Shown here one piece after another: positions 1-64,000 of a DNA stretch of 64,000 nt. Under the pieces are notes generated by a model. That model was not told the DNA's origin. It did no database searches and saw nothing but the letters and a program-made list of their open reading frames with translations. A program made the position numbers and the translations under genes. The DNA is from Panorpa germanica (Eukaryota > Arthropoda > Insecta > Mecoptera > Panorpidae). Numbering within the stretch: position 1 is the stretch's first letter; each line of letters opens with the position of its first letter. Location of the stretch: contig CAVMBN010000141.1 in the NCBI GenBank assembly GCA_963678705.1, positions 1 to 64,000 of the forward strand. Reading direction: 5' to 3'.

Positions 1-661
1 ACTAAACTAGCACTGCGCGGATTTCACTTTATACTAGCGGGAAATGTGATGCTAAAGCAGTTATTGCAGTATAACATATACTATATTGTTATATTAAATA
101 CTAAACTATAATTGCGCTTGAATTTTGTTGTTAGTAGATGCGACTGGTGTGGTATCGCATAGGCTAAAAGAAATAAGCAAATACTATACCTTTACAGTGC
201 ACATTTTTAAACTGTTGCGTCATTTTTTAATTGTATGTTACTGGATCCGTTAGCATCTCCGGGGGCTCTCGCCCTTACTTTTGTTTTGCCTTACGTAAGG
301 ATTGCGTTAAAGGATTTGTGATATTTGCATTTCTTCGCGAATTTTGTTTGTTTTAATGTACATAGAATTGTATGGTAGTATAAAGTATCATTCCCACTCA
401 CTGCTTTAATTTTATTTTGTATTTATTTTAAATTGTTTAGCACATGGCAATAGGCGTAGTCATTCACAGTACCATTTTTAATTAAATTTATTTTTTAAGT
501 TTTCTTAGTTTTTTAGAACGTTGCAAGACCCAATGTTTTAAATTAGGAATATTACATTTACCTCCAAAATGTGACAATCTGTCAAAATGCAGTAGGATTT
601 ACTTTTAAAAGAAGTTTAATAACAGTTTGTTAAAAATAAAGAAATAAAAACAATTTTGTAA
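1..661. other. AT-rich DNA, no gene seen
   Basis: No open frame with protein-like composition, no repeat termini and no splice-bounded exon stand out before the Helitron terminus at 662. The stretch is repeated at 55394-56054. Confidence 0.6.
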
Positions 662-2887
662 TCTATACTTATAATATTATAAAGCGACAGAGTTTGTTTG
701 TTTGAACGCGCTAATCTCCGAAACTACTGGTTCGAATTAAATAATTCTTTTTGTGTTGGATAGTCCAGTTATCGAGGAAGGCTATAGGCTATATAACATC
801 ACGCTACGACCAATAGGAGCAAAAATATAGTGGTAAATGTGTAAAAAACGGGAGAAATTATTTCATCTTTGAAGCCTTCCGTTGCGTGCGCCGTGAAAAC
901 GGTTCAAGATACACAAAAAATATGTATTAAAGAATAATAGCTCTTTTAATGATCTAAAAAACAGTCCGCGATAGTATATGTCTATCTTTTAAGATTAACT
1001 CACAAAAACCGTTTTTATGGTATTTCAACAAAAAACTTAAAAGATTACAATGATAAATAACTCCCAAACAAAACCAACTCGCTCTCTGCGCTAGCCGGCG
1101 CGGCGGGAGAGAGGCGGTGCTTGCGGGCAAGCCGGGAGGCAGGTGTAGCTCAACGAGATACCATGCCGCGCGGGTCACTCGCGCGGTCGGCTCCCTACTG
1201 AACGGTTGAATGCAGCGCTAATTTGTTTATGCGATATAATTATCATCGTAATATTACTTTTTAAACACAGTTTCATTTTGTAGTTGTTTTGTATATAGTA
1301 GGTACTTTATTTGTTTTAGGATAGTATTTAGTTACACAATAATAACACTTTTTTGTTTTCATGTAGATTATTAATTTATTTATATATATAAATTACGTGT
1401 CACTATGTTGTCCGCTATGGACTCCTAAACTACTTACCCGATTTTAATGAAATTTGTACACCGTGTGCAGTTTGACCCAACTTGAAAGATAGGATAGCTT
1501 ACATCTCAATTTATTTATCTTATTGCTAATTATTTGTCTATTAATTATCTGTATATGACATATGACATCGGGCAACGATGATGGCGACATCTGTTGACTA
1601 GATTGAGTAAATAATCTGTTGAGTAAATCGAAATCTGTTGACTAGATTGAGTAAATATTCAATAGATGGCGCTATGTAATGTAATACGACAAAAACGTTA
1701 GTCACAGCAACGCGTGGCCGGGTTGCTGACTATTTTTGATCAATATATAATTATTTGTTTGTTTGAACGCGCTAATCTCCGAAACTACTGGTTCGAATTG
1801 AATAATTCTTTTTGTGTTGGATAGTCCAGTTATCGAGGAAGGCTATAGGCTATATAGCATCACGCTACGACCAATAGGAGCAAAGATATAGTGGTAAATG
1901 TGTAAAAAACAGGAGAAATATTATAAAGCGACAGAGTTTGTTTGTTTGAACGCGCTAATCTCCGAAACTAATGGTTCGAATTAAATAATTCTTTTTGTGT
2001 TGGATAGTCCAGTTATCGAGGAAGGCTATAGGCTATATAACATCACGCTACGACCAATAGGAGCAAAGATATAGTAATAAATGTGTAAAAAACGGGAGAA
2101 ATTATTTCATCTTTGAAGCCTTCCGTTGCGTGCGCCGTGAAAACGGTTCAAGATACACAAAAAATATGTATTAAAGAATAATAGCTCTTTTAATGATCTA
2201 AAAAACAGTCTGCAATAGTATATGTCTATCTTTTAAGATTAACTCACAAAAACCGTTTTTATGGTATTTCAACAAAAAACTTTAAAGATTACAATGATAA
2301 ATAACTCCCAAACAAAACCAACTCGCTCTCTGCGCTGGCCGGCGCGGCGGGAGAGAGGCGGTGTAGCTCAACGAGATACCATGCCGCGCGGGTCACTCGC
2401 GTGGTCGGCTTCCTACTGAACGGTTGAATGCAGCGCTAATTTGTTTATGCGATATAATTATCATCGTAATATTACTTTTTAAACACAGTTTCATTTTGTA
2501 GTTGTTTTCTATATAGTAGGTACTTTATTTGTTTTAGGATAGTATTTAGTTACACAATAATAACACTTTTTTGTTTTTATGTAGATTATCTATACTAATA
2601 TTATAAAGCGACACAGTTTGTTTGTTTGAACGCGCTAATCTCCGAAACTACTGGCTTACATCTCAATTTATTTATCTTATTGCTATTTATATGTCTAATA
2701 ATTATCTGTATATGACATATGACATCGGGCGACGATGATGGCGACATCTGTTGACTAGATTGAGTAAATAATCTGTTGAGTAAATCGAAATCTGTTGACT
2801 AGATTAAGTAAATATTCAATAGATGGCGCTGTGTAATGTAATATGACAAAAACGTTAGGCACAGCAACGCGTGGCCGGGACAGCTAG
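662..2887 (+). mobile_element. Composite non-autonomous Helitron array
   Basis: The block opens with TC followed by a TATAC...TATAATATTATAAAGCG-type 5' terminus and closes at CTAG (2884-2887) followed by T, the usual Helitron ends and insertion rule. It is not a single copy. The 5'-terminal motif, recognisable by GTTTGTTTGAACGCGC, returns near 1755, 1930 and 2610. The 3' part, recognisable by CAGCAACGCGTGGCCGGG, occurs near 1710 and 2868. Two roughly full units and partial ones therefore lie head to tail. No Rep or helicase is encoded. The 74-codon open frame at 954-1178 on the other strand recurs in other copies of the family and is part of the repeat body, not a gene. A related copy lies at 9960-11037. 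Confidence 0.8.
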
Positions 2888-2964
2888 TTGTTAATAAAAT
2901 TTAATTTAGTTAATTGTTGTCAACTGTCGAACTGTCAAAATTTATATTGCTAAAGCATTTATAT

Positions 2965-3181
2965 TATAGTTGAAGTTACGAGAGTTCGCCTGCCACTCAT
3001 GGTTAAAACAGGTTGTGCCGTATAAATTTGCGCTACAATGGAAAAGCACTTTTTCACACATTTATTTATAATGCATATTGTAACTAATAAAATAAAATTC
3101 AGCATCGTATCACCATTTATGTGGGTCTTATAACCTCTTTCAGGCATAAGTCACCGCCGAACTCTCGTAATTTCGACTATA
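2965..3181. mobile_element. Small MITE with ~24-bp inverted ends
   Basis: The left end TATAGTTGAAGTTACGAGAG matches the inverted right end (TATAGTCGAAATTACGAGAG read on the other strand) with two mismatches. About 215 bp in total, without coding capacity, this has the form of a miniature inverted-repeat element. The superfamily is undetermined. Repeated at 58358-58574. Confidence 0.6.
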
Positions 3182-3934
3182 CTAAATTTTATATTACTAA
3201 GCATGCGCTCAACTAAATTAACTAAACTCAAATTAAAACACGAATGTGACTAGGAATGCTTGTTCTGAACACCTGAAATCTAGATTAAAATATTAGAAAA
3301 AAACAGTAAATTAAATATTAAAACAGTGAGTGGAAAAGAGGCATAAGTCTAAGTATTCTGTTTTGGAATATTTGTAATCTGGCTACTTGTACCGATCTAT
3401 TTGCTTTTAACTCAAATTAATCATAGCTAACATATGTAGGAAGTAGCACTACTGCCAAAGGTAACACTGTCTAGTGTTTTATTCTTAAGGGAGGGGTTAG
3501 GGGTTCAGCGTAAAAAAACGCACTTTTTTTGCGTTTTTTTTTCTCAAGTATAGATTGAGCAATTTTATTCGAATCTTTTGTACATTATTGAGCATACTTT
3601 TGACTATGTTGTCTAATTTTATCATGCAGCAATATTAAAGCATAAGCCGGTAACAGAGCTTCCTCCGAAGGTCTTGGGAAAAAAGACAATTTGCGGTGTT
3701 CACAATAACTCGGCCGGAAATCATCTCAAAATGAAAAACCATTAAAATTTAGTAAAATTATAATCAAATCTTCCCCCCAACGGTCTCTGATAAATTTTTT
3801 TTTCCTTTAAAAATTTGTGGCGTGTATCTAAAGTGTAAACTGTTATTTTCCACGAAAAATTCCGCCATTTTGTGGGTGGGAAACATCCTTAATGTAAAAA
3901 AAAGTTTTATCTAAACGTTGCGTTGTTCACTAAG
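3182..3934. other. No gene seen; small A/T-tract hairpin
   Basis: AT-rich DNA without credible coding sequence. Around 3514-3542 an A-run followed by ACGCAC faces TGCG followed by a T-run, giving a short hairpin. Function unknown. Repeated at 58575-59327. Confidence 0.5.
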
Positions 3935-4136
3935 CTAAAGTTCAGTGCAGTTCAGTGATACCACATATTAAAACATAATATTTATATACATATATACATA
4001 AATATATATTATTATTGTAGTTTTATTTTGTGTCATGCTTTGTATCACTGTGTATACAATTATTTGCATTTGTTTAGTACTATGCAAAAATATTATGTTT
4101 TAATATGTGGTATCACTGAACTGCACTGAACTTTAG
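3935..4136. repeat. Long hairpin with perfect 49-bp stem
   Basis: Bases 3935-3983 are, by eye, the exact reverse complement of 4088-4136, separated by about 104 bp of AT-rich loop. The stem includes CAGTTCAGTGATACCACATA. The structure fits a fold-back MITE or a young inverted duplication. If transcribed it could form double-stranded RNA; no transcription evidence is available. Repeated at 59328-59529. Confidence 0.8.
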
Positions 4137-5806
4137 TTCAGTGCACTCCCTTCACCCTTCATTCCCTTCAAATGTTGAGTCGCCGAGCATCTTAGTTCAC
4201 TATTCCAATAATGGCGGATTGAGGGCGCCATAAGCGACATTGAATAATTGTACACTGAGTGAGGGTACCCTGGTCTGACTTAGTATTTAATTAAATATTA
4301 TTCTGTGATAAATAAACCACAATATTATATTAATAATATGCTATAAAATTTATGATTAAAATGTAATTAATTTATATTTAATCAATCACATAATATATTT
4401 AAATCTCAAATATAATTTAGGACTTATTCCCAGACATAGTCAACTTTTATCTGACCCTCATAAAATCTGGTATTTTAATTACGTTTTAATATTTGCTTAA
4501 ATGCTTCAAATACTTGCTACCTGTAAAAATTATCTACTAAATAAATAATAGGTTTAGAAAAAATTGCAATTAAGGTTCCTCTGATTAGGGTTATTAAAAA
4601 TAAAAATTTAGAGGGATTTAAAAACATTTATAAAAGGATTTATACTTTTATACTTAGCCTAGCTTTATTAGCTTATCTTTTTTTATATTTTAGTGTAAGA
4701 TGCATAAAAGTTATTGATATTTTTATAAATAGCTTGATTCTATGAAACTTAAATAATGAAGTTAAGAAATAATTTTACTTGATTTACCTTTTTATTTATA
4801 TTAATTTTCATTTAAAAATATGAAAATTATTAAAAAGAAATTTAAATACATACATACATACAAATACGACACAATAAAATCCCCAGTTATGTTATTGGTT
4901 AAAATTCTATAGAGTCACGAAACACGGCTCGGCTACTAGTTTAGTTACGTTCGTGCATTGTGTTTTCTCTCACTCGTATACACGTTCGTTCTCTCACTAA
5001 CAACACAGTTTTATTCTCATTCGGTTCGGGCAGATTCGGGGCTAAGGTTTGCAATCTGTCGCTTCATGTAAAAACTCTTACTGTGAGGGGTGTAATGCCG
5101 TTATATTAAAACTAGTTATTTTTCTGAGCTGGAATAATATTTCACAATGATTTTCTGAAGAAAACAAATTTGTTATCTCACATTAAATAGTCCTTTGCAC
5201 TGTTGCATTTTACATATATTCTACAATTTTATTTGCCAATATTAACAAACAACTGAATACTATAGACTAATTTGTGACGCATGACGTCATAAACCCTAAA
5301 ATTATCTTCAACTTTAAGGTAAACTATGTAATAATAATAACAGGAAATAATTATTATTTAGAAATCCTGTAATGAAAAAACTACGTTAATCAGAACTACA
5401 GCAGTTAATCCATGACTTTAAGTGCAATATTGTTGTGAATAAATAATAATAAATAATAAAATGTCGTACTTAATCTTTCATGAGAAATTTTCACCTCCCT
5501 CGTGTTGGTATCCTTTTTTCGTATTAAAGTCCTAATAATTTCAGATACAGCTCCTCATTTGTTCTTAAACAAATTTTGAGTATGATTGATGATTGAGTTG
5601 GATTCAAATCATTCACACAAAAAAGACATCGCTTTGCGACAAGGTTAATTCTAGTAATATATATATGACTGTATATATATATATAGTAATATATATATAT
5701 ATATATATATAAAGCTATATAAAAGTATATAAGAGTTAATAAAATATGAAATAAAATTTTGAGTAACAAATCTCCTTGACACAAATAATACAATTTATTT
5801 ATAACC
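4137..5806. other. AT-rich intergenic or intronic DNA
   Basis: No gene recognised. A TA-rich microsatellite runs at about 5659-5711 and makes up part of a spurious minus-strand open frame (5524-5994). Repeated at 59530-61199. Confidence 0.5.
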
Positions 5807-5819
5807 ACAAGTACATATA

Positions 5820-6087
5820 GACGACACAGTGGGCGAGAGCATTGATGCTTGACGCCGACTGCTGTGTCTTCGGGTTCGATCCCCGGACCAGGTATATATT
5901 TTCTGGGTTTGGTTATTATAAACTTATATTGATTATGGTCATACATAATCGTACACTTATAAGGCAGTGGTGTAGCCCACATATATAAGGCCACGACACT
6001 ATAAATACTGCCAACATTGAAGGAGGTCGTCGGTGATAGGACTCAGCATCGGAAATAGGCCGACGTTAAATAAATTAAATAAAAAAA
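5820..6087 (+). mobile_element. tRNA-derived SINE with 13-bp target duplication
   Basis: A perfect direct repeat ACAAGTACATATA (5807-5819 and 6088-6100) flanks a 268-bp unit. The unit carries a pol III B-box core (GGGTTCGATCCCCGG, near 5873-5887) about 50 bp from its 5' end and finishes in an A-rich TAAATAAATTAAATAAAAAA-type tail. These are the marks of a tRNA-derived SINE copied by a LINE reverse transcriptase. The A box is weak. It lies just beyond the 3' end of the methyltransferase exons. The identical copy is at 61213-61480. Confidence 0.85.
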
Positions 6088-6100
6088 ACAAGTACATATA

Positions 6101-6462
6101 TAAATACAAAAGCACGATGCTTAGATAAATTTTGAATTTATGGCATAAAATTAAGCAAACATATTTTTGAAGTACTGGACTAATAATTTGTATAAACAAA
6201 CATCCAATTTTTTAAACTGCTACACAAGGATTCTACTTTATTTCAATATTAGGTACAAATAAAAATATAATAATATAAAGTAAAACATCAATAACAAATT
6301 TTAGGTTATGTTTTTCTTTGATAAATTACAATTTAAATAAAACCACTTCAGTAACTAACCTGAAATTAGAGAAATATTTTAAATTTAATGACCAAAATAA
6401 TTTTGTAAAATTCAATTTAGTATAAAGAAAATAGATAAATTAAGAATAAACAAATTGGAAAT
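6101..6462. other. Probable 3' flank of methyltransferase exons
   Basis: AT-rich sequence downstream, on the minus strand, of the methyltransferase stop codon at 6463-6465. No independent gene seen. Confidence 0.4.
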
Positions 6463-7019
6463 TCAAAGTTTTGTTCCACGAATGTGCACTATGTGACGTG
6501 TATATTGGATGTTTCTAGGTTCATCTTCAATCACTTTCTTATTCACATATTCTTCTTCTATATAGCTGAAATATTCTATTTGTTCCTCGGCTGTCATTTT
6601 CTTCGCGAATTCATCTATCCTTTTTAAATCAGCTGAAGAAAAATACAATCCTTTTATTAAAATATAACACATTTATATAACTACTAATCCTCTAAAAACA
6701 ATTTGTTGTTCGTCATAAGGATATAATTTCATTTATTCATCATAATCGATTATATAATTTACCAATATATTTTAATCTCGACATTGTACATTCAAGTACT
6801 TTTATTTTCGCACAGACGTTGTGGAACCCAGATGTTCTTACAATGAACAAGACGTCTGCGGATTCATCTTCTACAGGAGGAGATACATTCATATACTTTG
6901 CCCATTTCGAATTCTGTGACATTTGATACATAAAATCATCATATTCTTTGTGCATTTCAAAAATTATAGTAATGTATCCTCCTGGCTTTATACACTTTAT
7001 CATGTTTTTAATGGGTGTT
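6463..7019 (-). CDS. JHAMT-like methyltransferase, last two exons
   Basis: Two minus-strand exons, 7019-6763 and 6632-6463, are bounded by a splice acceptor (TTTTACAG before 7019), a GT donor after 6763 and a CTTCAG acceptor before 6632. The 130-bp intron keeps the frame. Exon one carries CIKPGGYITIIF, then SKWAKYM. Exon two ends HIVHIRGTKL and stops. The order resembles the C-terminal half of insect juvenile hormone acid methyltransferases, SAM-dependent enzymes that methylate JH acids: a Gly-rich strand, an NxKW region, a helical lid and a V-R-KL end. The exon with the SAM-binding GxGxG loop is not visible. A Tc1/mariner relic begins about 180 bp upstream, so upstream exons are distant or lost. 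It may be a diverged paralogue or a truncated pseudogene. The duplicate is at 61856-62412. Confidence 0.6.
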
Positions 7020-7202
7020 CTGTAAAATATATCATATTAATAAGGTTTAATAAGCTAAATTTAATGTGTATCAGAATAGACTTAAAACAAAAATATGTCA
7101 TTCCATATCGATGCGGTTTTCCGGAAGTTAACTATGTTGTACTTCTGTTTAAGACGTTAGAAAATAGTTTAGAGGAAGAAACTTTAATTGCTATTGTATA
7201 TA

Positions 7203-8234
7203 CCAGTGGCCCAAAGTGCTCGTAGGAGCGGCACGCGCGGTGCGAGGAGAGTACTGACGGTTTCTGGGAACTTAGTCGCCATGGAGCGTTTCACCGGTGC
7301 GAACCGTGCTTTTTGATTTTTGTGTGAGCGAGTTTTATCGAAACAATGATTCGGGTACCATTGCGCAGCGTAGATTTCGAGAACATCGCAATTTACGCAA
7401 CTTTAACGACGCTCCAAGTGTTCAATCGATTAAGAACTGGGTTTTTAAGTTCAAGGAGACAGGTTCGATGTTGGATAAACAGCGGTCAGGTCGACCAAGG
7501 ACATCACGTACGAAAGAAAACATCGACGTAGTGACACAGTCAATTCGTAAAAATCCTACCCAGTCTACTCGTAAGCGTTCCTGTGCATTAAACTTACCCA
7601 GATCATCGTTACAGCGGTTTTTCAAGAAAGATTTACATCTTCACCCGCACTAGTTTCAGTTGATGCAGAAATTAAAAGATACTAACACTATCTACACGGT
7701 AAATTTCGCAAATCAAATGTTGAACGCTTAACTTCGTTTAATAACGTGTTATTCTCTGGTGAGGCTCACTTCCACATCAACGGCAATGTAAATAAGCAAA
7801 ATTGTCGCTACTGGAGCTGTGAAAATCCAAATCGTAAACATGGAAAGCCGGTATGTGGCAACGGTTCAAGATTATTTTACACCAGAGTTGCAGAATTTTG
7901 CAGGTTTCAATACGCGAATCTGTTTTCAACAGGATGGAGCAGCTGCCCATACCTCTAACACCGCTATGCCCGTCGTCCATCAACTTTTCCCTAATAAAGT
8001 GATCTTTCGAAGAGGAGGCTTTCCTGGCCACCACGTAGTCTGGATCTGACCCCAATGGACTTTTTCTTATGAGGCTATCTTAAGAGTAAAGTGTATGAAA
8101 CCAACCCGCGGTCAACTGATGTCCTGAAAGAACATATCCGACGAGAACTTAAACGAAATAAAAACCTTTTCGCAATGTAATTATTTTTTTTAAAATTATT
8201 TTTTAACATTTCAAAGGACTTATGGGCCACCTTG
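7203..8234 (+). mobile_element. Tc1/mariner-type element, degraded
   Basis: TA dinucleotides (7201-7202 and 8235-8236) flank imperfect inverted ends built on AGTGGCCC / GGGCCACC, about 1,030 bp apart. Inside, 7297-7653 codes for the helix-turn-helix N-terminal half (FYRNNDSGTIAQRRFREH, then SGRPRTSRTKENIDVVTQSI). From 7740 come SGEAHFHINGNVNKQNCRYW, FQQDGAAAHTSN and, near 8055, a PMDFFL-type third catalytic block. The expected Asp of SDEAHF is Gly here. The blocks lie in different frames and part of the catalytic core between the first and second Asp is missing, so it cannot encode an active transposase. The copy at 62596-63627 is identical. Confidence 0.8.
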
Positions 8235-8374
8235 TATGACACATCTTGCGTAGAGTCAAGTAAAATGTGGTGTGATTTTGTGGAAACACTCCACACCAAA
8301 CAATCCAAAGCAATTCGTTTATTTAGAGGTCAGAGACTTCTTCATTTGTAATTTAACTTAAAATATAAAGGTAC

Positions 8375-8521
8375 GGTTGCTGTACTCATTGTTATCGCAA
8401 TACCTACTTAACTTAGACAGTTAAGGAGAAATATACTTAAATCGTTTTGCCAATGCAGTTTCTATATCTCTTTAACTCTTCAAGGAAACTAACTATTGCG
8501 ATAACAATGAGTACAGCAACC
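8375..8521. repeat. Perfect 28-bp inverted repeat
   Basis: Bases 8375-8402 (GGTTGCTGTACTCATTGTTA...) are the exact reverse complement of 8494-8521, with a 91-bp loop. The right arm overlaps an open frame. It may be a fold-back element or the ends of a small transposon; no target duplication was found. Repeated at 63768-63914. Confidence 0.75.
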
Positions 8522-8776
8522 GGCTCAGAGAGTGGTGCAGGAATATGTCCTATACATCAGAGTATATTATTCTTAAACAACCATTGTGGGAGTAGCGTTT
8601 ATGAAGACGGTGCTGCGGTCGAACAGTACGCTTGCAATAGTCCAGGGCAGCCATCTCCTTTTTTCCAAAACGCCATTAAAAAGATTTCTATCCGATGGAG
8701 AAAAAGTATTTCTAGTAAACGAAATAAAAGAGTGTCCAGTGTAATTTTTTCTATTTCTAAATTAAATAAAAAATAA
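8447..8776 (+). CDS. Unassigned 109-codon open frame
   Basis: An open frame with a Cys- and Ser-rich middle (STATGSESGAGICPIHQS) and a basic C-terminus (IRWRKSISSKRNKRVSS). No family recognised. Its 5' third overlaps the right arm of the 28-bp inverted repeat, and a second frame is open across the same stretch, so it may be chance. Its duplicate starts at 63840 and runs off the window. Confidence 0.2.
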   Translation: MPMQFLYLFNSSRKLTIAITMSTATGSESGAGICPIHQSILFLNNHCGSSVYEDGAAVEQYACNSPGQPSPFFQNAIKKISIRWRKSISSKRNKRVSSVIFSISKLNKK

Positions 8777-8839
8777 ACTAATAAGTGTTAAATATTTATT
8801 ACATTTTAGAAACACAACCGCGGGTTTTACTTTTTTTAA

Positions 8840-9600
8840 ATAAAGCACTCTAACTAAATCCATTTCTCGTAATACACTCTTCTAAGCGAACCTGTAGAAC
8901 AGTTATGGTACGGGGATTATTGCAGTACACTTTAGATTTAAGGTAACCCCACAAGAAAAAAATCACACGGCGTCAAATCCGGCGATCGAGGTGACTGGGG
9001 TATATATCTGTAAATTTCCAGGGAAAATATCACTTAACCTCAATATTGAGACCGTGGCAGTATCTGGAGTTACTCCATCTTGCTCAAAATGAGTTCTGTT
9101 GTTGCGTCCGTGAAACACTTGCAATTGCGGTACCAAAAACTCATCAATCATACGGCAGTATACCGAGGAAGTGACAGTTTCTCTCTCATTGTAGAAATAT
9201 AGACTGACAATTCTATGAGCAGAAATGGCACACCATACTGTCGTTTTAGGGCATTGCAAACACTTTTGATGCTATTCCCTTGGATTGTCCGGGTTTCAGT
9301 AGCACATATTTTGTTTATTTACGAAGCCTGCGAAGTGGAAATGAGCTTCATCGCTAAACAATATATTTTCAAGCGTTCTGGGGGTCCGAAACGTTCCACC
9401 AACGTTTCTCTTAAAACAAAACTTGCATTTAAGATCAATTCATTTTTTTTTTTTCAAAATCATATGCACAGTTAACTTTTTAATGCCTGTAGAGACGGCT
9501 ATTTTCTCACTGATTTTTTTTTTTCTAATGATTTCTTGATGTACCTGTACCATACGTTCTGGCGTTGCAACTGACGAGGACGGACCACGGTGTGGCATAT
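8840..9600 (-). mobile_element. Second Tc1/mariner transposase relic
   Basis: Minus-strand blocks in family order run from ATPERMVQVHQEIIRKKKS (near 9550) through FGPPERLKIYCLAMK to TTVWCAISAHRIVSLYF and HFEQDGVTPDTAT (about 9240-9060), which holds the second catalytic Asp. The blocks are shifted in frame and the N-terminus is missing. It differs clearly from the relic at 7203-8234, so it is a separate insertion. The inverted-repeat pair starts at its upstream edge. Confidence 0.65.
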
Positions 9601-9959
9601 TAAGGAGGTACAGGACGTTAACGTAAATGATGAAAATGCTGTAAAATTAGGAGGGTCGATACAAATAGTTAAAATACATGCTGTCTCAAAATTTTAGAGA
9701 CCTAGGGATCATAGTTTTCTTTTAATACATGATTAAAAATGGTCATTTTCCATACAAATAATAATTTTTAGCTTAATTTAACCACATAATATAACTTTTA
9801 ACTACAAAAAATTGGTGACACGGCTTTCAAAAACTAGGTGTATATAAAATAATCTTTTCTGTAACTATTGCAAAAAGAAAATTATCAAAAGGATACCTAT
9901 TTACGAAAATATTTAAATAAAACCTTTAAGAAACAGTAAATGTAGGTTATATATATATA

Positions 9960-11037
9960 CTAGCTGTCCCGGCCACGCGTTGCTGTGCCTAACGTTTTCG
10001 TCATATTACATTACACAGCGCCATCTATTGAATATTTACTCAATCTAGTCAACAGATTTCGATTTACTCAACAGATTATTTACTCAATCTAGTCAACAGA
10101 TGTCGCCATCATCGTCGCCCGATGTCATATGTCATATACAGATAATTATTAGACAAATAATTAGCAATAAGATAAATAAATTGAGATGTAAGCTAGTAGA
10201 TAATTAATAATTAGATAATTAATAGACAAATAATTAGCAATAAGATAAATAAATTGAGATGTAAGCCAGTAGTTTCGGAGATTAGCGCGTTCAAACAAAC
10301 AAACTCTGTCGCTTTATAATATTAGTATAGATAATCTACATAAAAACAAAAAAGTGTTATTATTGTGTAACTAAATACTATCCTAAAACAAATAAAGTAC
10401 CTACTATATAGAAAACAACTACAAAATAAAACTGTGTTTAAAAAGTAATATTACGATGATAATTATATCGCATAAACAAATTAGCGCTGCATTCAACCGT
10501 TCAGTAGGGAGCCGACCGCGCGAGTGACCCGCGCGGCATGGTATCTCGTTGAGCTACACCTGCCTCCCGGCTTGCCCGCAAGCACCGCCTCCCTCGCGCC
10601 GCGCCGGCCAGCGCAGAGAGCGAGTTGGTTTTGTTTGGGAGTTATTTATCATTGTAATCTTTTAAGTTTTTTGTTGAAATACCATAAAAACGGTTTTTGT
10701 GAGTTAATCTTAAAAGATAGACATATACTATCGCGGACTGTTTTTTAGATCATTAAAAGAGCTATTATTCTTTAATACATATTTTTTGTGTATCTTGAAC
10801 CGTTTTCACGGCGCACGCAACGGAAGGCTTCAAAGATGAAATAATTTCTCCCGTTTTTTACACATTTACCACTATATTTTTGCTCCTATTGGTCGTAGCG
10901 TGATGTTATATAGCCTATAGCCTTCCTCGATAACTGGACTATCCAACACAAAAAGAATTATTTAATTCGAACCAGTAGTTTCGGAGATTAGCGCGTTCAA
11001 ACAAACAAACTCTGTCGCTTTATAATATTAGTATAGA
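9960..11037 (-). mobile_element. Non-autonomous Helitron, composite
   Basis: Read on the minus strand it begins at 11037 with TCTATACTAATATTATAAAG and ends CTAG at 9963-9960, inserted between A and T. The same 5' terminus recurs internally at about 10331. A short complete unit (9960-10331) thus sits end to end with a longer partial one (10332-11037). Same family as 662-2887, opposite orientation. No Rep or helicase; the 74-codon frame at 10524-10748 is repeat body. Confidence 0.8.
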
Positions 11038-11101
11038 TATAAAATATAACAATTTATTGGTCAAAGAATCAAATCACGTATGCGTCAACACTAGCAAAAT
11101 A

Positions 11102-12474
11102 CTAGCAAACCCGGCGAACTCCGTTTCGCCATCAGATGGTTTCTTTTTATGTAACATTTCGTTTGGTGATTAAAAGATGAAGAACATTTTTTTTTTGTTT
11201 TATTTTTGAAAAGGAAAAATTTTATTTCATTTTACAACAGTAATGAATTCATTTCGATTAGTGTTATTTAGTTGAACTTTTCTAAGTAAATGAAAGTGAA
11301 TCCAAAGTAAATACTGAATCGAAGCGTTATACGTGTCCGCAAATTATCCGTTTCATTGAAGTGCTCATTGGTAAACCACATTTTTTGTTTTTTGGTCTGA
11401 CGGTAACAAAAACAAAGCGGATGGTTTCCCAACTCGTGAACACGCAACGTATAACTGCTTATGTGAAAAACAATGATTTTCTAAATTTATCCCGCAAACA
11501 CTAAGCGATTGGATTTGCGACTTGTTAATTGTCATTGCGAACTGGAAATTGCAATCGTTTGAATTCAAACGGAAGATCAGTCGGAATCATTGGTATTCGA
11601 GGAATACATACATTTTCACCTGCGTACTTTCCGTTAATAATGGTTGCCTCAATCAAATTCGGAATAAGTCTTTTTATCGAAAGTCGAGTATCGTTGCAAA
11701 GTCGCGGTGGATTCAAATTACGCAATATCATAATAACTGTACCAACTTTGAGTTGCAAGTTATGTTGTGGAAATCCTGGTAACTCCAGAGAGTTCAAAAA
11801 CTCCGTTGGATAATTTACTACATCATCGGGATTTGTTATGGAATCAACGGATTTGTATGTCACCAAATCGCCAGCAATTTTTGTATGAATGGTGAAATTC
11901 AGTGCGTGTACATCATTATTCTTTGCGGCAAGAATTGCTCGTTGACTTAACCAAGCATAATTCTGATAATTTTCACTAATGTTTTGGAAAACATTTTCAA
12001 TAAGAGCTAATTGAGAGTCTACAAATCGGCAAAAGTCGTTGGTAAGAGTAATTATTCCAGATGTCGCTTCAACTGGGACTATTCTATTTCCAACAGCTAA
12101 CAATTGTTTGGAAAATTGTGCAGCACTTAGATCATTTTGAAGTTGAACTCTCATATTAGTGGTTAGCGATAATGTTTTTACGTTTTTACTGTCAAACAAT
12201 CCATCCATCTACCAAAATACTTAAAAAAAAAAAATACGCCATCTACTTAAAATATTGGTTTGTATCTATGCTATGTATCAGAGATGGCGCTGTATGTGAA
12301 AAAAGATTTTCCCGCTTTTCTGTTGAAATTTTTCCTGAATTCCTGAATTTTCCTTGCTATAAACCTCACCGAGCCCGAGACCTTTCCAACGAATGCAAAA
12401 CTCTGGAAATCGGTTCGTGCGTTCTGGAGTTATAACGTCAGGAAGGAAAACCCGACTTATTTTTATATAGTAGA
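11102..12474 (-). mobile_element. Helitron fragment with helicase C-terminus
   Basis: The minus-strand 5' end at 12474 reads TC then TACTATATAAAAATAAGTCGGG, and the 3' end is CTAG (11105-11102), between A and T. Coding remnants at 11365-12208 match the C-terminal third of a Helitron helicase: NMRVQLQNDLSAAQFSKQL, SQRAILAAKNNDVHALN, PRLCNDTRLSIK, then AMTINKSQIQS and LYVACSRVGKPSALF. Rep, Walker A and Walker B are absent and the two open pieces are in different frames, so it is an internally deleted, non-autonomous copy. It is clearly diverged from the Helitron at 25061-30513. Confidence 0.8.
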
Positions 12475-12877
12475 TTTATTCTGATTTTAAATTTCCCGCT
12501 CAAATTGCGATTTGCCACCTTGCCGGCTTATAACCTACACTTACTGTTTCTTACTGGTTTTATTTAAATATTTTCGTACATAGGTATCCTTTTGATAATT
12601 TTCTTTTTGCAATAGTTACAGAAAAGATTAGTTTATATACACCTAGTTTTTGAAAATCATTTTTTCATAGTTAAAAGTTATATTATGTGGTGAAATTGAG
12701 CTAAAAATTATGATTTGTATGGAAAATGACTATTTTTAATCATGTATCAAAAGGAAACTAGGAACCCTAGATCCAAATTTTGAGACAACATGTATTTCTA
12801 CTATTTGTATTGATCCTCCAAATTTCACAATGTTTTCATCATTTACGTTAACGTCCTACACCTCCTTAAATCCTTAA

Positions 12878-15136
12878 TAGTGGCAAAAGTAGATCACACA
12901 GAAATTGGACTAGAACTGCCATACACTGAATGTAATTCACTGTAAAATGCGTGTTATTTCATTTTCAACTTTCTCCGTTTCAGGTTATGAAGACGGAGTA
13001 CTCGTAATACACTATGATGAGTGACTCCAACATCGAATAATTTTGTAGGAGGATTTATGTTTATCTATTTCAGTTAATTATTGTCTATACTATTTGATAC
13101 GAGTATATGTATTATAATATTTACTTAGCGTATTTATACATTTCTAATCAGGAATTAAATATTACCGAAATCTTTTCTATCAATTCATGAACATGGATAT
13201 AAACGAGATCGCAATGTTTTTCTTATTTCCGTATTTTAAAAATTAGGTTAAATCGTTAATGCAATAACACTTTAATATTTTTATAAATATTCAATACTTT
13301 CCGGTAAAATTGTTGAGTGTGACCTTGACTTGTGAGTTAAAGAATCAAGGGAAAATTTGGTTTAAGTTAAGTTTGGTAAAGATTAGGCTTGAGTAACACA
13401 TAAATTGTAAGTGAAATAGCAAATTGCTTTAACATTTCTTCATGTGTAAGTTACTTTTTCTGGTATCATAACACTGGTGATAAGAAAAAAACGAAAATAA
13501 TGAAAAGAAAAGTAAATAGAAATGAACAAATAAATAACAGAATATTACATTATGCAGATAATTAAAGACACATTATAGACAAGAATTAACTGGATATGCA
13601 CTACATGTGTAGACGTATGTTCAATATTTTTACTGTTTAACAAACTTTTAAATTTAAATTCAATTATTAATCATTTTTTATTGTATTCCTCTTTAATCAT
13701 AAATATTTGATCGACAGTTATTCTACATGATATATTGTGATTCGCGACACTTATACCACAGGATCTCAGTAATCCGCGGGCCTTCATTACGCGGATTCAT
13801 TCCAATTTCTTTCAATGTGGTTCCTCAAATTTCATAGCATTAGATATATTAAAATATGCGAGGTTCATTATTTAAGTTAACAAGTGGACACCCCCAGCAA
13901 CTTACATAATGAACTTGACCTAATATTAAGAAGCACATGTATTAATGAGATGGCACTACTAATTACATAAGACAGATTGAGAAGCATAATTACACCCTAA
14001 AGAACTTCTGAGAATCAACAGAACGAAAAACATTGACATCACAATTATTAACAATATGGGAAGACACAAATTTCAAATTAGATGCCAAACAGCGTTTCAA
14101 TAGGCAAACAATATTCTTTTTTTATAAAAAAATCTACTTTTCTCTATTAGGTGAACTTTTATAACTCTTAGATGTATTTCTAATGCCTTGTTAAAGTAGA
14201 AACATAATGCAAATATAGAAGTTACTGTACTAAATTTAAAAATATATCCTAAAACAACTAAAAATCCTAAAAATGTGCGCTACAATAACTAATGGAACAA
14301 AAATGTAATGAACAAAAATAGTTGTATTTATTAATAGTTATATTTTAGCCTCTCTAAGTAAGGATGAAAACATTTAAGCATAATTTGTGAAACAAGTAAA
14401 TTTGAAATAAATAGGGAAAACGAATATGTTATGTAGACATAGTTCCTCAAAAGTTAACTGCATTTAAATGCAATTAAAATTGGTAATAAAACCACAAGAA
14501 GGTCATCTGAAATAAAAAGTGCAAAAGTAGAAAGAGCACCCAGGACTGAGCAGAATATTCTTAACATGAATATGTTGTTAAATGAGAAAAAATATAATAA
14601 AATCCTATTTTACTGTTGTTATTAAAAAACTTTTATTAAAAGCATTTACTTATATTACTACATTAATTTTTTTTAATAATATACAAATAATATAAATAAT
14701 ATAAAATATTAAAAATAAATCAAAAATTATTTTATTTTATTCCAACAAAATAAAATTTAAAAAATATCAATTTTGTCAGCATTAAAAAGTGGCGCCCAAT
14801 TATGAGTTATATCTTAGGAAATTTAGACGACCAGTAAATATTTAACAGTCCTACCTGAAATGAAATAAATATTAATTACGGAATGATATAATAACATTCA
14901 ACTTCCTTAAAGCAAATCTCAACAAAAATTTTAAGCGAATACTTGTAAATACCAATAGCGCGATGTTATAAATTATAGTTTCTAATGAAACTAGTTTTTT
15001 TAATTGTTGAAAATTAAATTCCGGTCTATTATAAATTAAAAAATAATTGAAATGAAAGCTGACAACGAAAATTGTAAAAATATTTCTTACACAAAAAATA
15101 ATACTCGTACTTAAAACTTTCCTTTGCGAAAAGGAC
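12878..15136. other. Mostly unassigned AT-rich DNA
   Basis: At 12984-13024 (+) a good acceptor (TTTCTCCGTTTCAG) precedes a short open run GYEDGVLVIHYDE with a stop, which could be the last exon of an unseen gene. Around 13765-13797 AATCCGCG and CGCGGATT form a small inverted repeat like a DNA-transposon end. Nothing else is supportable. Confidence 0.35.
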
Positions 15137-15699
15137 TTACGATTGAAAACTCCTTTGTGTGTTATCCATGGGGCACACTTCATGAGTCTTGAGCCAACAA
15201 GAAATGCAATGCTGAAAAACATAATGCAAAATGCAAATAAAGGAAATAATAAAACAAATCCAACCTGTGTAAAGAAATAGTGTAAAATAAAGAAGGATTT
15301 AACGTTTGAATCATATTCTTAAACTAGAAACGCCCCAGGGTGCTCTTGGACCGAAACTCTGATGTCTTTCGCATTCTATACGCTGGTCCATCAGGTAATT
15401 TCGAGTAGCACAATGGTTCTCAATAATATCTATTTAAAACAAAACAAATCATAACAATGGATAAAATATAAACAAAGCATCAATAAATTCTAATTTATAA
15501 AATGACTTCAATACTGCTATTTTATTCAACTGTAACATAAATTCAATCAATTATAAATTGAGATGCAATACAACTTAAACAAAAAATCAATCACTGACTT
15601 ATTTTAATTAATATTTAAATTTTCCACTTCGAATCGTTTATTTTGTCCATTGCTGCTACTCGAGCAGGCAGTTTCAACGTCTTGTTTATCAACTTCCAT
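15137..15699 (-). pseudogene. RBX1/Roc1a-like RING gene, degraded
   Basis: Three minus-strand blocks occur in the order of RBX1, the RING subunit of cullin-RING ubiquitin ligases. Block one (15699-15604) starts MEVDKQDVETACSSSSNGQN then KRFEV, like insect Roc1a N-termini. Block two (about 15430-15315) reads DIIENHCATRNYLMDQRIEC ... PWGV, matching the [21 protein letters not shown] ... AWGV region. Block three (15211-15137), after a TTTTTCAG acceptor, reads HCISCWLKTHEVCPMDN and ends FQS-stop where RBX1 has HCISRWLKTRQVCPLDN. The KKWNAVALWAW segment and several zinc-binding Cys/His are missing and block two runs into a stop. Intron positions remain, so this looks like a duplicated, decayed gene copy rather than a retrocopy. 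Identification rests on remembered RBX1 sequence. Confidence 0.6.
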
Positions 15700-16034
15700 T
15701 GCTAAAATAAATCGCTACACTATTTAAAACAAAATGATTTTCTATAAAAGATTTGTTTGGTTTGACACTACTGGTTGTTATCACTTGTACCACAGATGAG
15801 CAACTAAATTGAAATGATAGCAGGACGTATAATGGATTTATATTGAAACAGTTAGCTCTGGGCACGACATTGGCGTAGAAATAATACATTATTCACCATG
15901 TGTCGGGTCCTTTCGAGTACGTTCCATCTCAGGTCAAAAATTGTATTGGAGTGCAGTTTAGAAACTTGAAAGTAGCGGTACTCCACCTTGGTATACAAGG
16001 AAAACTGCAATCTGTTTTGTAATCTAACCAGTTG
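15700..16034. other. Nothing identified upstream of RBX1-like copy
   Basis: This may include the promoter or 5' flank of the RBX1-like sequence. No gene, repeat end or strong signal seen. Confidence 0.35.
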
Positions 16035-16049
16035 ATGCTACAATTATAT

Positions 16050-16464
16050 TATTTATTATTATTTATTATATTAATTGTGTGCCTTTCGGCTTTACAATCT
16101 ACATTATTATATTCCTTAATGCATTTCATATAAATTCAAAGTTACTACTTCGAATAGTACTTTCTGTTTTTTCTTTTCTTGATCCTCTTTCTTCATGTCC
16201 CCTACTCCTCCTTTATTCACGTCGTTTCCTGCTTCTCCTTCCTTCTTGCCTCTATCTTCATCTATCACCTCTTGCCTTCCTTGTCTCCTCTCGACAAACC
16301 CTCTATTATCTTTTTCTGTCTGCCTTCTACTGCCATCTTTCTTCGTTTAGGGGTTTGTGTCAGTTAAGGAGTTATGACAAGGGATGTAAACACCAATATC
16401 ATTCGGCCGCTGAAGTTAATGTTGGAACATCGTATACCAATTTCACATACATACATATACATAC
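16050..16464 (-). mobile_element. Retroposed insertion with 15-bp duplication
   Basis: ATGCTACAATTATAT is perfectly repeated at 16035-16049 and 16465-16479. The 415 bp between them, read on the minus strand, end in an (ATA/TAA)-type tail at 16050. A small hairpin with GCCGAAAGGC precedes the tail. The middle (about 16160-16345) is strongly purine-rich on this strand. No pol III boxes or reverse transcriptase found: a SINE of unrecognised family, a truncated LINE or a retrocopied transcript. The 144-codon frame across it on the plus strand is a low-complexity artefact. Confidence 0.65.
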
Positions 16465-16616
16465 ATGCTACAATTATATAGTAAACAATACTAAACGAAT
16501 AATAAAGCATTAAAATTATCTAGCCACTATTGCAACCATCCTACGCCATTGGCCTATCAGTCACATTATACATCAAATTGTAACCATCCAAAGTCGTTGA
16601 GTCTAGATGATTGGAC

Positions 16617-16782
16617 CAGTGGCGTAGCGTGCCTTAGATGAGAACCGTATCAAAATTTGTTGTGGGGCCCAAATGATGGGTAAAAATTTTTCACAAAAGG
16701 AACAAAGACACACATTTGGAGCGCTTGTAGCCCGGGGCCACGTATCATTGATACGGCTTATACGGCGGTAGCTATGCCACTG
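16617..16782. mobile_element. hAT-like MITE, 166 bp
   Basis: The ends are CAGTGGCGTAGC and GCTATGCCACTG, an imperfect inverted repeat. The flanking 8-mers GATTGGAC (16609-16616) and GGTTCGAC (16783-16790) agree at six of eight bases, as expected for an ageing 8-bp hAT target duplication. No coding capacity. Confidence 0.6.
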
Positions 16783-16790
16783 GGTTCGAC

Positions 16791-17704
16791 TAAAGATAAA
16801 GTCAGACGATAGTTTATAGTTTAAACAAATTAGGTTGTAATAAAACAAATATCATTAGGAATGTTACACAAGAATGTTACAAACTGATATTAGGATGAAT
16901 AAATATTTGACTTTTGCAGGTCAAGAGTCGAGCTCAGTTTGTAATAAAACAAGTATAAGAAAATAAATCAGCCACTGAAAAAACAAAAGTGGAAAAAGGC
17001 GTATTGCAAAAGAATATAAAAACGAATAAAAAAAAACATCCCTTTTTAAAGACTCTATAATATCACGTAAAACTATAATTGCAACCGAAAGTAAAACTAT
17101 AAATTTTTAAGACTTCGGCTTTCTCTCGGAGAAGCCGAATAAATTCTCGAACTCTTTTTTTATATGTAATGTTAAGCTTTTTTTTATATAATTAATTTAA
17201 GAATAAATATAATTAGTTTAAGAAATAATTATTATAAGGAACTCTGTAAAAATAGGTTAAGAACATTGCTAATATTAAGTTATGTTTGAATGTTACAAAC
17301 ACTGCTTTGTAATAATTGTGGACTACGCTAATGCGTTCGCTCTCATTGTCTTAAGCACACGGATTCACCGAACAGAACAGAACAGTTCACCAAGCCGTTC
17401 GCTGGAGCTATTTATGCTGACGGTACATGTTCGCGCGCAAATTACTGATACTTGTAGACACTTGTAGATACGAGTATACACAAAGTTGTATGGCGTCTTT
17501 TTACATTCAGGAATATGTTATTTTACTAGTTGTTAATATCATTGTGAATTGTAATCCAGTTTAACTATATTATTACGTGTAATATTTTTATTGTTATCAA
17601 CGTAAATAGTTAGAGTTTTGCAAACAAATGTAGTGTTAATTACTAGTTGTTTTTATCATTGTAAACCATTGTGATTGTAAAATTATGTACTATTGAAACT
17701 ACGC
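16791..17704. other. Unassigned; loose repeats near TE cluster
   Basis: Contains a hairpin near 17117-17146 (CTTCGGCTTT...GAAGCCGAA). A loosely repeated motif TAGTTGTTAATATCATTGTG occurs near 17529, with variants near 17644 and 21863. It may be a relic of another retroelement's terminal repeat. No gene seen. Confidence 0.35.
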
Positions 17705-17709
17705 ATTTC

Positions 17710-17922
17710 TGTTATATTTAGCAGAAATAAACTAATATTTTATATTAATCAGGTTTATTTTATTAATTAAATGTACACTTGCATTATGATGTTACAGAGT
17801 ATAGAATTACATAGTACAGTATTACAGAGTACAGTATTACCTACAGTATTACCGAGTGTAAAAAGAAAAGATAGAATAGTAGTAGTGTCAATCCCTAGAG
17901 GGCGCTAAATTTAAATCCAGCA
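17710..17922 (-). repeat. copia 3' LTR
   Basis: 213 bp. Two differences from the other LTR at 21586-21798. Confidence 0.93.
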
Positions 17923-18171
17923 CTCCCTCTAAATTTAGACATTCTAACAACAAATTATAATTAATTGAGTGTCAAAAAACATGAAAATATTAATCAAGTT
18001 ATACTACAAGATATTCTAACATATCACTTAACAAAAGAGTTGTAGTTAAACATACCAAGTTTAGATCCTAAGAATTGGAATTTATCTTTTGACAATGCTT
18101 TAGTTAATATATCTGCATATTGATCAGCAGTGCAGTGTAAACACATAGTGTCTTGTTTATATTCACCAATA

Positions 18172-20055
18172 TCACATAAAACTTGCTTTATCCACATAGC
18201 TTCTTTTGTTGCAGCACAGGCTGCATAAATTCAGCTTCTGTTGTTGACAGAGAAACCGTCTGTTGACATGGGGGTCCACTGGAACAGTGTTCGGGTTAGC
18301 ATCAGTCATGTTAAACTTCTCTAACAGTTGTTCAACATACTTGGTCTGATGTATAAAAATACCGTTGCTAAGTATCTCAATTTGCATGCCCACAAAATTA
18401 CTTGGTGTGTTCAATATTTTTACTTCCAGTACAGATTGTAGGTCTTTAGTTATTTCTTTTAGAGTGGATTCAGTTTTAGAAAATAGTAGGCCATCATCCA
18501 CATACAGACAAAGATAACATTTCTCATTATTGACATGACCAATTTACACACATTGATCAGCTTTGCTGTTGATGAAGCCAAATTTCTTTAATATTGAGTC
18601 AAATTTCTTATTCCAGCTTCTGGGGGCTTGTTTTAAACCATACAGCGACTTGTTGAGCTTGCATACCATGTTGTTTTTACAGGATAGACCTTCAGGCGGA
18701 GACATAAATATGGTCTCTTCAAGTTCACCATATAAAAATGCAGTTTCTACATCAAGTTGTAAGATTTTAAGTTTATTTTGAACAGCCATGGAAAGTAATA
18801 AACGTATTGAATCATACCTTACAGTCGGAGCGAAGGTTTCTGTGTAGTCAATACCTGCGGTTTGTGCAAATCCCTTAGCACAAAGTCTCGATTTGAACCG
18901 TGGACCCGTTGACTCTTGCTTTATTCGGAACACCCATTTACTGCCGATCACTTTTGCATTTGGAGGTTTTTCTATCAATGTCCAGATTTCATTTTTCTTA
19001 TGAGCATCAAGTTCTTCATTGATTGACTTTATCCATTCATTTTTATTTGTTGAATGTACTGCTTCTTCATATGTTACAGGAACACAGGATGAGAATAAAC
19101 ATAGATGAGTATGTTCTTCAGTACATGGACAGTTGAAATTCTTATTTTTTGTTTTATTTCTTGGTCTCAATGTCACATTACTGATAGGAGGAGAATCAAT
19201 ACTGGTGTTAGGTAAGTATTCACTGTCGGATGTTGACCTGTTTCCTTTCTCTGTCTCATATGAACTTTCTGAATTTGTGTCATTGTCAATCAAGCTGTTC
19301 TCTTCCGTTTTTGCTTTTTCCCTTACATCTTCTTTTTTTGTATTTGTTTTGTCATTTTCAGTGTCTGTCTCATACAATTCTACCGAAACAAAGTCTCTCT
19401 TCACTGAGGATTCAAGAAATGTAGCATCTCTGCTCTTTATTACCTTTTTAGTATTTGGTAATGTGAATCTGTATCCTTTTGTATGGTCGCAGTATCCGAT
19501 GAAAATCATTCTGTGAGCCTTTGGGTCCCATTTTCTGCGTTTTTCTTTAGGTAGATAAACCATTGCCTCGCAGCCAAATATACGCATATGATTACCATAT
19601 GGTTTGCGTCCAGACCACATTTCCATAGGAGTGTTGAAAGCTAAGGATCTGGTTGGGAAACGATTGATGATGTAAGCAGCAGTGTGTATTGCATTTGCCC
19701 AATACAACTTCGGCAGACCAGCGTTGAGTAGCATGCACTTCGCTTTTTCAACCAGTGTCCGATTCATGCGTTCCGCAGTCCCATTCTGTTCAGGCGTGTA
19801 TGGTGTGGTGGTTTGATGGATGATTTCGGCACCTTTCAGGTAATCAGAGAAGGCTTTGTTATCGTATTCTAGTCCATTGTCTGTACTAAGAACCTTTATA
19901 CGAGCATCCAATTGATTTTCAACTTTTTTCTTGAATTCTTTGAATTTACTGAGCACTTCAGACTTGTTGTGAAGAAAGTATACTGACATCTTCTTGGAAT
20001 ATTCATCTAGGAAGGTTAAAAAATATCTGCTCCCACCGAGAGACTGGGTTTCCAT
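18172..20055 (-). CDS. copia integrase and reverse transcriptase (fossil)
   Basis: Integrase blocks FLTFLDEYSKKMSVYF, LSTDNGLEYDN and TPEQNGTAERMNRTLVEKAK come first. Reverse transcriptase blocks follow: VIGSKWVFRIKQE, CAKGFAQTAGIDYTETFAP, LQLDVETAFLYGEL, SLYGLKQAPRSWN and a catalytic-loop region. The order integrase before reverse transcriptase marks Ty1/copia. RNase H is only partly recognisable. The region is broken. Confidence 0.9.
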
Positions 20056-20241
20056 TGGTCCACATACGTCAAAATGAACCAGCTCTAGGGGTTAAGTGAC
20101 TCTTAATCCATCACTTTTAAAAGGTAGCCGTGTCTGCTTTCCTTCTTTACAGGTTATGCATTTCAGATTTTCTGTTTTTCCTGATAAAGTTAAATGCTCT
20201 GTGCTATCAGACAATTTTTTCAAAGTTTGGAAATTAAGATG

Positions 20242-21453
20242 TCATATCCTCTGGTGCCAGCAAAAAGCATCTTGTTCATGTTCAACACTGGACATGTGCG
20301 CAAGGCTTTCAGGCATGTTCAGCCGGTACATGTTATTTACAATGCTCGCAGTTGCTATTATTTGATTCTTGCTGTTCATGATCACACAGCCTGAGATATC
20401 AAATTTCACTTGGCCTCCATTTTTAATAATTTGACTTACAGATATCAGATTATTTGCCAATTCAGGAACATATAATACATTTGTGAACAAAATCTTATTC
20501 TCTTGCCCGTTTTGGTCATAAATATTTAAGCTGACATCTCCTGAGCTTTGCACAGATAACACTTTGTTATCAGCAACACGAATGTTCTTTGTTATAGGGG
20601 TAGTTTCCTTTACAATTATATTCTTGGTTTTAGTCATATGTGCCGAAGCACCGGAGTCTATGTACCAAGCATCATCATAGTGGGATGATGTAACAAACAC
20701 AGCAGCATAAGAATAGCTAGGTTTCTGTGTCTTGTTCATGGTTTTGTATTTGTTGCATTCAGAGCGTTTATGTCCATATTGATTGCAGGAATAACATCTC
20801 GGACCCTTGTAGAACTTCTTCTTTACAGAGTTGTTATGAAACTTCTTGTTGACAGCAAAAGCCGTTGTGTTGTTGTCTGAATTTCTAACATCTTGCAATA
20901 GTTTTGTTTTAACACTGTCTGCAGTTATTTTTGTGCCAGAGCTTTTGATCGCAATAATCATTGGTTGATATGATTCGGGCAGACCGGAGAGCAGCAACGT
21001 CCCGAGCCACTCGTCGTCCACTTTAAAGCCAATAATGCGCAGCTTGTGAGCTGTTGACATAATTTTGCTCACATACTCTTCTATATTTTGACATCCACTG
21101 AGCGATGTGTTACATAAATCACGCAGCAGACCAACTCGGCGTGTAAGTCCGGAGTCGTCGAACGCTGCTGCCAATTTGTCCCAAACTCCTTTGGCCGTGT
21201 TTTCCTCTTGGATATGAACGTAATTGATCGGATCAACCAGAAGAATTAACTTTCTTTTCGCTTTTGTATCACGTTTAGAATCTGTGGGTGACGCCGGGTT
21301 AACCTCAATGCAATCCCATAGTTCTTCGTGTTGTAGGTATGTTTTTACTGCGAATTGCCAAGTCGAATAGTTTTCACGGCCGGTTAACTTCTCGAATAAT
21401 GCCAGTGAATTATTCGATGCCATTTTTATTCGTTGAGAACACTTTATACACAA
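20242..21453 (-). CDS. copia Gag and protease region (fossil)
   Basis: Starts MCIKCSQRIKMASNNSLALF. The capsid-like N-terminal half contains FEKLTGRENYSTWQF, typical of copia Gag. A zinc knuckle CYSCNQYGHKRSEC follows near residue 220, then the aspartic protease signature WYIDSGASAHMT. In the living family Gag forms the particle and the protease cuts the polyprotein. Part of a broken element. Confidence 0.9.
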   Translation of the reverse strand: MCIKCSQRIKMASNNSLALFEKLTGRENYSTWQFAVKTYLQHEELWDCIEVNPASPTDSKRDTKAKRKLILLVDPINYVHIQEENTAKGVWDKLAAAFDDSGLTRRVGLLRDLCNTSLSGCQNIEEYVSKIMSTAHKLRIIGFKVDDEWLGTLLLSGLPESYQPMIIAIKSSGTKITADSVKTKLLQDVRNSDNNTTAFAVNKKFHNNSVKKKFYKGPRCYSCNQYGHKRSECNKYKTMNKTQKPSYSYAAVFVTSSHYDDAWYIDSGASAHMTKTKNIIVKETTPITKNIRVADNKVLSVQSSGDVSLNIYDQNGQENKILFTNVLYVPELANNLISVSQIIKNGGQVKFDISGCVIMNSKNQIIATASIVNNMYRLNMPESLAHMSSVEHEQDAFCWHQRI

Positions 21454-21585
21454 AGAAGAACAGAAACAGTTTCAACAGCCACGTTTTTTTTTTAAGGTTA
21501 TGTTCACCACTAAAAGTCTTTATTCACTTTTTACTTTTCGAAAAACACTCACTAAACGTCTCTGGGTTTATCTGGGCATATGACC

Positions 21586-21798
21586 TGTTATATTTAGCAG
21601 AAATAAACTAATATTTTATATTAATCAGGTTTATTTTATTAATTAAATGTACACTTGCATTATGATGTCACAGAGTATAGAATTACATAGTACAGTATTA
21701 CAGAGTACAGTATTACCTACAGTATTACCGAGTGTAAAAAGAAAAGATAGAATAGTAGTAGTGTCAATCCCTAGAGGGCGCTAAATTTAAATCCAACA
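21586..21798 (-). repeat. copia 5' LTR
   Basis: 213 bp. This is the upstream LTR of the minus-strand element; transcription would start here. Confidence 0.93.
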
Positions 21799-21803
21799 AT
21801 TTC

Positions 21804-21976
21804 GTTGTGATATGCAAGCGTTGTTATAAGGTTTTTAAACCTATGCACTGTATTTAACTAAGTGTTAATATCATTGTGAACTCTTTTTTGACTTGTTAAT
21901 GTAATTGCTTTTTTTGTGAAATAATTTAATGAAGTACTGTAATGGAGTTATATGTTAACTTATCCTTAATATAAAC
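21804..21976. other. Short spacer between copia and Polinton
   Basis: 173 bp of AT-rich DNA with a small palindrome (AGGTTTTTAAACCT). No gene. Confidence 0.5.
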
Positions 21977-22324
21977 TATATTAGTAGGGTAGTAGAGCGG
22001 GTTCTAGGACAGTTTAGAAGTTGAGTTGGAAATTATTGGTGGTGGGGATGCATTTAGGTCACGATATGCAGAGGGGGCGTGGCTAGACTTAGAAGAATGT
22101 AAAAGGGGGTAATAGTGGGGTGAGGAGTGAGGTGGCGTGGCTAGACAATGTTGGGGTAATAGTGGGGTAATATGAAAGAGTGAGATAGCGATAATAATTA
22201 TTACGTGTGTAATAATTAATATCTAATGGTAAAGAGTGAGATACCGATATTAATTCTTATGTTTGATTTGTTATTGGTTATAAGATTATGACAGTGTTAA
22301 ATTATTTATAACAGTGTATTTATA

Positions 22325-22577
22325 GCGCATTCCTTCGAAATTTGCAAACAGCACATGTTCTCATGAGAAACTTTAGACACAAGCGCATTCCTTCGAAATT
22401 TGCAAACAGCACATGTTCTCATGAGAAACTTCAGACACAAGCGCATTCCTTCGAAATTTGCAAACAGCACATGTTCTCATGAGAAACTTTAGACACAAGC
22501 GCATTAGATCGAATGTAACTTGAACGTAACTTGAAGCACACGTGTTAGCCGGCGTCAGCACATGTTCTCATGAGAAA
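22325..22577. repeat. 58-bp tandem repeats in left terminal region
   Basis: Three full 58-bp units start at 22325, 22383 and 22441, followed by a variant partial unit. Each contains the palindrome TTCTCATGAGAA, close to a heat-shock-element layout. They lie about 340 bp inside the end of the element. This could be a replication or promoter region; no proof. Confidence 0.85.
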
Positions 22578-23977
22578 ATAATATAAATATATAAATTATT
22601 CTTATGCAATATGATAAAACAATATTTTCCAAACGTAGACAAATTTTTTGTTATACATTTTATGTTTTAGTTAAATGTAGGGCCGGATTGGGTATTGTTG
22701 TATTAGATTATTTATTTAAGTATACTTAAAGTTATAATATACGTACATTATATCATTGATGATTCTCAAAGCATACAGTTATTTTTTATGTGTTGTAATA
22801 ATCATAAAGTCTTATAAGTAAGACAATGGTGTTGTTTTACATATATGAGGTTATAACACCACAGTAACTGTTAAAATAGTAGGAGGATATTTTATTATAC
22901 AAATTTATTAGGTAGCGGTTTGATCCATATGTATGAGGCTATATAGGTTGTGGATAATAGTAGAATCATAATTAGCTAAACCAAAAGCTCTAACTTAAGT
23001 TGAAACAAACTTTTTAAAATAAAACTGCTCGAAGGGTCGGGAGCCCCGAGAATTTTATTTATTTTGAATGCGCGGGGATGATAGAATTAAGAATTGATAG
23101 TCTGATGGTAAATATATTATAGTATTAAATAAGTAAAGTGCGACCCTGCTAAATTTTTATATATATATGTATATATAAGTCTAAGAATATGATTTGTGTT
23201 ACATTAAGTATTGTGCAGTTTGTTTATTAAATTGTCTTGCAAAGTCTTGTTCTGAGTTAGTTCTTTTTAAATAACTTGTGTTTTTAAATAATTTAGTGGC
23301 TATTTAGTGCTATTTTAAAAAAAAAAAAAAAATTTTATCAATAATTTCAGTTTGGAAGTGGATAATTATGTGGTAAGTAAATTTTGTATAAGATTTTGTA
23401 TGTCTACAATAAATTTAATAGTAGTTTTCAAATATTTACAGGTGTCTATAGCAGTTTCAACCTAATCTTGAGTTTTTACCGTTTGAACCCTTTTAGACTT
23501 TCATACTTATGAGCAAACAGTTAGGTAAGTTAATTTTTAATACTTTTTAGATAATTTTAATTTAGTTAAAATAATAACAGTTTTAAATGTCAACAGAATA
23601 TTGCTGTGCATATCTGTATTCCGATGATACATTGGATTATACGTGTCCAACAATAGTTTATCCTGGAGTACAAGTAAGTTCTACTTCTTTTGCTTTAGTA
23701 TTTCAAATCCTTATTTATTTACATAATATTTATTTATAGTTATGCAATCATCATATGAAAGAGCGTGCGATTGGTTGTAACAACTACCACCTTGCAGAAA
23801 GAATCTTGGGACAATAATTTTTATGAGTGTTTTATTAAAAATAATATAAATAACCATATTGATTTAAATAATAATTTTAGCCATATATCATCAAAAATAA
23901 ACTTGGAACTGTTGGAACAAGAAATAAAAATTTTGTGCATAGACTTTTTTAAAATTAAATTATACAATAACGCTCAA

Positions 23978-24015
<38 letters not shown>

Positions 24016-24026
24016 CTTATCAAAAA
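22578..24026. other. Polinton left arm, mostly noncoding
   Basis: AT-rich. A short plus-strand exon-like run at 23587-23673 begins MSTEYCCAYLYSDD and ends at a strong donor (GTAAGT). A TA microsatellite occupies 23981-24014. The mirror region is 39534-40974. Confidence 0.4.
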
Positions 24027-24503
24027 ATGGAATCGATTTTTGATTTGGAAGATTTATTATTTGTAAAAAATATTCATATTGATGATAGCGAGCTATTAAA
24101 TTTAGATATTGACCCTTCGCTTTTTGATGAAGATTTTTCATTACCTGAGTTATTAAATTCAGATATTCATATTGATGATAGCGAGCTATTAAATTTAGAT
24201 ATTGACTCTTTGCTTTTTGATGAAGATTTTTCATTACCTGAATTATTAAATTCAGATATTCATATTGATGATAGCGAGCTATTAAATTTAGATATTGACC
24301 CTTCGCTTTTTGATGAAGATTTTTCATTACCTGAGTTATTTAATTCAGATATTGAGATACAGAATATGTCTGAAATTACAACTTCTTTAAACAATGAGGA
24401 TGATTTTAATACAAATTTGACTCCTTCTAAATTGACTGCAGTTCCATTTTTATTTAATGAAGCACCTATGTTTAAAAAAAAGATATGTATTTTATCAAAA
24501 TAG
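24027..24503 (+). CDS. Acidic repeat protein, left arm (fossil)
   Basis: Starts MESIFDLEDLLF and then has three copies of a 31-residue repeat, core IHIDDSELLNLDID...FDEDFSLPELL. It is very rich in Asp, Glu and Leu, with regularly spaced hydrophobic residues, like an acidic activation or protein-docking domain. No family recognised. The mirror copy in the right arm has two units. It overlaps the start of the next frame. Function unknown. Confidence 0.55.
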   Translation: MESIFDLEDLLFVKNIHIDDSELLNLDIDPSLFDEDFSLPELLNSDIHIDDSELLNLDIDSLLFDEDFSLPELLNSDIHIDDSELLNLDIDPSLFDEDFSLPELFNSDIEIQNMSEITTSLNNEDDFNTNLTPSKLTAVPFLFNEAPMFKKKICILSK

Positions 24504-25033
24504 GTTTAAATTGTATTAATCAGTTTGAACCAGAAATTTACATATATAATAAATATAATTTTGGACTAAAGTTAAGTTTATGTGATTATTTTGAGCTTAT
24601 AGAGCATATTAAGCAATTGATTAATATGTTTAATGGTCAATTGGTAATACCATCGAATATATTAATAGGAACAAACTATAAAATAAATATCTTTAATCCA
24701 AATAGTATTGCAATTATTTCAAATTGTAAAACTCAAATATCAGTATTTTTAAATATTTTTGATTTAATACATTTCTTATCCTTAAATGATTATATTAATG
24801 CTATTGGTAAACATTTTTCTGAAATGCAAATTGATTTGTTTAATACATATAATATATTTTTAAATAGTATTGTAATGTATTTAAAAAATAAAAATATTGG
24901 TGTTTCGAAAGAGATTTTGACTCAATTTTTATTTTACGAATGTGAAGAGTTAAATTCTAATGATATATTATTAAAAATGATAATAATTTCAAACATGTCG
25001 TATATATTAGAAGAAATATCAAAACTATTGTAA
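24485..25033 (+). CDS. Unassigned Polinton protein, left arm (fossil)
   Basis: About 180 residues, rich in Ile and Asn, with FGLKLSLCDYFELIEHIKQL near the N-terminus. I associate similar small proteins with insect elements carrying type B polymerases, but cannot name a domain. The Helitron begins 27 bp downstream. Mirror copy at 38607-39116. Confidence 0.45.
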   Translation: MYFIKIGLNCINQFEPEIYIYNKYNFGLKLSLCDYFELIEHIKQLINMFNGQLVIPSNILIGTNYKINIFNPNSIAIISNCKTQISVFLNIFDLIHFLSLNDYINAIGKHFSEMQIDLFNTYNIFLNSIVMYLKNKNIGVSKEILTQFLFYECEELNSNDILLKMIIISNMSYILEEISKLL

Positions 25034-25060
25034 TTACTTAATTTATAATATATATATATA

Positions 25061-28000
25061 CTAGCGGAACCGACAGACGTTGTCCTGTACACACGTCTTT
25101 AATTTCATACTTTTTTTAATGAGCTGAAACAATCTGGACCGCTTTGATGAAAATTATTATTGAAAAGTTATTACTTTGTTAAATAAATAACAGCATCGTA
25201 AATGAAAACTTTAACTCATTTTAATGAAAGGTGAAAAAGCTTGCACTCAAAACATTTTATAACATATATATTTATTTATTTTTAATTTACAAAAACTTAA
25301 TTTAGCGTAATGCCATTGGATGTACAATATTTTTAGTTAGTCCATGAGGAGTATAAACAAACAAACTCGATGGTTTTCCAACTCTGGAACACGCAACGTA
25401 CAATTGGCCGTGAGTAAAACACGGATTTTCTAAATCTAAGCCACAAAATGTCATCGTTTGACCTTGTGACTTATTAATAGTCATAGCATATGCCAAACGG
25501 ATCGGAAATTGTAAGCGTTTAAATGGTATAGGTGAATCTGAAGGAATCATTGGGATCCGCGGTAAAAGTACAATTTCACCTTGGAATTTTCCAGATAAAA
25601 TATTCGCTTCAATAATGTTGCCCATGATTTTTTTTATAACTAATCGCGTGCCATTACACAATCTCGGGGCATTTAAATTACGAAGCAAAATTATAGGTGA
25701 GCCAATCTTCAGTCGCAAATTATGTGGTGGCATTCCAGGTAAATCTAAAGAATTCAAAAATTCTACTGGATAGTTGACCACTTCGTCAGGATCAACAACG
25801 GTGTCAATTGATTTAAATGTAATTTCATTACCAGGCAATGACTGTTGTATTTTAAAATTGATGGCGTCTACATCTAAATTTTTTGCAGCTAAAATAGCTC
25901 GCTCTCGTAGCCATTCATGATTAGTATAGTTATATCTTAAATCTGGAAAGATACTATTTATTAATTCATCTTTGGTAGCCACCATGTTGCAAAAGTTCTC
26001 TGGAAATTTAATAAATTGGGTATCTTCATACAGTTGAATTTTACCGTTGCCAATGTCTAACAATTGTTCAGAGAATCCTGACGCTAATGGATCATTTTGT
26101 AGTTGAACGCGCATATTGATAGTAAGGATCAATTTACTGACACTCCGCCATAGATAAGATTCCTTCAAACATGCGTTTACTTTGTCTGCATATGTCGCAC
26201 GTGGAATTACTGGCAATGTTTGCCTGAAATCACCAGACAGTAGCAGTAGAGCACCACCGAAAAGCCTAGTATTATCTTTGATATCCTTCAGGGACCTGTC
26301 GAGAGCTTCAAGCGAATGCTTGTGGGCCATTGTACATTCATCCCAAATAATAATTTTGCATTTTCTCAAAACTTCAGCCATGCCGGAATGCTTCTTTATG
26401 TTACACATTGCTTCGGGATTTGTATGAACATTCAAAGGTAACTTAAGTGCTGAATGCGCAGTCCGTCCACCATCAAGTAACGTCGCTGCAATGCCTGATG
26501 AAGCAATGGCCAATGCAATATGATTTTGTGATCGAATGCGCGCAAGTATCAGTGAGATGAGAAAGGTTTTACCAGTGCCACCTGGTGCATCAAAAAAAAA
26601 AGAATCCACCTTGTTGTGCTGCAATTGATACGTTAATTTGATCATATACATTTCGTTGTTCAGCTGTAAGCAATTGTTCATTATTAGCAACAAAAGTAGC
26701 CAACGAAGTCTTATCAAAGTGGTGTTCACGTTGAACATCACTGTTGATGATATCTACTGCTGGGCGGTTCGGCGCCGGCATGCCAAAATGGATGAGTGGC
26801 ATGTTTGAAATAAGAATACAAATATCCTCAATCATAATTAAAGCCTCATTGTATATTTCTGCGGAGAATTGAATATCAGGATTTTGATTAGTAATTCTAA
26901 TCCGATGCAAAATATCTTCACTCATTGAGTCTTTATATTTGTTCCAGAGAGCAGATGCTTCAGACGGAAAACACGTTGTTAATATTATTGAAAATAATTG
27001 ACGAATTTGTTGTGGAGAAGAGCTCAGTGCTGCATCTGCAAGTGTGAGATCCCAATGGTTATCATCCTCCAATAAATGTAACTCACGACACGCATCGAAG
27101 AAAGTGTCGTTTAAAATACCATTGACTTTTCGTAAATATTGGAAGGATGTCGGTCCAAGAACATTAACCAATAACAAACGCAAAAAAAAACATTCGCGTT
27201 GCTTAGGATGAACTGTATATAGTCGACTTAAAGTATTTGTCATAAATATGTCGGCGAATCCTGGGACTGGAATCCCTCGTTTTCGTGGTTCCCAATTTTT
27301 CGATTGCTTATTCCATGTAAAAAATTTAGGAACATCAGTATACATTAATGTTTTTGCGAATTGACCAACAACATCTTGTCGATTACAAAGATTGAAAAAT
27401 TCAGTAAGAGTTGTTTTTGGAGCCGTTAATGCTTGTTGTAGTGCAGTCTGTTCTGTAAAATAAACACGCTGTCCGTTTTCAAGATGCACAGCCAAATGTA
27501 TAACTGCAGGATCCCTTTCATGTATAGGAAACGTAAAAATGCGCCAGACAGCTTCATTGCTACTTATGTATCGACCCATTTGATAACGTGTTATTTCGTC
27601 ATTGTCATTTACATTTTGAACAGCAAATATAGCTTTATCACTGCCCTTGTGAACGTACTTACAAATGTATTTGATAGATTTCACCGAACTGCACAGTTCA
27701 ACGTTTATGTGCGCTTTATAGGTTTTGCATAGTAATGGCGAATATGGAACCACCCACCGATTATCAATATCTACTCTTACACCGTTTGACAGTCGCAATT
27801 CATACGATTGACCGCCATTATCTACGTCTCTGCGCCGGTAAGATGGATAACCGTCAATATTGGTGATAGTATCAGTTTGACATGGTTTTGGAAAACGTTT
27901 CGTACATTTTCCATCATTCATGCATGGTGACATCATGTTTAGAGTACCGCATGGACCATGAATCATATTAGTAGTAACAATGTTAAACAGTTCTTGATCA

Positions 28001-30513
28001 ACATTCGGATCTGGAATTTCCGCTGAAATAATTTTGTCAATTTCTTCTGGGCGTACTTTATCCACCAACCAAATCAAAATATGCGCATGAGGTAAACCTC
28101 GTTTTTGCCACTCAACAGAGTAAAGCCAACAACGTGTTTCACCAAAAACCGAGTAATGTGTGATCAAATTCATCAAAGATTTTAATTTTTGTTTAAAGAC
28201 ACGCGCAGTGATATCGTGGCGATGCATCGATGTTTGACCTGACAACAGCAAGTTTTTGATTTCATCCCAATTTGGATTACATGTAAATGTGATAAAAAGA
28301 TCTGGTCGACCGTATGCACGTACGTATGTCATAGCGTCTTGAATATATTCTTGCATATGACGCGGACTACCAATATATGATGATGGGAGAATATATGTGG
28401 TACCGATGTTGTTAATGACGTTTGTTGCATCTACATTACCGATTACTGCATCACGCAAATGAATATACTCTTCAGCTCGAAGTTTTGCTTGATTGAATTT
28501 TATATACCTTAATCTTTCACTTTCAATTTTTACATAAATATCGACGATGTACTGATGAAATAGCTGTCTACAGCGGAGAATATTATTATCTTCATTAGCA
28601 CGAATCATTAACCGATATGCGTTGAAATTCATGGCACTAACTTTCTTGGTCAGTTCTTTACCTGTAAATAAATATAATTATGAGATAAACAAAAATTATT
28701 TATTCAAAAAAAAAATTGTAAGATAATCTATAAGTTGTACCTGTAGTTGGATTCCGTTGTTTAATATTTAAATGATATCCGTCTTCTCCTTCCCAAAATA
28801 TTAACGGATACTGCAAAGCATCGTAAGAACGATGATTGTCTTGAATTATTTGCATCGTATTATCTCTGCGTTGTATGCGAATGTCTCTACGTTCACATGG
28901 GTCACCAGCCATAACAACTGCAACTTCATTAATGGTTGGAACATTATATGTGCCTGCGTGCTCTCCATAGGGTACTTTGTCTGCTTTAATAACAATGACA
29001 TAGTTATCGTTTTGCAGTCTGTTAGAAAGAGTCTTGAACAATTGTACTAATTGGTTATGGTTTTGCAAAAACCTTTCCAAAATGTCCACAATTTCTCGTT
29101 CCTCCATCTGTTCTATATGGTTGTAAACGCAGCGTGTATGTGATTGTTGCTCTTCATTCCCCATAAAATAAATTTGTAAAAATTTTGGATCGGCATCAGG
29201 CATTGGAAGTAACGAACCAATTTGGTGATATACTTGGCCTTGAATTTTGAATGTGGATTCAAAATTACGGCCATCTTCATTATGAATAATTTTTGTTGCT
29301 GCAAATGATGTCATTTGGAAGCATGAATTTAATTTACAAATTTTCCGTAAAAATAATTTCGATTGAGATGTGATTCCAGCTAAAAGCGTTTTTAAAGGTT
29401 CTGGTGGTGGTTTTAGCGGTGGCAGTGATATTTTTCCAGATGCGCAACATAAACCAGCTGATTCACCTTTGTACTTGAAAGCATGACAATGTTGACACTC
29501 TTTGTTCATACTACCAATCGTGATCAATGCATGTGATGAATAATCTATTTCAGGATCATATTCAAACGCGAGACGATTAAGTGATGCTCGTGCCAATGCT
29601 CGATTATCTTGTACTCGCTGTTGGTTACGTTCTCTATGTGCGTTGGTCGCTCGTTGACGTGCCTCTCGTTGTCTTAATGTATTAGCACGAAGACGTTGAG
29701 CACGTTGCTCTAAATTTTCATTTGCACGTGTACATGCAGCTCGATCTCTTAAATTTACATTATCCATAGAATGTTCTTCTACTGTTCTATTCAATCGATG
29801 ATCATGAACTAATTGCGCGTGCTGAGTACGTCGACCAATATTTCTTGCTCTTCCACGAAGACGTGGCAATTTTCTACAAAAATAAAATATTGCAAAATAA
29901 TATACAATTAATATGAGTTACTTATTGATAATGAATTTTTAATTAATTAACTCAAAAGATTTATTATGACAAATTTTAGATAAAGAACATGTAATCGCAT
30001 TTTGTGAGTTTTTTTATTTAATATCTCCAAAAATGAATTAATTGTCAATAAAAATAATTAAAAAAATTCAATCCTCTAACTACACAAATAAACTTGAAGG
30101 TTATGTTGGTTGTTTAAAAAAACATCTGAATTCACAAAATTATTTATACACACTTCAAAACTCTTTAAAAAATAATTACATTTAATATTTTAATCAGCAC
30201 ATGAATTGAATAACAAAATTTTTTTCAAATTAATCGTAGCACCATCTGTCGGGACAAACTAAAATTGAAATAGAATAATATTGAATGCGATGATAGCGCC
30301 GTCCGCCGGATCTAATGTAAAACATTCCAAAATCAACAACTCCTTATAAATAAGAAATTAATTGAAAAAACATTTTCCAGTAGACCAAACTGTAAATCTA
30401 AACCATTCTCGAATCTCCACGAACACACACAAAAAATTTCATCAAAATTGGTCCAGTCGTTTAGGAGGAGTTCAGTCACATACACACGCACACAAGAAAT
30501 ATATATATTAAGA
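25061..30513 (-). mobile_element. Autonomous-type Helitron, 5.45 kb
   Basis: On the minus strand it begins TCTTAATATATATATTTC at 30513 and ends ...CGGTTCCGCTAG at 25061, with the short GC-rich palindrome CGGTTCCG just before CTAG. It sits between A and T. The Polinton right arm keeps the uninterrupted site (around 38590), so both borders are confirmed by comparison. It encodes Rep and helicase. Between 29870 and 30513 is a noncoding 5' region, and 25061-25301 is the 3' region. Confidence 0.95.
25302..29869 (-). CDS. Helitron Rep-helicase
   Basis: Rolling-circle replication protein joined to a Pif1-like helicase, which together nick, unwind and move the Helitron. Exon one (29869-28741) starts MPRLRGRARNIG and has a basic N-terminus and a CQHCHAFKYKGE zinc motif. 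A 79-bp GT-AG intron (28740-28662) follows. Exon two carries RPDLFITFTCNPNWDE, the HUH motif GLPHAHILIWL and the two-Tyr motif YICKYVHKG. The helicase has Walker A DAPGGTGKTF, Walker B IIIWDECTMA, LSGDFRQTLPVIP, TINKSQGQT and YVACSRVGKPS. A run of ten A on the plus strand (26592-26601) puts Rep and helicase in different frames; one base fewer would align them. This is either a recent inactivating slip or a sequencing error. Otherwise the gene looks intact. Confidence 0.93.
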
Positions 30514-30546
30514 TAAATTTAAAATGTATATAATTCTTTTATTTAT

Positions 30547-30695
30547 TTATTAGGGTATAACTACATCCATTAGAAACCATAATATGACATATAATTACAA
30601 TCATAACAGTTTCTTATTTGACATGGAGGACCATCTCTTTGTATGTTTCCTTTGTTATAATGTTTGTAACATAATCGACGTCCTTGTATATTTTG
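30547..30695 (-). pseudogene. Partial second copy of Cys-rich gene, left arm
   Basis: Encodes a tail like the Cys-rich gene at 31747-32121 (GRRLCYKHYNKG, QRDGPPCQIRNC) but diverged and lacking the N-terminal part. A tandem duplicate within the fossil; mirror at 38416-38566. Confidence 0.65.
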
Positions 30696-30825
30696 ATTTT
30701 CTCAAATGGTATAGAATTACCGATAAAATTAAAAGTTATTAGAACATTTGAGAAGAATAATGATATAAGTGTGAATGTTTAGTGACTTGAAAATAATTTC
30801 ATTGTGGGATCGTTGCATTATACAT

Positions 30826-31686
30826 CTAAAAAGAAGAAACAACATGTTAATTTATTGTATATTGAAGATTTGAGTAATGGACATTATTGTTGGATTAAAA
30901 ATATATCAAGATTAATAAGAAGTCAATTTACTAAGCATACTATTAAACAATTTTTGTGTGATGGATGCTTTTAATTTTTTTAACACAGAAGATCAGTTAA
31001 ATAGACATTTAGAATATGATTGCAATAAGATATATACAATCCTTCCTTCTAAGTATAACGCTAAAGATAAATTGGGTAATATGATATCTCAAAACATTTT
31101 AAAATTCGATAATCATAAGAATCAATTACGCGTTCCATTTGTGATATATGGAGATTTTGAAACATTATTAAAACCCATTAGTACTTGTTATCCTGAAACT
31201 AATACATCATTTTCAAATAATATTCAAATTCATGAACCATATTCTTTTGCTTATTATATTAAATGTTCCTTTAATGATTCCTTAAGTAAGTTTGTTACGT
31301 ACAGAGGTATTAATTGCGTTAAAGAATTTATTGAAACAATAACTGAAGACGCTAAACAAATTTATAAAGTCTTAAATAAAGTGAAGCCTTTAAATAAATT
31401 ATCTGATTGGCAAAAACAGGAATATGATGAAGCTTCTATTTGCCATATTTGTGAAGGTATCCTCAATGGTGATAAAGTGTTAGATCATTGTCATTTAACT
31501 GGTAATTACAGAGGAGCTGCTCATAATCATTGCAATTTAAAATTTATACCTGTCATATTCCATAACTTAAGTAATTACGATAGCCATATAATTGTAAAAG
31601 AATTAGGTAATGATAGTGAAAAAATTGAAGTTATTCCAGAAAATAAGGAAAAGTATATATCTTTTACGAAACATATTTTTGTATAG
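30826..31686 (+). CDS. Type B DNA polymerase, N-terminal/exonuclease part, left arm (fossil)
   Basis: Contains YIEDLSNGHYCWIKN and QFLCDGC, then exonuclease motif I (FVIYGDFETLL), LDHCHLTGNYRGAAHNHCN and exonuclease motif II (HNLSNYDSHI). This is the layout of protein-primed polymerases of Polintons and bidnaviruses. It is one of several separated pieces of a broken gene. Mirror at 37422-38150. Confidence 0.85.
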
Positions 31687-31746
31687 AGTGTATATAAATA
31701 AAATTTTATAAATGAAAGAACATGTATTTTATTTATTGAGGTATAT

Positions 31747-32121
31747 TTATTTATTTATTAAGGTATAACTATTTCCATTAGAATCATAATATAAATTAAA
31801 ATTACAATCACAACAGTTTCTTATTTGACATGGAGGTCCATCTCTTTGTATTCTTCCTTTGTTATAATGTTTGTAGCATAATCGACGCCCCTGCATATAG
31901 TGATCTTCTTTTAAATGTATTGGAAGCCGGTTCCAGTTTTGTTCAATATCGGTGGAAAACATTATATAATGCAAAAAGAACTCTGTCGGTAAATAATGTA
32001 ATTCTTCATCAGTAAGATTTCCTAGTAAACACTCATTTTCTTTATATTTTTTTAAAACAGCTCCAACTTTTGAAATCGTTTTCGAAACTTGTTCATGATT
32101 ATTTAAAAATTTATAATCCAT
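31747..32121 (-). CDS. Cys-rich Polinton protein, left arm (fossil)
   Basis: 124 residues starting MDYKFLNNHEQVSKTISKVG. The C-terminal third has GRRLCYKHYNKG, DGPPCQIRNCCDCNFN, a possible metal-binding cluster. No family recognised. It lies just downstream of the capsid-like gene on the same strand. Mirror at 36987-37361. Confidence 0.6.
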   Translation of the reverse strand: MDYKFLNNHEQVSKTISKVGAVLKKYKENECLLGNLTDEELHYLPTEFFLHYIMFSTDIEQNWNRLPIHLKEDHYMQGRRLCYKHYNKGRIQRDGPPCQIRNCCDCNFNLYYDSNGNSYTLINK

Positions 32122-32184
32122 TATTTGGTTATGAGGTGGTTACTCTTTAATGACTTTAAAGATATTAATCATTATTTATAATGG

Positions 32185-33390
32185 TTATGTAATTTTATTA
32201 ACAATTCCAGATAAAGGTTTATACTTAATAATTTTGTCGTGTATAATTAGGGCAAAAGCGCAAACCAAACCAACAATCATTTCTGATGTTTCTAATTCAA
32301 GTCTAATATCCACTGGGGCAGATTTTAGAAATTCTTTCTGTTTTGAACAATCTATAACTATTAGGGGTGCTTTTTCTTTAAAATCTTTTAAATTCAAAAC
32401 AGGGTTTGGATTCTTATCATAGTATGATTTTTGAAAATTTGCATACATTTCATAGGCTACCGAATATTTATTATTATTATAATCTAAGTTTAGATTATCA
32501 TATGGATACATTTCAGAATTTAAGTATAATTTTACGTTTCTCAAATTACATGTATAAAATTTACTGATGTCCTTCGTCATATCATTTTTTGATTCCCTTT
32601 GTAGTCCTAATATAACGTAACGTGGTTTTTCAAGTGAAGTTGTTGTTTTTATTGACCAAACTTGATTAGTTGAACTTGATAAAACAGGATATTCGTATAA
32701 TTCCCACGCTCGAAAACCAATATATAATGATCTATCACGTTCTATTGTTTGCAATAATTTCAATTTTTCTTTGTCTGATACATTAATATGAGGCATTCGC
32801 CATTGTATTTTGTCAATGACTACTTTTGGTAATACATCTTTAGCTGCTGCTATCCAAAGTGCGTTATTATCGTTTTTTGATCGAATTAATATTAATTCAT
32901 GCTTTACTGGTAAAATAATTTTTTCGAAATCTTCACAAAAACCAAATATCGTTTTAAGAGGAATACATACACTGAAGTTTCCATTTTTATCTATTATATT
33001 AGTATCTTTATCGCACCATCCAAAATTTTGAATATGAATATCATTATTATTATGTGAAACATAGCCTTTCATAGTAGATGTTACACCAGGGTTTCTATTT
33101 GAATCAATTTCAACTAAATTTATTTCATATCTTATACTTTCAAATAGGTGTAAAACACCATTTAATATGAATACTGGGGTTGTTTCTGAAGTGTCCTGTA
33201 TTTTTCCTTCAATGTATAAGTAAGATTCCGAGGGTAATGTAAAAACATTATGTTGATTTATTGGGATACGGATTTCGTCATTATTTTCAAAAGTAGTTGT
33301 AGAATATGGATTATATGTATGTATCTCATATTGGCTTACTGATTCATCGAAAACGATTTTATCTTCAATATTAAGCATATGAGCGGTCAT
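32185..33390 (-). CDS. Double-jelly-roll capsid-like protein, left arm (fossil)
   Basis: 401 residues, with NNDEIRIPINQHNVFTLPSE near the N-terminus, then LFESIRYEIN, KIQWRMPHI, FRAWELYEYP and PLIVIDCSKQ. I recognise this as the double-jelly-roll-like protein common in insect virus-related elements; the fold is the one used for capsids in Polintons and their viral relatives. Assignment rests on family memory, not a search. Only eight of 401 residues differ from the mirror copy at 35718-36923. Confidence 0.75.
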   Translation of the reverse strand: MTAHMLNIEDKIVFDESVSQYEIHTYNPYSTTTFENNDEIRIPINQHNVFTLPSESYLYIEGKIQDTSETTPVFILNGVLHLFESIRYEINLVEIDSNRNPGVTSTMKGYVSHNNNDIHIQNFGWCDKDTNIIDKNGNFSVCIPLKTIFGFCEDFEKIILPVKHELILIRSKNDNNALWIAAAKDVLPKVVIDKIQWRMPHINVSDKEKLKLLQTIERDRSLYIGFRAWELYEYPVLSSSTNQVWSIKTTTSLEKPRYVILGLQRESKNDMTKDISKFYTCNLRNVKLYLNSEMYPYDNLNLDYNNNKYSVAYEMYANFQKSYYDKNPNPVLNLKDFKEKAPLIVIDCSKQKEFLKSAPVDIRLELETSEMIVGLVCAFALIIHDKIIKYKPLSGIVNKIT

Positions 33391-33394
33391 TGTA

Positions 33395-33535
33395 GAGTAT
33401 TTATTTTAAATCCTAACGACTTAAGAAACTGTTTATTTTTTAATGTTATCCTCTTAAAAGGCTTTGTTGGACTACGCTGAGTTTGATTAAACGACGAATT
33501 ATATATTGTTTTTAAATTATGACATATACCCATTA
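33395..33535 (-). CDS. 48-codon gene region, left arm (fossil)
   Basis: Mirror of the small frame at 35575-35721, upstream of the capsid-like gene. Slightly diverged from it. Function unknown. Confidence 0.4.
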
Positions 33536-33548
33536 TTGAATCTTTCGT

Positions 33549-33899
33549 ATGCGCAATCTGCAGGAATTTTTTTCTTTTCTAAAATTGATAAGTTCACCTT
33601 CTTCAATAACAATTTTTATAGAAATATTATCTACATATAATTTAGATCCCTGTCAATATTATACAACACCAGGACTTTCTTGGAATTCTATGTTAAAGTA
33701 TACAAGTATTAAATTAGAACTTTTAACAGATATTGATATGTTACATTTTATTAAAAAAGGTATAAGAGGTGGAATATCACAATGCTCTCACAGACATGGA
33801 ATTGCAAATAATAAATATATGTCCAATTATGATTCAAATAAAGATTCTCAATATTTAATGTATTGGGATGCACGTAACTTGGAACGTAATTCAACGTAA
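33549..33899 (+). CDS. DNA polymerase palm piece, left arm (fossil)
   Basis: Begins MRNLQEFFSFLKLIS and includes DPCQYYTTPGLSWNSML, a polymerase palm-region signature. The arm's similarity to the right arm ends inside this piece (33872), where unrelated repeat sequence starts. Mirror at 35218-35559. Confidence 0.75.
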   Translation: MRNLQEFFSFLKLISSPSSITIFIEILSTYNLDPCQYYTTPGLSWNSMLKYTSIKLELLTDIDMLHFIKKGIRGGISQCSHRHGIANNKYMSNYDSNKDSQYLMYWDARNLERNST

Positions 33900-34005
33900 G
33901 CTTACGTTGAATTACGTTCTTACGTTCCCATTACGTTCAAGTTACGTTGAATTACGTTCAAGTTACGTTCCCATTACGTTCAAGTTACGTTGAATTACGT
34001 AGATA
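33882..34005. repeat. Perfect 38-bp palindrome and TTACGTT repeats
   Basis: 33882-33919 is a perfect palindrome centred on AAG|CTT at 33900/33901. It runs into tandem variants of TTACGTTCAAGTTACGTT and TTACGTTCCCA up to about 34003. This lies exactly where the left arm meets the loop. A related motif, CAAGTTACGTTCAAGTTAC, is present in the terminal region of the right arm near 41020. Confidence 0.85.
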
Positions 34006-34044
34006 TAAATTTATACAAAACTTAAACTTAACTTAAAATTAGTA

Positions 34045-35003
34045 CTAAATTTTATAATGTCCCTGTGCTAAAGTACTTATACCATCAGTTAATACATATC
34101 TTTTATTATCATTTTCACTAAGACCTACTTTACTTATCATTTGAGTATAAATTGTATGCTTAATCGATTTAAAGGTATTCATTGTGATCAATAATATGTT
34201 ATCCTGAGATAAACAATTTACATAATCTTTAATATTGATGATCAATAATATGTTATCCTGAGATAAACAATTTACATAATCTTTAATATTGAATTTGTTT
34301 ACAATATTTTTCTTAATTCCTTTTGCTTTAGCTGTGCATGAACCCTCAATATCAATTGCATACATTTTTGACCTTAACCCAACAAACTCCCAAATTATAC
34401 TACCCGCGCATTTATCTTTCATTAAGCCTAATTTAGCTTTGTTCATTAAAGGTAATGAAAATTCATTATTAAATGGATAATTAGATGTATTAAATTTATC
34501 TAGATTACACTTAATATCGTCATATATATCATCTGTTTTAATTTGATATATTAATGAATCTGTATCTGTATACAACAATTTAGCATTACCTTTATAGACT
34601 TTTTTGATGAAATCATAATGAAAATCGTATATTAAATTATAAAAAACTTTAAGTTTTTGCATTTGAATAGCAACTAAGTTTCATGAAATATAGAACAACT
34701 ATGATAGTTTGGTTTACTTATAAGTGTATTAGCACCAATTTTATGTCCTATATTATCACAATGAGTTATTAACTTTACATCGACACGTTTATCTACATTC
34801 TCCATTGTTTTCCCATAAACTGAATTATTCATTAATTTAAAAAAGTCTTTCTCAAATGTATTTGCAGAGTTCTTTCTTTTTAATGTATTTAGATCAATAT
34901 AACTTTTTAACCAATCAGACTGTTTAAATTCCAAAATTCTATGAATTTTATCTATTTTCAGATTATTTTTAAGACATTGCTTTAACGATCTATAGTGAAG
35001 CAC
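34045..35003 (-). CDS. DNA polymerase B catalytic pieces in loop (fossil)
   Basis: Contains the motif-B-like FFKLMNNSVYGKTMEN (about 34850-34800) and motif C YTDTDSLIYQ (about 34580-34550), the metal-binding Asp pair of family B polymerases. Found only in the loop, so the element has a single copy of this part. Broken. Confidence 0.85.
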
Positions 35004-35217
35004 ATAATTATACTTGTTATTTAGATTTGGTATTAATTTAACGTCATTTGTTTTAATGCAAGGTGGTTTAATATTTTCAGCACAGAAAGGTAGATCATTC
35101 GACTTCTAATATATAACCAACATCTGAGTTATCTTCAATAGCTTCTACATTAAATGTTTGTAATTTATATGTATCTAACCATTTAAATCCCTTATGTGGT
35201 AAATATTGACTCATAGC

Positions 35218-35559
35218 TCAACCATATAAGTTATTTGCATCCCAATACATTAAATATTGAGAATCTTTATTTGAATCATAATTGGACATATATTTATTAT
35301 TTGCAATTCCATGTCTGTGAGAGCATTGTGATATTCCACCTCTTATACCTTTTTTAATAAAATGTAACATATCAATATCTGTTAAAAAATCTAATTCAAT
35401 ACTTGTATACTTTAACATAGAATTCCAAGAAAGTCCTGGTGTTGTATAATATTGACAGGGATCTAAATTATATGTAGATAATATTTCTATAAAAATTGTT
35501 AATGAAGAAGGTGAACTTATCAATTTTAGAAAAGAAAAAATTTCCTGCAGATTGCGCAT
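35218..35559 (-). CDS. DNA polymerase palm piece, right arm (fossil)
   Basis: Ends YLMYWDANNLYG, which is polymerase motif A (DxxNLYG), and contains the same DPCQYYTTPGLSWNSML block as the left arm. The loop's motif B and C pieces follow it on the same strand. Confidence 0.8.
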   Translation of the reverse strand: MRNLQEIFSFLKLISSPSSLTIFIEILSTYNLDPCQYYTTPGLSWNSMLKYTSIELDFLTDIDMLHFIKKGIRGGISQCSHRHGIANNKYMSNYDSNKDSQYLMYWDANNLYG

Positions 35560-35574
35560 ACGAAAGATTCAATA

Positions 35575-35721
35575 ATGGGTATATGTCATAATTTAAAAAC
35601 AATATATAATTCGTCGTTTAATCAAACTCAGCGTAGTCCAACCAAGGCTTTTAAGAGGATAACATTAAAAAATAAACAGTTTCTTAAGTCGTTAGGATTT
35701 AAAATAAATACTCTACAATGA
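35575..35721 (+). CDS. 48-codon protein, right arm (fossil)
   Basis: MGICHNLKTIYNSS ... KQFLKSLGFKINTLQ: a small basic protein. Its TGA overlaps the ATG of the capsid-like gene (ATGA at 35718-35721), suggesting co-expression of the two. Function unknown. Confidence 0.5.
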   Translation: MGICHNLKTIYNSSFNQTQRSPTKAFKRITLKNKQFLKSLGFKINTLQ

Positions 35722-36923
35722 CCGCTCATATGCTTAATATTGAAGATAAAATCGTTTTCGATGAATCAGTAAGCCAATATGAGATACATACATATAATCC
35801 ATATTCTACAACTACTTTTGAAAATAATGACGAAATCCGTATCCCAATAAATCAACATAATGTTTTTACAATACCCTCGGAATCTTACTTATACATTGAA
35901 GGAAAAATACAGGACACTTCAGAAACAACCCCAGTATTCATATTAAATGGTGTTTTACACCTATTTGAAAGTATAAGATATGAAATAAATTCAGTTGAAA
36001 TTGATTCAAATAGAAACCCTGGTGTAACATCTACTATGAAAGGCTATGTTTCACATAATAATAATGATATTCATATTCAAAATTTTGGATGGTGCGATAA
36101 AGATACTAATATAATAGATAAAAATGGAAACTTCAGTGTATGTATTCCTCTTAAAACGATATTTGGTTTTTGTGAAGATTTCGAAAAAATTATTTTACCA
36201 GTAAAGCATGAATTAATATTAATTCGATCAAAAAACGATAATAACGCACTTTGGATAGCAGCAGCTATAGATGTATTACCAAAAGTAGTCATTGACAAAA
36301 TACAATGGCGAATGCCTCATATTATTGTATCAGACAAAGAAAAATTAAAATTATTGCAAACAATAGAACGTGATAGATCATTATATATTGGTTTTCGAGC
36401 GTGGGAATTATACGAATATCCTGTTTTATCAAGTTCAACTAATCAAGTTTGGTCAATAAAAACAACAACTTCACTTGAAAAACCACGTTACGTTATATTA
36501 GGACTACAAAGGGAATCAAAAAATGATATGACGAAGGACATCAGTAAATTTTATACATGTAATATGAGAAACGTAAAATTATACTTAAATTCTGAAATGT
36601 ATCCATATGATAATCTAAACTTAGATTATAATAATAATAAATATTCGGTAGCCTATGAAATGTATGCAAATTTTCAAAAATCATACTATGATAAGAATCC
36701 AAACCCTGTTTTGAATTTAAAAGATTTTAAAGAAAAAGCACCCCTAATAGTTATAGATTGTTCAAAACAGAAAGAATTTCTAAAATCTGCCCCAGTGGAT
36801 ATTAGACTTGAATTAGAAACATCAGAAATGATTGTTGGTTTGGTTCGCGCCTTTGCCCTAATTATACACGACAAAATTATTGAGTATAAATCTTTATCTG
36901 GAATTGTTAATAAAATTACATAA
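35718..36923 (+). CDS. Double-jelly-roll capsid-like protein, right arm (fossil)
   Basis: 401 residues, uninterrupted, with the same landmarks as 32185-33390 (IRIPINQHNVFT, FRAWELYEYP, PLIVIDCSKQ). Followed by the Cys-rich gene on the same strand. Confidence 0.75.
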   Translation: MTAHMLNIEDKIVFDESVSQYEIHTYNPYSTTTFENNDEIRIPINQHNVFTIPSESYLYIEGKIQDTSETTPVFILNGVLHLFESIRYEINSVEIDSNRNPGVTSTMKGYVSHNNNDIHIQNFGWCDKDTNIIDKNGNFSVCIPLKTIFGFCEDFEKIILPVKHELILIRSKNDNNALWIAAAIDVLPKVVIDKIQWRMPHIIVSDKEKLKLLQTIERDRSLYIGFRAWELYEYPVLSSSTNQVWSIKTTTSLEKPRYVILGLQRESKNDMTKDISKFYTCNMRNVKLYLNSEMYPYDNLNLDYNNNKYSVAYEMYANFQKSYYDKNPNPVLNLKDFKEKAPLIVIDCSKQKEFLKSAPVDIRLELETSEMIVGLVRAFALIIHDKIIEYKSLSGIVNKIT

Positions 36924-36986
36924 CCATTATAAATAATGATTAATATCTTTAAAGTCATTAAAGAGTAACCACCTCATAACCAAATA

Positions 36987-37361
36987 ATGGATTATAAATT
37001 TTTAAATAATCATGAACAAGTTTCGAAAACGATTTCAAAAGTTGGAGCTGTTTTAAAAAAATATAAAGAAAATGAGGGTTTACTAGAAAATCTTACTGAT
37101 GAAGAATTACATTATTTACCGACAGAGTTCTTTTTGCATTATATAATGTTTTCCACCGATATTGAACAAAACTGGAACTGGCTTCCAATACATTTAAAAG
37201 AAGATCACTATATGCAGGGGCGTCGATTATGCTACAAACATTATAACAAAGGAAGAATACAAAGAGATGGACCTCCATGTCAAATAAGAAACTGTTGTGA
37301 TTGTAATTTTAATTTATATTATGATTCTAATGGAAATAGTTATACCTTAATAAATAAATAA
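36987..37361 (+). CDS. Cys-rich Polinton protein, right arm (fossil)
   Basis: 124 residues, mirror of 31747-32121, with the C-terminal cluster CYKHYNKG...CQIRNCCDCN. It begins 63 bp after the capsid-like stop. Confidence 0.6.
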   Translation: MDYKFLNNHEQVSKTISKVGAVLKKYKENEGLLENLTDEELHYLPTEFFLHYIMFSTDIEQNWNWLPIHLKEDHYMQGRRLCYKHYNKGRIQRDGPPCQIRNCCDCNFNLYYDSNGNSYTLINK

Positions 37362-37421
37362 ATATACCTCAATAAATAAAATACATGTTCTTTCATTTAT
37401 AAAATTTTATTTATATACACT

Positions 37422-38150
37422 CTATACAAAAATATGTTTCGTAAAAGATATATACTTTTCCTTATTTTCTGGAATAACTTCAATTTTTTCACTATCATTA
37501 CCTAATTCTTTTACAATTATATGGCTATCGTAATTACTTAAGTTATGGAATATGACAGGTATAAATTTTAAATTGCAATGATTATGAGCAGCTCCTCGGT
37601 AATTACCAGTTAAATGACAATGATCTAACACTTTATCACCATTGAGGATACCTTCACAAATATGACAAATAGAAGCTTCATCATATTCCTGTTTTTGCCA
37701 ATCAGATAATTTATTTAAAGGCTTCACTTTATTTAAGACTTTATAAATTTGTTTAGCGTCTTCAGTTATTGTTTCAATAAATACTTTAACGCAATTAATA
37801 CCCCTGTACGTAACAAACTTATTTAAGGAATCATTAAAGGAACATTTAATATAATAAGCAAAAGAATATGGTTCATGAATTTGAATATTATTTGAAAATG
37901 ATGTATTAGTTTCAGGATAACAAGTACTAATGGGTTTTAATAATGTTTCAAAATCTCCATATATCACAAATGGAACGCGTAATTGATTCTTATGATTATC
38001 GAATTTTAAAATGTTTTGAGATATCATATTACCCAATTTATCTTTAGCGTTATACTTAGAAGGAAGGATTGTATATATCTTATTGCAATCATATTCTAAA
38101 TGTCTATTTAACTGATCTTCTGTGTTAAAAAATTAAAAGCATCCATCACA
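37422..38150 (-). CDS. DNA polymerase exonuclease part, right arm (fossil)
   Basis: Carries FVIYGDFETLL and HNLSNYDSHI, as in the left arm. The oppositely oriented capsid-like and Cys-rich genes lie between this block and the palm piece at 35218-35559. Confidence 0.8.
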
Positions 38151-38415
38151 CAAAAATTGTTTACTAGTACGCTTAGTAAATTGACTTCTTATTATTCTTG
38201 ATATATTTTTAATCCAACAATAATGTCCATTACTCAAATCTTCAATATACAATAAATTAACATGTTGTTTCTTCTTTTTAGATGTATAATGCAACGATCC
38301 CACAATGAAATTATTTTCAAGTCACTAAACATTCACACTTATATCATTATTCTTCTCAAATGTTCTAATAACTTTTAATTTTATCGGTAATTCTATACCA
38401 TTTGAGAAAATCAAA

Positions 38416-38566
38416 ATATACAAGGACGTCGATTATGTTACAAACATTATAACAAAAGAAACATACAAAGAGATGGTCCTCCATGTCAAATAAGAAACTG
38501 TTATGATTGTAATTATATGTTATATTATGATTCTAATGGATGTAGTTATACCCTAATAAATAAATA
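38416..38566 (+). pseudogene. Partial Cys-rich gene copy, right arm
   Basis: Mirror of 30547-30695. Confidence 0.6.
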
Positions 38567-38606
38567 AAAGAATTATATACATTTTAAATTTATATATATA
38601 TATATA

Positions 38607-39116
38607 TTATAAATTAAGTACATACAATAGTTTTGATATTTCTTCTAATATATACGACATGTTTGAAATTATTATCATTTTTAATAATATATCATTAGAA
38701 TTTAACTCTTCACATTCGTAAAATAAAAATTGAGTCAAAATCTCTTTCGAAACACCAATATTTTTATTTTTTAAATACATTACAATACTATTTAAAAATA
38801 TATTATATGTATTAAACAAATCAATTTGCATTTCAGAAAAATGTTTACCAATAGCATTAATATAATCATTTAAGGATAAGAAATGTATTAAATCAAAAAT
38901 ATTTAAAAATACTGATATTTGAGTTTTACAATTTGAAATAATTGCAATACTATTTGGATTAAAGATATTTATTTTATAGTTTGTTCCTATTAATATATTC
39001 GATGGTATTACCAATTGACCATTAAACATATTAATCAATTGCTTAATATGCTCTATAAGCTCAAAATAATCACATAAACTTAACTTTAGTCCAAAATTAT
39101 ATTTATTTTATATGTA
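38607..39116 (-). CDS. Unassigned Polinton protein, right arm (fossil)
   Basis: Mirror of 24485-25033; shares INMFNGQLVIPSNILIG and the C-terminal helix-like segment. Function unknown. Confidence 0.4.
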
Positions 39117-39533
39117 AATTTCTGGTTCAAACTGATTAATACAATTTAAACCTATTTTGATAAAATACATATCTTTTTTTAATAACATAGGTGCTTCATT
39201 AAATAAAAATGGAACTGCAGTCAATTTAGAAGGAGTCAAATTTGTATTAAAATCATCCTCATTGTTTAAAGAAGTTGTAATTTCAGACATATTCTGTATC
39301 TCAATATCTGAATTAAATAACTCAGGTAATGAAAAATCTTCATCAAAAAGCGAAGGGTCAATATCTAAATTTAATAGCTCGCTATCATCAATATGAATAT
39401 CTGAATTTAATAACTAAGGTAATGAAAAATCTTCATCAAAAAGCGAAGGGTCAATATCTAAATTTAATAGCTCGCTATCATCAATATGAATATTTTTTAC
39501 AAATAATAAATCTTCCAAATCAAAAATCGATTC
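39117..39533 (-). CDS. Acidic repeat protein, right arm (fossil)
   Basis: Mirror of 24027-24503 with two rather than three 31-residue units. A TA microsatellite at 39549-39607 lies directly before it. Confidence 0.45.
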
Positions 39534-39547
39534 CATTTTTTGATAAG

Positions 39548-39609
<62 letters not shown>

Positions 39610-40974
39610 TTGAGCGTTATTGTATAATTTAATTTTAAAAAAGTCTATGCACAAAATTTTTATTTCTTGTTCCAACAGTTCCAAGTTTATTTTTGATGAT
39701 ATATGGCTAAAATTATTATTTAAATCAATATGGTTATTTATATTATTTTTAATAAAACACTCATAAAAATTATTGTCCCAAGATTCTTTCTGCAAGGTGG
39801 TAGTCGTTACAATCATAAATAAATATTATGTAAATAAATAAGGATTTGAAATACTAAAGCAAAAGAGGTAGAACTTACTTGTACTCCAGGATGAACTATT
39901 GTTGAACACGTATAATCCAATGTATCATCGGAATACAGATATGCACAGCAATATTCTGTTGACATTTAAAACTGTTATTATTATAACTAAATTAAAATTA
40001 TCTAAAAAGTATTAAAAATTAACTTACCTAACTGTTTGCTCATAAGTATGAAAGTCTAAAAGGGTTCAAACGGTAAAAACTCAAGATTAGGTTGAAACTG
40101 CTATAGACACCTGTAAATATTTGAAAACTACTATTAAATTTATTGTAAACATACAAAATCTTATACAAAATTTACTTACCACATAATTATCCACTTCCAA
40201 ACTGAAATTATTGATAAAATTTTTTTTTTTTTTTTTAAATAGCACTAAATAGCCACTAAATTATTTAAAAACACAAGTTATTTAAAAAGAACTAACTCAG
40301 AACAAGACTTTGCAAGACAATTTAATAAACAAACTGCACAATACTTAATGTAACACAAATCATATTCTTAGACTTATATATACATATATATATAAAAATT
40401 TAGCAGGGTCGCACTTTACTTATTTAATACTATAATATATTTACCATCAGACTATCAATTCTTAATTCTATCATCCCCGCGCATTCAAAATAAATAAAAT
40501 TCTCGGGGCTCCCGACCCTTCGAGCAGTTTTATTTTAAAAAGTTTGTTTCAACTTAAGTTAGAGCTTTTGGTTTAGCTAATTGTGATTCTACTATTATCC
40601 ACAACCTATATAGCCTCATACATATGGATCAAACCGCTACCTAATAAATTTGTATAATAAAATATCCTCCTACTATTTTAACAGTTACTGTGGTGTTATA
40701 ACCTCATATATGTAAAACAACACCATTGTCTGACTTATAAGACTTTATGATTATTACAACACATAAAAAATAACTGTATGCTTTGAGAATCATCAATGAT
40801 ATAATGTACGTATATTATAACTTTTAGTATACTTAAATAAATAATCTAATACAACAATACCCAATCCGGCCCTACATTTAACTAAAACATAAAATGTATA
40901 ACAAAAAATTTGTCTACGTTTGGAAAATATTGTTTTATCATATTGCATAAGAATAATTTATATATTTATATTAT

Positions 40975-41227
40975 TTTCTCATGAGAACATGTGCTGACGC
41001 CGGCTAACACGTGTGCTTCAAGTTACGTTCAAGTTACATTCGAACTAATGCGCTTGTGTCTAAAGTTTCTCATGAGAACATGTGCTGTTTGCAAATTTCG
41101 AAGGAATGCGCTTGTGTCTAAAGTTTCTCATGAGAACATGTGCTGTTTGCAAATTTCGAAGGAATGCGCTTGTGTCTAAAGTTTCTCATGAGAACATGTG
41201 CTGTTTGCAAATTTCGAAGGAATGCGC
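40975..41227. repeat. 58-bp tandem repeats in right terminal region
   Basis: Mirror image of 22325-22577, also three full units plus a variant. Confidence 0.85.
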
Positions 41228-41575
41228 TATAAATACACTGTTATAAATAATTTAACACTGTCATAATCTTATAACCAATAACAAATCAAACATAAGAATT
41301 AATATCGGTATCTCACTCTTTACCATTAGATATTAATTATTACACACGTAATATATAATATCGCTATCTCACTCTTTCATATTACCCCACTATTACCCCA
41401 ACATTGTCTAGCCACGCCACCTCACTCCTCACCCCACTATTACCCCCTTTTACATTCTTCCAAGTCTAGCCACGCCCCCTCTGCATATCGTGACCTAAAT
41501 GCATCCTCACCACCAATAATTTCCAACTCAACTTCTAAACTGTCCTAGAACCCGCTCTACTACCCTACTTATATT

Positions 41576-43203
41576 GTTTATCGGGGCTCAACTGAACTTA
41601 TTTAACATCAAACTGCTATGAAACCACAGCTGGAAATCTAACTAACACTCACTAAGGTGTAAGATAGACCCACATAATTATATTTTTTATTGTTTAAAAT
41701 ATGTGTATTTTGTTTATTTTCCCATATCCAATGTGCATTGCTTAGTATAAGATTCCGGTATTATTATAATTATTTTTTATTAATGGTTTGGAAACACTTG
41801 TACGCTTTGTATTGAACGCAAAACTGTCTTAGATCGGACCGATAAAAGCGGGATTGATTTGTCCATATGGATAATTAATAATTACATTGAATTGTTCTTT
41901 TTCTTTTGTTATTAATATTAATCATTTTATTAGCTGATTTCCTAATTTACAGCTTAAATTCAAATTAGGTGGCGCTGAGTAGATAATGTTTAAAATATTA
42001 AAAAGTAAAATAAAATTCGCGATTAGCAAAATAGTTTAACCAAAGTAGTAAATTAAAATAATTCCGGTAAATAAAGAATACTAAATATAAATGAAGTTTA
42101 AAATAATAAAAGTTAAATTAAGAGCTCATCCTTCGGTAAACACTGCTTTCGAAACGGTTTATGATGACTATTTGTAAGCGTAGCGCAAACTTGTTGCTAG
42201 AGTAAAATATATGCGTTTTCCAATTTATATTTTTATTTTTTTATTGCTTTATTACGCTTTAAGACGCTTACTATGATACCAATTTATTTTGGGTAACGCC
42301 AGAAATGTAAAATAGCTTTAGTAGCGGCTTGAAAATTAATATAGATTTAATTATCAAATATAGATTTAATTATTAATTATTTAATATTAAAATTAGAAAA
42401 TTCAAAAGGAATACACACATTGGTCATATAAAGAAAAGAAAGTATATATTTGTTATGTTAAATTTGATTTAAAGTAAAATTACACTACATATTATTTAAA
42501 GTAAAATTACATTAAAATTGTTATTTTTGTATTAAACTTAAAATACCATATTATTCGTTATTTACGCTTCACCCCGCATACGCTCAATCTTTACTATCTA
42601 CTTAACGCCTATCTTTACTCATCAAAATACACTATTACACCCCACGCCCACATTTAGGTCCAGCAACACACCCATTTGAAATTATTTATTATATTAATTG
42701 TGACTTTATTAAAGTTTCCACACAATGTTGTAGCATTTGTCTAAAGTTATTCTTTAATATTAATCAATAAAAGTTATAAAAATGTATTTTTCATTTTAGT
42801 AATCGTGTTTACTTTGTTTTTTTAAATGTTTTTAATCAAGTAGGTATGTACCTATTTTTCTTTTTAGTTAGATATAGGTACTTATCTAAGTTAGATACCT
42901 ACCTATAGTGTAAATTTATTCTTTAAAAAATACAAAATAGTAATAATAATAATATAATCTGCATTTCATTTTAAGAATATAAATAATTGGTTTTGTATCC
43001 GATTTAAAAGAAAAAGCCAAAAATCGGTTGCAAAATCTGACAAAATCTGCTAACATCGAAATGTCGGGTTTTGCAACTGGGCTACTTATGTGTTTCATCA
43101 TCTCCTTCCTGTTATTTAGATCAATTTAGAACCAACGTCGTTTTTAACCGCGGAAAATTTGTCTCTGAAATATGCCTAACTAATAAAAAGAATGAACTCT
43201 AAA
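41576..43203. other. AT-rich DNA, no gene seen
   Basis: Between the Polinton and piggyBac. No credible coding sequence. Near 42850-42905 short GGTAC/TACC-type motifs recur. Nothing assignable. Confidence 0.5.
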
Positions 43204-43207
43204 TTAA

Positions 43208-46200
43208 CCCATTTTCTACCGCAAAAAAAAAAAACAAGTGTTGGAAAAACTAATGTGGTATTTAGGCTAATAAGTACCTACAGAATTCAAATTTTTGGTT
43301 AAAAAAATTTTCCGAACAGTAGTTTTCCTGAAATCGACTGTTCGATTTTTCGAACATTGGCAACTATTTGGCATTTTTTTTTTTTTAAGAATTATAAAGA
43401 AATTTATTTGTTTTTATTAAAAAATTATCGTAATTTAATATATTTATTTAAATATTATTAATTAAAAATTAAATTAACATTTTTTATTGTTATTGTAACT
43501 TATTGAATTATATATTTTTCTCATGGAAAGCCTCAAAGCATTTTGTGTGCAAATGAATATTGCAATTTTTGCACATAAAATACGTAGGTTTTCGACAACT
43601 ACTTAATTTGCATCGACGAACTTTCTTTTCTCTCTGATGTATTAAAACATGTTGACCTGATATTTTAGGTAGGTTAAATTCATTAAAATCTTTATCCGTA
43701 ACATCATCAGAGAGAAAATCATTTTCGACATTTGGTGTTAGCAGTAGCTTTTCTACCACAGAAACCCTAAAGTCTTTTTGAGCCATTGGTTTTTTCTTCT
43801 CATCTTTGTTATAACGTGCAACAAAGCAGTGTAACTTCTAAGCATTGACCATCGAAGAATTCAATACGGACAGCCATAATGGCCAATACCACTTCTTAGC
43901 ACGTATGTTAATTCGATAATTTTGGACAGCATTGTCATGCAAATCCACTCCTCCCATACCCCTATTATAGTTTCGTAAAAGTAATGGCTGTTGTTGATTT
44001 ATAAATTTGCCAGCTGTTGATGTACTATTTTTATTTTTCTGCTGCTTTTTCCATCTTTTCACCGTATGCGTGGGAAATATTTTATCGTGATTGGTGCAAA
44101 CGGTTACCTCACTATTGTCCTGCCATCGACAAAACAATATTTTGTTGTTTAAATCAAATGCAAAATCATGATCCCCTTTTTCCAATTGCTTGCCTGTTTT
44201 CAATACAGCACCTCCAATTCTGTTTTTGCGGACGGTACCAGTTGCACAAATATGCTTTTCCGTCAGCAAACACATTAAATGATACGACGTGAAGAAGTTG
44301 TCAAAAAAGACCTTATGTCGATCTGGAAAATTTACATTTTCCAACAGTCGTAGCACAACATCTGCACCTAAACCCAGTTGTGCATTGTAATTGTCACTGG
44401 CACCTGAATAAGGCAAGAAATTATACAAATATCCGACAGACGAACAAAGGCACCATAATTTATAGCCAAATCTTATTGGCTTGCCTCTGATAAACATTTT
44501 GCACGAATGTCTTCCAAAGTATGGAATCATTTGCTCGTCAATTAAAAGCTCCTCTTCCCAAATTCCAAACTGCATGAATTTTCTGTTAATTATATTAAAC
44601 AAAGGACGCATCTGAAATGAAAAGAATTTATGTATAACCATTTCTACTAATTTTTTTTGTAATAATTTTTATGTACCTTAGACATTTTATCATTTTTATC
44701 CAACTGGTTATTGTTGCAAAAATGTAAATGTTTTTTTACAGCTACGAATTTTGATCTGGACATGCACTGTTTGACAACAGCAACTCCTAATGTAGGGTTT
44801 TTAGACCAATAATCTGAAATCGCGGGTAGAGTATTATACCCAGACAATAATAATATCCCCAAGAACCTTCTAAAAATTACTTCGTCAATCCTAAATTCAG
44901 AGTTTTGTTGCTGAGCATAACTATTTGTTTGGTTCACAATAAATTGAATAACTTCTGAATCAAAAAATTTCTCAAATAATTGCATTGGTGTTAAAGTCTT
45001 CAGCTGTTCATACAACTCTTTTTGAACACTATTAAGGGGCTCTATTTTATGAATATTATACTCAAATTGAGTTGTTTTATTGGTTTTTGTGGCCCATGTT
45101 GGTTGTCCAAATTCCCGCAAAGGTTTTAAAGAAATACTTGATGGTCGCTCTGAAACTATTGTGTTGTCTACATCTCGTCTTTTTCGTTTACGTGAAGCAG
45201 ATGTAGATGGTTTTAAATATTCTGTATGATTAACAGTACCAGTTGCTTTAATGTCTGCAGCACCAGCCTGTGCAATGCTTTCCACCTCATTATTTTCACC
45301 TCTAAGATCTCGTGTTGTTGTATATTCAAGAGTACCCACTACCTCATTTAAAGCAGTAACCTGTAAAACGAAGAATATATTTATTAACAATTTAATTAAT
45401 TAATTTATAACATATACTTTGTATATGTACAATTTAATGTATGTATTTATATCTACCTCGTCACTAATTGGAATAAAATCATCGTCCAGTATTTCTTCAT
45501 CAGTTACATCATCTACTTGAGCAGGAGGAAGAACAACTACTGTATTAATTTCGTCCTCACTATCACTCCAGTTATCAATAATTGCCTCAATCTCTTTCAT
45601 AGATAATGCTTGACGACTAGCCATTGCAAATATAACTGAAATTCTCAACTAATGTAAAACATTTGCAACGATTTCCTATGTTATTTAATAAAAATCTATC
45701 TCAAATAGTTTACCTGTAGTATTTGTAGTATTTATTTGTAATAATAAACAATAGCTAATTTAAAAAAAAAACACTAAAATATAACACTAAGTACTTAACT
45801 AATATAAAACACTTAGTTTTTATTGTAACCTATATCCTTAGCGAAGCACGTGCTTAATGGTTGCACATAGATGCACAAGAATAAAAAAAAATGATAAATA
45901 CTTACCAACGTTCGAAAAATCGAACACTTCAGTTTGTTTACATCTAACGTCTAGTAGATATACCAAACTCTTTAGAAAAATACTGTTATAAATAGTTTGA
46001 GTCTTTAATAATAAACTGCGTCACTGGTTTAAAAAAATAATAATTAAAAATTAATTAAAAATGCATTTCAAAAAGTATCTAAATGCAAGGTATTTTTTAC
46101 ACCCCCCTGACCGTTGAGAGGAGAGAGGTAAGTTCGAAAATACAATTATCTTTCTATAGCAAATTAATCAAATTTTATAATAACACAAAGATATATATCA

Positions 46201-46285
46201 AAATCTGGTAGGAACATAGAAATATTTTAAATCAAAAATGGGTAAAATTCAGTGTTCGAAAAATCGAACAGCGGTAGATAATGGG
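43208..46285 (-). mobile_element. piggyBac element, nearly intact, 3.08 kb
   Basis: TTAA lies at both borders (43204-43207 and 46286-46289). The terminal repeats CCCATTTTCTACCGC and, inverted, CCCATTATCTACCGC agree at 14 of 15 bases. A near-palindromic 16-mer GTTCGATTTTTCGAAC occurs just inside the left end (43340-43355) and, inverted, just inside the right end (46254-46269) and again at 45910-45925; these are likely transposase-binding repeats. It encodes one spliced transposase on the minus strand. Confidence 0.95.
43508..45624 (-). CDS. piggyBac transposase, one in-frame stop
   Basis: DDD transposase that excises and inserts at TTAA. Three exons are inferred from GT-AG borders that keep frame: 45624-45457, 45360-44677 and 44611-43508, with introns of 96 and 65 bp. 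The start MASRQALSMKEIEAI is the first ATG in the exon. An acidic N-terminus (about 56 residues) precedes the conserved core RRFLGILLLSGYNTLPAISD. The three catalytic Asp are present in ELLIDEQMIPYFG, KVFFDNFFTSY and GMGGVDLHDN. A C-terminal Cys-rich finger (CKLSSC...CKNCNIHLHTKC) closes the protein. A TAG at 43838-43840 falls where relatives read NAW, so the finger is cut off. Total about 650 codons, slightly longer than the classic 594-residue enzyme. Domestication is unlikely given the intact ends. Confidence 0.9.
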
Positions 46286-46289
46286 TTAA

Positions 46290-47454
46290 GATAGCAATGG
46301 AGCTAATACGAGTAAGTGAAATATTTTTTTACTTTGAATAAAAGTATCGTTATATGTTAGTAACGTTGCATACAATTTGGGCGAAGTAATTCTTATTTTC
46401 CATCTATTGAACAATTCATTAACCGTGCTTATTTCAAGCAACTGTTGAATTGATTTCGCGATTAGTGGTAAAAATCTTTGATAAATGGACACTTTCTTTT
46501 CTCTAAATATGGATATTTACACAGGAATACGCTTGTTTTAGTTGCGCCTTCAATATTTCTGTGGAAGCCCATGATGCAATGGTACCATTCGTAATAGTGG
46601 TTCTTAAATCAATGGTGGTTTACTCTTAAAACAATTTCTTTTCAAATTTTATATTTTATTTTTATTGCTTCTAAAACCTTCTCTCTTCCTTTGTATATGA
46701 CGTATGTAAGACACTGTACTTAACAATAACATCACTGAATAAAACAAACAAAATTATTAAAATAAAGAAAATTTTATTTTAAACGAGAAATTATTTCTTT
46801 AAATTACAAAACAAAATAAATTTAATCAAAACATAAAATAATATTAATTTTATAATCCAAAGAATGATTTAATTTTGATTTCTTTATAAACAAATTCAAT
46901 GCGAAATGATTACACTGGAACATTTTTGATAAAATCAAGGAACTTAAAAAAAAGAAGAAAATACAAAATGATCAACATTGAAATGACCCAAAAAAACATT
47001 TCATTTAAAGTGCTATATAATAAATTCTCTTTAATCTAAAATATAAAGAACCCACACAAGAAAAAAAACCCTGTTATCACCAAATAAAAACGTAACTAAC
47101 ATAGCTTGTAAGGGTAGGCGCAGACTAGTGTTTTCATATATTTCATCGGTTCATATTGATAACACAGACTATCTCAGCCTATAAGCATATTTATTATAAA
47201 AGGCAGCACTTTCTCTACATATTAACAAAACTTGTAAGGATTCAAATCTCTTTAGTTTTATTTTAAAATAAACGGGATATGGTTCTCTTACATAAACAGT
47301 GACAGACGAGTAGTTTTCTGTTTCCAGTTATTTTATAATTATAAATGGTGTTTCTATATAACACAGAAGACAAAATCCGAAAAGGAAACCTAAGGCCACT
47401 TGAATAGTAACTTAAATCTGCCATCTAGTAAATATTTAAGAAAACTTGTAAATA
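46290..47454. other. Probable 3' flank of repeat-protein gene
   Basis: AT-rich sequence downstream, on the minus strand, of the stop of the repeat-protein exon. No other gene recognised. A 3' UTR is likely here, but its end cannot be fixed. Confidence 0.4.
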
Positions 47455-49812
47455 CTAAACTCCAATAGGAGTTGAGAGATCAAATTCCTCTAATTCCTTT
47501 ATTGAATCGATCCAGTCTATATATTGCTCCTGTTCAAAATCAGTAGAGCATTCAGCACTATCTTCAAATGCAGGTGCAACCTGCCTAACTTCATTCATCT
47601 GACCAGAAAATGCGTTCTGAAAGCGTTCTTCAAATATCCTGTCTCCACGCTCAGGATGAGATACAGGACCAAAATTTCTCTTATAAGTTGAGCGATCTAA
47701 ACGTACGTCACTTATTAAATTTTGCTGCCGCTTAAATTCAAGAAGCTCTGCAGTTTTCGATTTAGCTGCAGGTGCAAAACGTAGGGCTTTAATCTTCTGA
47801 ACGCACAGGTCCGCCATTGGAAAAGAAACATGTCTTGATGATTCAAATAGCCTATCTTCACGGCCAGGACGAGATACAGGATCAAAATTTCTCTTATAAG
47901 TTGAGCGATCTAAACGTGCGTCAGTTATTAAATTATGCTGCCGCATAGAATCAAAAAGCTCTTCAGTCATCGATTTAGCTGCAGGTGCAGAACGTATGGC
48001 ACTAATTTTTTTAGCGGACAGGTCTGCCATTGGAGAAGCAACATGTCTTGAGGATTCAAATAGCCTATCTTCATGCCCAGGACGAGATACTGGATTAAAA
48101 TTTCTCCTATAAGTTGAGCGATCTAAACGTGCGTCAGTTATTAAATTATGCTGCCGCATAGAATCAAAAAGCTCTTCAGTCATCGATTTAGCTGCAGGTG
48201 CAGAACGTATGGCATTATTTTTCTTAGCGGACAGGTCTGCCATTGGAGAAGCAACATGTCTTGAGGATTCAAATAGCCTATCTCCATGCCCAGGACGAGG
48301 TACAGGACCAAAATTTCTCTTATAAGTAGAGCGATCTAAACGTGCGTCACTTATTAAATTATGCTGCCGCATAGAATCAAGAAGCTCTTCAGTCATCGAT
48401 TTAGCTGCAGGTGCAGAACGTATGGCTTTAATCTTCTGAAAGGACAGGTCCGCCATTGGAGAAGCAACATGTCTTGAGGACTTAAATAGCCTATCTCCAT
48501 GCCCAGGACGAGATACTGGATTAAAATTTCTCTTATAAATTGAGCGATCTAAACGTGCGTCACTTATTAAATTATGCTGCCGCATAGAATCAAGAAGCTC
48601 TTCAGTCATCGATTTAGCTGCAGGTGCAGAACGTATGGCTTTAATTTTCAGAAAGGACAGGTCCGCCATTGGAGAAGCAACATGTCTTGAGGATTCAAAT
48701 AGCCTATCTCCATCCCCAGGATGAGATACAGGACCAAAATTTCTTTTATAAGTTGAGCGATCTAAACGTGCGTAACTTATTAAATTATGCTGCCGCATAG
48801 AATCAAGAAGCTCTTCAGTCATCGATTTAGCTGCAGGTGCAGAACGTATGGCATTAATTTTCTTAGCGGACAGGTCTGCCATTGGAGAAGCAACATGTCT
48901 TGAGGATTCAAATAGCCTATCTCCATGCCCAGGATGAGATACAGGACCAAAATTTCTTTTATAAGTTGAGCGATCTAAACGTGCGTCACTTTTTAAATTT
49001 TGCTGCCGCATAAAATCAAGAAGCTCTTCAGTCATCGATTTAGCTGCAGGTGCAGAACGTATGGCTTTAATCTTCTGAAAGGACAGGTCCGGCATTGAAG
49101 AAGCAACATGTCTTGAGGATTCAAATAGCCTATATCCATGCCCAGGATGAGATACAGGACCAAAATTTCTCATATAAGTTGAGCGATCTAAACGTGCGTC
49201 ACGTATTAAATTATGCTGCCGCATAGAATCAAGAAGCTCTTTAGTCATCGATTTAGCTGCAGGTGCAGAACATATGGCTTTAATCTTCTGAAAGGACAGG
49301 TCCGCCATTGGAGAGGCAACATGTCTTGAGGATTTAAATAGCCTATCTCCATCCCCAGGATGAGATACAGGACCAAAATTTCTCTTATAAGTTGAGCGAT
49401 GTAAACGTGCGTCAGTTATTAAATTTTGCTGCCGCATATAATCAAGAAGCTCTTCAGTCATCGATTTAGCTGCAGGTGCAGAACGTATGGCTTTAATCTT
49501 CTGAAAGAACAGGTCCGCCATTGGAGAAGCAACATGTCTTGAGGATTCAAATAGCCTATCTCCATGCCCAGGATGAGATACAGGACCAAAATTTCTTTTA
49601 TAAGTTGAGCGATCTAAACGTGCGTCACTTATTAAATTTTGCTGCCGCATAAAATCAAAAAGGTTTTCAGTCATCGATTTAGCTGCAGGTGCACAACGTA
49701 TGGATTTAATTTTCTGAGCGGACAGGTCTGCCATTGGAGAAGCAACATGTCTTGAGGATTGTTCGCGCTCATCGCCAATAACACGCCGATTCAATGATTG
49801 TTGAATCGAAAC
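47455..49812 (-). CDS. Protein with ten 71-residue tandem repeats
   Basis: This is a large terminal exon. A splice acceptor (TTTGTCTTAG) precedes 49812 and the frame is open from there, so the true ATG lies in an unseen upstream exon. After VSIQQSLNRRVIGDERE come ten contiguous repeats of exactly 71 residues (213 bp). Landmarks in each are SSRHVASPMADL, IRSAPAAKSMTEELLDSMRQ, DARLDRSTYKRNF and PVSHPGHGDRLF. A 58-residue acidic tail (ending EELEEF-type residues and DLSTPIGV) closes the protein. All ten units keep frame, with no stops, which argues for function or very recent expansion. The last repeat is the most diverged and the middle ones are most alike, as expected from unequal exchange. 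There is no signal peptide or membrane segment in the visible part. It alternates a Ser/Arg-rich stretch with a charged amphipathic helix. No family recognised; function unknown. Confidence 0.75.
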   Translation of the reverse strand, partial: VSIQQSLNRRVIGDEREQSSRHVASPMADLSAQKIKSIRCAPAAKSMTENLFDFMRQQNLISDARLDRSTYKRNFGPVSHPGHGDRLFESSRHVASPMADLFFQKIKAIRSAPAAKSMTEELLDYMRQQNLITDARLHRSTYKRNFGPVSHPGDGDRLFKSSRHVASPMADLSFQKIKAICSAPAAKSMTKELLDSMRQHNLIRDARLDRSTYMRNFGPVSHPGHGYRLFESSRHVASSMPDLSFQKIKAIRSAPAAKSMTEELLDFMRQQNLKSDARLDRSTYKRNFGPVSHPGHGDRLFESSRHVASPMADLSAKKINAIRSAPAAKSMTEELLDSMRQHNLISYARLDRSTYKRNFGPVSHPGDGDRLFESSRHVASPMADLSFLKIKAIRSAPAAKSMTEELLDSMRQHNLISDARLDRSIYKRNFNPVSRPGHGDRLFKSSRHVASPMADLSFQKIKAIRSAPAAKSMTEELLDSMRQHNLISDARLDRSTYKRNFGPVPRPGHGDRLFESSRHVASPMADLSAKKNNAIRSAPAAKSMTEELFDSMRQHNLITDARLDRSTYRRNFNPVSRPGHEDRLFESSRHVASPMADLSAKKISAIRSAPAAKSMTEELFDSMRQHNLITDARLDRSTYKRNFDPVSRPGREDRLFESSRHVSFPMADLCVQKIKALRFAPAAKSKTAELLEFKRQQNLISDVRLDRSTYKRNFGPVSHPERGDRIFEERFQNAFSGQMNEVRQVAPAFEDSAECSTDFEQEQYIDWIDSIKELEEFDLSTPIGV

Positions 49813-51240
49813 CTAAGACAAATATAAAAAGGTATTTGTAATTAATTTTTTAATTAAAATAGTAGTTTTAATTGAACGGAAAAAAATAAGAGGGATATTA
49901 ACAGGTTGCAGTAAAATGTTTTTGTGAATGTTTGTATAAAAGTATAAAAGTTTGTATAGGTTGTATAAGTAAATAACAAATCAACAACAAGTTTAAAAAT
50001 AACAAATAGTTTTATTTGGTGGCAATAAATTTTTGAAAGACTTGACGGAAAAAAAATGTTCCTTTTATTCGAAAAATAATTAGGGGCCTCCGCTCTTTAG
50101 TTGCCCCAGGGCCTACAGACCTCCAAATCCGGCACTGTTATAACCTGTTGATAATTTATTGAAAATTTCTCTGCAATACTCATAATATAATAATAAATTT
50201 TAAATGTATTGTATAATATGTTCCATTTTTTGCTTTGTTGCCGGTACAAGGCCTGCTTGAAATTTTCAACAGAGATCCATGTTATTTTATTGTTCACTCT
50301 GGTGAATTGAATTTCTTGTTTATCAAAATAGAGACCAAAAATTTATTTTTTATTTTTTATTAGTAGAAATTATTCTACAGAGCGGCTAAAATAAAAACAG
50401 AAAATGTAGAAACCCACTGTTTGGGGAGTTTGGACCTTATAGAGATCTATAGGCTGGCTAGGGCGTATCTGCGATCTGTCGGCGGTATCCAAGTTCTCGA
50501 ACGGCAAATATCGCTCAGTTCCTTTCAATAGCTAAGGGTGCGCACAATTTGTTATGAAGGACCTTTTTGTTATTTATTAATTAATAACAATTTTTTATTT
50601 ATATCAAAAGACACAGCAAAACATCAGAACTTTTTTAGATTACATTTATTTTAAAACTACACTATTGAATTACATAAATTGATTAAATATTTTCATTGAT
50701 GATAATATTAGTTACGACACTAAGTAAATGTAACTCGCGGTTTTAGTTATGTTATAATAATATGTGTAATTATTATTTTCTGTTTATGCACCAAAAGATT
50801 AATGCGTGCGTTACGTTCCAGTTTTGAGTTAATAAGAAAGAATCGGGAACATTTACGTAGTGTGGACCCTAGAGAAGTGACTCATATAAAACAAAGGATG
50901 TTTACATAAGCAGTACTATGGTTGCCCAAGGCGGCAGTAGATATAAAAACAAATACGCATAAAATATAAATGAATTAAAACAGAGAATTCTTAAAACTAA
51001 CATTAATTAAAAATAAAGGCAAGATATTGATATATAAATATGAATATTGCATGCTTTTATGAACACATTGAAATCTGAAAAAAAAATAACTCGAGTAATT
51101 GAAATTTGGTTTTGTTTTGTGTTTTTTAATTACGCCTTTTGTATTTATAACTATACATTGATAGACAAATATATCGTGCTCGTTATCTACCGAATACCCC
51201 TACACAGTTCATAGAATATAATTTTTTTTACCTGCTTCAT
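49813..51240. other. Upstream intron/flank with hAT end
   Basis: No upstream exon of the repeat protein could be picked. Near 50090-50137 the minus strand reads CAGTGCCGGATTTGGAGG ... GGCAACTAAAGAGCGGAGG, a hAT-type transposon end; its partner end was not found. A block at about 50380-50415 recurs diverged at 53785-53830. Confidence 0.35.
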
Positions 51241-52260
51241 AGTATTACTAGCTATTACCCGTCGCTAAGAGATTAAGTTAGAAGAGTAAGTAATTTTTTC
51301 CATATTTTAATTGCATTTATAAATTGAAATATTCAACTCGAATATAATTAAAAACGTATACAACTAAACAGTTGCTGTTCAGTCAATTTAAACATTTTTC
51401 TAAATTTATGCGTAATTTGACCAACTTTTTCAAAAATCTAGAAATTTTTTATTCGATTTGTAAATTAGTTACCAAAGTTAACCTATGTAAAAAATTTCAA
51501 TTTTGTAACACATTTTTTACCCTCGGCAAAATCTGCCCCAAATTTTTTTTTTTAATTTTGATTTCTTTTTAATGAATTATATATTAAATTGTTTTATCAT
51601 CCACAACTTGAACATTCTCCAAAGTACCTTCCGGTTTCTCCAATTTTCTTAACGCCCCTTTTATCAATTTTTGTATTTCTAAAGTTCGAAATATTTTAGC
51701 ATTGAATACTTTACCCTCAACAAAAAAAATTCTAACAGTTCCAAATAAAATGTTTTTCAATAATCAGATACTAAAGAGAAATAAGAACATGACTGCAACA
51801 TTTAGCTAATTTGACTATTGAATGTAATATTCGTATTCATTCTCCAGCATTTAAAAGATCGAAATCATAGTTTACAAGTAATATTGAAAATTTGGGTGAG
51901 CAAAACATTGAATATTGGTATTAGTAGAATCCTATATTATGTACAATCAGGTACAAAATATTTGAGGGATATTATCGAATATATTTATTTTTAAATCTTA
52001 AGCGTAAGTTTGAGAACCATAATAAAGGTTTTAAAATTATGACAAACTCTTAGAGCTATTGTCAGACATATATAAATTGGAATTAAACTCGAAAATATAG
52101 CAATATTTATTTTCAAAACATTACTTTGCGCTTCCAAAACCGCCTTAAAAACTAGATACATTATTCATCTAAGCTCTTGCTTTTTTCAATTTTGATTCGC
52201 TTTTCTCGTTACTTAAATAAAACGATTTAAACATAAAAAGACATGGATTCTTCTATAATA
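51241..52260. repeat. Old duplicated noncoding block, copy A
   Basis: Segments around 51250-51430 and 51895-52130 recur diverged at 54100-54290, 54408-54610 and 54808-55030 (shared phrases include CAGGTACAAAATATTTGAG and TCTTAAGCGTAAGTTTGAGA). The many differences show an old event. It may be the body of an unrecognised transposon. The AT-rich reading frame inside is not gene-like. Confidence 0.6.
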
Positions 52261-53690
52261 TTTAACCTGTTGTATAGTATCACAGTTAGGGATGACGATC
52301 TGAGATCGATTAATCGAAAAATCGATTTTTTAAGTTCAAAAATTCTAGACTATTATAGTAATAAAAAAATAAATAAATAAATACATATTTTCAAACAGTT
52401 TTAGAATAGCAGAAATTTGAATACGGTACAGTCATGTTTTCAAATATCTTAATGTAACGCAAACCGCTCTGGCACTTTGGGTTCATATGGCTAAAAGGAT
52501 GTAGAAAGTTATAAAAATTTAATCAAAAATAAACGCAACCGCTCTCAGCTTCCATCAGGCAGATGTACTGCGTCTTTACCAAGTTTCATAAAGAGAAAGC
52601 ATATTCCTACCTAACATTCTTTTTTTCGCGACGTTTCTAGCTCTTATAGTATTAGTAAAGGTAATCACGACTAGATACAATTGATTAAGGCGAAGAAATT
52701 GTTACTGGATTGTCTACACTAGGTGCATAGGCACGTAATTAGGGGCCAGTAAGCCTAAAAACGGCTTTGCCTCTTTGTACGTCATATTTACAAAATTGAC
52801 TTCATAAGATGACGTATGTCTCTTTAAACCACACTGTTAATGATTTAAATATTCTATTGTATTGTTAACTAACTTGTATAAACTATAAATTCATATTTTT
52901 TACATTCCCACGCGGTCATTAATAAAGTGAACCAATAAACATTACTTCATTAATTGCATTATGTTTTTATTTGAATTTTAATACTAGTATGTACGAGCAT
53001 TGTTTTCATTCGATGACCGTTACTAATATAAATTTATTGAATTTAAGAATAAGGCAATAACCAAATTGATTTAAAAAAAATACATTCTGTCCAGATATAT
53101 TGCAACCATGTGTCAAATGTGGAAGTTTTAATTTAAGAAATATTAAAATAAATTACATTGTTATTGTATTGAACGACTTACTGCGTGTTTCCGGACTGGT
53201 TGCACTTTTAAATTTTGAAAAATTCTGTACATTTTGTTGTTTTTTTTCTTTAATACGGGAGCACAAAACAGTAGAGTAAACTCTTGTCTAGCGAGTAGGC
53301 TTGTTGTCTGCTTGACCTTCAAAACTATACTGATAGGCGACTGGACTGGACAATGGTTGCAGAGTTATTGCTCAGGTATAGCATCGGGTATTGCCGTTAG
53401 AATATTTCTGATAGATTTGTTTTGGAATTTATTAATTTTACCTTTAAAAGTACCAAACTTTAATATACTTTTGTCTGATTTTTGTACGTATATAGTCAAA
53501 GAGATGCTTTCCATGCATGTGCCCAAAAATATAATTTTTTTTAATATTATATTCAATTATTACAAAATCCAAAATTTGAATTCGCAAAAGTTTCCTACCG
53601 GGCCCCATAATTTTATTAGCTGTTATAAAATTTTGAATTTCTAAATTTTGAAATGAATTCGTATTCAAGAACATAATACACATGAAAAAT
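52261..53690. other. AT-rich DNA, no gene seen
   Basis: A small inverted sequence (AATCGAAAAATCGATTTTT, near 52312) lies beside AGGGATGACGAT, reminiscent of a hAT-like end. The open frames at 53234-53683 overlap on both strands and look accidental. Confidence 0.4.
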
Positions 53691-55150
53691 TTGTTATTTT
53701 ATTGTTTACTCTGGTGAATGTAATGATTCATTTATCGAAATAATGAAAAGAAAATTAGATAATTTTTTTAAAAATTGCCTGTTTGACTAAGTCATTCTAC
53801 ATAGAGGTAAAAATAAAAATGGAAAATGTAGAGATCCTCCATATATTATAGATGGTCAAAATAAAATAAATAAATCGAGGAATTAAAGTTTGTTTGTGTT
53901 TTTTAATTGTGAATTGTTTTTATTTATAACATTGTATTTTGTATTAAAGAACAAATAAACAGCATTCGTTATCTACCGCAGACCTTTAGACTGTAGGTTC
54001 ATAGTCTCCAAAAGTTTTTACCTGAAACAGTATTATAGAACCTACAAAAGTGACAAACATATAAACAAATAAGAATATAAAAATAATAGAGTTTACCCGC
54101 TTCACAAGCGACGTCTCTTTTGTTCAATTTTTTTTCCATTTTTAAATTCAAATATTTAATTCGTTCTATATTGTTTTACATATAACAACAAATAATTTTT
54201 CATATAAACTGACAAAAGAAATATTTTTTTCAACAAAATATAAATTTTTTTTAATATTCAAACTTATTTAATATTTGACCAACTTTTTATCGAAATTTGG
54301 AAAAAAATTTCTCGATACGCGTTCTTATGAGTTTGACAACTACGAACATTATAATAAGTAGAAAAACATACAACTGGAACATTATAATAGCACTAGATAT
54401 ATAGAATACCCCCGTCGCAAGTGACGCTGTCTTTTGTGTGTGAATTGAATTTCATGTCAAATTTTAATTCCAATTTAAAATTGAAATATTTAACTCGTTC
54501 TATATTAATTTTACAAATAACAACAATTAATTTTTTATATAAACTGACTAAAAAAATATTAATTCGTAATTATAATTTATTTGTTATTTGACCACAATTT
54601 TTACTACCAGCAAAAAACGACCCTCCTTGCCCGCAAATTAAATTTTGAATTTTCTTGTATTAATATAATACTTAATTATTAAAATATGAACTTTCACCAA
54701 AGTTCCATACCGGGCCCCCTAATTGTTTCAACGCCCCCTTTTTCTAATTTCTAATTTTTGAAAAATGTCAATTTGCTACTATCACCAAGGTCTGCACAAA
54801 ATGGGTAAACAAAACATTCCATATTTGTATTAGTAGTATCCTATATTATGTATAATCAGGTACAAAATATTTGAGAGATAATATCGAATACTCTATATAT
54901 TTTTAAGTCTTAAGCGTAAGTTTGAGAAGGTTTTAAAATTTATGACAAACCCTTACAAATATTATCAGGTATATAAATATTGTAATTGAACTAGAAAATA
55001 TAGCAATATTCATTTTCAAAACATATTTTTTTGTTTCCAAAATCATCCAAGTTATTGAAGTCATCTAACTGTTTGCAGCTTTAGATTTTTATTCCCGTTT
55101 ATAGTTACTGACATAAAACGATTTAAACATAGAAAAGCAGTTTTTTCGAT
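53691..55150. repeat. Old duplicated noncoding block, copy B
   Basis: Diverged partner of the sequence at 50330-52260. It contains two further versions of a ~190-bp segment headed by ACCCGCTTCACAAGCGACG (54100) and CCCGTCGCAAGTGACGC (54412). Confidence 0.6.
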
Positions 55151-56054
55151 ACTATTTAAACGAATTAACGAATAAAAATGGCCAAGTATCGTTTCAGCTT
55201 AAGTTGAATTTATTTATTAAGTTTGATATTTGAAAGTTTTAGTCAGAATATAATCAGGCATAACATTATTTCAAGTTTAATTTCAGTATCGAGTGCTTCC
55301 TGATTTGCTTTTCGGATCCCGTTTCTGTGTGATTTTTGAATTGTGATTTATGCGACAATTGTAGTAAAACATAGGCTAAGTGTTATAGCTAATACTAAAC
55401 TAGCACTGCGCGGATTTCACTTTATACTAGCGGGAAATGTGATGCTAAAGCAGTTATTGCAGTATAACATATACTATATTGTTATATTAAATACTAAACT
55501 ATAATTGCGCTTGAATTTTGTTGTTAGTAGATGCGACTGGTGTGGTATCGCATAGGCTAAAAGAAATAAGCAAATACTATACCTTTACAGTGCACATTTT
55601 TAAACTGTTGCGTCATTTTTTAATTGTATGTTACTGGATCCGTTAGCATCTCCGGGGGCTCTCGCCCTTACTTTTGTTTTGCCTTACGTAAGGATTGCGT
55701 TAAAGGATTTGTGATATTTGCATTTCTTCGCGAATTTTGTTTGTTTTAATGTACATAGAATTGTATGGTAGTATAAAGTATCATTCCCACTCACTGCTTT
55801 AATTTTATTTTGTATTTATTTTAAATTGTTTAGCACATGGCAATAGGCGTAGTCATTCACAGTACCATTTTTAATTAAATTTATTTTTTAAGTTTTCTTA
55901 GTTTTTTAGAACGTTGCAAGACCCAATGTTTTAAATTAGGAATATTACATTTACCTCCAAAATGTGACAATCTGTCAAAATGCAGTAGGATTTACTTTTA
56001 AAAGAAGTTTAATAACAGTTTGTTAAAAATAAAGAAATAAAAACAATTTTGTAA

Positions 56055-58280
56055 TCTATACTTATAATATTATAAAGCGACAGAGTTTGTTTGTTTGAAC
56101 GCGCTAATCTCCGAAACTACTGGTTCGAATTAAATAATTCTTTTTGTGTTGGATAGTCCAGTTATCGAGGAAGGCTATAGGCTATATAACATCACGCTAC
56201 GACCAATAGGAGCAAAAATATAGTGGTAAATGTGTAAAAAACGGGAGAAATTATTTCATCTTTGAAGCCTTCCGTTGCGTGCGCCGTGAAAACGGTTCAA
56301 GATACACAAAAAATATGTATTAAAGAATAATAGCTCTTTTAATGATCTAAAAAACAGTCCGCGATAGTATATGTCTATCTTTTAAGATTAACTCACAAAA
56401 ACCGTTTTTATGGTATTTCAACAAAAAACTTAAAAGATTACAATGATAAATAACTCCCAAACAAAACCAACTCGCTCTCTGCGCTAGCCGGCGCGGCGGG
56501 AGAGAGGCGGTGCTTGCGGGCAAGCCGGGAGGCAGGTGTAGCTCAACGAGATACCATGCCGCGCGGGTCACTCGCGCGGTCGGCTCCCTACTGAACGGTT
56601 GAATGCAGCGCTAATTTGTTTATGCGATATAATTATCATCGTAATATTACTTTTTAAACACAGTTTCATTTTGTAGTTGTTTTGTATATAGTAGGTACTT
56701 TATTTGTTTTAGGATAGTATTTAGTTACACAATAATAACACTTTTTTGTTTTCATGTAGATTATTAATTTATTTATATATATAAATTACGTGTCACTATG
56801 TTGTCCGCTATGGACTCCTAAACTACTTACCCGATTTTAATGAAATTTGTACACCGTGTGCAGTTTGACCCAACTTGAAAGATAGGATAGCTTACATCTC
56901 AATTTATTTATCTTATTGCTAATTATTTGTCTATTAATTATCTGTATATGACATATGACATCGGGCAACGATGATGGCGACATCTGTTGACTAGATTGAG
57001 TAAATAATCTGTTGAGTAAATCGAAATCTGTTGACTAGATTGAGTAAATATTCAATAGATGGCGCTATGTAATGTAATACGACAAAAACGTTAGTCACAG
57101 CAACGCGTGGCCGGGTTGCTGACTATTTTTGATCAATATATAATTATTTGTTTGTTTGAACGCGCTAATCTCCGAAACTACTGGTTCGAATTGAATAATT
57201 CTTTTTGTGTTGGATAGTCCAGTTATCGAGGAAGGCTATAGGCTATATAGCATCACGCTACGACCAATAGGAGCAAAGATATAGTGGTAAATGTGTAAAA
57301 AACAGGAGAAATATTATAAAGCGACAGAGTTTGTTTGTTTGAACGCGCTAATCTCCGAAACTAATGGTTCGAATTAAATAATTCTTTTTGTGTTGGATAG
57401 TCCAGTTATCGAGGAAGGCTATAGGCTATATAACATCACGCTACGACCAATAGGAGCAAAGATATAGTAATAAATGTGTAAAAAACGGGAGAAATTATTT
57501 CATCTTTGAAGCCTTCCGTTGCGTGCGCCGTGAAAACGGTTCAAGATACACAAAAAATATGTATTAAAGAATAATAGCTCTTTTAATGATCTAAAAAACA
57601 GTCTGCAATAGTATATGTCTATCTTTTAAGATTAACTCACAAAAACCGTTTTTATGGTATTTCAACAAAAAACTTTAAAGATTACAATGATAAATAACTC
57701 CCAAACAAAACCAACTCGCTCTCTGCGCTGGCCGGCGCGGCGGGAGAGAGGCGGTGTAGCTCAACGAGATACCATGCCGCGCGGGTCACTCGCGTGGTCG
57801 GCTTCCTACTGAACGGTTGAATGCAGCGCTAATTTGTTTATGCGATATAATTATCATCGTAATATTACTTTTTAAACACAGTTTCATTTTGTAGTTGTTT
57901 TCTATATAGTAGGTACTTTATTTGTTTTAGGATAGTATTTAGTTACACAATAATAACACTTTTTTGTTTTTATGTAGATTATCTATACTAATATTATAAA
58001 GCGACACAGTTTGTTTGTTTGAACGCGCTAATCTCCGAAACTACTGGCTTACATCTCAATTTATTTATCTTATTGCTATTTATATGTCTAATAATTATCT
58101 GTATATGACATATGACATCGGGCGACGATGATGGCGACATCTGTTGACTAGATTGAGTAAATAATCTGTTGAGTAAATCGAAATCTGTTGACTAGATTAA
58201 GTAAATATTCAATAGATGGCGCTGTGTAATGTAATATGACAAAAACGTTAGGCACAGCAACGCGTGGCCGGGACAGCTAG
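56055..58280 (+). mobile_element. Composite Helitron array, duplicate copy
   Basis: Copy of 662-2887, including all internal repeated termini. Confidence 0.8.
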
Positions 58281-58357
58281 TTGTTAATAAAATTTAATTT
58301 AGTTAATTGTTGTCAACTGTCGAACTGTCAAAATTTATATTGCTAAAGCATTTATAT

Positions 58358-58574
58358 TATAGTTGAAGTTACGAGAGTTCGCCTGCCACTCATGGTTAAA
58401 ACAGGTTGTGCCGTATAAATTTGCGCTACAATGGAAAAGCACTTTTTCACACATTTATTTATAATGCATATTGTAACTAATAAAATAAAATTCAGCATCG
58501 TATCACCATTTATGTGGGTCTTATAACCTCTTTCAGGCATAAGTCACCGCCGAACTCTCGTAATTTCGACTATA
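58358..58574. mobile_element. Small MITE, duplicate copy
   Basis: Copy of 2965-3181. Confidence 0.6.
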
Positions 58575-59327
58575 CTAAATTTTATATTACTAAGCATGCG
58601 CTCAACTAAATTAACTAAACTCAAATTAAAACACGAATGTGACTAGGAATGCTTGTTCTGAACACCTGAAATCTAGATTAAAATATTAGAAAAAAACAGT
58701 AAATTAAATATTAAAACAGTGAGTGGAAAAGAGGCATAAGTCTAAGTATTCTGTTTTGGAATATTTGTAATCTGGCTACTTGTACCGATCTATTTGCTTT
58801 TAACTCAAATTAATCATAGCTAACATATGTAGGAAGTAGCACTACTGCCAAAGGTAACACTGTCTAGTGTTTTATTCTTAAGGGAGGGGTTAGGGGTTCA
58901 GCGTAAAAAAACGCACTTTTTTTGCGTTTTTTTTTCTCAAGTATAGATTGAGCAATTTTATTCGAATCTTTTGTACATTATTGAGCATACTTTTGACTAT
59001 GTTGTCTAATTTTATCATGCAGCAATATTAAAGCATAAGCCGGTAACAGAGCTTCCTCCGAAGGTCTTGGGAAAAAAGACAATTTGCGGTGTTCACAATA
59101 ACTCGGCCGGAAATCATCTCAAAATGAAAAACCATTAAAATTTAGTAAAATTATAATCAAATCTTCCCCCCAACGGTCTCTGATAAATTTTTTTTTCCTT
59201 TAAAAATTTGTGGCGTGTATCTAAAGTGTAAACTGTTATTTTCCACGAAAAATTCCGCCATTTTGTGGGTGGGAAACATCCTTAATGTAAAAAAAAGTTT
59301 TATCTAAACGTTGCGTTGTTCACTAAG

Positions 59328-59529
59328 CTAAAGTTCAGTGCAGTTCAGTGATACCACATATTAAAACATAATATTTATATACATATATACATAAATATAT
59401 ATTATTATTGTAGTTTTATTTTGTGTCATGCTTTGTATCACTGTGTATACAATTATTTGCATTTGTTTAGTACTATGCAAAAATATTATGTTTTAATATG
59501 TGGTATCACTGAACTGCACTGAACTTTAG
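59328..59529. repeat. 49-bp-stem hairpin, duplicate copy
   Basis: Copy of 3935-4136. Confidence 0.8.
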
Positions 59530-61212
59530 TTCAGTGCACTCCCTTCACCCTTCATTCCCTTCAAATGTTGAGTCGCCGAGCATCTTAGTTCACTATTCCA
59601 ATAATGGCGGATTGAGGGCGCCATAAGCGACATTGAATAATTGTACACTGAGTGAGGGTACCCTGGTCTGACTTAGTATTTAATTAAATATTATTCTGTG
59701 ATAAATAAACCACAATATTATATTAATAATATGCTATAAAATTTATGATTAAAATGTAATTAATTTATATTTAATCAATCACATAATATATTTAAATCTC
59801 AAATATAATTTAGGACTTATTCCCAGACATAGTCAACTTTTATCTGACCCTCATAAAATCTGGTATTTTAATTACGTTTTAATATTTGCTTAAATGCTTC
59901 AAATACTTGCTACCTGTAAAAATTATCTACTAAATAAATAATAGGTTTAGAAAAAATTGCAATTAAGGTTCCTCTGATTAGGGTTATTAAAAATAAAAAT
60001 TTAGAGGGATTTAAAAACATTTATAAAAGGATTTATACTTTTATACTTAGCCTAGCTTTATTAGCTTATCTTTTTTTATATTTTAGTGTAAGATGCATAA
60101 AAGTTATTGATATTTTTATAAATAGCTTGATTCTATGAAACTTAAATAATGAAGTTAAGAAATAATTTTACTTGATTTACCTTTTTATTTATATTAATTT
60201 TCATTTAAAAATATGAAAATTATTAAAAAGAAATTTAAATACATACATACATACAAATACGACACAATAAAATCCCCAGTTATGTTATTGGTTAAAATTC
60301 TATAGAGTCACGAAACACGGCTCGGCTACTAGTTTAGTTACGTTCGTGCATTGTGTTTTCTCTCACTCGTATACACGTTCGTTCTCTCACTAACAACACA
60401 GTTTTATTCTCATTCGGTTCGGGCAGATTCGGGGCTAAGGTTTGCAATCTGTCGCTTCATGTAAAAACTCTTACTGTGAGGGGTGTAATGCCGTTATATT
60501 AAAACTAGTTATTTTTCTGAGCTGGAATAATATTTCACAATGATTTTCTGAAGAAAACAAATTTGTTATCTCACATTAAATAGTCCTTTGCACTGTTGCA
60601 TTTTACATATATTCTACAATTTTATTTGCCAATATTAACAAACAACTGAATACTATAGACTAATTTGTGACGCATGACGTCATAAACCCTAAAATTATCT
60701 TCAACTTTAAGGTAAACTATGTAATAATAATAACAGGAAATAATTATTATTTAGAAATCCTGTAATGAAAAAACTACGTTAATCAGAACTACAGCAGTTA
60801 ATCCATGACTTTAAGTGCAATATTGTTGTGAATAAATAATAATAAATAATAAAATGTCGTACTTAATCTTTCATGAGAAATTTTCACCTCCCTCGTGTTG
60901 GTATCCTTTTTTCGTATTAAAGTCCTAATAATTTCAGATACAGCTCCTCATTTGTTCTTAAACAAATTTTGAGTATGATTGATGATTGAGTTGGATTCAA
61001 ATCATTCACACAAAAAAGACATCGCTTTGCGACAAGGTTAATTCTAGTAATATATATATGACTGTATATATATATATAGTAATATATATATATATATATA
61101 TATAAAGCTATATAAAAGTATATAAGAGTTAATAAAATATGAAATAAAATTTTGAGTAACAAATCTCCTTGACACAAATAATACAATTTATTTATAACCA
61201 CAAGTACATATA

Positions 61213-61480
61213 GACGACACAGTGGGCGAGAGCATTGATGCTTGACGCCGACTGCTGTGTCTTCGGGTTCGATCCCCGGACCAGGTATATATTTTCTGGG
61301 TTTGGTTATTATAAACTTATATTGATTATGGTCATACATAATCGTACACTTATAAGGCAGTGGTGTAGCCCACATATATAAGGCCACGACACTATAAATA
61401 CTGCCAACATTGAAGGAGGTCGTCGGTGATAGGACTCAGCATCGGAAATAGGCCGACGTTAAATAAATTAAATAAAAAAA
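61213..61480 (+). mobile_element. tRNA-derived SINE, duplicate copy
   Basis: Copy of 5820-6087, with the same 13-bp target duplication on both sides, so it was present before the duplication. Confidence 0.85.
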
Positions 61481-61855
61481 ACAAGTACATATATAAATAC
61501 AAAAGCACGATGCTTAGATAAATTTTGAATTTATGGCATAAAATTAAGCAAACATATTTTTGAAGTACTGGACTAATAATTTGTATAAACAAACATCCAA
61601 TTTTTTAAACTGCTACACAAGGATTCTACTTTATTTCAATATTAGGTACAAATAAAAATATAATAATATAAAGTAAAACATCAATAACAAATTTTAGGTT
61701 ATGTTTTTCTTTGATAAATTACAATTTAAATAAAACCACTTCAGTAACTAACCTGAAATTAGAGAAATATTTTAAATTTAATGACCAAAATAATTTTGTA
61801 AAATTCAATTTAGTATAAAGAAAATAGATAAATTAAGAATAAACAAATTGGAAAT

Positions 61856-62412
61856 TCAAAGTTTTGTTCCACGAATGTGCACTATGTGACGTGTATATTG
61901 GATGTTTCTAGGTTCATCTTCAATCACTTTCTTATTCACATATTCTTCTTCTATATAGCTGAAATATTCTATTTGTTCCTCGGCTGTCATTTTCTTCGCG
62001 AATTCATCTATCCTTTTTAAATCAGCTGAAGAAAAATACAATCCTTTTATTAAAATATAACACATTTATATAACTACTAATCCTCTAAAAACAATTTGTT
62101 GTTCGTCATAAGGATATAATTTCATTTATTCATCATAATCGATTATATAATTTACCAATATATTTTAATCTCGACATTGTACATTCAAGTACTTTTATTT
62201 TCGCACAGACGTTGTGGAACCCAGATGTTCTTACAATGAACAAGACGTCTGCGGATTCATCTTCTACAGGAGGAGATACATTCATATACTTTGCCCATTT
62301 CGAATTCTGTGACATTTGATACATAAAATCATCATATTCTTTGTGCATTTCAAAAATTATAGTAATGTATCCTCCTGGCTTTATACACTTTATCATGTTT
62401 TTAATGGGTGTT
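61856..62412 (-). CDS. JHAMT-like last exons, duplicate copy
   Basis: Exons 62412-62156 and 62025-61856, identical in translation to 7019-6463. Having two identical copies of a partial host gene is consistent with a very recent 55-kb duplication or with an assembly duplicate. Confidence 0.6.
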
Positions 62413-62595
62413 CTGTAAAATATATCATATTAATAAGGTTTAATAAGCTAAATTTAATGTGTATCAGAATAGACTTAAAACAAAAATATGTCATTCCATA
62501 TCGATGCGGTTTTCCGGAAGTTAACTATGTTGTACTTCTGTTTAAGACGTTAGAAAATAGTTTAGAGGAAGAAACTTTAATTGCTATTGTATATA

Positions 62596-63627
62596 CCAGT
62601 GGCCCAAAGTGCTCGTAGGAGCGGCACGCGCGGTGCGAGGAGAGTACTGACGGTTTCTGGGAACTTAGTCGCCATGGAGCGTTTCACCGGTGCGAACCGT
62701 GCTTTTTGATTTTTGTGTGAGCGAGTTTTATCGAAACAATGATTCGGGTACCATTGCGCAGCGTAGATTTCGAGAACATCGCAATTTACGCAACTTTAAC
62801 GACGCTCCAAGTGTTCAATCGATTAAGAACTGGGTTTTTAAGTTCAAGGAGACAGGTTCGATGTTGGATAAACAGCGGTCAGGTCGACCAAGGACATCAC
62901 GTACGAAAGAAAACATCGACGTAGTGACACAGTCAATTCGTAAAAATCCTACCCAGTCTACTCGTAAGCGTTCCTGTGCATTAAACTTACCCAGATCATC
63001 GTTACAGCGGTTTTTCAAGAAAGATTTACATCTTCACCCGCACTAGTTTCAGTTGATGCAGAAATTAAAAGATACTAACACTATCTACACGGTAAATTTC
63101 GCAAATCAAATGTTGAACGCTTAACTTCGTTTAATAACGTGTTATTCTCTGGTGAGGCTCACTTCCACATCAACGGCAATGTAAATAAGCAAAATTGTCG
63201 CTACTGGAGCTGTGAAAATCCAAATCGTAAACATGGAAAGCCGGTATGTGGCAACGGTTCAAGATTATTTTACACCAGAGTTGCAGAATTTTGCAGGTTT
63301 CAATACGCGAATCTGTTTTCAACAGGATGGAGCAGCTGCCCATACCTCTAACACCGCTATGCCCGTCGTCCATCAACTTTTCCCTAATAAAGTGATCTTT
63401 CGAAGAGGAGGCTTTCCTGGCCACCACGTAGTCTGGATCTGACCCCAATGGACTTTTTCTTATGAGGCTATCTTAAGAGTAAAGTGTATGAAACCAACCC
63501 GCGGTCAACTGATGTCCTGAAAGAACATATCCGACGAGAACTTAAACGAAATAAAAACCTTTTCGCAATGTAATTATTTTTTTTAAAATTATTTTTTAAC
63601 ATTTCAAAGGACTTATGGGCCACCTTG
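62596..63627 (+). mobile_element. Tc1/mariner relic, duplicate copy
   Basis: Copy of 7203-8234 with the same decayed blocks. Confidence 0.8.
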
Positions 63628-63767
63628 TATGACACATCTTGCGTAGAGTCAAGTAAAATGTGGTGTGATTTTGTGGAAACACTCCACACCAAACAATCCA
63701 AAGCAATTCGTTTATTTAGAGGTCAGAGACTTCTTCATTTGTAATTTAACTTAAAATATAAAGGTAC

Positions 63768-63914
63768 GGTTGCTGTACTCATTGTTATCGCAATACCTAC
63801 TTAACTTAGACAGTTAAGGAGAAATATACTTAAATCGTTTTGCCAATGCAGTTTCTATATCTCTTTAACTCTTCAAGGAAACTAACTATTGCGATAACAA
63901 TGAGTACAGCAACC
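63768..63914. repeat. 28-bp inverted repeat, duplicate copy
   Basis: Copy of 8375-8521. Confidence 0.75.
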
Positions 63915-64000
63915 GGCTCAGAGAGTGGTGCAGGAATATGTCCTATACATCAGAGTATATTATTCTTAAACAACCATTGTGGGAGTAGCGTTTATGAAGA
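63840..64000 (+). CDS. Unassigned open frame, duplicate, cut by edge
   Basis: Copy of the start of 8447-8776; runs off the window. Confidence 0.2.
   Translation, partial: MPMQFLYLFNSSRKLTIAITMSTATGSESGAGICPIHQSILFLNNHCGSSVYE

Follow-up and report, generated by a model that had tools for sequence, protein, structure and literature searches.

Palindromes beside linear Polintons in the genome of Panorpa germanica: hints of copying through a giant DNA hairpin

How Polintons are copied has been hardly testable so far, because what a genome usually shows of them is the finished, integrated product. In Panorpa germanica (assembly GCA_963678705.1, 464 Mb), the first 64,000 nucleotides of contig CAVMBN010000141.1, the whole stretch of DNA analysed here and called the window, hold at 21983-41569 a Polinton-like element whose two halves mirror each other. 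The question raised by this locus is how such a palindrome is formed, and whether it was inserted into the chromosome in that form. Labels such as C1, C2 or C135 denote contigs of the same genome.

Architecture and insertion of the element in the window

The element is composed of two mirror-image arms, 98.9-99.1% identical by self-BLAST, and the gene-bearing mirrored arms described in an earlier note on this DNA are thereby borne out. Three inverted blocks carry the symmetry: 21983-23737/39815-41569 (99.09%, 16 mismatches in 1755), 24163-25060/38595-39493 (99.0%, 8 mismatches in 899) and 30498-33880/35228-38608 (98.88%, 36 mismatches in 3383); the stretch 23775-24260 is 94% identical to its mirror, with a 24-base gap difference. 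Inverted matches several kilobases long at 99% are far beyond chance. The tips read AGTAGGG...CCCTACT, and the terminal inverted repeats are common to the members of the family: the left 341 bp has 95-99% matches at 39 other places (the element's own right tip included) among the best 40 of 910 candidates, and a linear Polinton on C135 has one such tip at each end, among the tip matches listed. The left arm is interrupted by a 5.4-kb Helitron (PF14214 9.1e-59, PF05970 1.4e-62), with the minus-strand ends TC...CTAG, which we take to be the Helitron end rule; it is a later insertion, confined to this arm.

The 6-bp duplication TATATT lies outside the whole palindrome, as had been claimed, and an empty site of 508 bp elsewhere in the genome (C2:5010427-5010934), in which TATATT occurs once, aligns gap-free at 98% along its whole length, so that the element was inserted as one unit. 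The insertion of the palindromic form itself, also proposed beforehand, gains further support from 11 other palindromes with 6-bp duplications of their own; a matching duplication is thus present in 12 of the 15 palindromes with both ends read, the window element included. The tip pairs C102:12060, C8:18329695 and C1:13512523 are left out of the 15, having neither a matching duplication nor an independent sign of a palindrome. A non-palindromic element with the same TATATT flanks, which would speak against insertion as a unit, was not found in the best 40 of 849 candidates. Among the three palindromes with no matching duplication is that of C11, which, because its flanks are mirrored, is either a fold-back of the assembly or an inverted structure of larger extent. 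The same flanks weaken the idea of a concerted exchange of its capsid, based on 288 symmetric differences from C152 within that block, and the case is therefore not used as evidence.

Table 1. Features of the palindromic element and its borders (positions in the window)
Feature	Position	Strand	Basis or remark
Target site duplication TATATT, left	21977..21982		read at tip; empty site
Left arm	21983..33880	+	inverted alignment to right arm; interrupted by Helitron
58-bp tandem repeats near left tip	22324..22505		mirror at 41039-41228
Left-arm ORF containing 93-bp tandem repeats	23943..24500	+	mirror repeats 39303-39493
185-codon ORF, function unassigned, left arm	24476..25030	+	partial mirror 38610-39107; no Pfam match
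Helitron, left arm only	25061..30497	-	self-BLAST gap, Pfam, ends
PolB N-terminal part, mirror copy, left arm	30919..31683	+	ORF list, tblastn
Mirror of 130-codon ORF, left arm	31750..32139	-	ORF list
Capsid gene, mirror copy, left arm	32188..33405	-	ORF list
Mirror of 247-codon-ORF fragment	33536..33634	-	tblastn 88% over 33 aa
PolB motif A part, mirror copy running into array	33540..33896	+	ORF list, tblastn
Central array of 11-bp units (GAACGTAACTT / complement)	33881..34000		local dyad about 33901
Inner stretch of right arm, unmatched (putative PolB palm; motifs B and C)	34001..35227	-	PF03175, phrog_1907
PolB motif A part, right arm	35221..35568	-	tblastn; no Pfam match
Right arm, portion with mirror copy	35228..41569	-	inverted alignment
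3' end of C135-type 247-codon ORF (precedes capsid gene in C135)	35474..35572	+	tblastn 94% over 33 aa
Major capsid gene (double jelly-roll), right arm	35703..36920	+	PF21738 7.7e-110
130-codon ORF adjoining capsid gene, right arm	36969..37358	+	also in linear Polinton; no Pfam match above cut-off
N-terminal PolB part, right arm, carrying an endonuclease VII-like motif	37425..38132	-	PF02945 6.7e-05; phrog_423 3.9e-06; tblastn to C135 ORF
Target site duplication TATATT, right	41570..41575		read at tip

The genes of the element are listed in Table 1. The double-jelly-roll capsid gene is present in both arms, and no relative of it was found in IMG/VR. The 247-codon ORF has no Pfam match and is presumably a minor capsid gene, by its position; its fragment here came in along with the capsid block. 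The putative PolB gene is broken, and its pieces align by tblastn to a 1,148-codon ORF of C135 at 33-63% identity. The PF02945 match of the N-terminal part lies below the cut-off (23.2 against 23.6), while in the palm part 34677-35105 matches PF03175 at 9.1e-06, just below it (25.3 against 25.8 bits). The PHROGs scan gave endonuclease VII, a single DNA polymerase family (phrog_1907, 1.5e-04, in the palm part) and weak matches to unknown families. The sequences NNSVYGKT and YTDTDSL, which we take to be polymerase motifs B and C (the naming of motif A being an assumption of the same kind), are confined to 34048-35105, in agreement with their earlier assignment to the unmatched part.

The linear Polinton of C135 has an rve integrase (2.8e-16), a Pox_A32 ATPase (5.1e-08), a double-jelly-roll capsid (5.3e-110), a 6-bp duplication outside its terminal inverted repeats, and the 1,148-codon ORF to which the PolB pieces are homologous. 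Scanned against Pfam (to E 10), PHROGs, NCBIfam and PDB sequences, this ORF matched endonuclease VII but no polymerase; it may be called PolB-like indirectly, through its identity to the window pieces, the PF03175 and phrog_1907 matches of one of them, and motifs of polymerase type. The window element has no match to the C135 integrase at E 1e-5 and none to an A32-like packaging ATPase, which C135 does have; an adenovirus-like cysteine protease gave no match among the ORFs of either element run against Pfam in a general scan. As the integrase unmatched here is present in C135 and in C2-type relatives, the window element is a derivative, and not a complete member, of Polinton/Maverick.

The arms had been described as mirroring each other around a 1.36-kb loop. 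The arms stand, but the loop is not the true centre, since the local dyad sits at about 33901, where the array of 11-bp repeats reverses. There, 22 of 30 base pairs match, a pairing reached by one of 202 random 200-bp windows taken outside the element, and a single array pattern match (33882) lies to the left. Counted from this dyad, the arms measure about 6.5 and 7.7 kb, and single-copy DNA is scant. Because the dyad is not mid-loop, most of the loop is right-arm sequence from the inner end, its left partner missing. A snap-back loop is disfavoured by the inverted array at its left edge and by cut positions that differ among C10, C23 and the window element, and for the same reasons the loop is better explained as mainly the remnant of a deletion in the inner left arm, beside a symmetric centre.

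Palindromic and linear relatives

Searching the genome for relatives, as the earlier note had suggested, brought up both palindromic copies and non-palindromic linear Polintons. More than 40 palindromic relatives were counted by hand, many of them deduced from search coordinates. They coexist with many linear Polintons: 90 of 124 Int matches lie outside close inverted pairs, and the linear copies measured span 14.9-19.5 kb. The palindrome at C2:13080038-13095310 (duplication TATTGG) has arms 100% identical over 7590 bp, in two pieces. Between it and that at C12:14001758-14017008 (duplication GACTTG), there are 0 substitutions over 5433 bp of the left arm and 0 over 3995 bp of the centre, with 22 gap positions in the latter, and one and the same palindrome seems to occupy both sites. 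Ten inverted pairs have an open polymerase frame of 1,280-1,284 codons on both sides; C6:19741365 is an example of a palindrome with two such open frames. With the best 150 of 1209 candidates scored, all 24 palindrome-type polymerase frames open over at least 1,280 codons lie, among the matches listed, in inverted pairs, so that no linear parent of this polymerase is seen there.

The 11-bp array is found at the centre, in both orientations, in all 14 palindromic relatives read to that point. In C135, the one linear copy read, it has a single orientation and occupies the middle of the element, flanked by the ATPase gene and a 443-codon ORF that precedes Int. The order tip-PolB-Int-array is common to C2 and C135, and Int with its 5' side is 99.5% identical over 1100 bp; C2 has no match to the 443-codon ORF, and its polymerase is broken and about 73-77% identical to that of C135 in short stretches. 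The palindrome arms are, to judge from such alignments, mosaics, and for this reason a simple copying back of one half is not seen base for base. The modules also vary from one palindrome to another, each inside a mirrored stretch: capsid in the window element, Int in C2 and ATPase in C3, at 97% in the left arm. With the C3 copy, a supposed absence of the ATPase from palindromes (0 of 40 in a close inverted pair, among the matches listed) had to be dropped.

Changes in the three young copies (C5, C2 and C12) are found in both arms together in 23 of 25 cases. Of the 15 substitutions that set C5:8297189 apart from C2/C12 over about 5 kb of outer arm, 14 stand in both C5 arms, as do 6 of the 7 indels there and all 3 changes over 1.6 kb of inner arm, centre and alignment ends being left out of the latter count. 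In old integrated copies, differences are mostly found one arm at a time; the window element and C152, summed over seven segments, differ by 11 symmetric and 68 one-armed changes. Polymerase marker and Int lie equally far apart in the two arms, to within 1 base, in 10 of 11 palindromes for which all four markers are listed, the exception being C9:16.13M (4335 and 1207), and Int pairs score equally in both arms in 13 of 17 cases and unequally in 4.

Origin and maintenance of the palindromes

The window element is probably a Polinton-derived inverted dimer, integrated as a unit and one copy of an amplified family, for which we favour a snap-back or hairpin origin. An ordinary linear Polinton would replicate by protein priming from its ends. 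At the mid-element array, the growing or displaced strand would fold back and be copied as far as the same tip; this would produce a hairpin made up of the polymerase side, and replication of the hairpin would yield a palindrome whose two ends each bear a proper terminal repeat. The Polinton integrase, its own or possibly supplied in trans by linear copies, would then insert the palindrome with a 6-bp duplication. During the mobile phase, the arms would be held identical by folding of the hairpin and by repair, together with strand switches recurring at the centre; after integration they would drift, in the window element as elsewhere, by point mutation, insertions and central deletions. The likeness to snap-back or defective genomes suggested in the earlier note is in its first part plausible, because all 14 palindromes centre on an array that sits mid-element and one-way in linear C135; a deletion explains the loop better than snap-back does, and the word defective need not fit the whole family, since some of its many palindromes have open polymerase frames in both arms.

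It is conceivable, though we would not go so far as to call it probable, that palindromic Polintons are by now a self-propagating lineage, with an open polymerase in both arms and a closed-end hairpin as life form. Copying would re-make one arm from the other, the arms would evolve as one gene set, and modules from linear relatives (capsid, ATPase, integrase) would reach both arms before insertion.

We consider it rather unlikely that there is no palindromic lineage and that palindromes keep arising anew by snap-back at the array of linear Polintons, in the manner of defective genomes, the symmetry of the arms being a sign of newness. The abundance of linear copies and the array as a shared hot spot accord with such an origin, as do two converging pairs with linear-type polymerase (C1:5331645/5338924 and C1:8965355/8970991, judged by coordinates only) and modules that differ between palindromes yet sit within mirrored stretches; the confinement of the palindrome-type frames to inverted pairs, among the matches listed, and the apparent recurrence of one palindrome on C2 and C12 argue against it.

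It is very unlikely that the palindrome formed in the chromosome after a normal element had been inserted, by inverted duplication and with gene conversion keeping the arms alike. Mirrored flanks would be expected, such as those of C11 and of the tip pair C1:13512523, but 12 palindromes have their duplication outside both arms, the window element has an exact empty site, and the arms of old integrated copies do diverge (about 1% in the window element), so that conversion in the chromosome is not strong. Least probable of all is an assembly fold-back, which the short contig (82,999 bp), its exact 11,091-bp direct repeat and its end inside a second such element might suggest, but which would mirror the flanks, unlike in the window element, and is at odds with arms about 1% different, a Helitron in one arm only and many duplication-flanked relatives on contigs of 13.8-30.6 Mb.

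Since one genome contains both linear Polintons and palindromes, some of them very young and with clean duplications, replication products are recorded in its sequence, and whether protein-primed polymerases copy by snap-back and hairpin in a eukaryote genome becomes directly testable. A form resembling a defective genome may have turned into a transposon family of its own.

Comparison with known systems

As described in PMC6431247 and PMC12220804, Polinton/Maverick elements have terminal repeats of several hundred bp, although repeats of up to 8 kb are admitted by the filter in PMC12220804. C135 has integrase, A32-like ATPase, double-jelly-roll capsid, a PolB-like ORF, terminal repeats and a 6-bp duplication in common with them, and the window element shares tips, capsid gene and putative PolB pieces; unlike their short repeats, the repeat of the window element is the whole gene-bearing arm, and integrase and ATPase are missing. 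Palindromic Polintons were not described among the literature matches listed, a search of titles and abstract openings with the subscription literature largely outside its scope.

Parallels are also offered by protein-primed linear replicons. Derivatives of the yeast plasmid pGKL1 include hairpin and inverted-dimer forms of one end of this protein-primed linear plasmid, and a deletion derivative of the Neurospora plasmid kalilo, of a hairpin or palindromic kind, was reportedly described by Vierula and Bertrand in 1992. Such derivatives are extrachromosomal, whereas palindromic Polintons sit in the chromosomes between target duplications and have been amplified there. Symmetric defective adenovirus genomes, in which one end is copied as an inverted repeat and the other genes are lost, are said to have been reported by Daniell in 1976; they arise during infection and are not integrated, whereas some palindromic Polintons keep open polymerase or integrase frames.

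Architecture of the palindromic element and its insertion

The contig carrying the element (C157) is 82,999 bases long and belongs to a genome of 464 Mb; the other C-handles used here denote contigs of the same genome. Self-comparison revealed three long mirrored blocks, 98.9-99.1% identical, which span the whole element and confirm the palindrome described in the earlier note. The capsid gene present in each arm is of the double-jelly-roll type (PF21738, 7.7e-110); each arm also has part of the ORF adjoining that gene, a 130-codon ORF and pieces of a PolB-like gene, which the capsid block splits in both arms. Within the element, neither the integrase nor the ATPase of the linear relative C135 found a match. 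Without its Helitron, the element measures about 14.15 kb. One PolB piece matches PF03175 just under the cut-off, as well as a phage polymerase family. For the 1,148-codon ORF of C135, Pfam and PHROGs gave endonuclease VII as the sole match, while NCBIfam and the PDB sequences yielded none of relevance. The polymerase label of ORF and pieces is therefore indirect, and relies on motifs which we take to be those of polymerases.

The palindrome had also been proposed to have inserted as one unit, and this is supported by an exact empty site and by the palindromic relatives having duplications of their own. With both flanks joined by one TATATT as query, a place on contig C2 matched at 98% over all 508 bases and at equal length: an exact empty site, lying within a repeat. 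Two further places match the entire query at 89%, and nearly all other listed matches also cross the joint, being shorter and at 80-93% (40 scored of 849 candidates).

A matching duplication was found in 12 of the 15 palindromes with both ends read, this element included, six of the 15 (C1:0.92M, C4:4.47M, C6:15.67M, C17, C19 and C2:1.30M) being palindromic by mirrored marker coordinates only; none was found at C152, C11 and C1:0.92M. The flanks of C11 are mirrored, and this palindrome would be nested in a larger inverted structure, since linear-type polymerase matches (C11:823622 and C11:841012) are mirrored just beyond its tips. The linear elements C135 and C4:24.26M have one duplication each.

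Coordinates of the element, its surroundings and its relatives (window positions unless a contig is named)
Feature	Position	Ends or target duplication	Remarks
Palindromic element	21983-41569	TATATT	Tips AGTAGGG...CCCTACT
Helitron	25061-30497	Minus-strand TC...CTAG, taken as Helitron ends	Rep and PIF1 helicase domains; left arm only
Central array, 11-bp units	33882-34000		
Copia-type retrotransposon	17709-21795	211-bp direct repeats, 99.5% alike	Ends about 180 bp before palindrome
piggyBac-type (DDE_Tnp_1_7) transposase	43841-45399		Two frames
785-codon open frame	47458-49812		Ten 213-bp tandem repeats; Pfam CARD match 1.2e-06, no single stretch passing
Exact direct repeat, 11,091 bp	1-8607 and 55394-64000 (contig 1-11091 and 55394-66484)		On a short contig; very young segmental duplication or assembly effect
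Second, different element of the family	C157:71595-82999 (L009, L010)		Contig stops inside its inner arm, short of centre, as if assembly had stopped near a palindrome
Empty site	C2:5010427-5010934		
Palindrome C2:13.08M	C2:13080038-13095310	TATTGG	
Palindrome C12	C12:14001758-14017008	GACTTG	
Palindrome C5:8.30M		CCCATG	
Palindrome C6:19.26M		TATTCG	Tip 8 bases longer, by eye from flanks
Palindrome C8:0.45M		AACTAT	Tip 8 bases longer, by eye from flanks
Palindrome C3:16.08M		GTCGTT	By eye
Palindromes C4:4.47M, C6:15.67M, C17, C19, C2:1.30M		Each its own	
Palindrome on C6	C6:24391874-24405636		Outer integrase copies mirrored; third, inner copy at 24397792
Linear element C135	C135:284910-304388		19.5 kb; terminal repeats 470 bp
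Gag and aspartyl protease ORF, retrotransposon type	C135:288068-289456 (L029:3369-4757)		Inside C135
Linear copy on C5	C5:19199188-19214115		14.9 kb; integrase and ATPase listed once each
PolB C-terminal parts	C248:630642-637030		Three in tandem, one inverted, within one element

Linear and palindromic relatives

The search of the same genome suggested in the earlier note returned relatives of both kinds. More than 40 palindromic loci were counted by hand from integrase pairs (17 and 3 more), polymerase pairs and palindromes read directly, a lower bound drawn mostly from coordinates only. Among the linear copies, C135 has the gene set of a Polinton: an rve integrase, an A32-like ATPase, a double-jelly-roll capsid, a phospholipase-A2-like protein and the PolB-like ORF. 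Other linear copies are shorter, and the gag/protease ORF is possibly an insertion explaining the extra length of C135.

The integrase search scored 124 of 2558 candidates, every one of them 97-100% identical; 34 of these matches form 17 inverted pairs, with starts at most about 4 kb apart, and 90 do not pair in this way. Furthermore, single-copy ATPase matches and open 321-codon integrase matches, at 97-100%, number in the dozens across many contigs, so the linear family looks young as well. Palindromes of the C17 type measure 15.74-15.75 kb. Tips, polymerase marker and integrase marker occupy exact mirror positions in three of them (C1:0.92M, C4:4.47M and C6:15.67M) and are off by at most two bases in C17 itself.

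Two polymerase types can be told apart. The part of the window element's polymerase holding motif C gave at least 24 matches in open frames of 1,280-1,284 codons (150 of 1209 candidates scored), all 24 listed being in inverted pairs, with both frames that long in 10 pairs; the centre was read in one of these palindromes, C6:19.74M. The C135-type polymerase gave 45 matches in frames of at least 1,200 codons, five of them in converging pairs within 8 kb (12 of 150 for all matches scored, from 1526). Thus, among the matches listed, one type is long and open solely in inverted pairs, whereas the other is mostly single.

Symmetry of the arms, centre and possible origin

The arms of C2:13.08M are identical over 7590 bp, and no substitution separates it from C12 in the stretches compared. 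Relative to both, the two arms of C5:8.30M share 14 of 15 substitutions and six of seven indels over about 5 kb of outer arm, and three of three changes over 1.6 kb of inner arm, in a comparison confined to positions away from the alignment ends and from the centre, which in C5 contains additional copies of the repeat. Of 11 palindromes for which the four markers are all listed, 10 have marker spacings that agree between the arms to within one base, the exception being C9:16.13M (4335 versus 1207), and integrase scores are equal in 13 of the 17 pairs and unequal in four. In old integrated copies, by contrast, the two arms differ from one another: between the window element and C152, 68 differences are one-armed and 11 symmetric (sum of seven segments). 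Since young copies change in both arms and old integrated arms diverge, the equalising of arms seems to precede insertion and to be absent or weak once the element has integrated; loci may differ.

The earlier note placed the gene-bearing arms about a 1.36-kb loop. An unmatched piece of 1.35 kb is indeed present, but it is better explained otherwise than as a loop of its own: because the array reverses direction at about 33901, and because C10 and C23 are likewise centred on this array while their matched arms end at differing points, the piece is most simply inner right arm, the left partner being deleted. Only one array unit lies left of the centre. Apart from the window itself, no listed match crosses the junction at 33880 beyond about 27 left bases plus the right side (40 scored of 1365 candidates), so the deletion looks private to this copy. 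In each of the 14 palindromic relatives whose centre was read, the array is located there in both orientations. In C135, the array has 11 units in a single orientation and sits 7.4 kb from the right tip, between the ATPase gene and a 443-codon ORF.

C2:13.08M and C135 have in common the order tip, PolB, integrase and array, and are 99.5% identical over 1100 bp of the integrase and its 5' side; their polymerases differ, and C2 gave no match to the 443-codon ORF. Folding back at the array, with copying from there onward to the tip, would explain the palindrome anatomy, and exchange with linear relatives would explain the mosaic arms.

Comparison with known systems

Protein-primed linear plasmids and adenoviruses yield hairpin or symmetric derivatives, and kalilo is reportedly one of the plasmids that do. 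As for terminal repeats, the parts consulted of two studies of Polinton-like viruses give several hundred bp, with a filter admitting up to 8 kb (PMC12220804), or term some of them 'long', with no length stated (PMC4642659). Although papers elsewhere may hold one, no description of integrated palindromic Polintons was found among those listed from the open-access literature searched.
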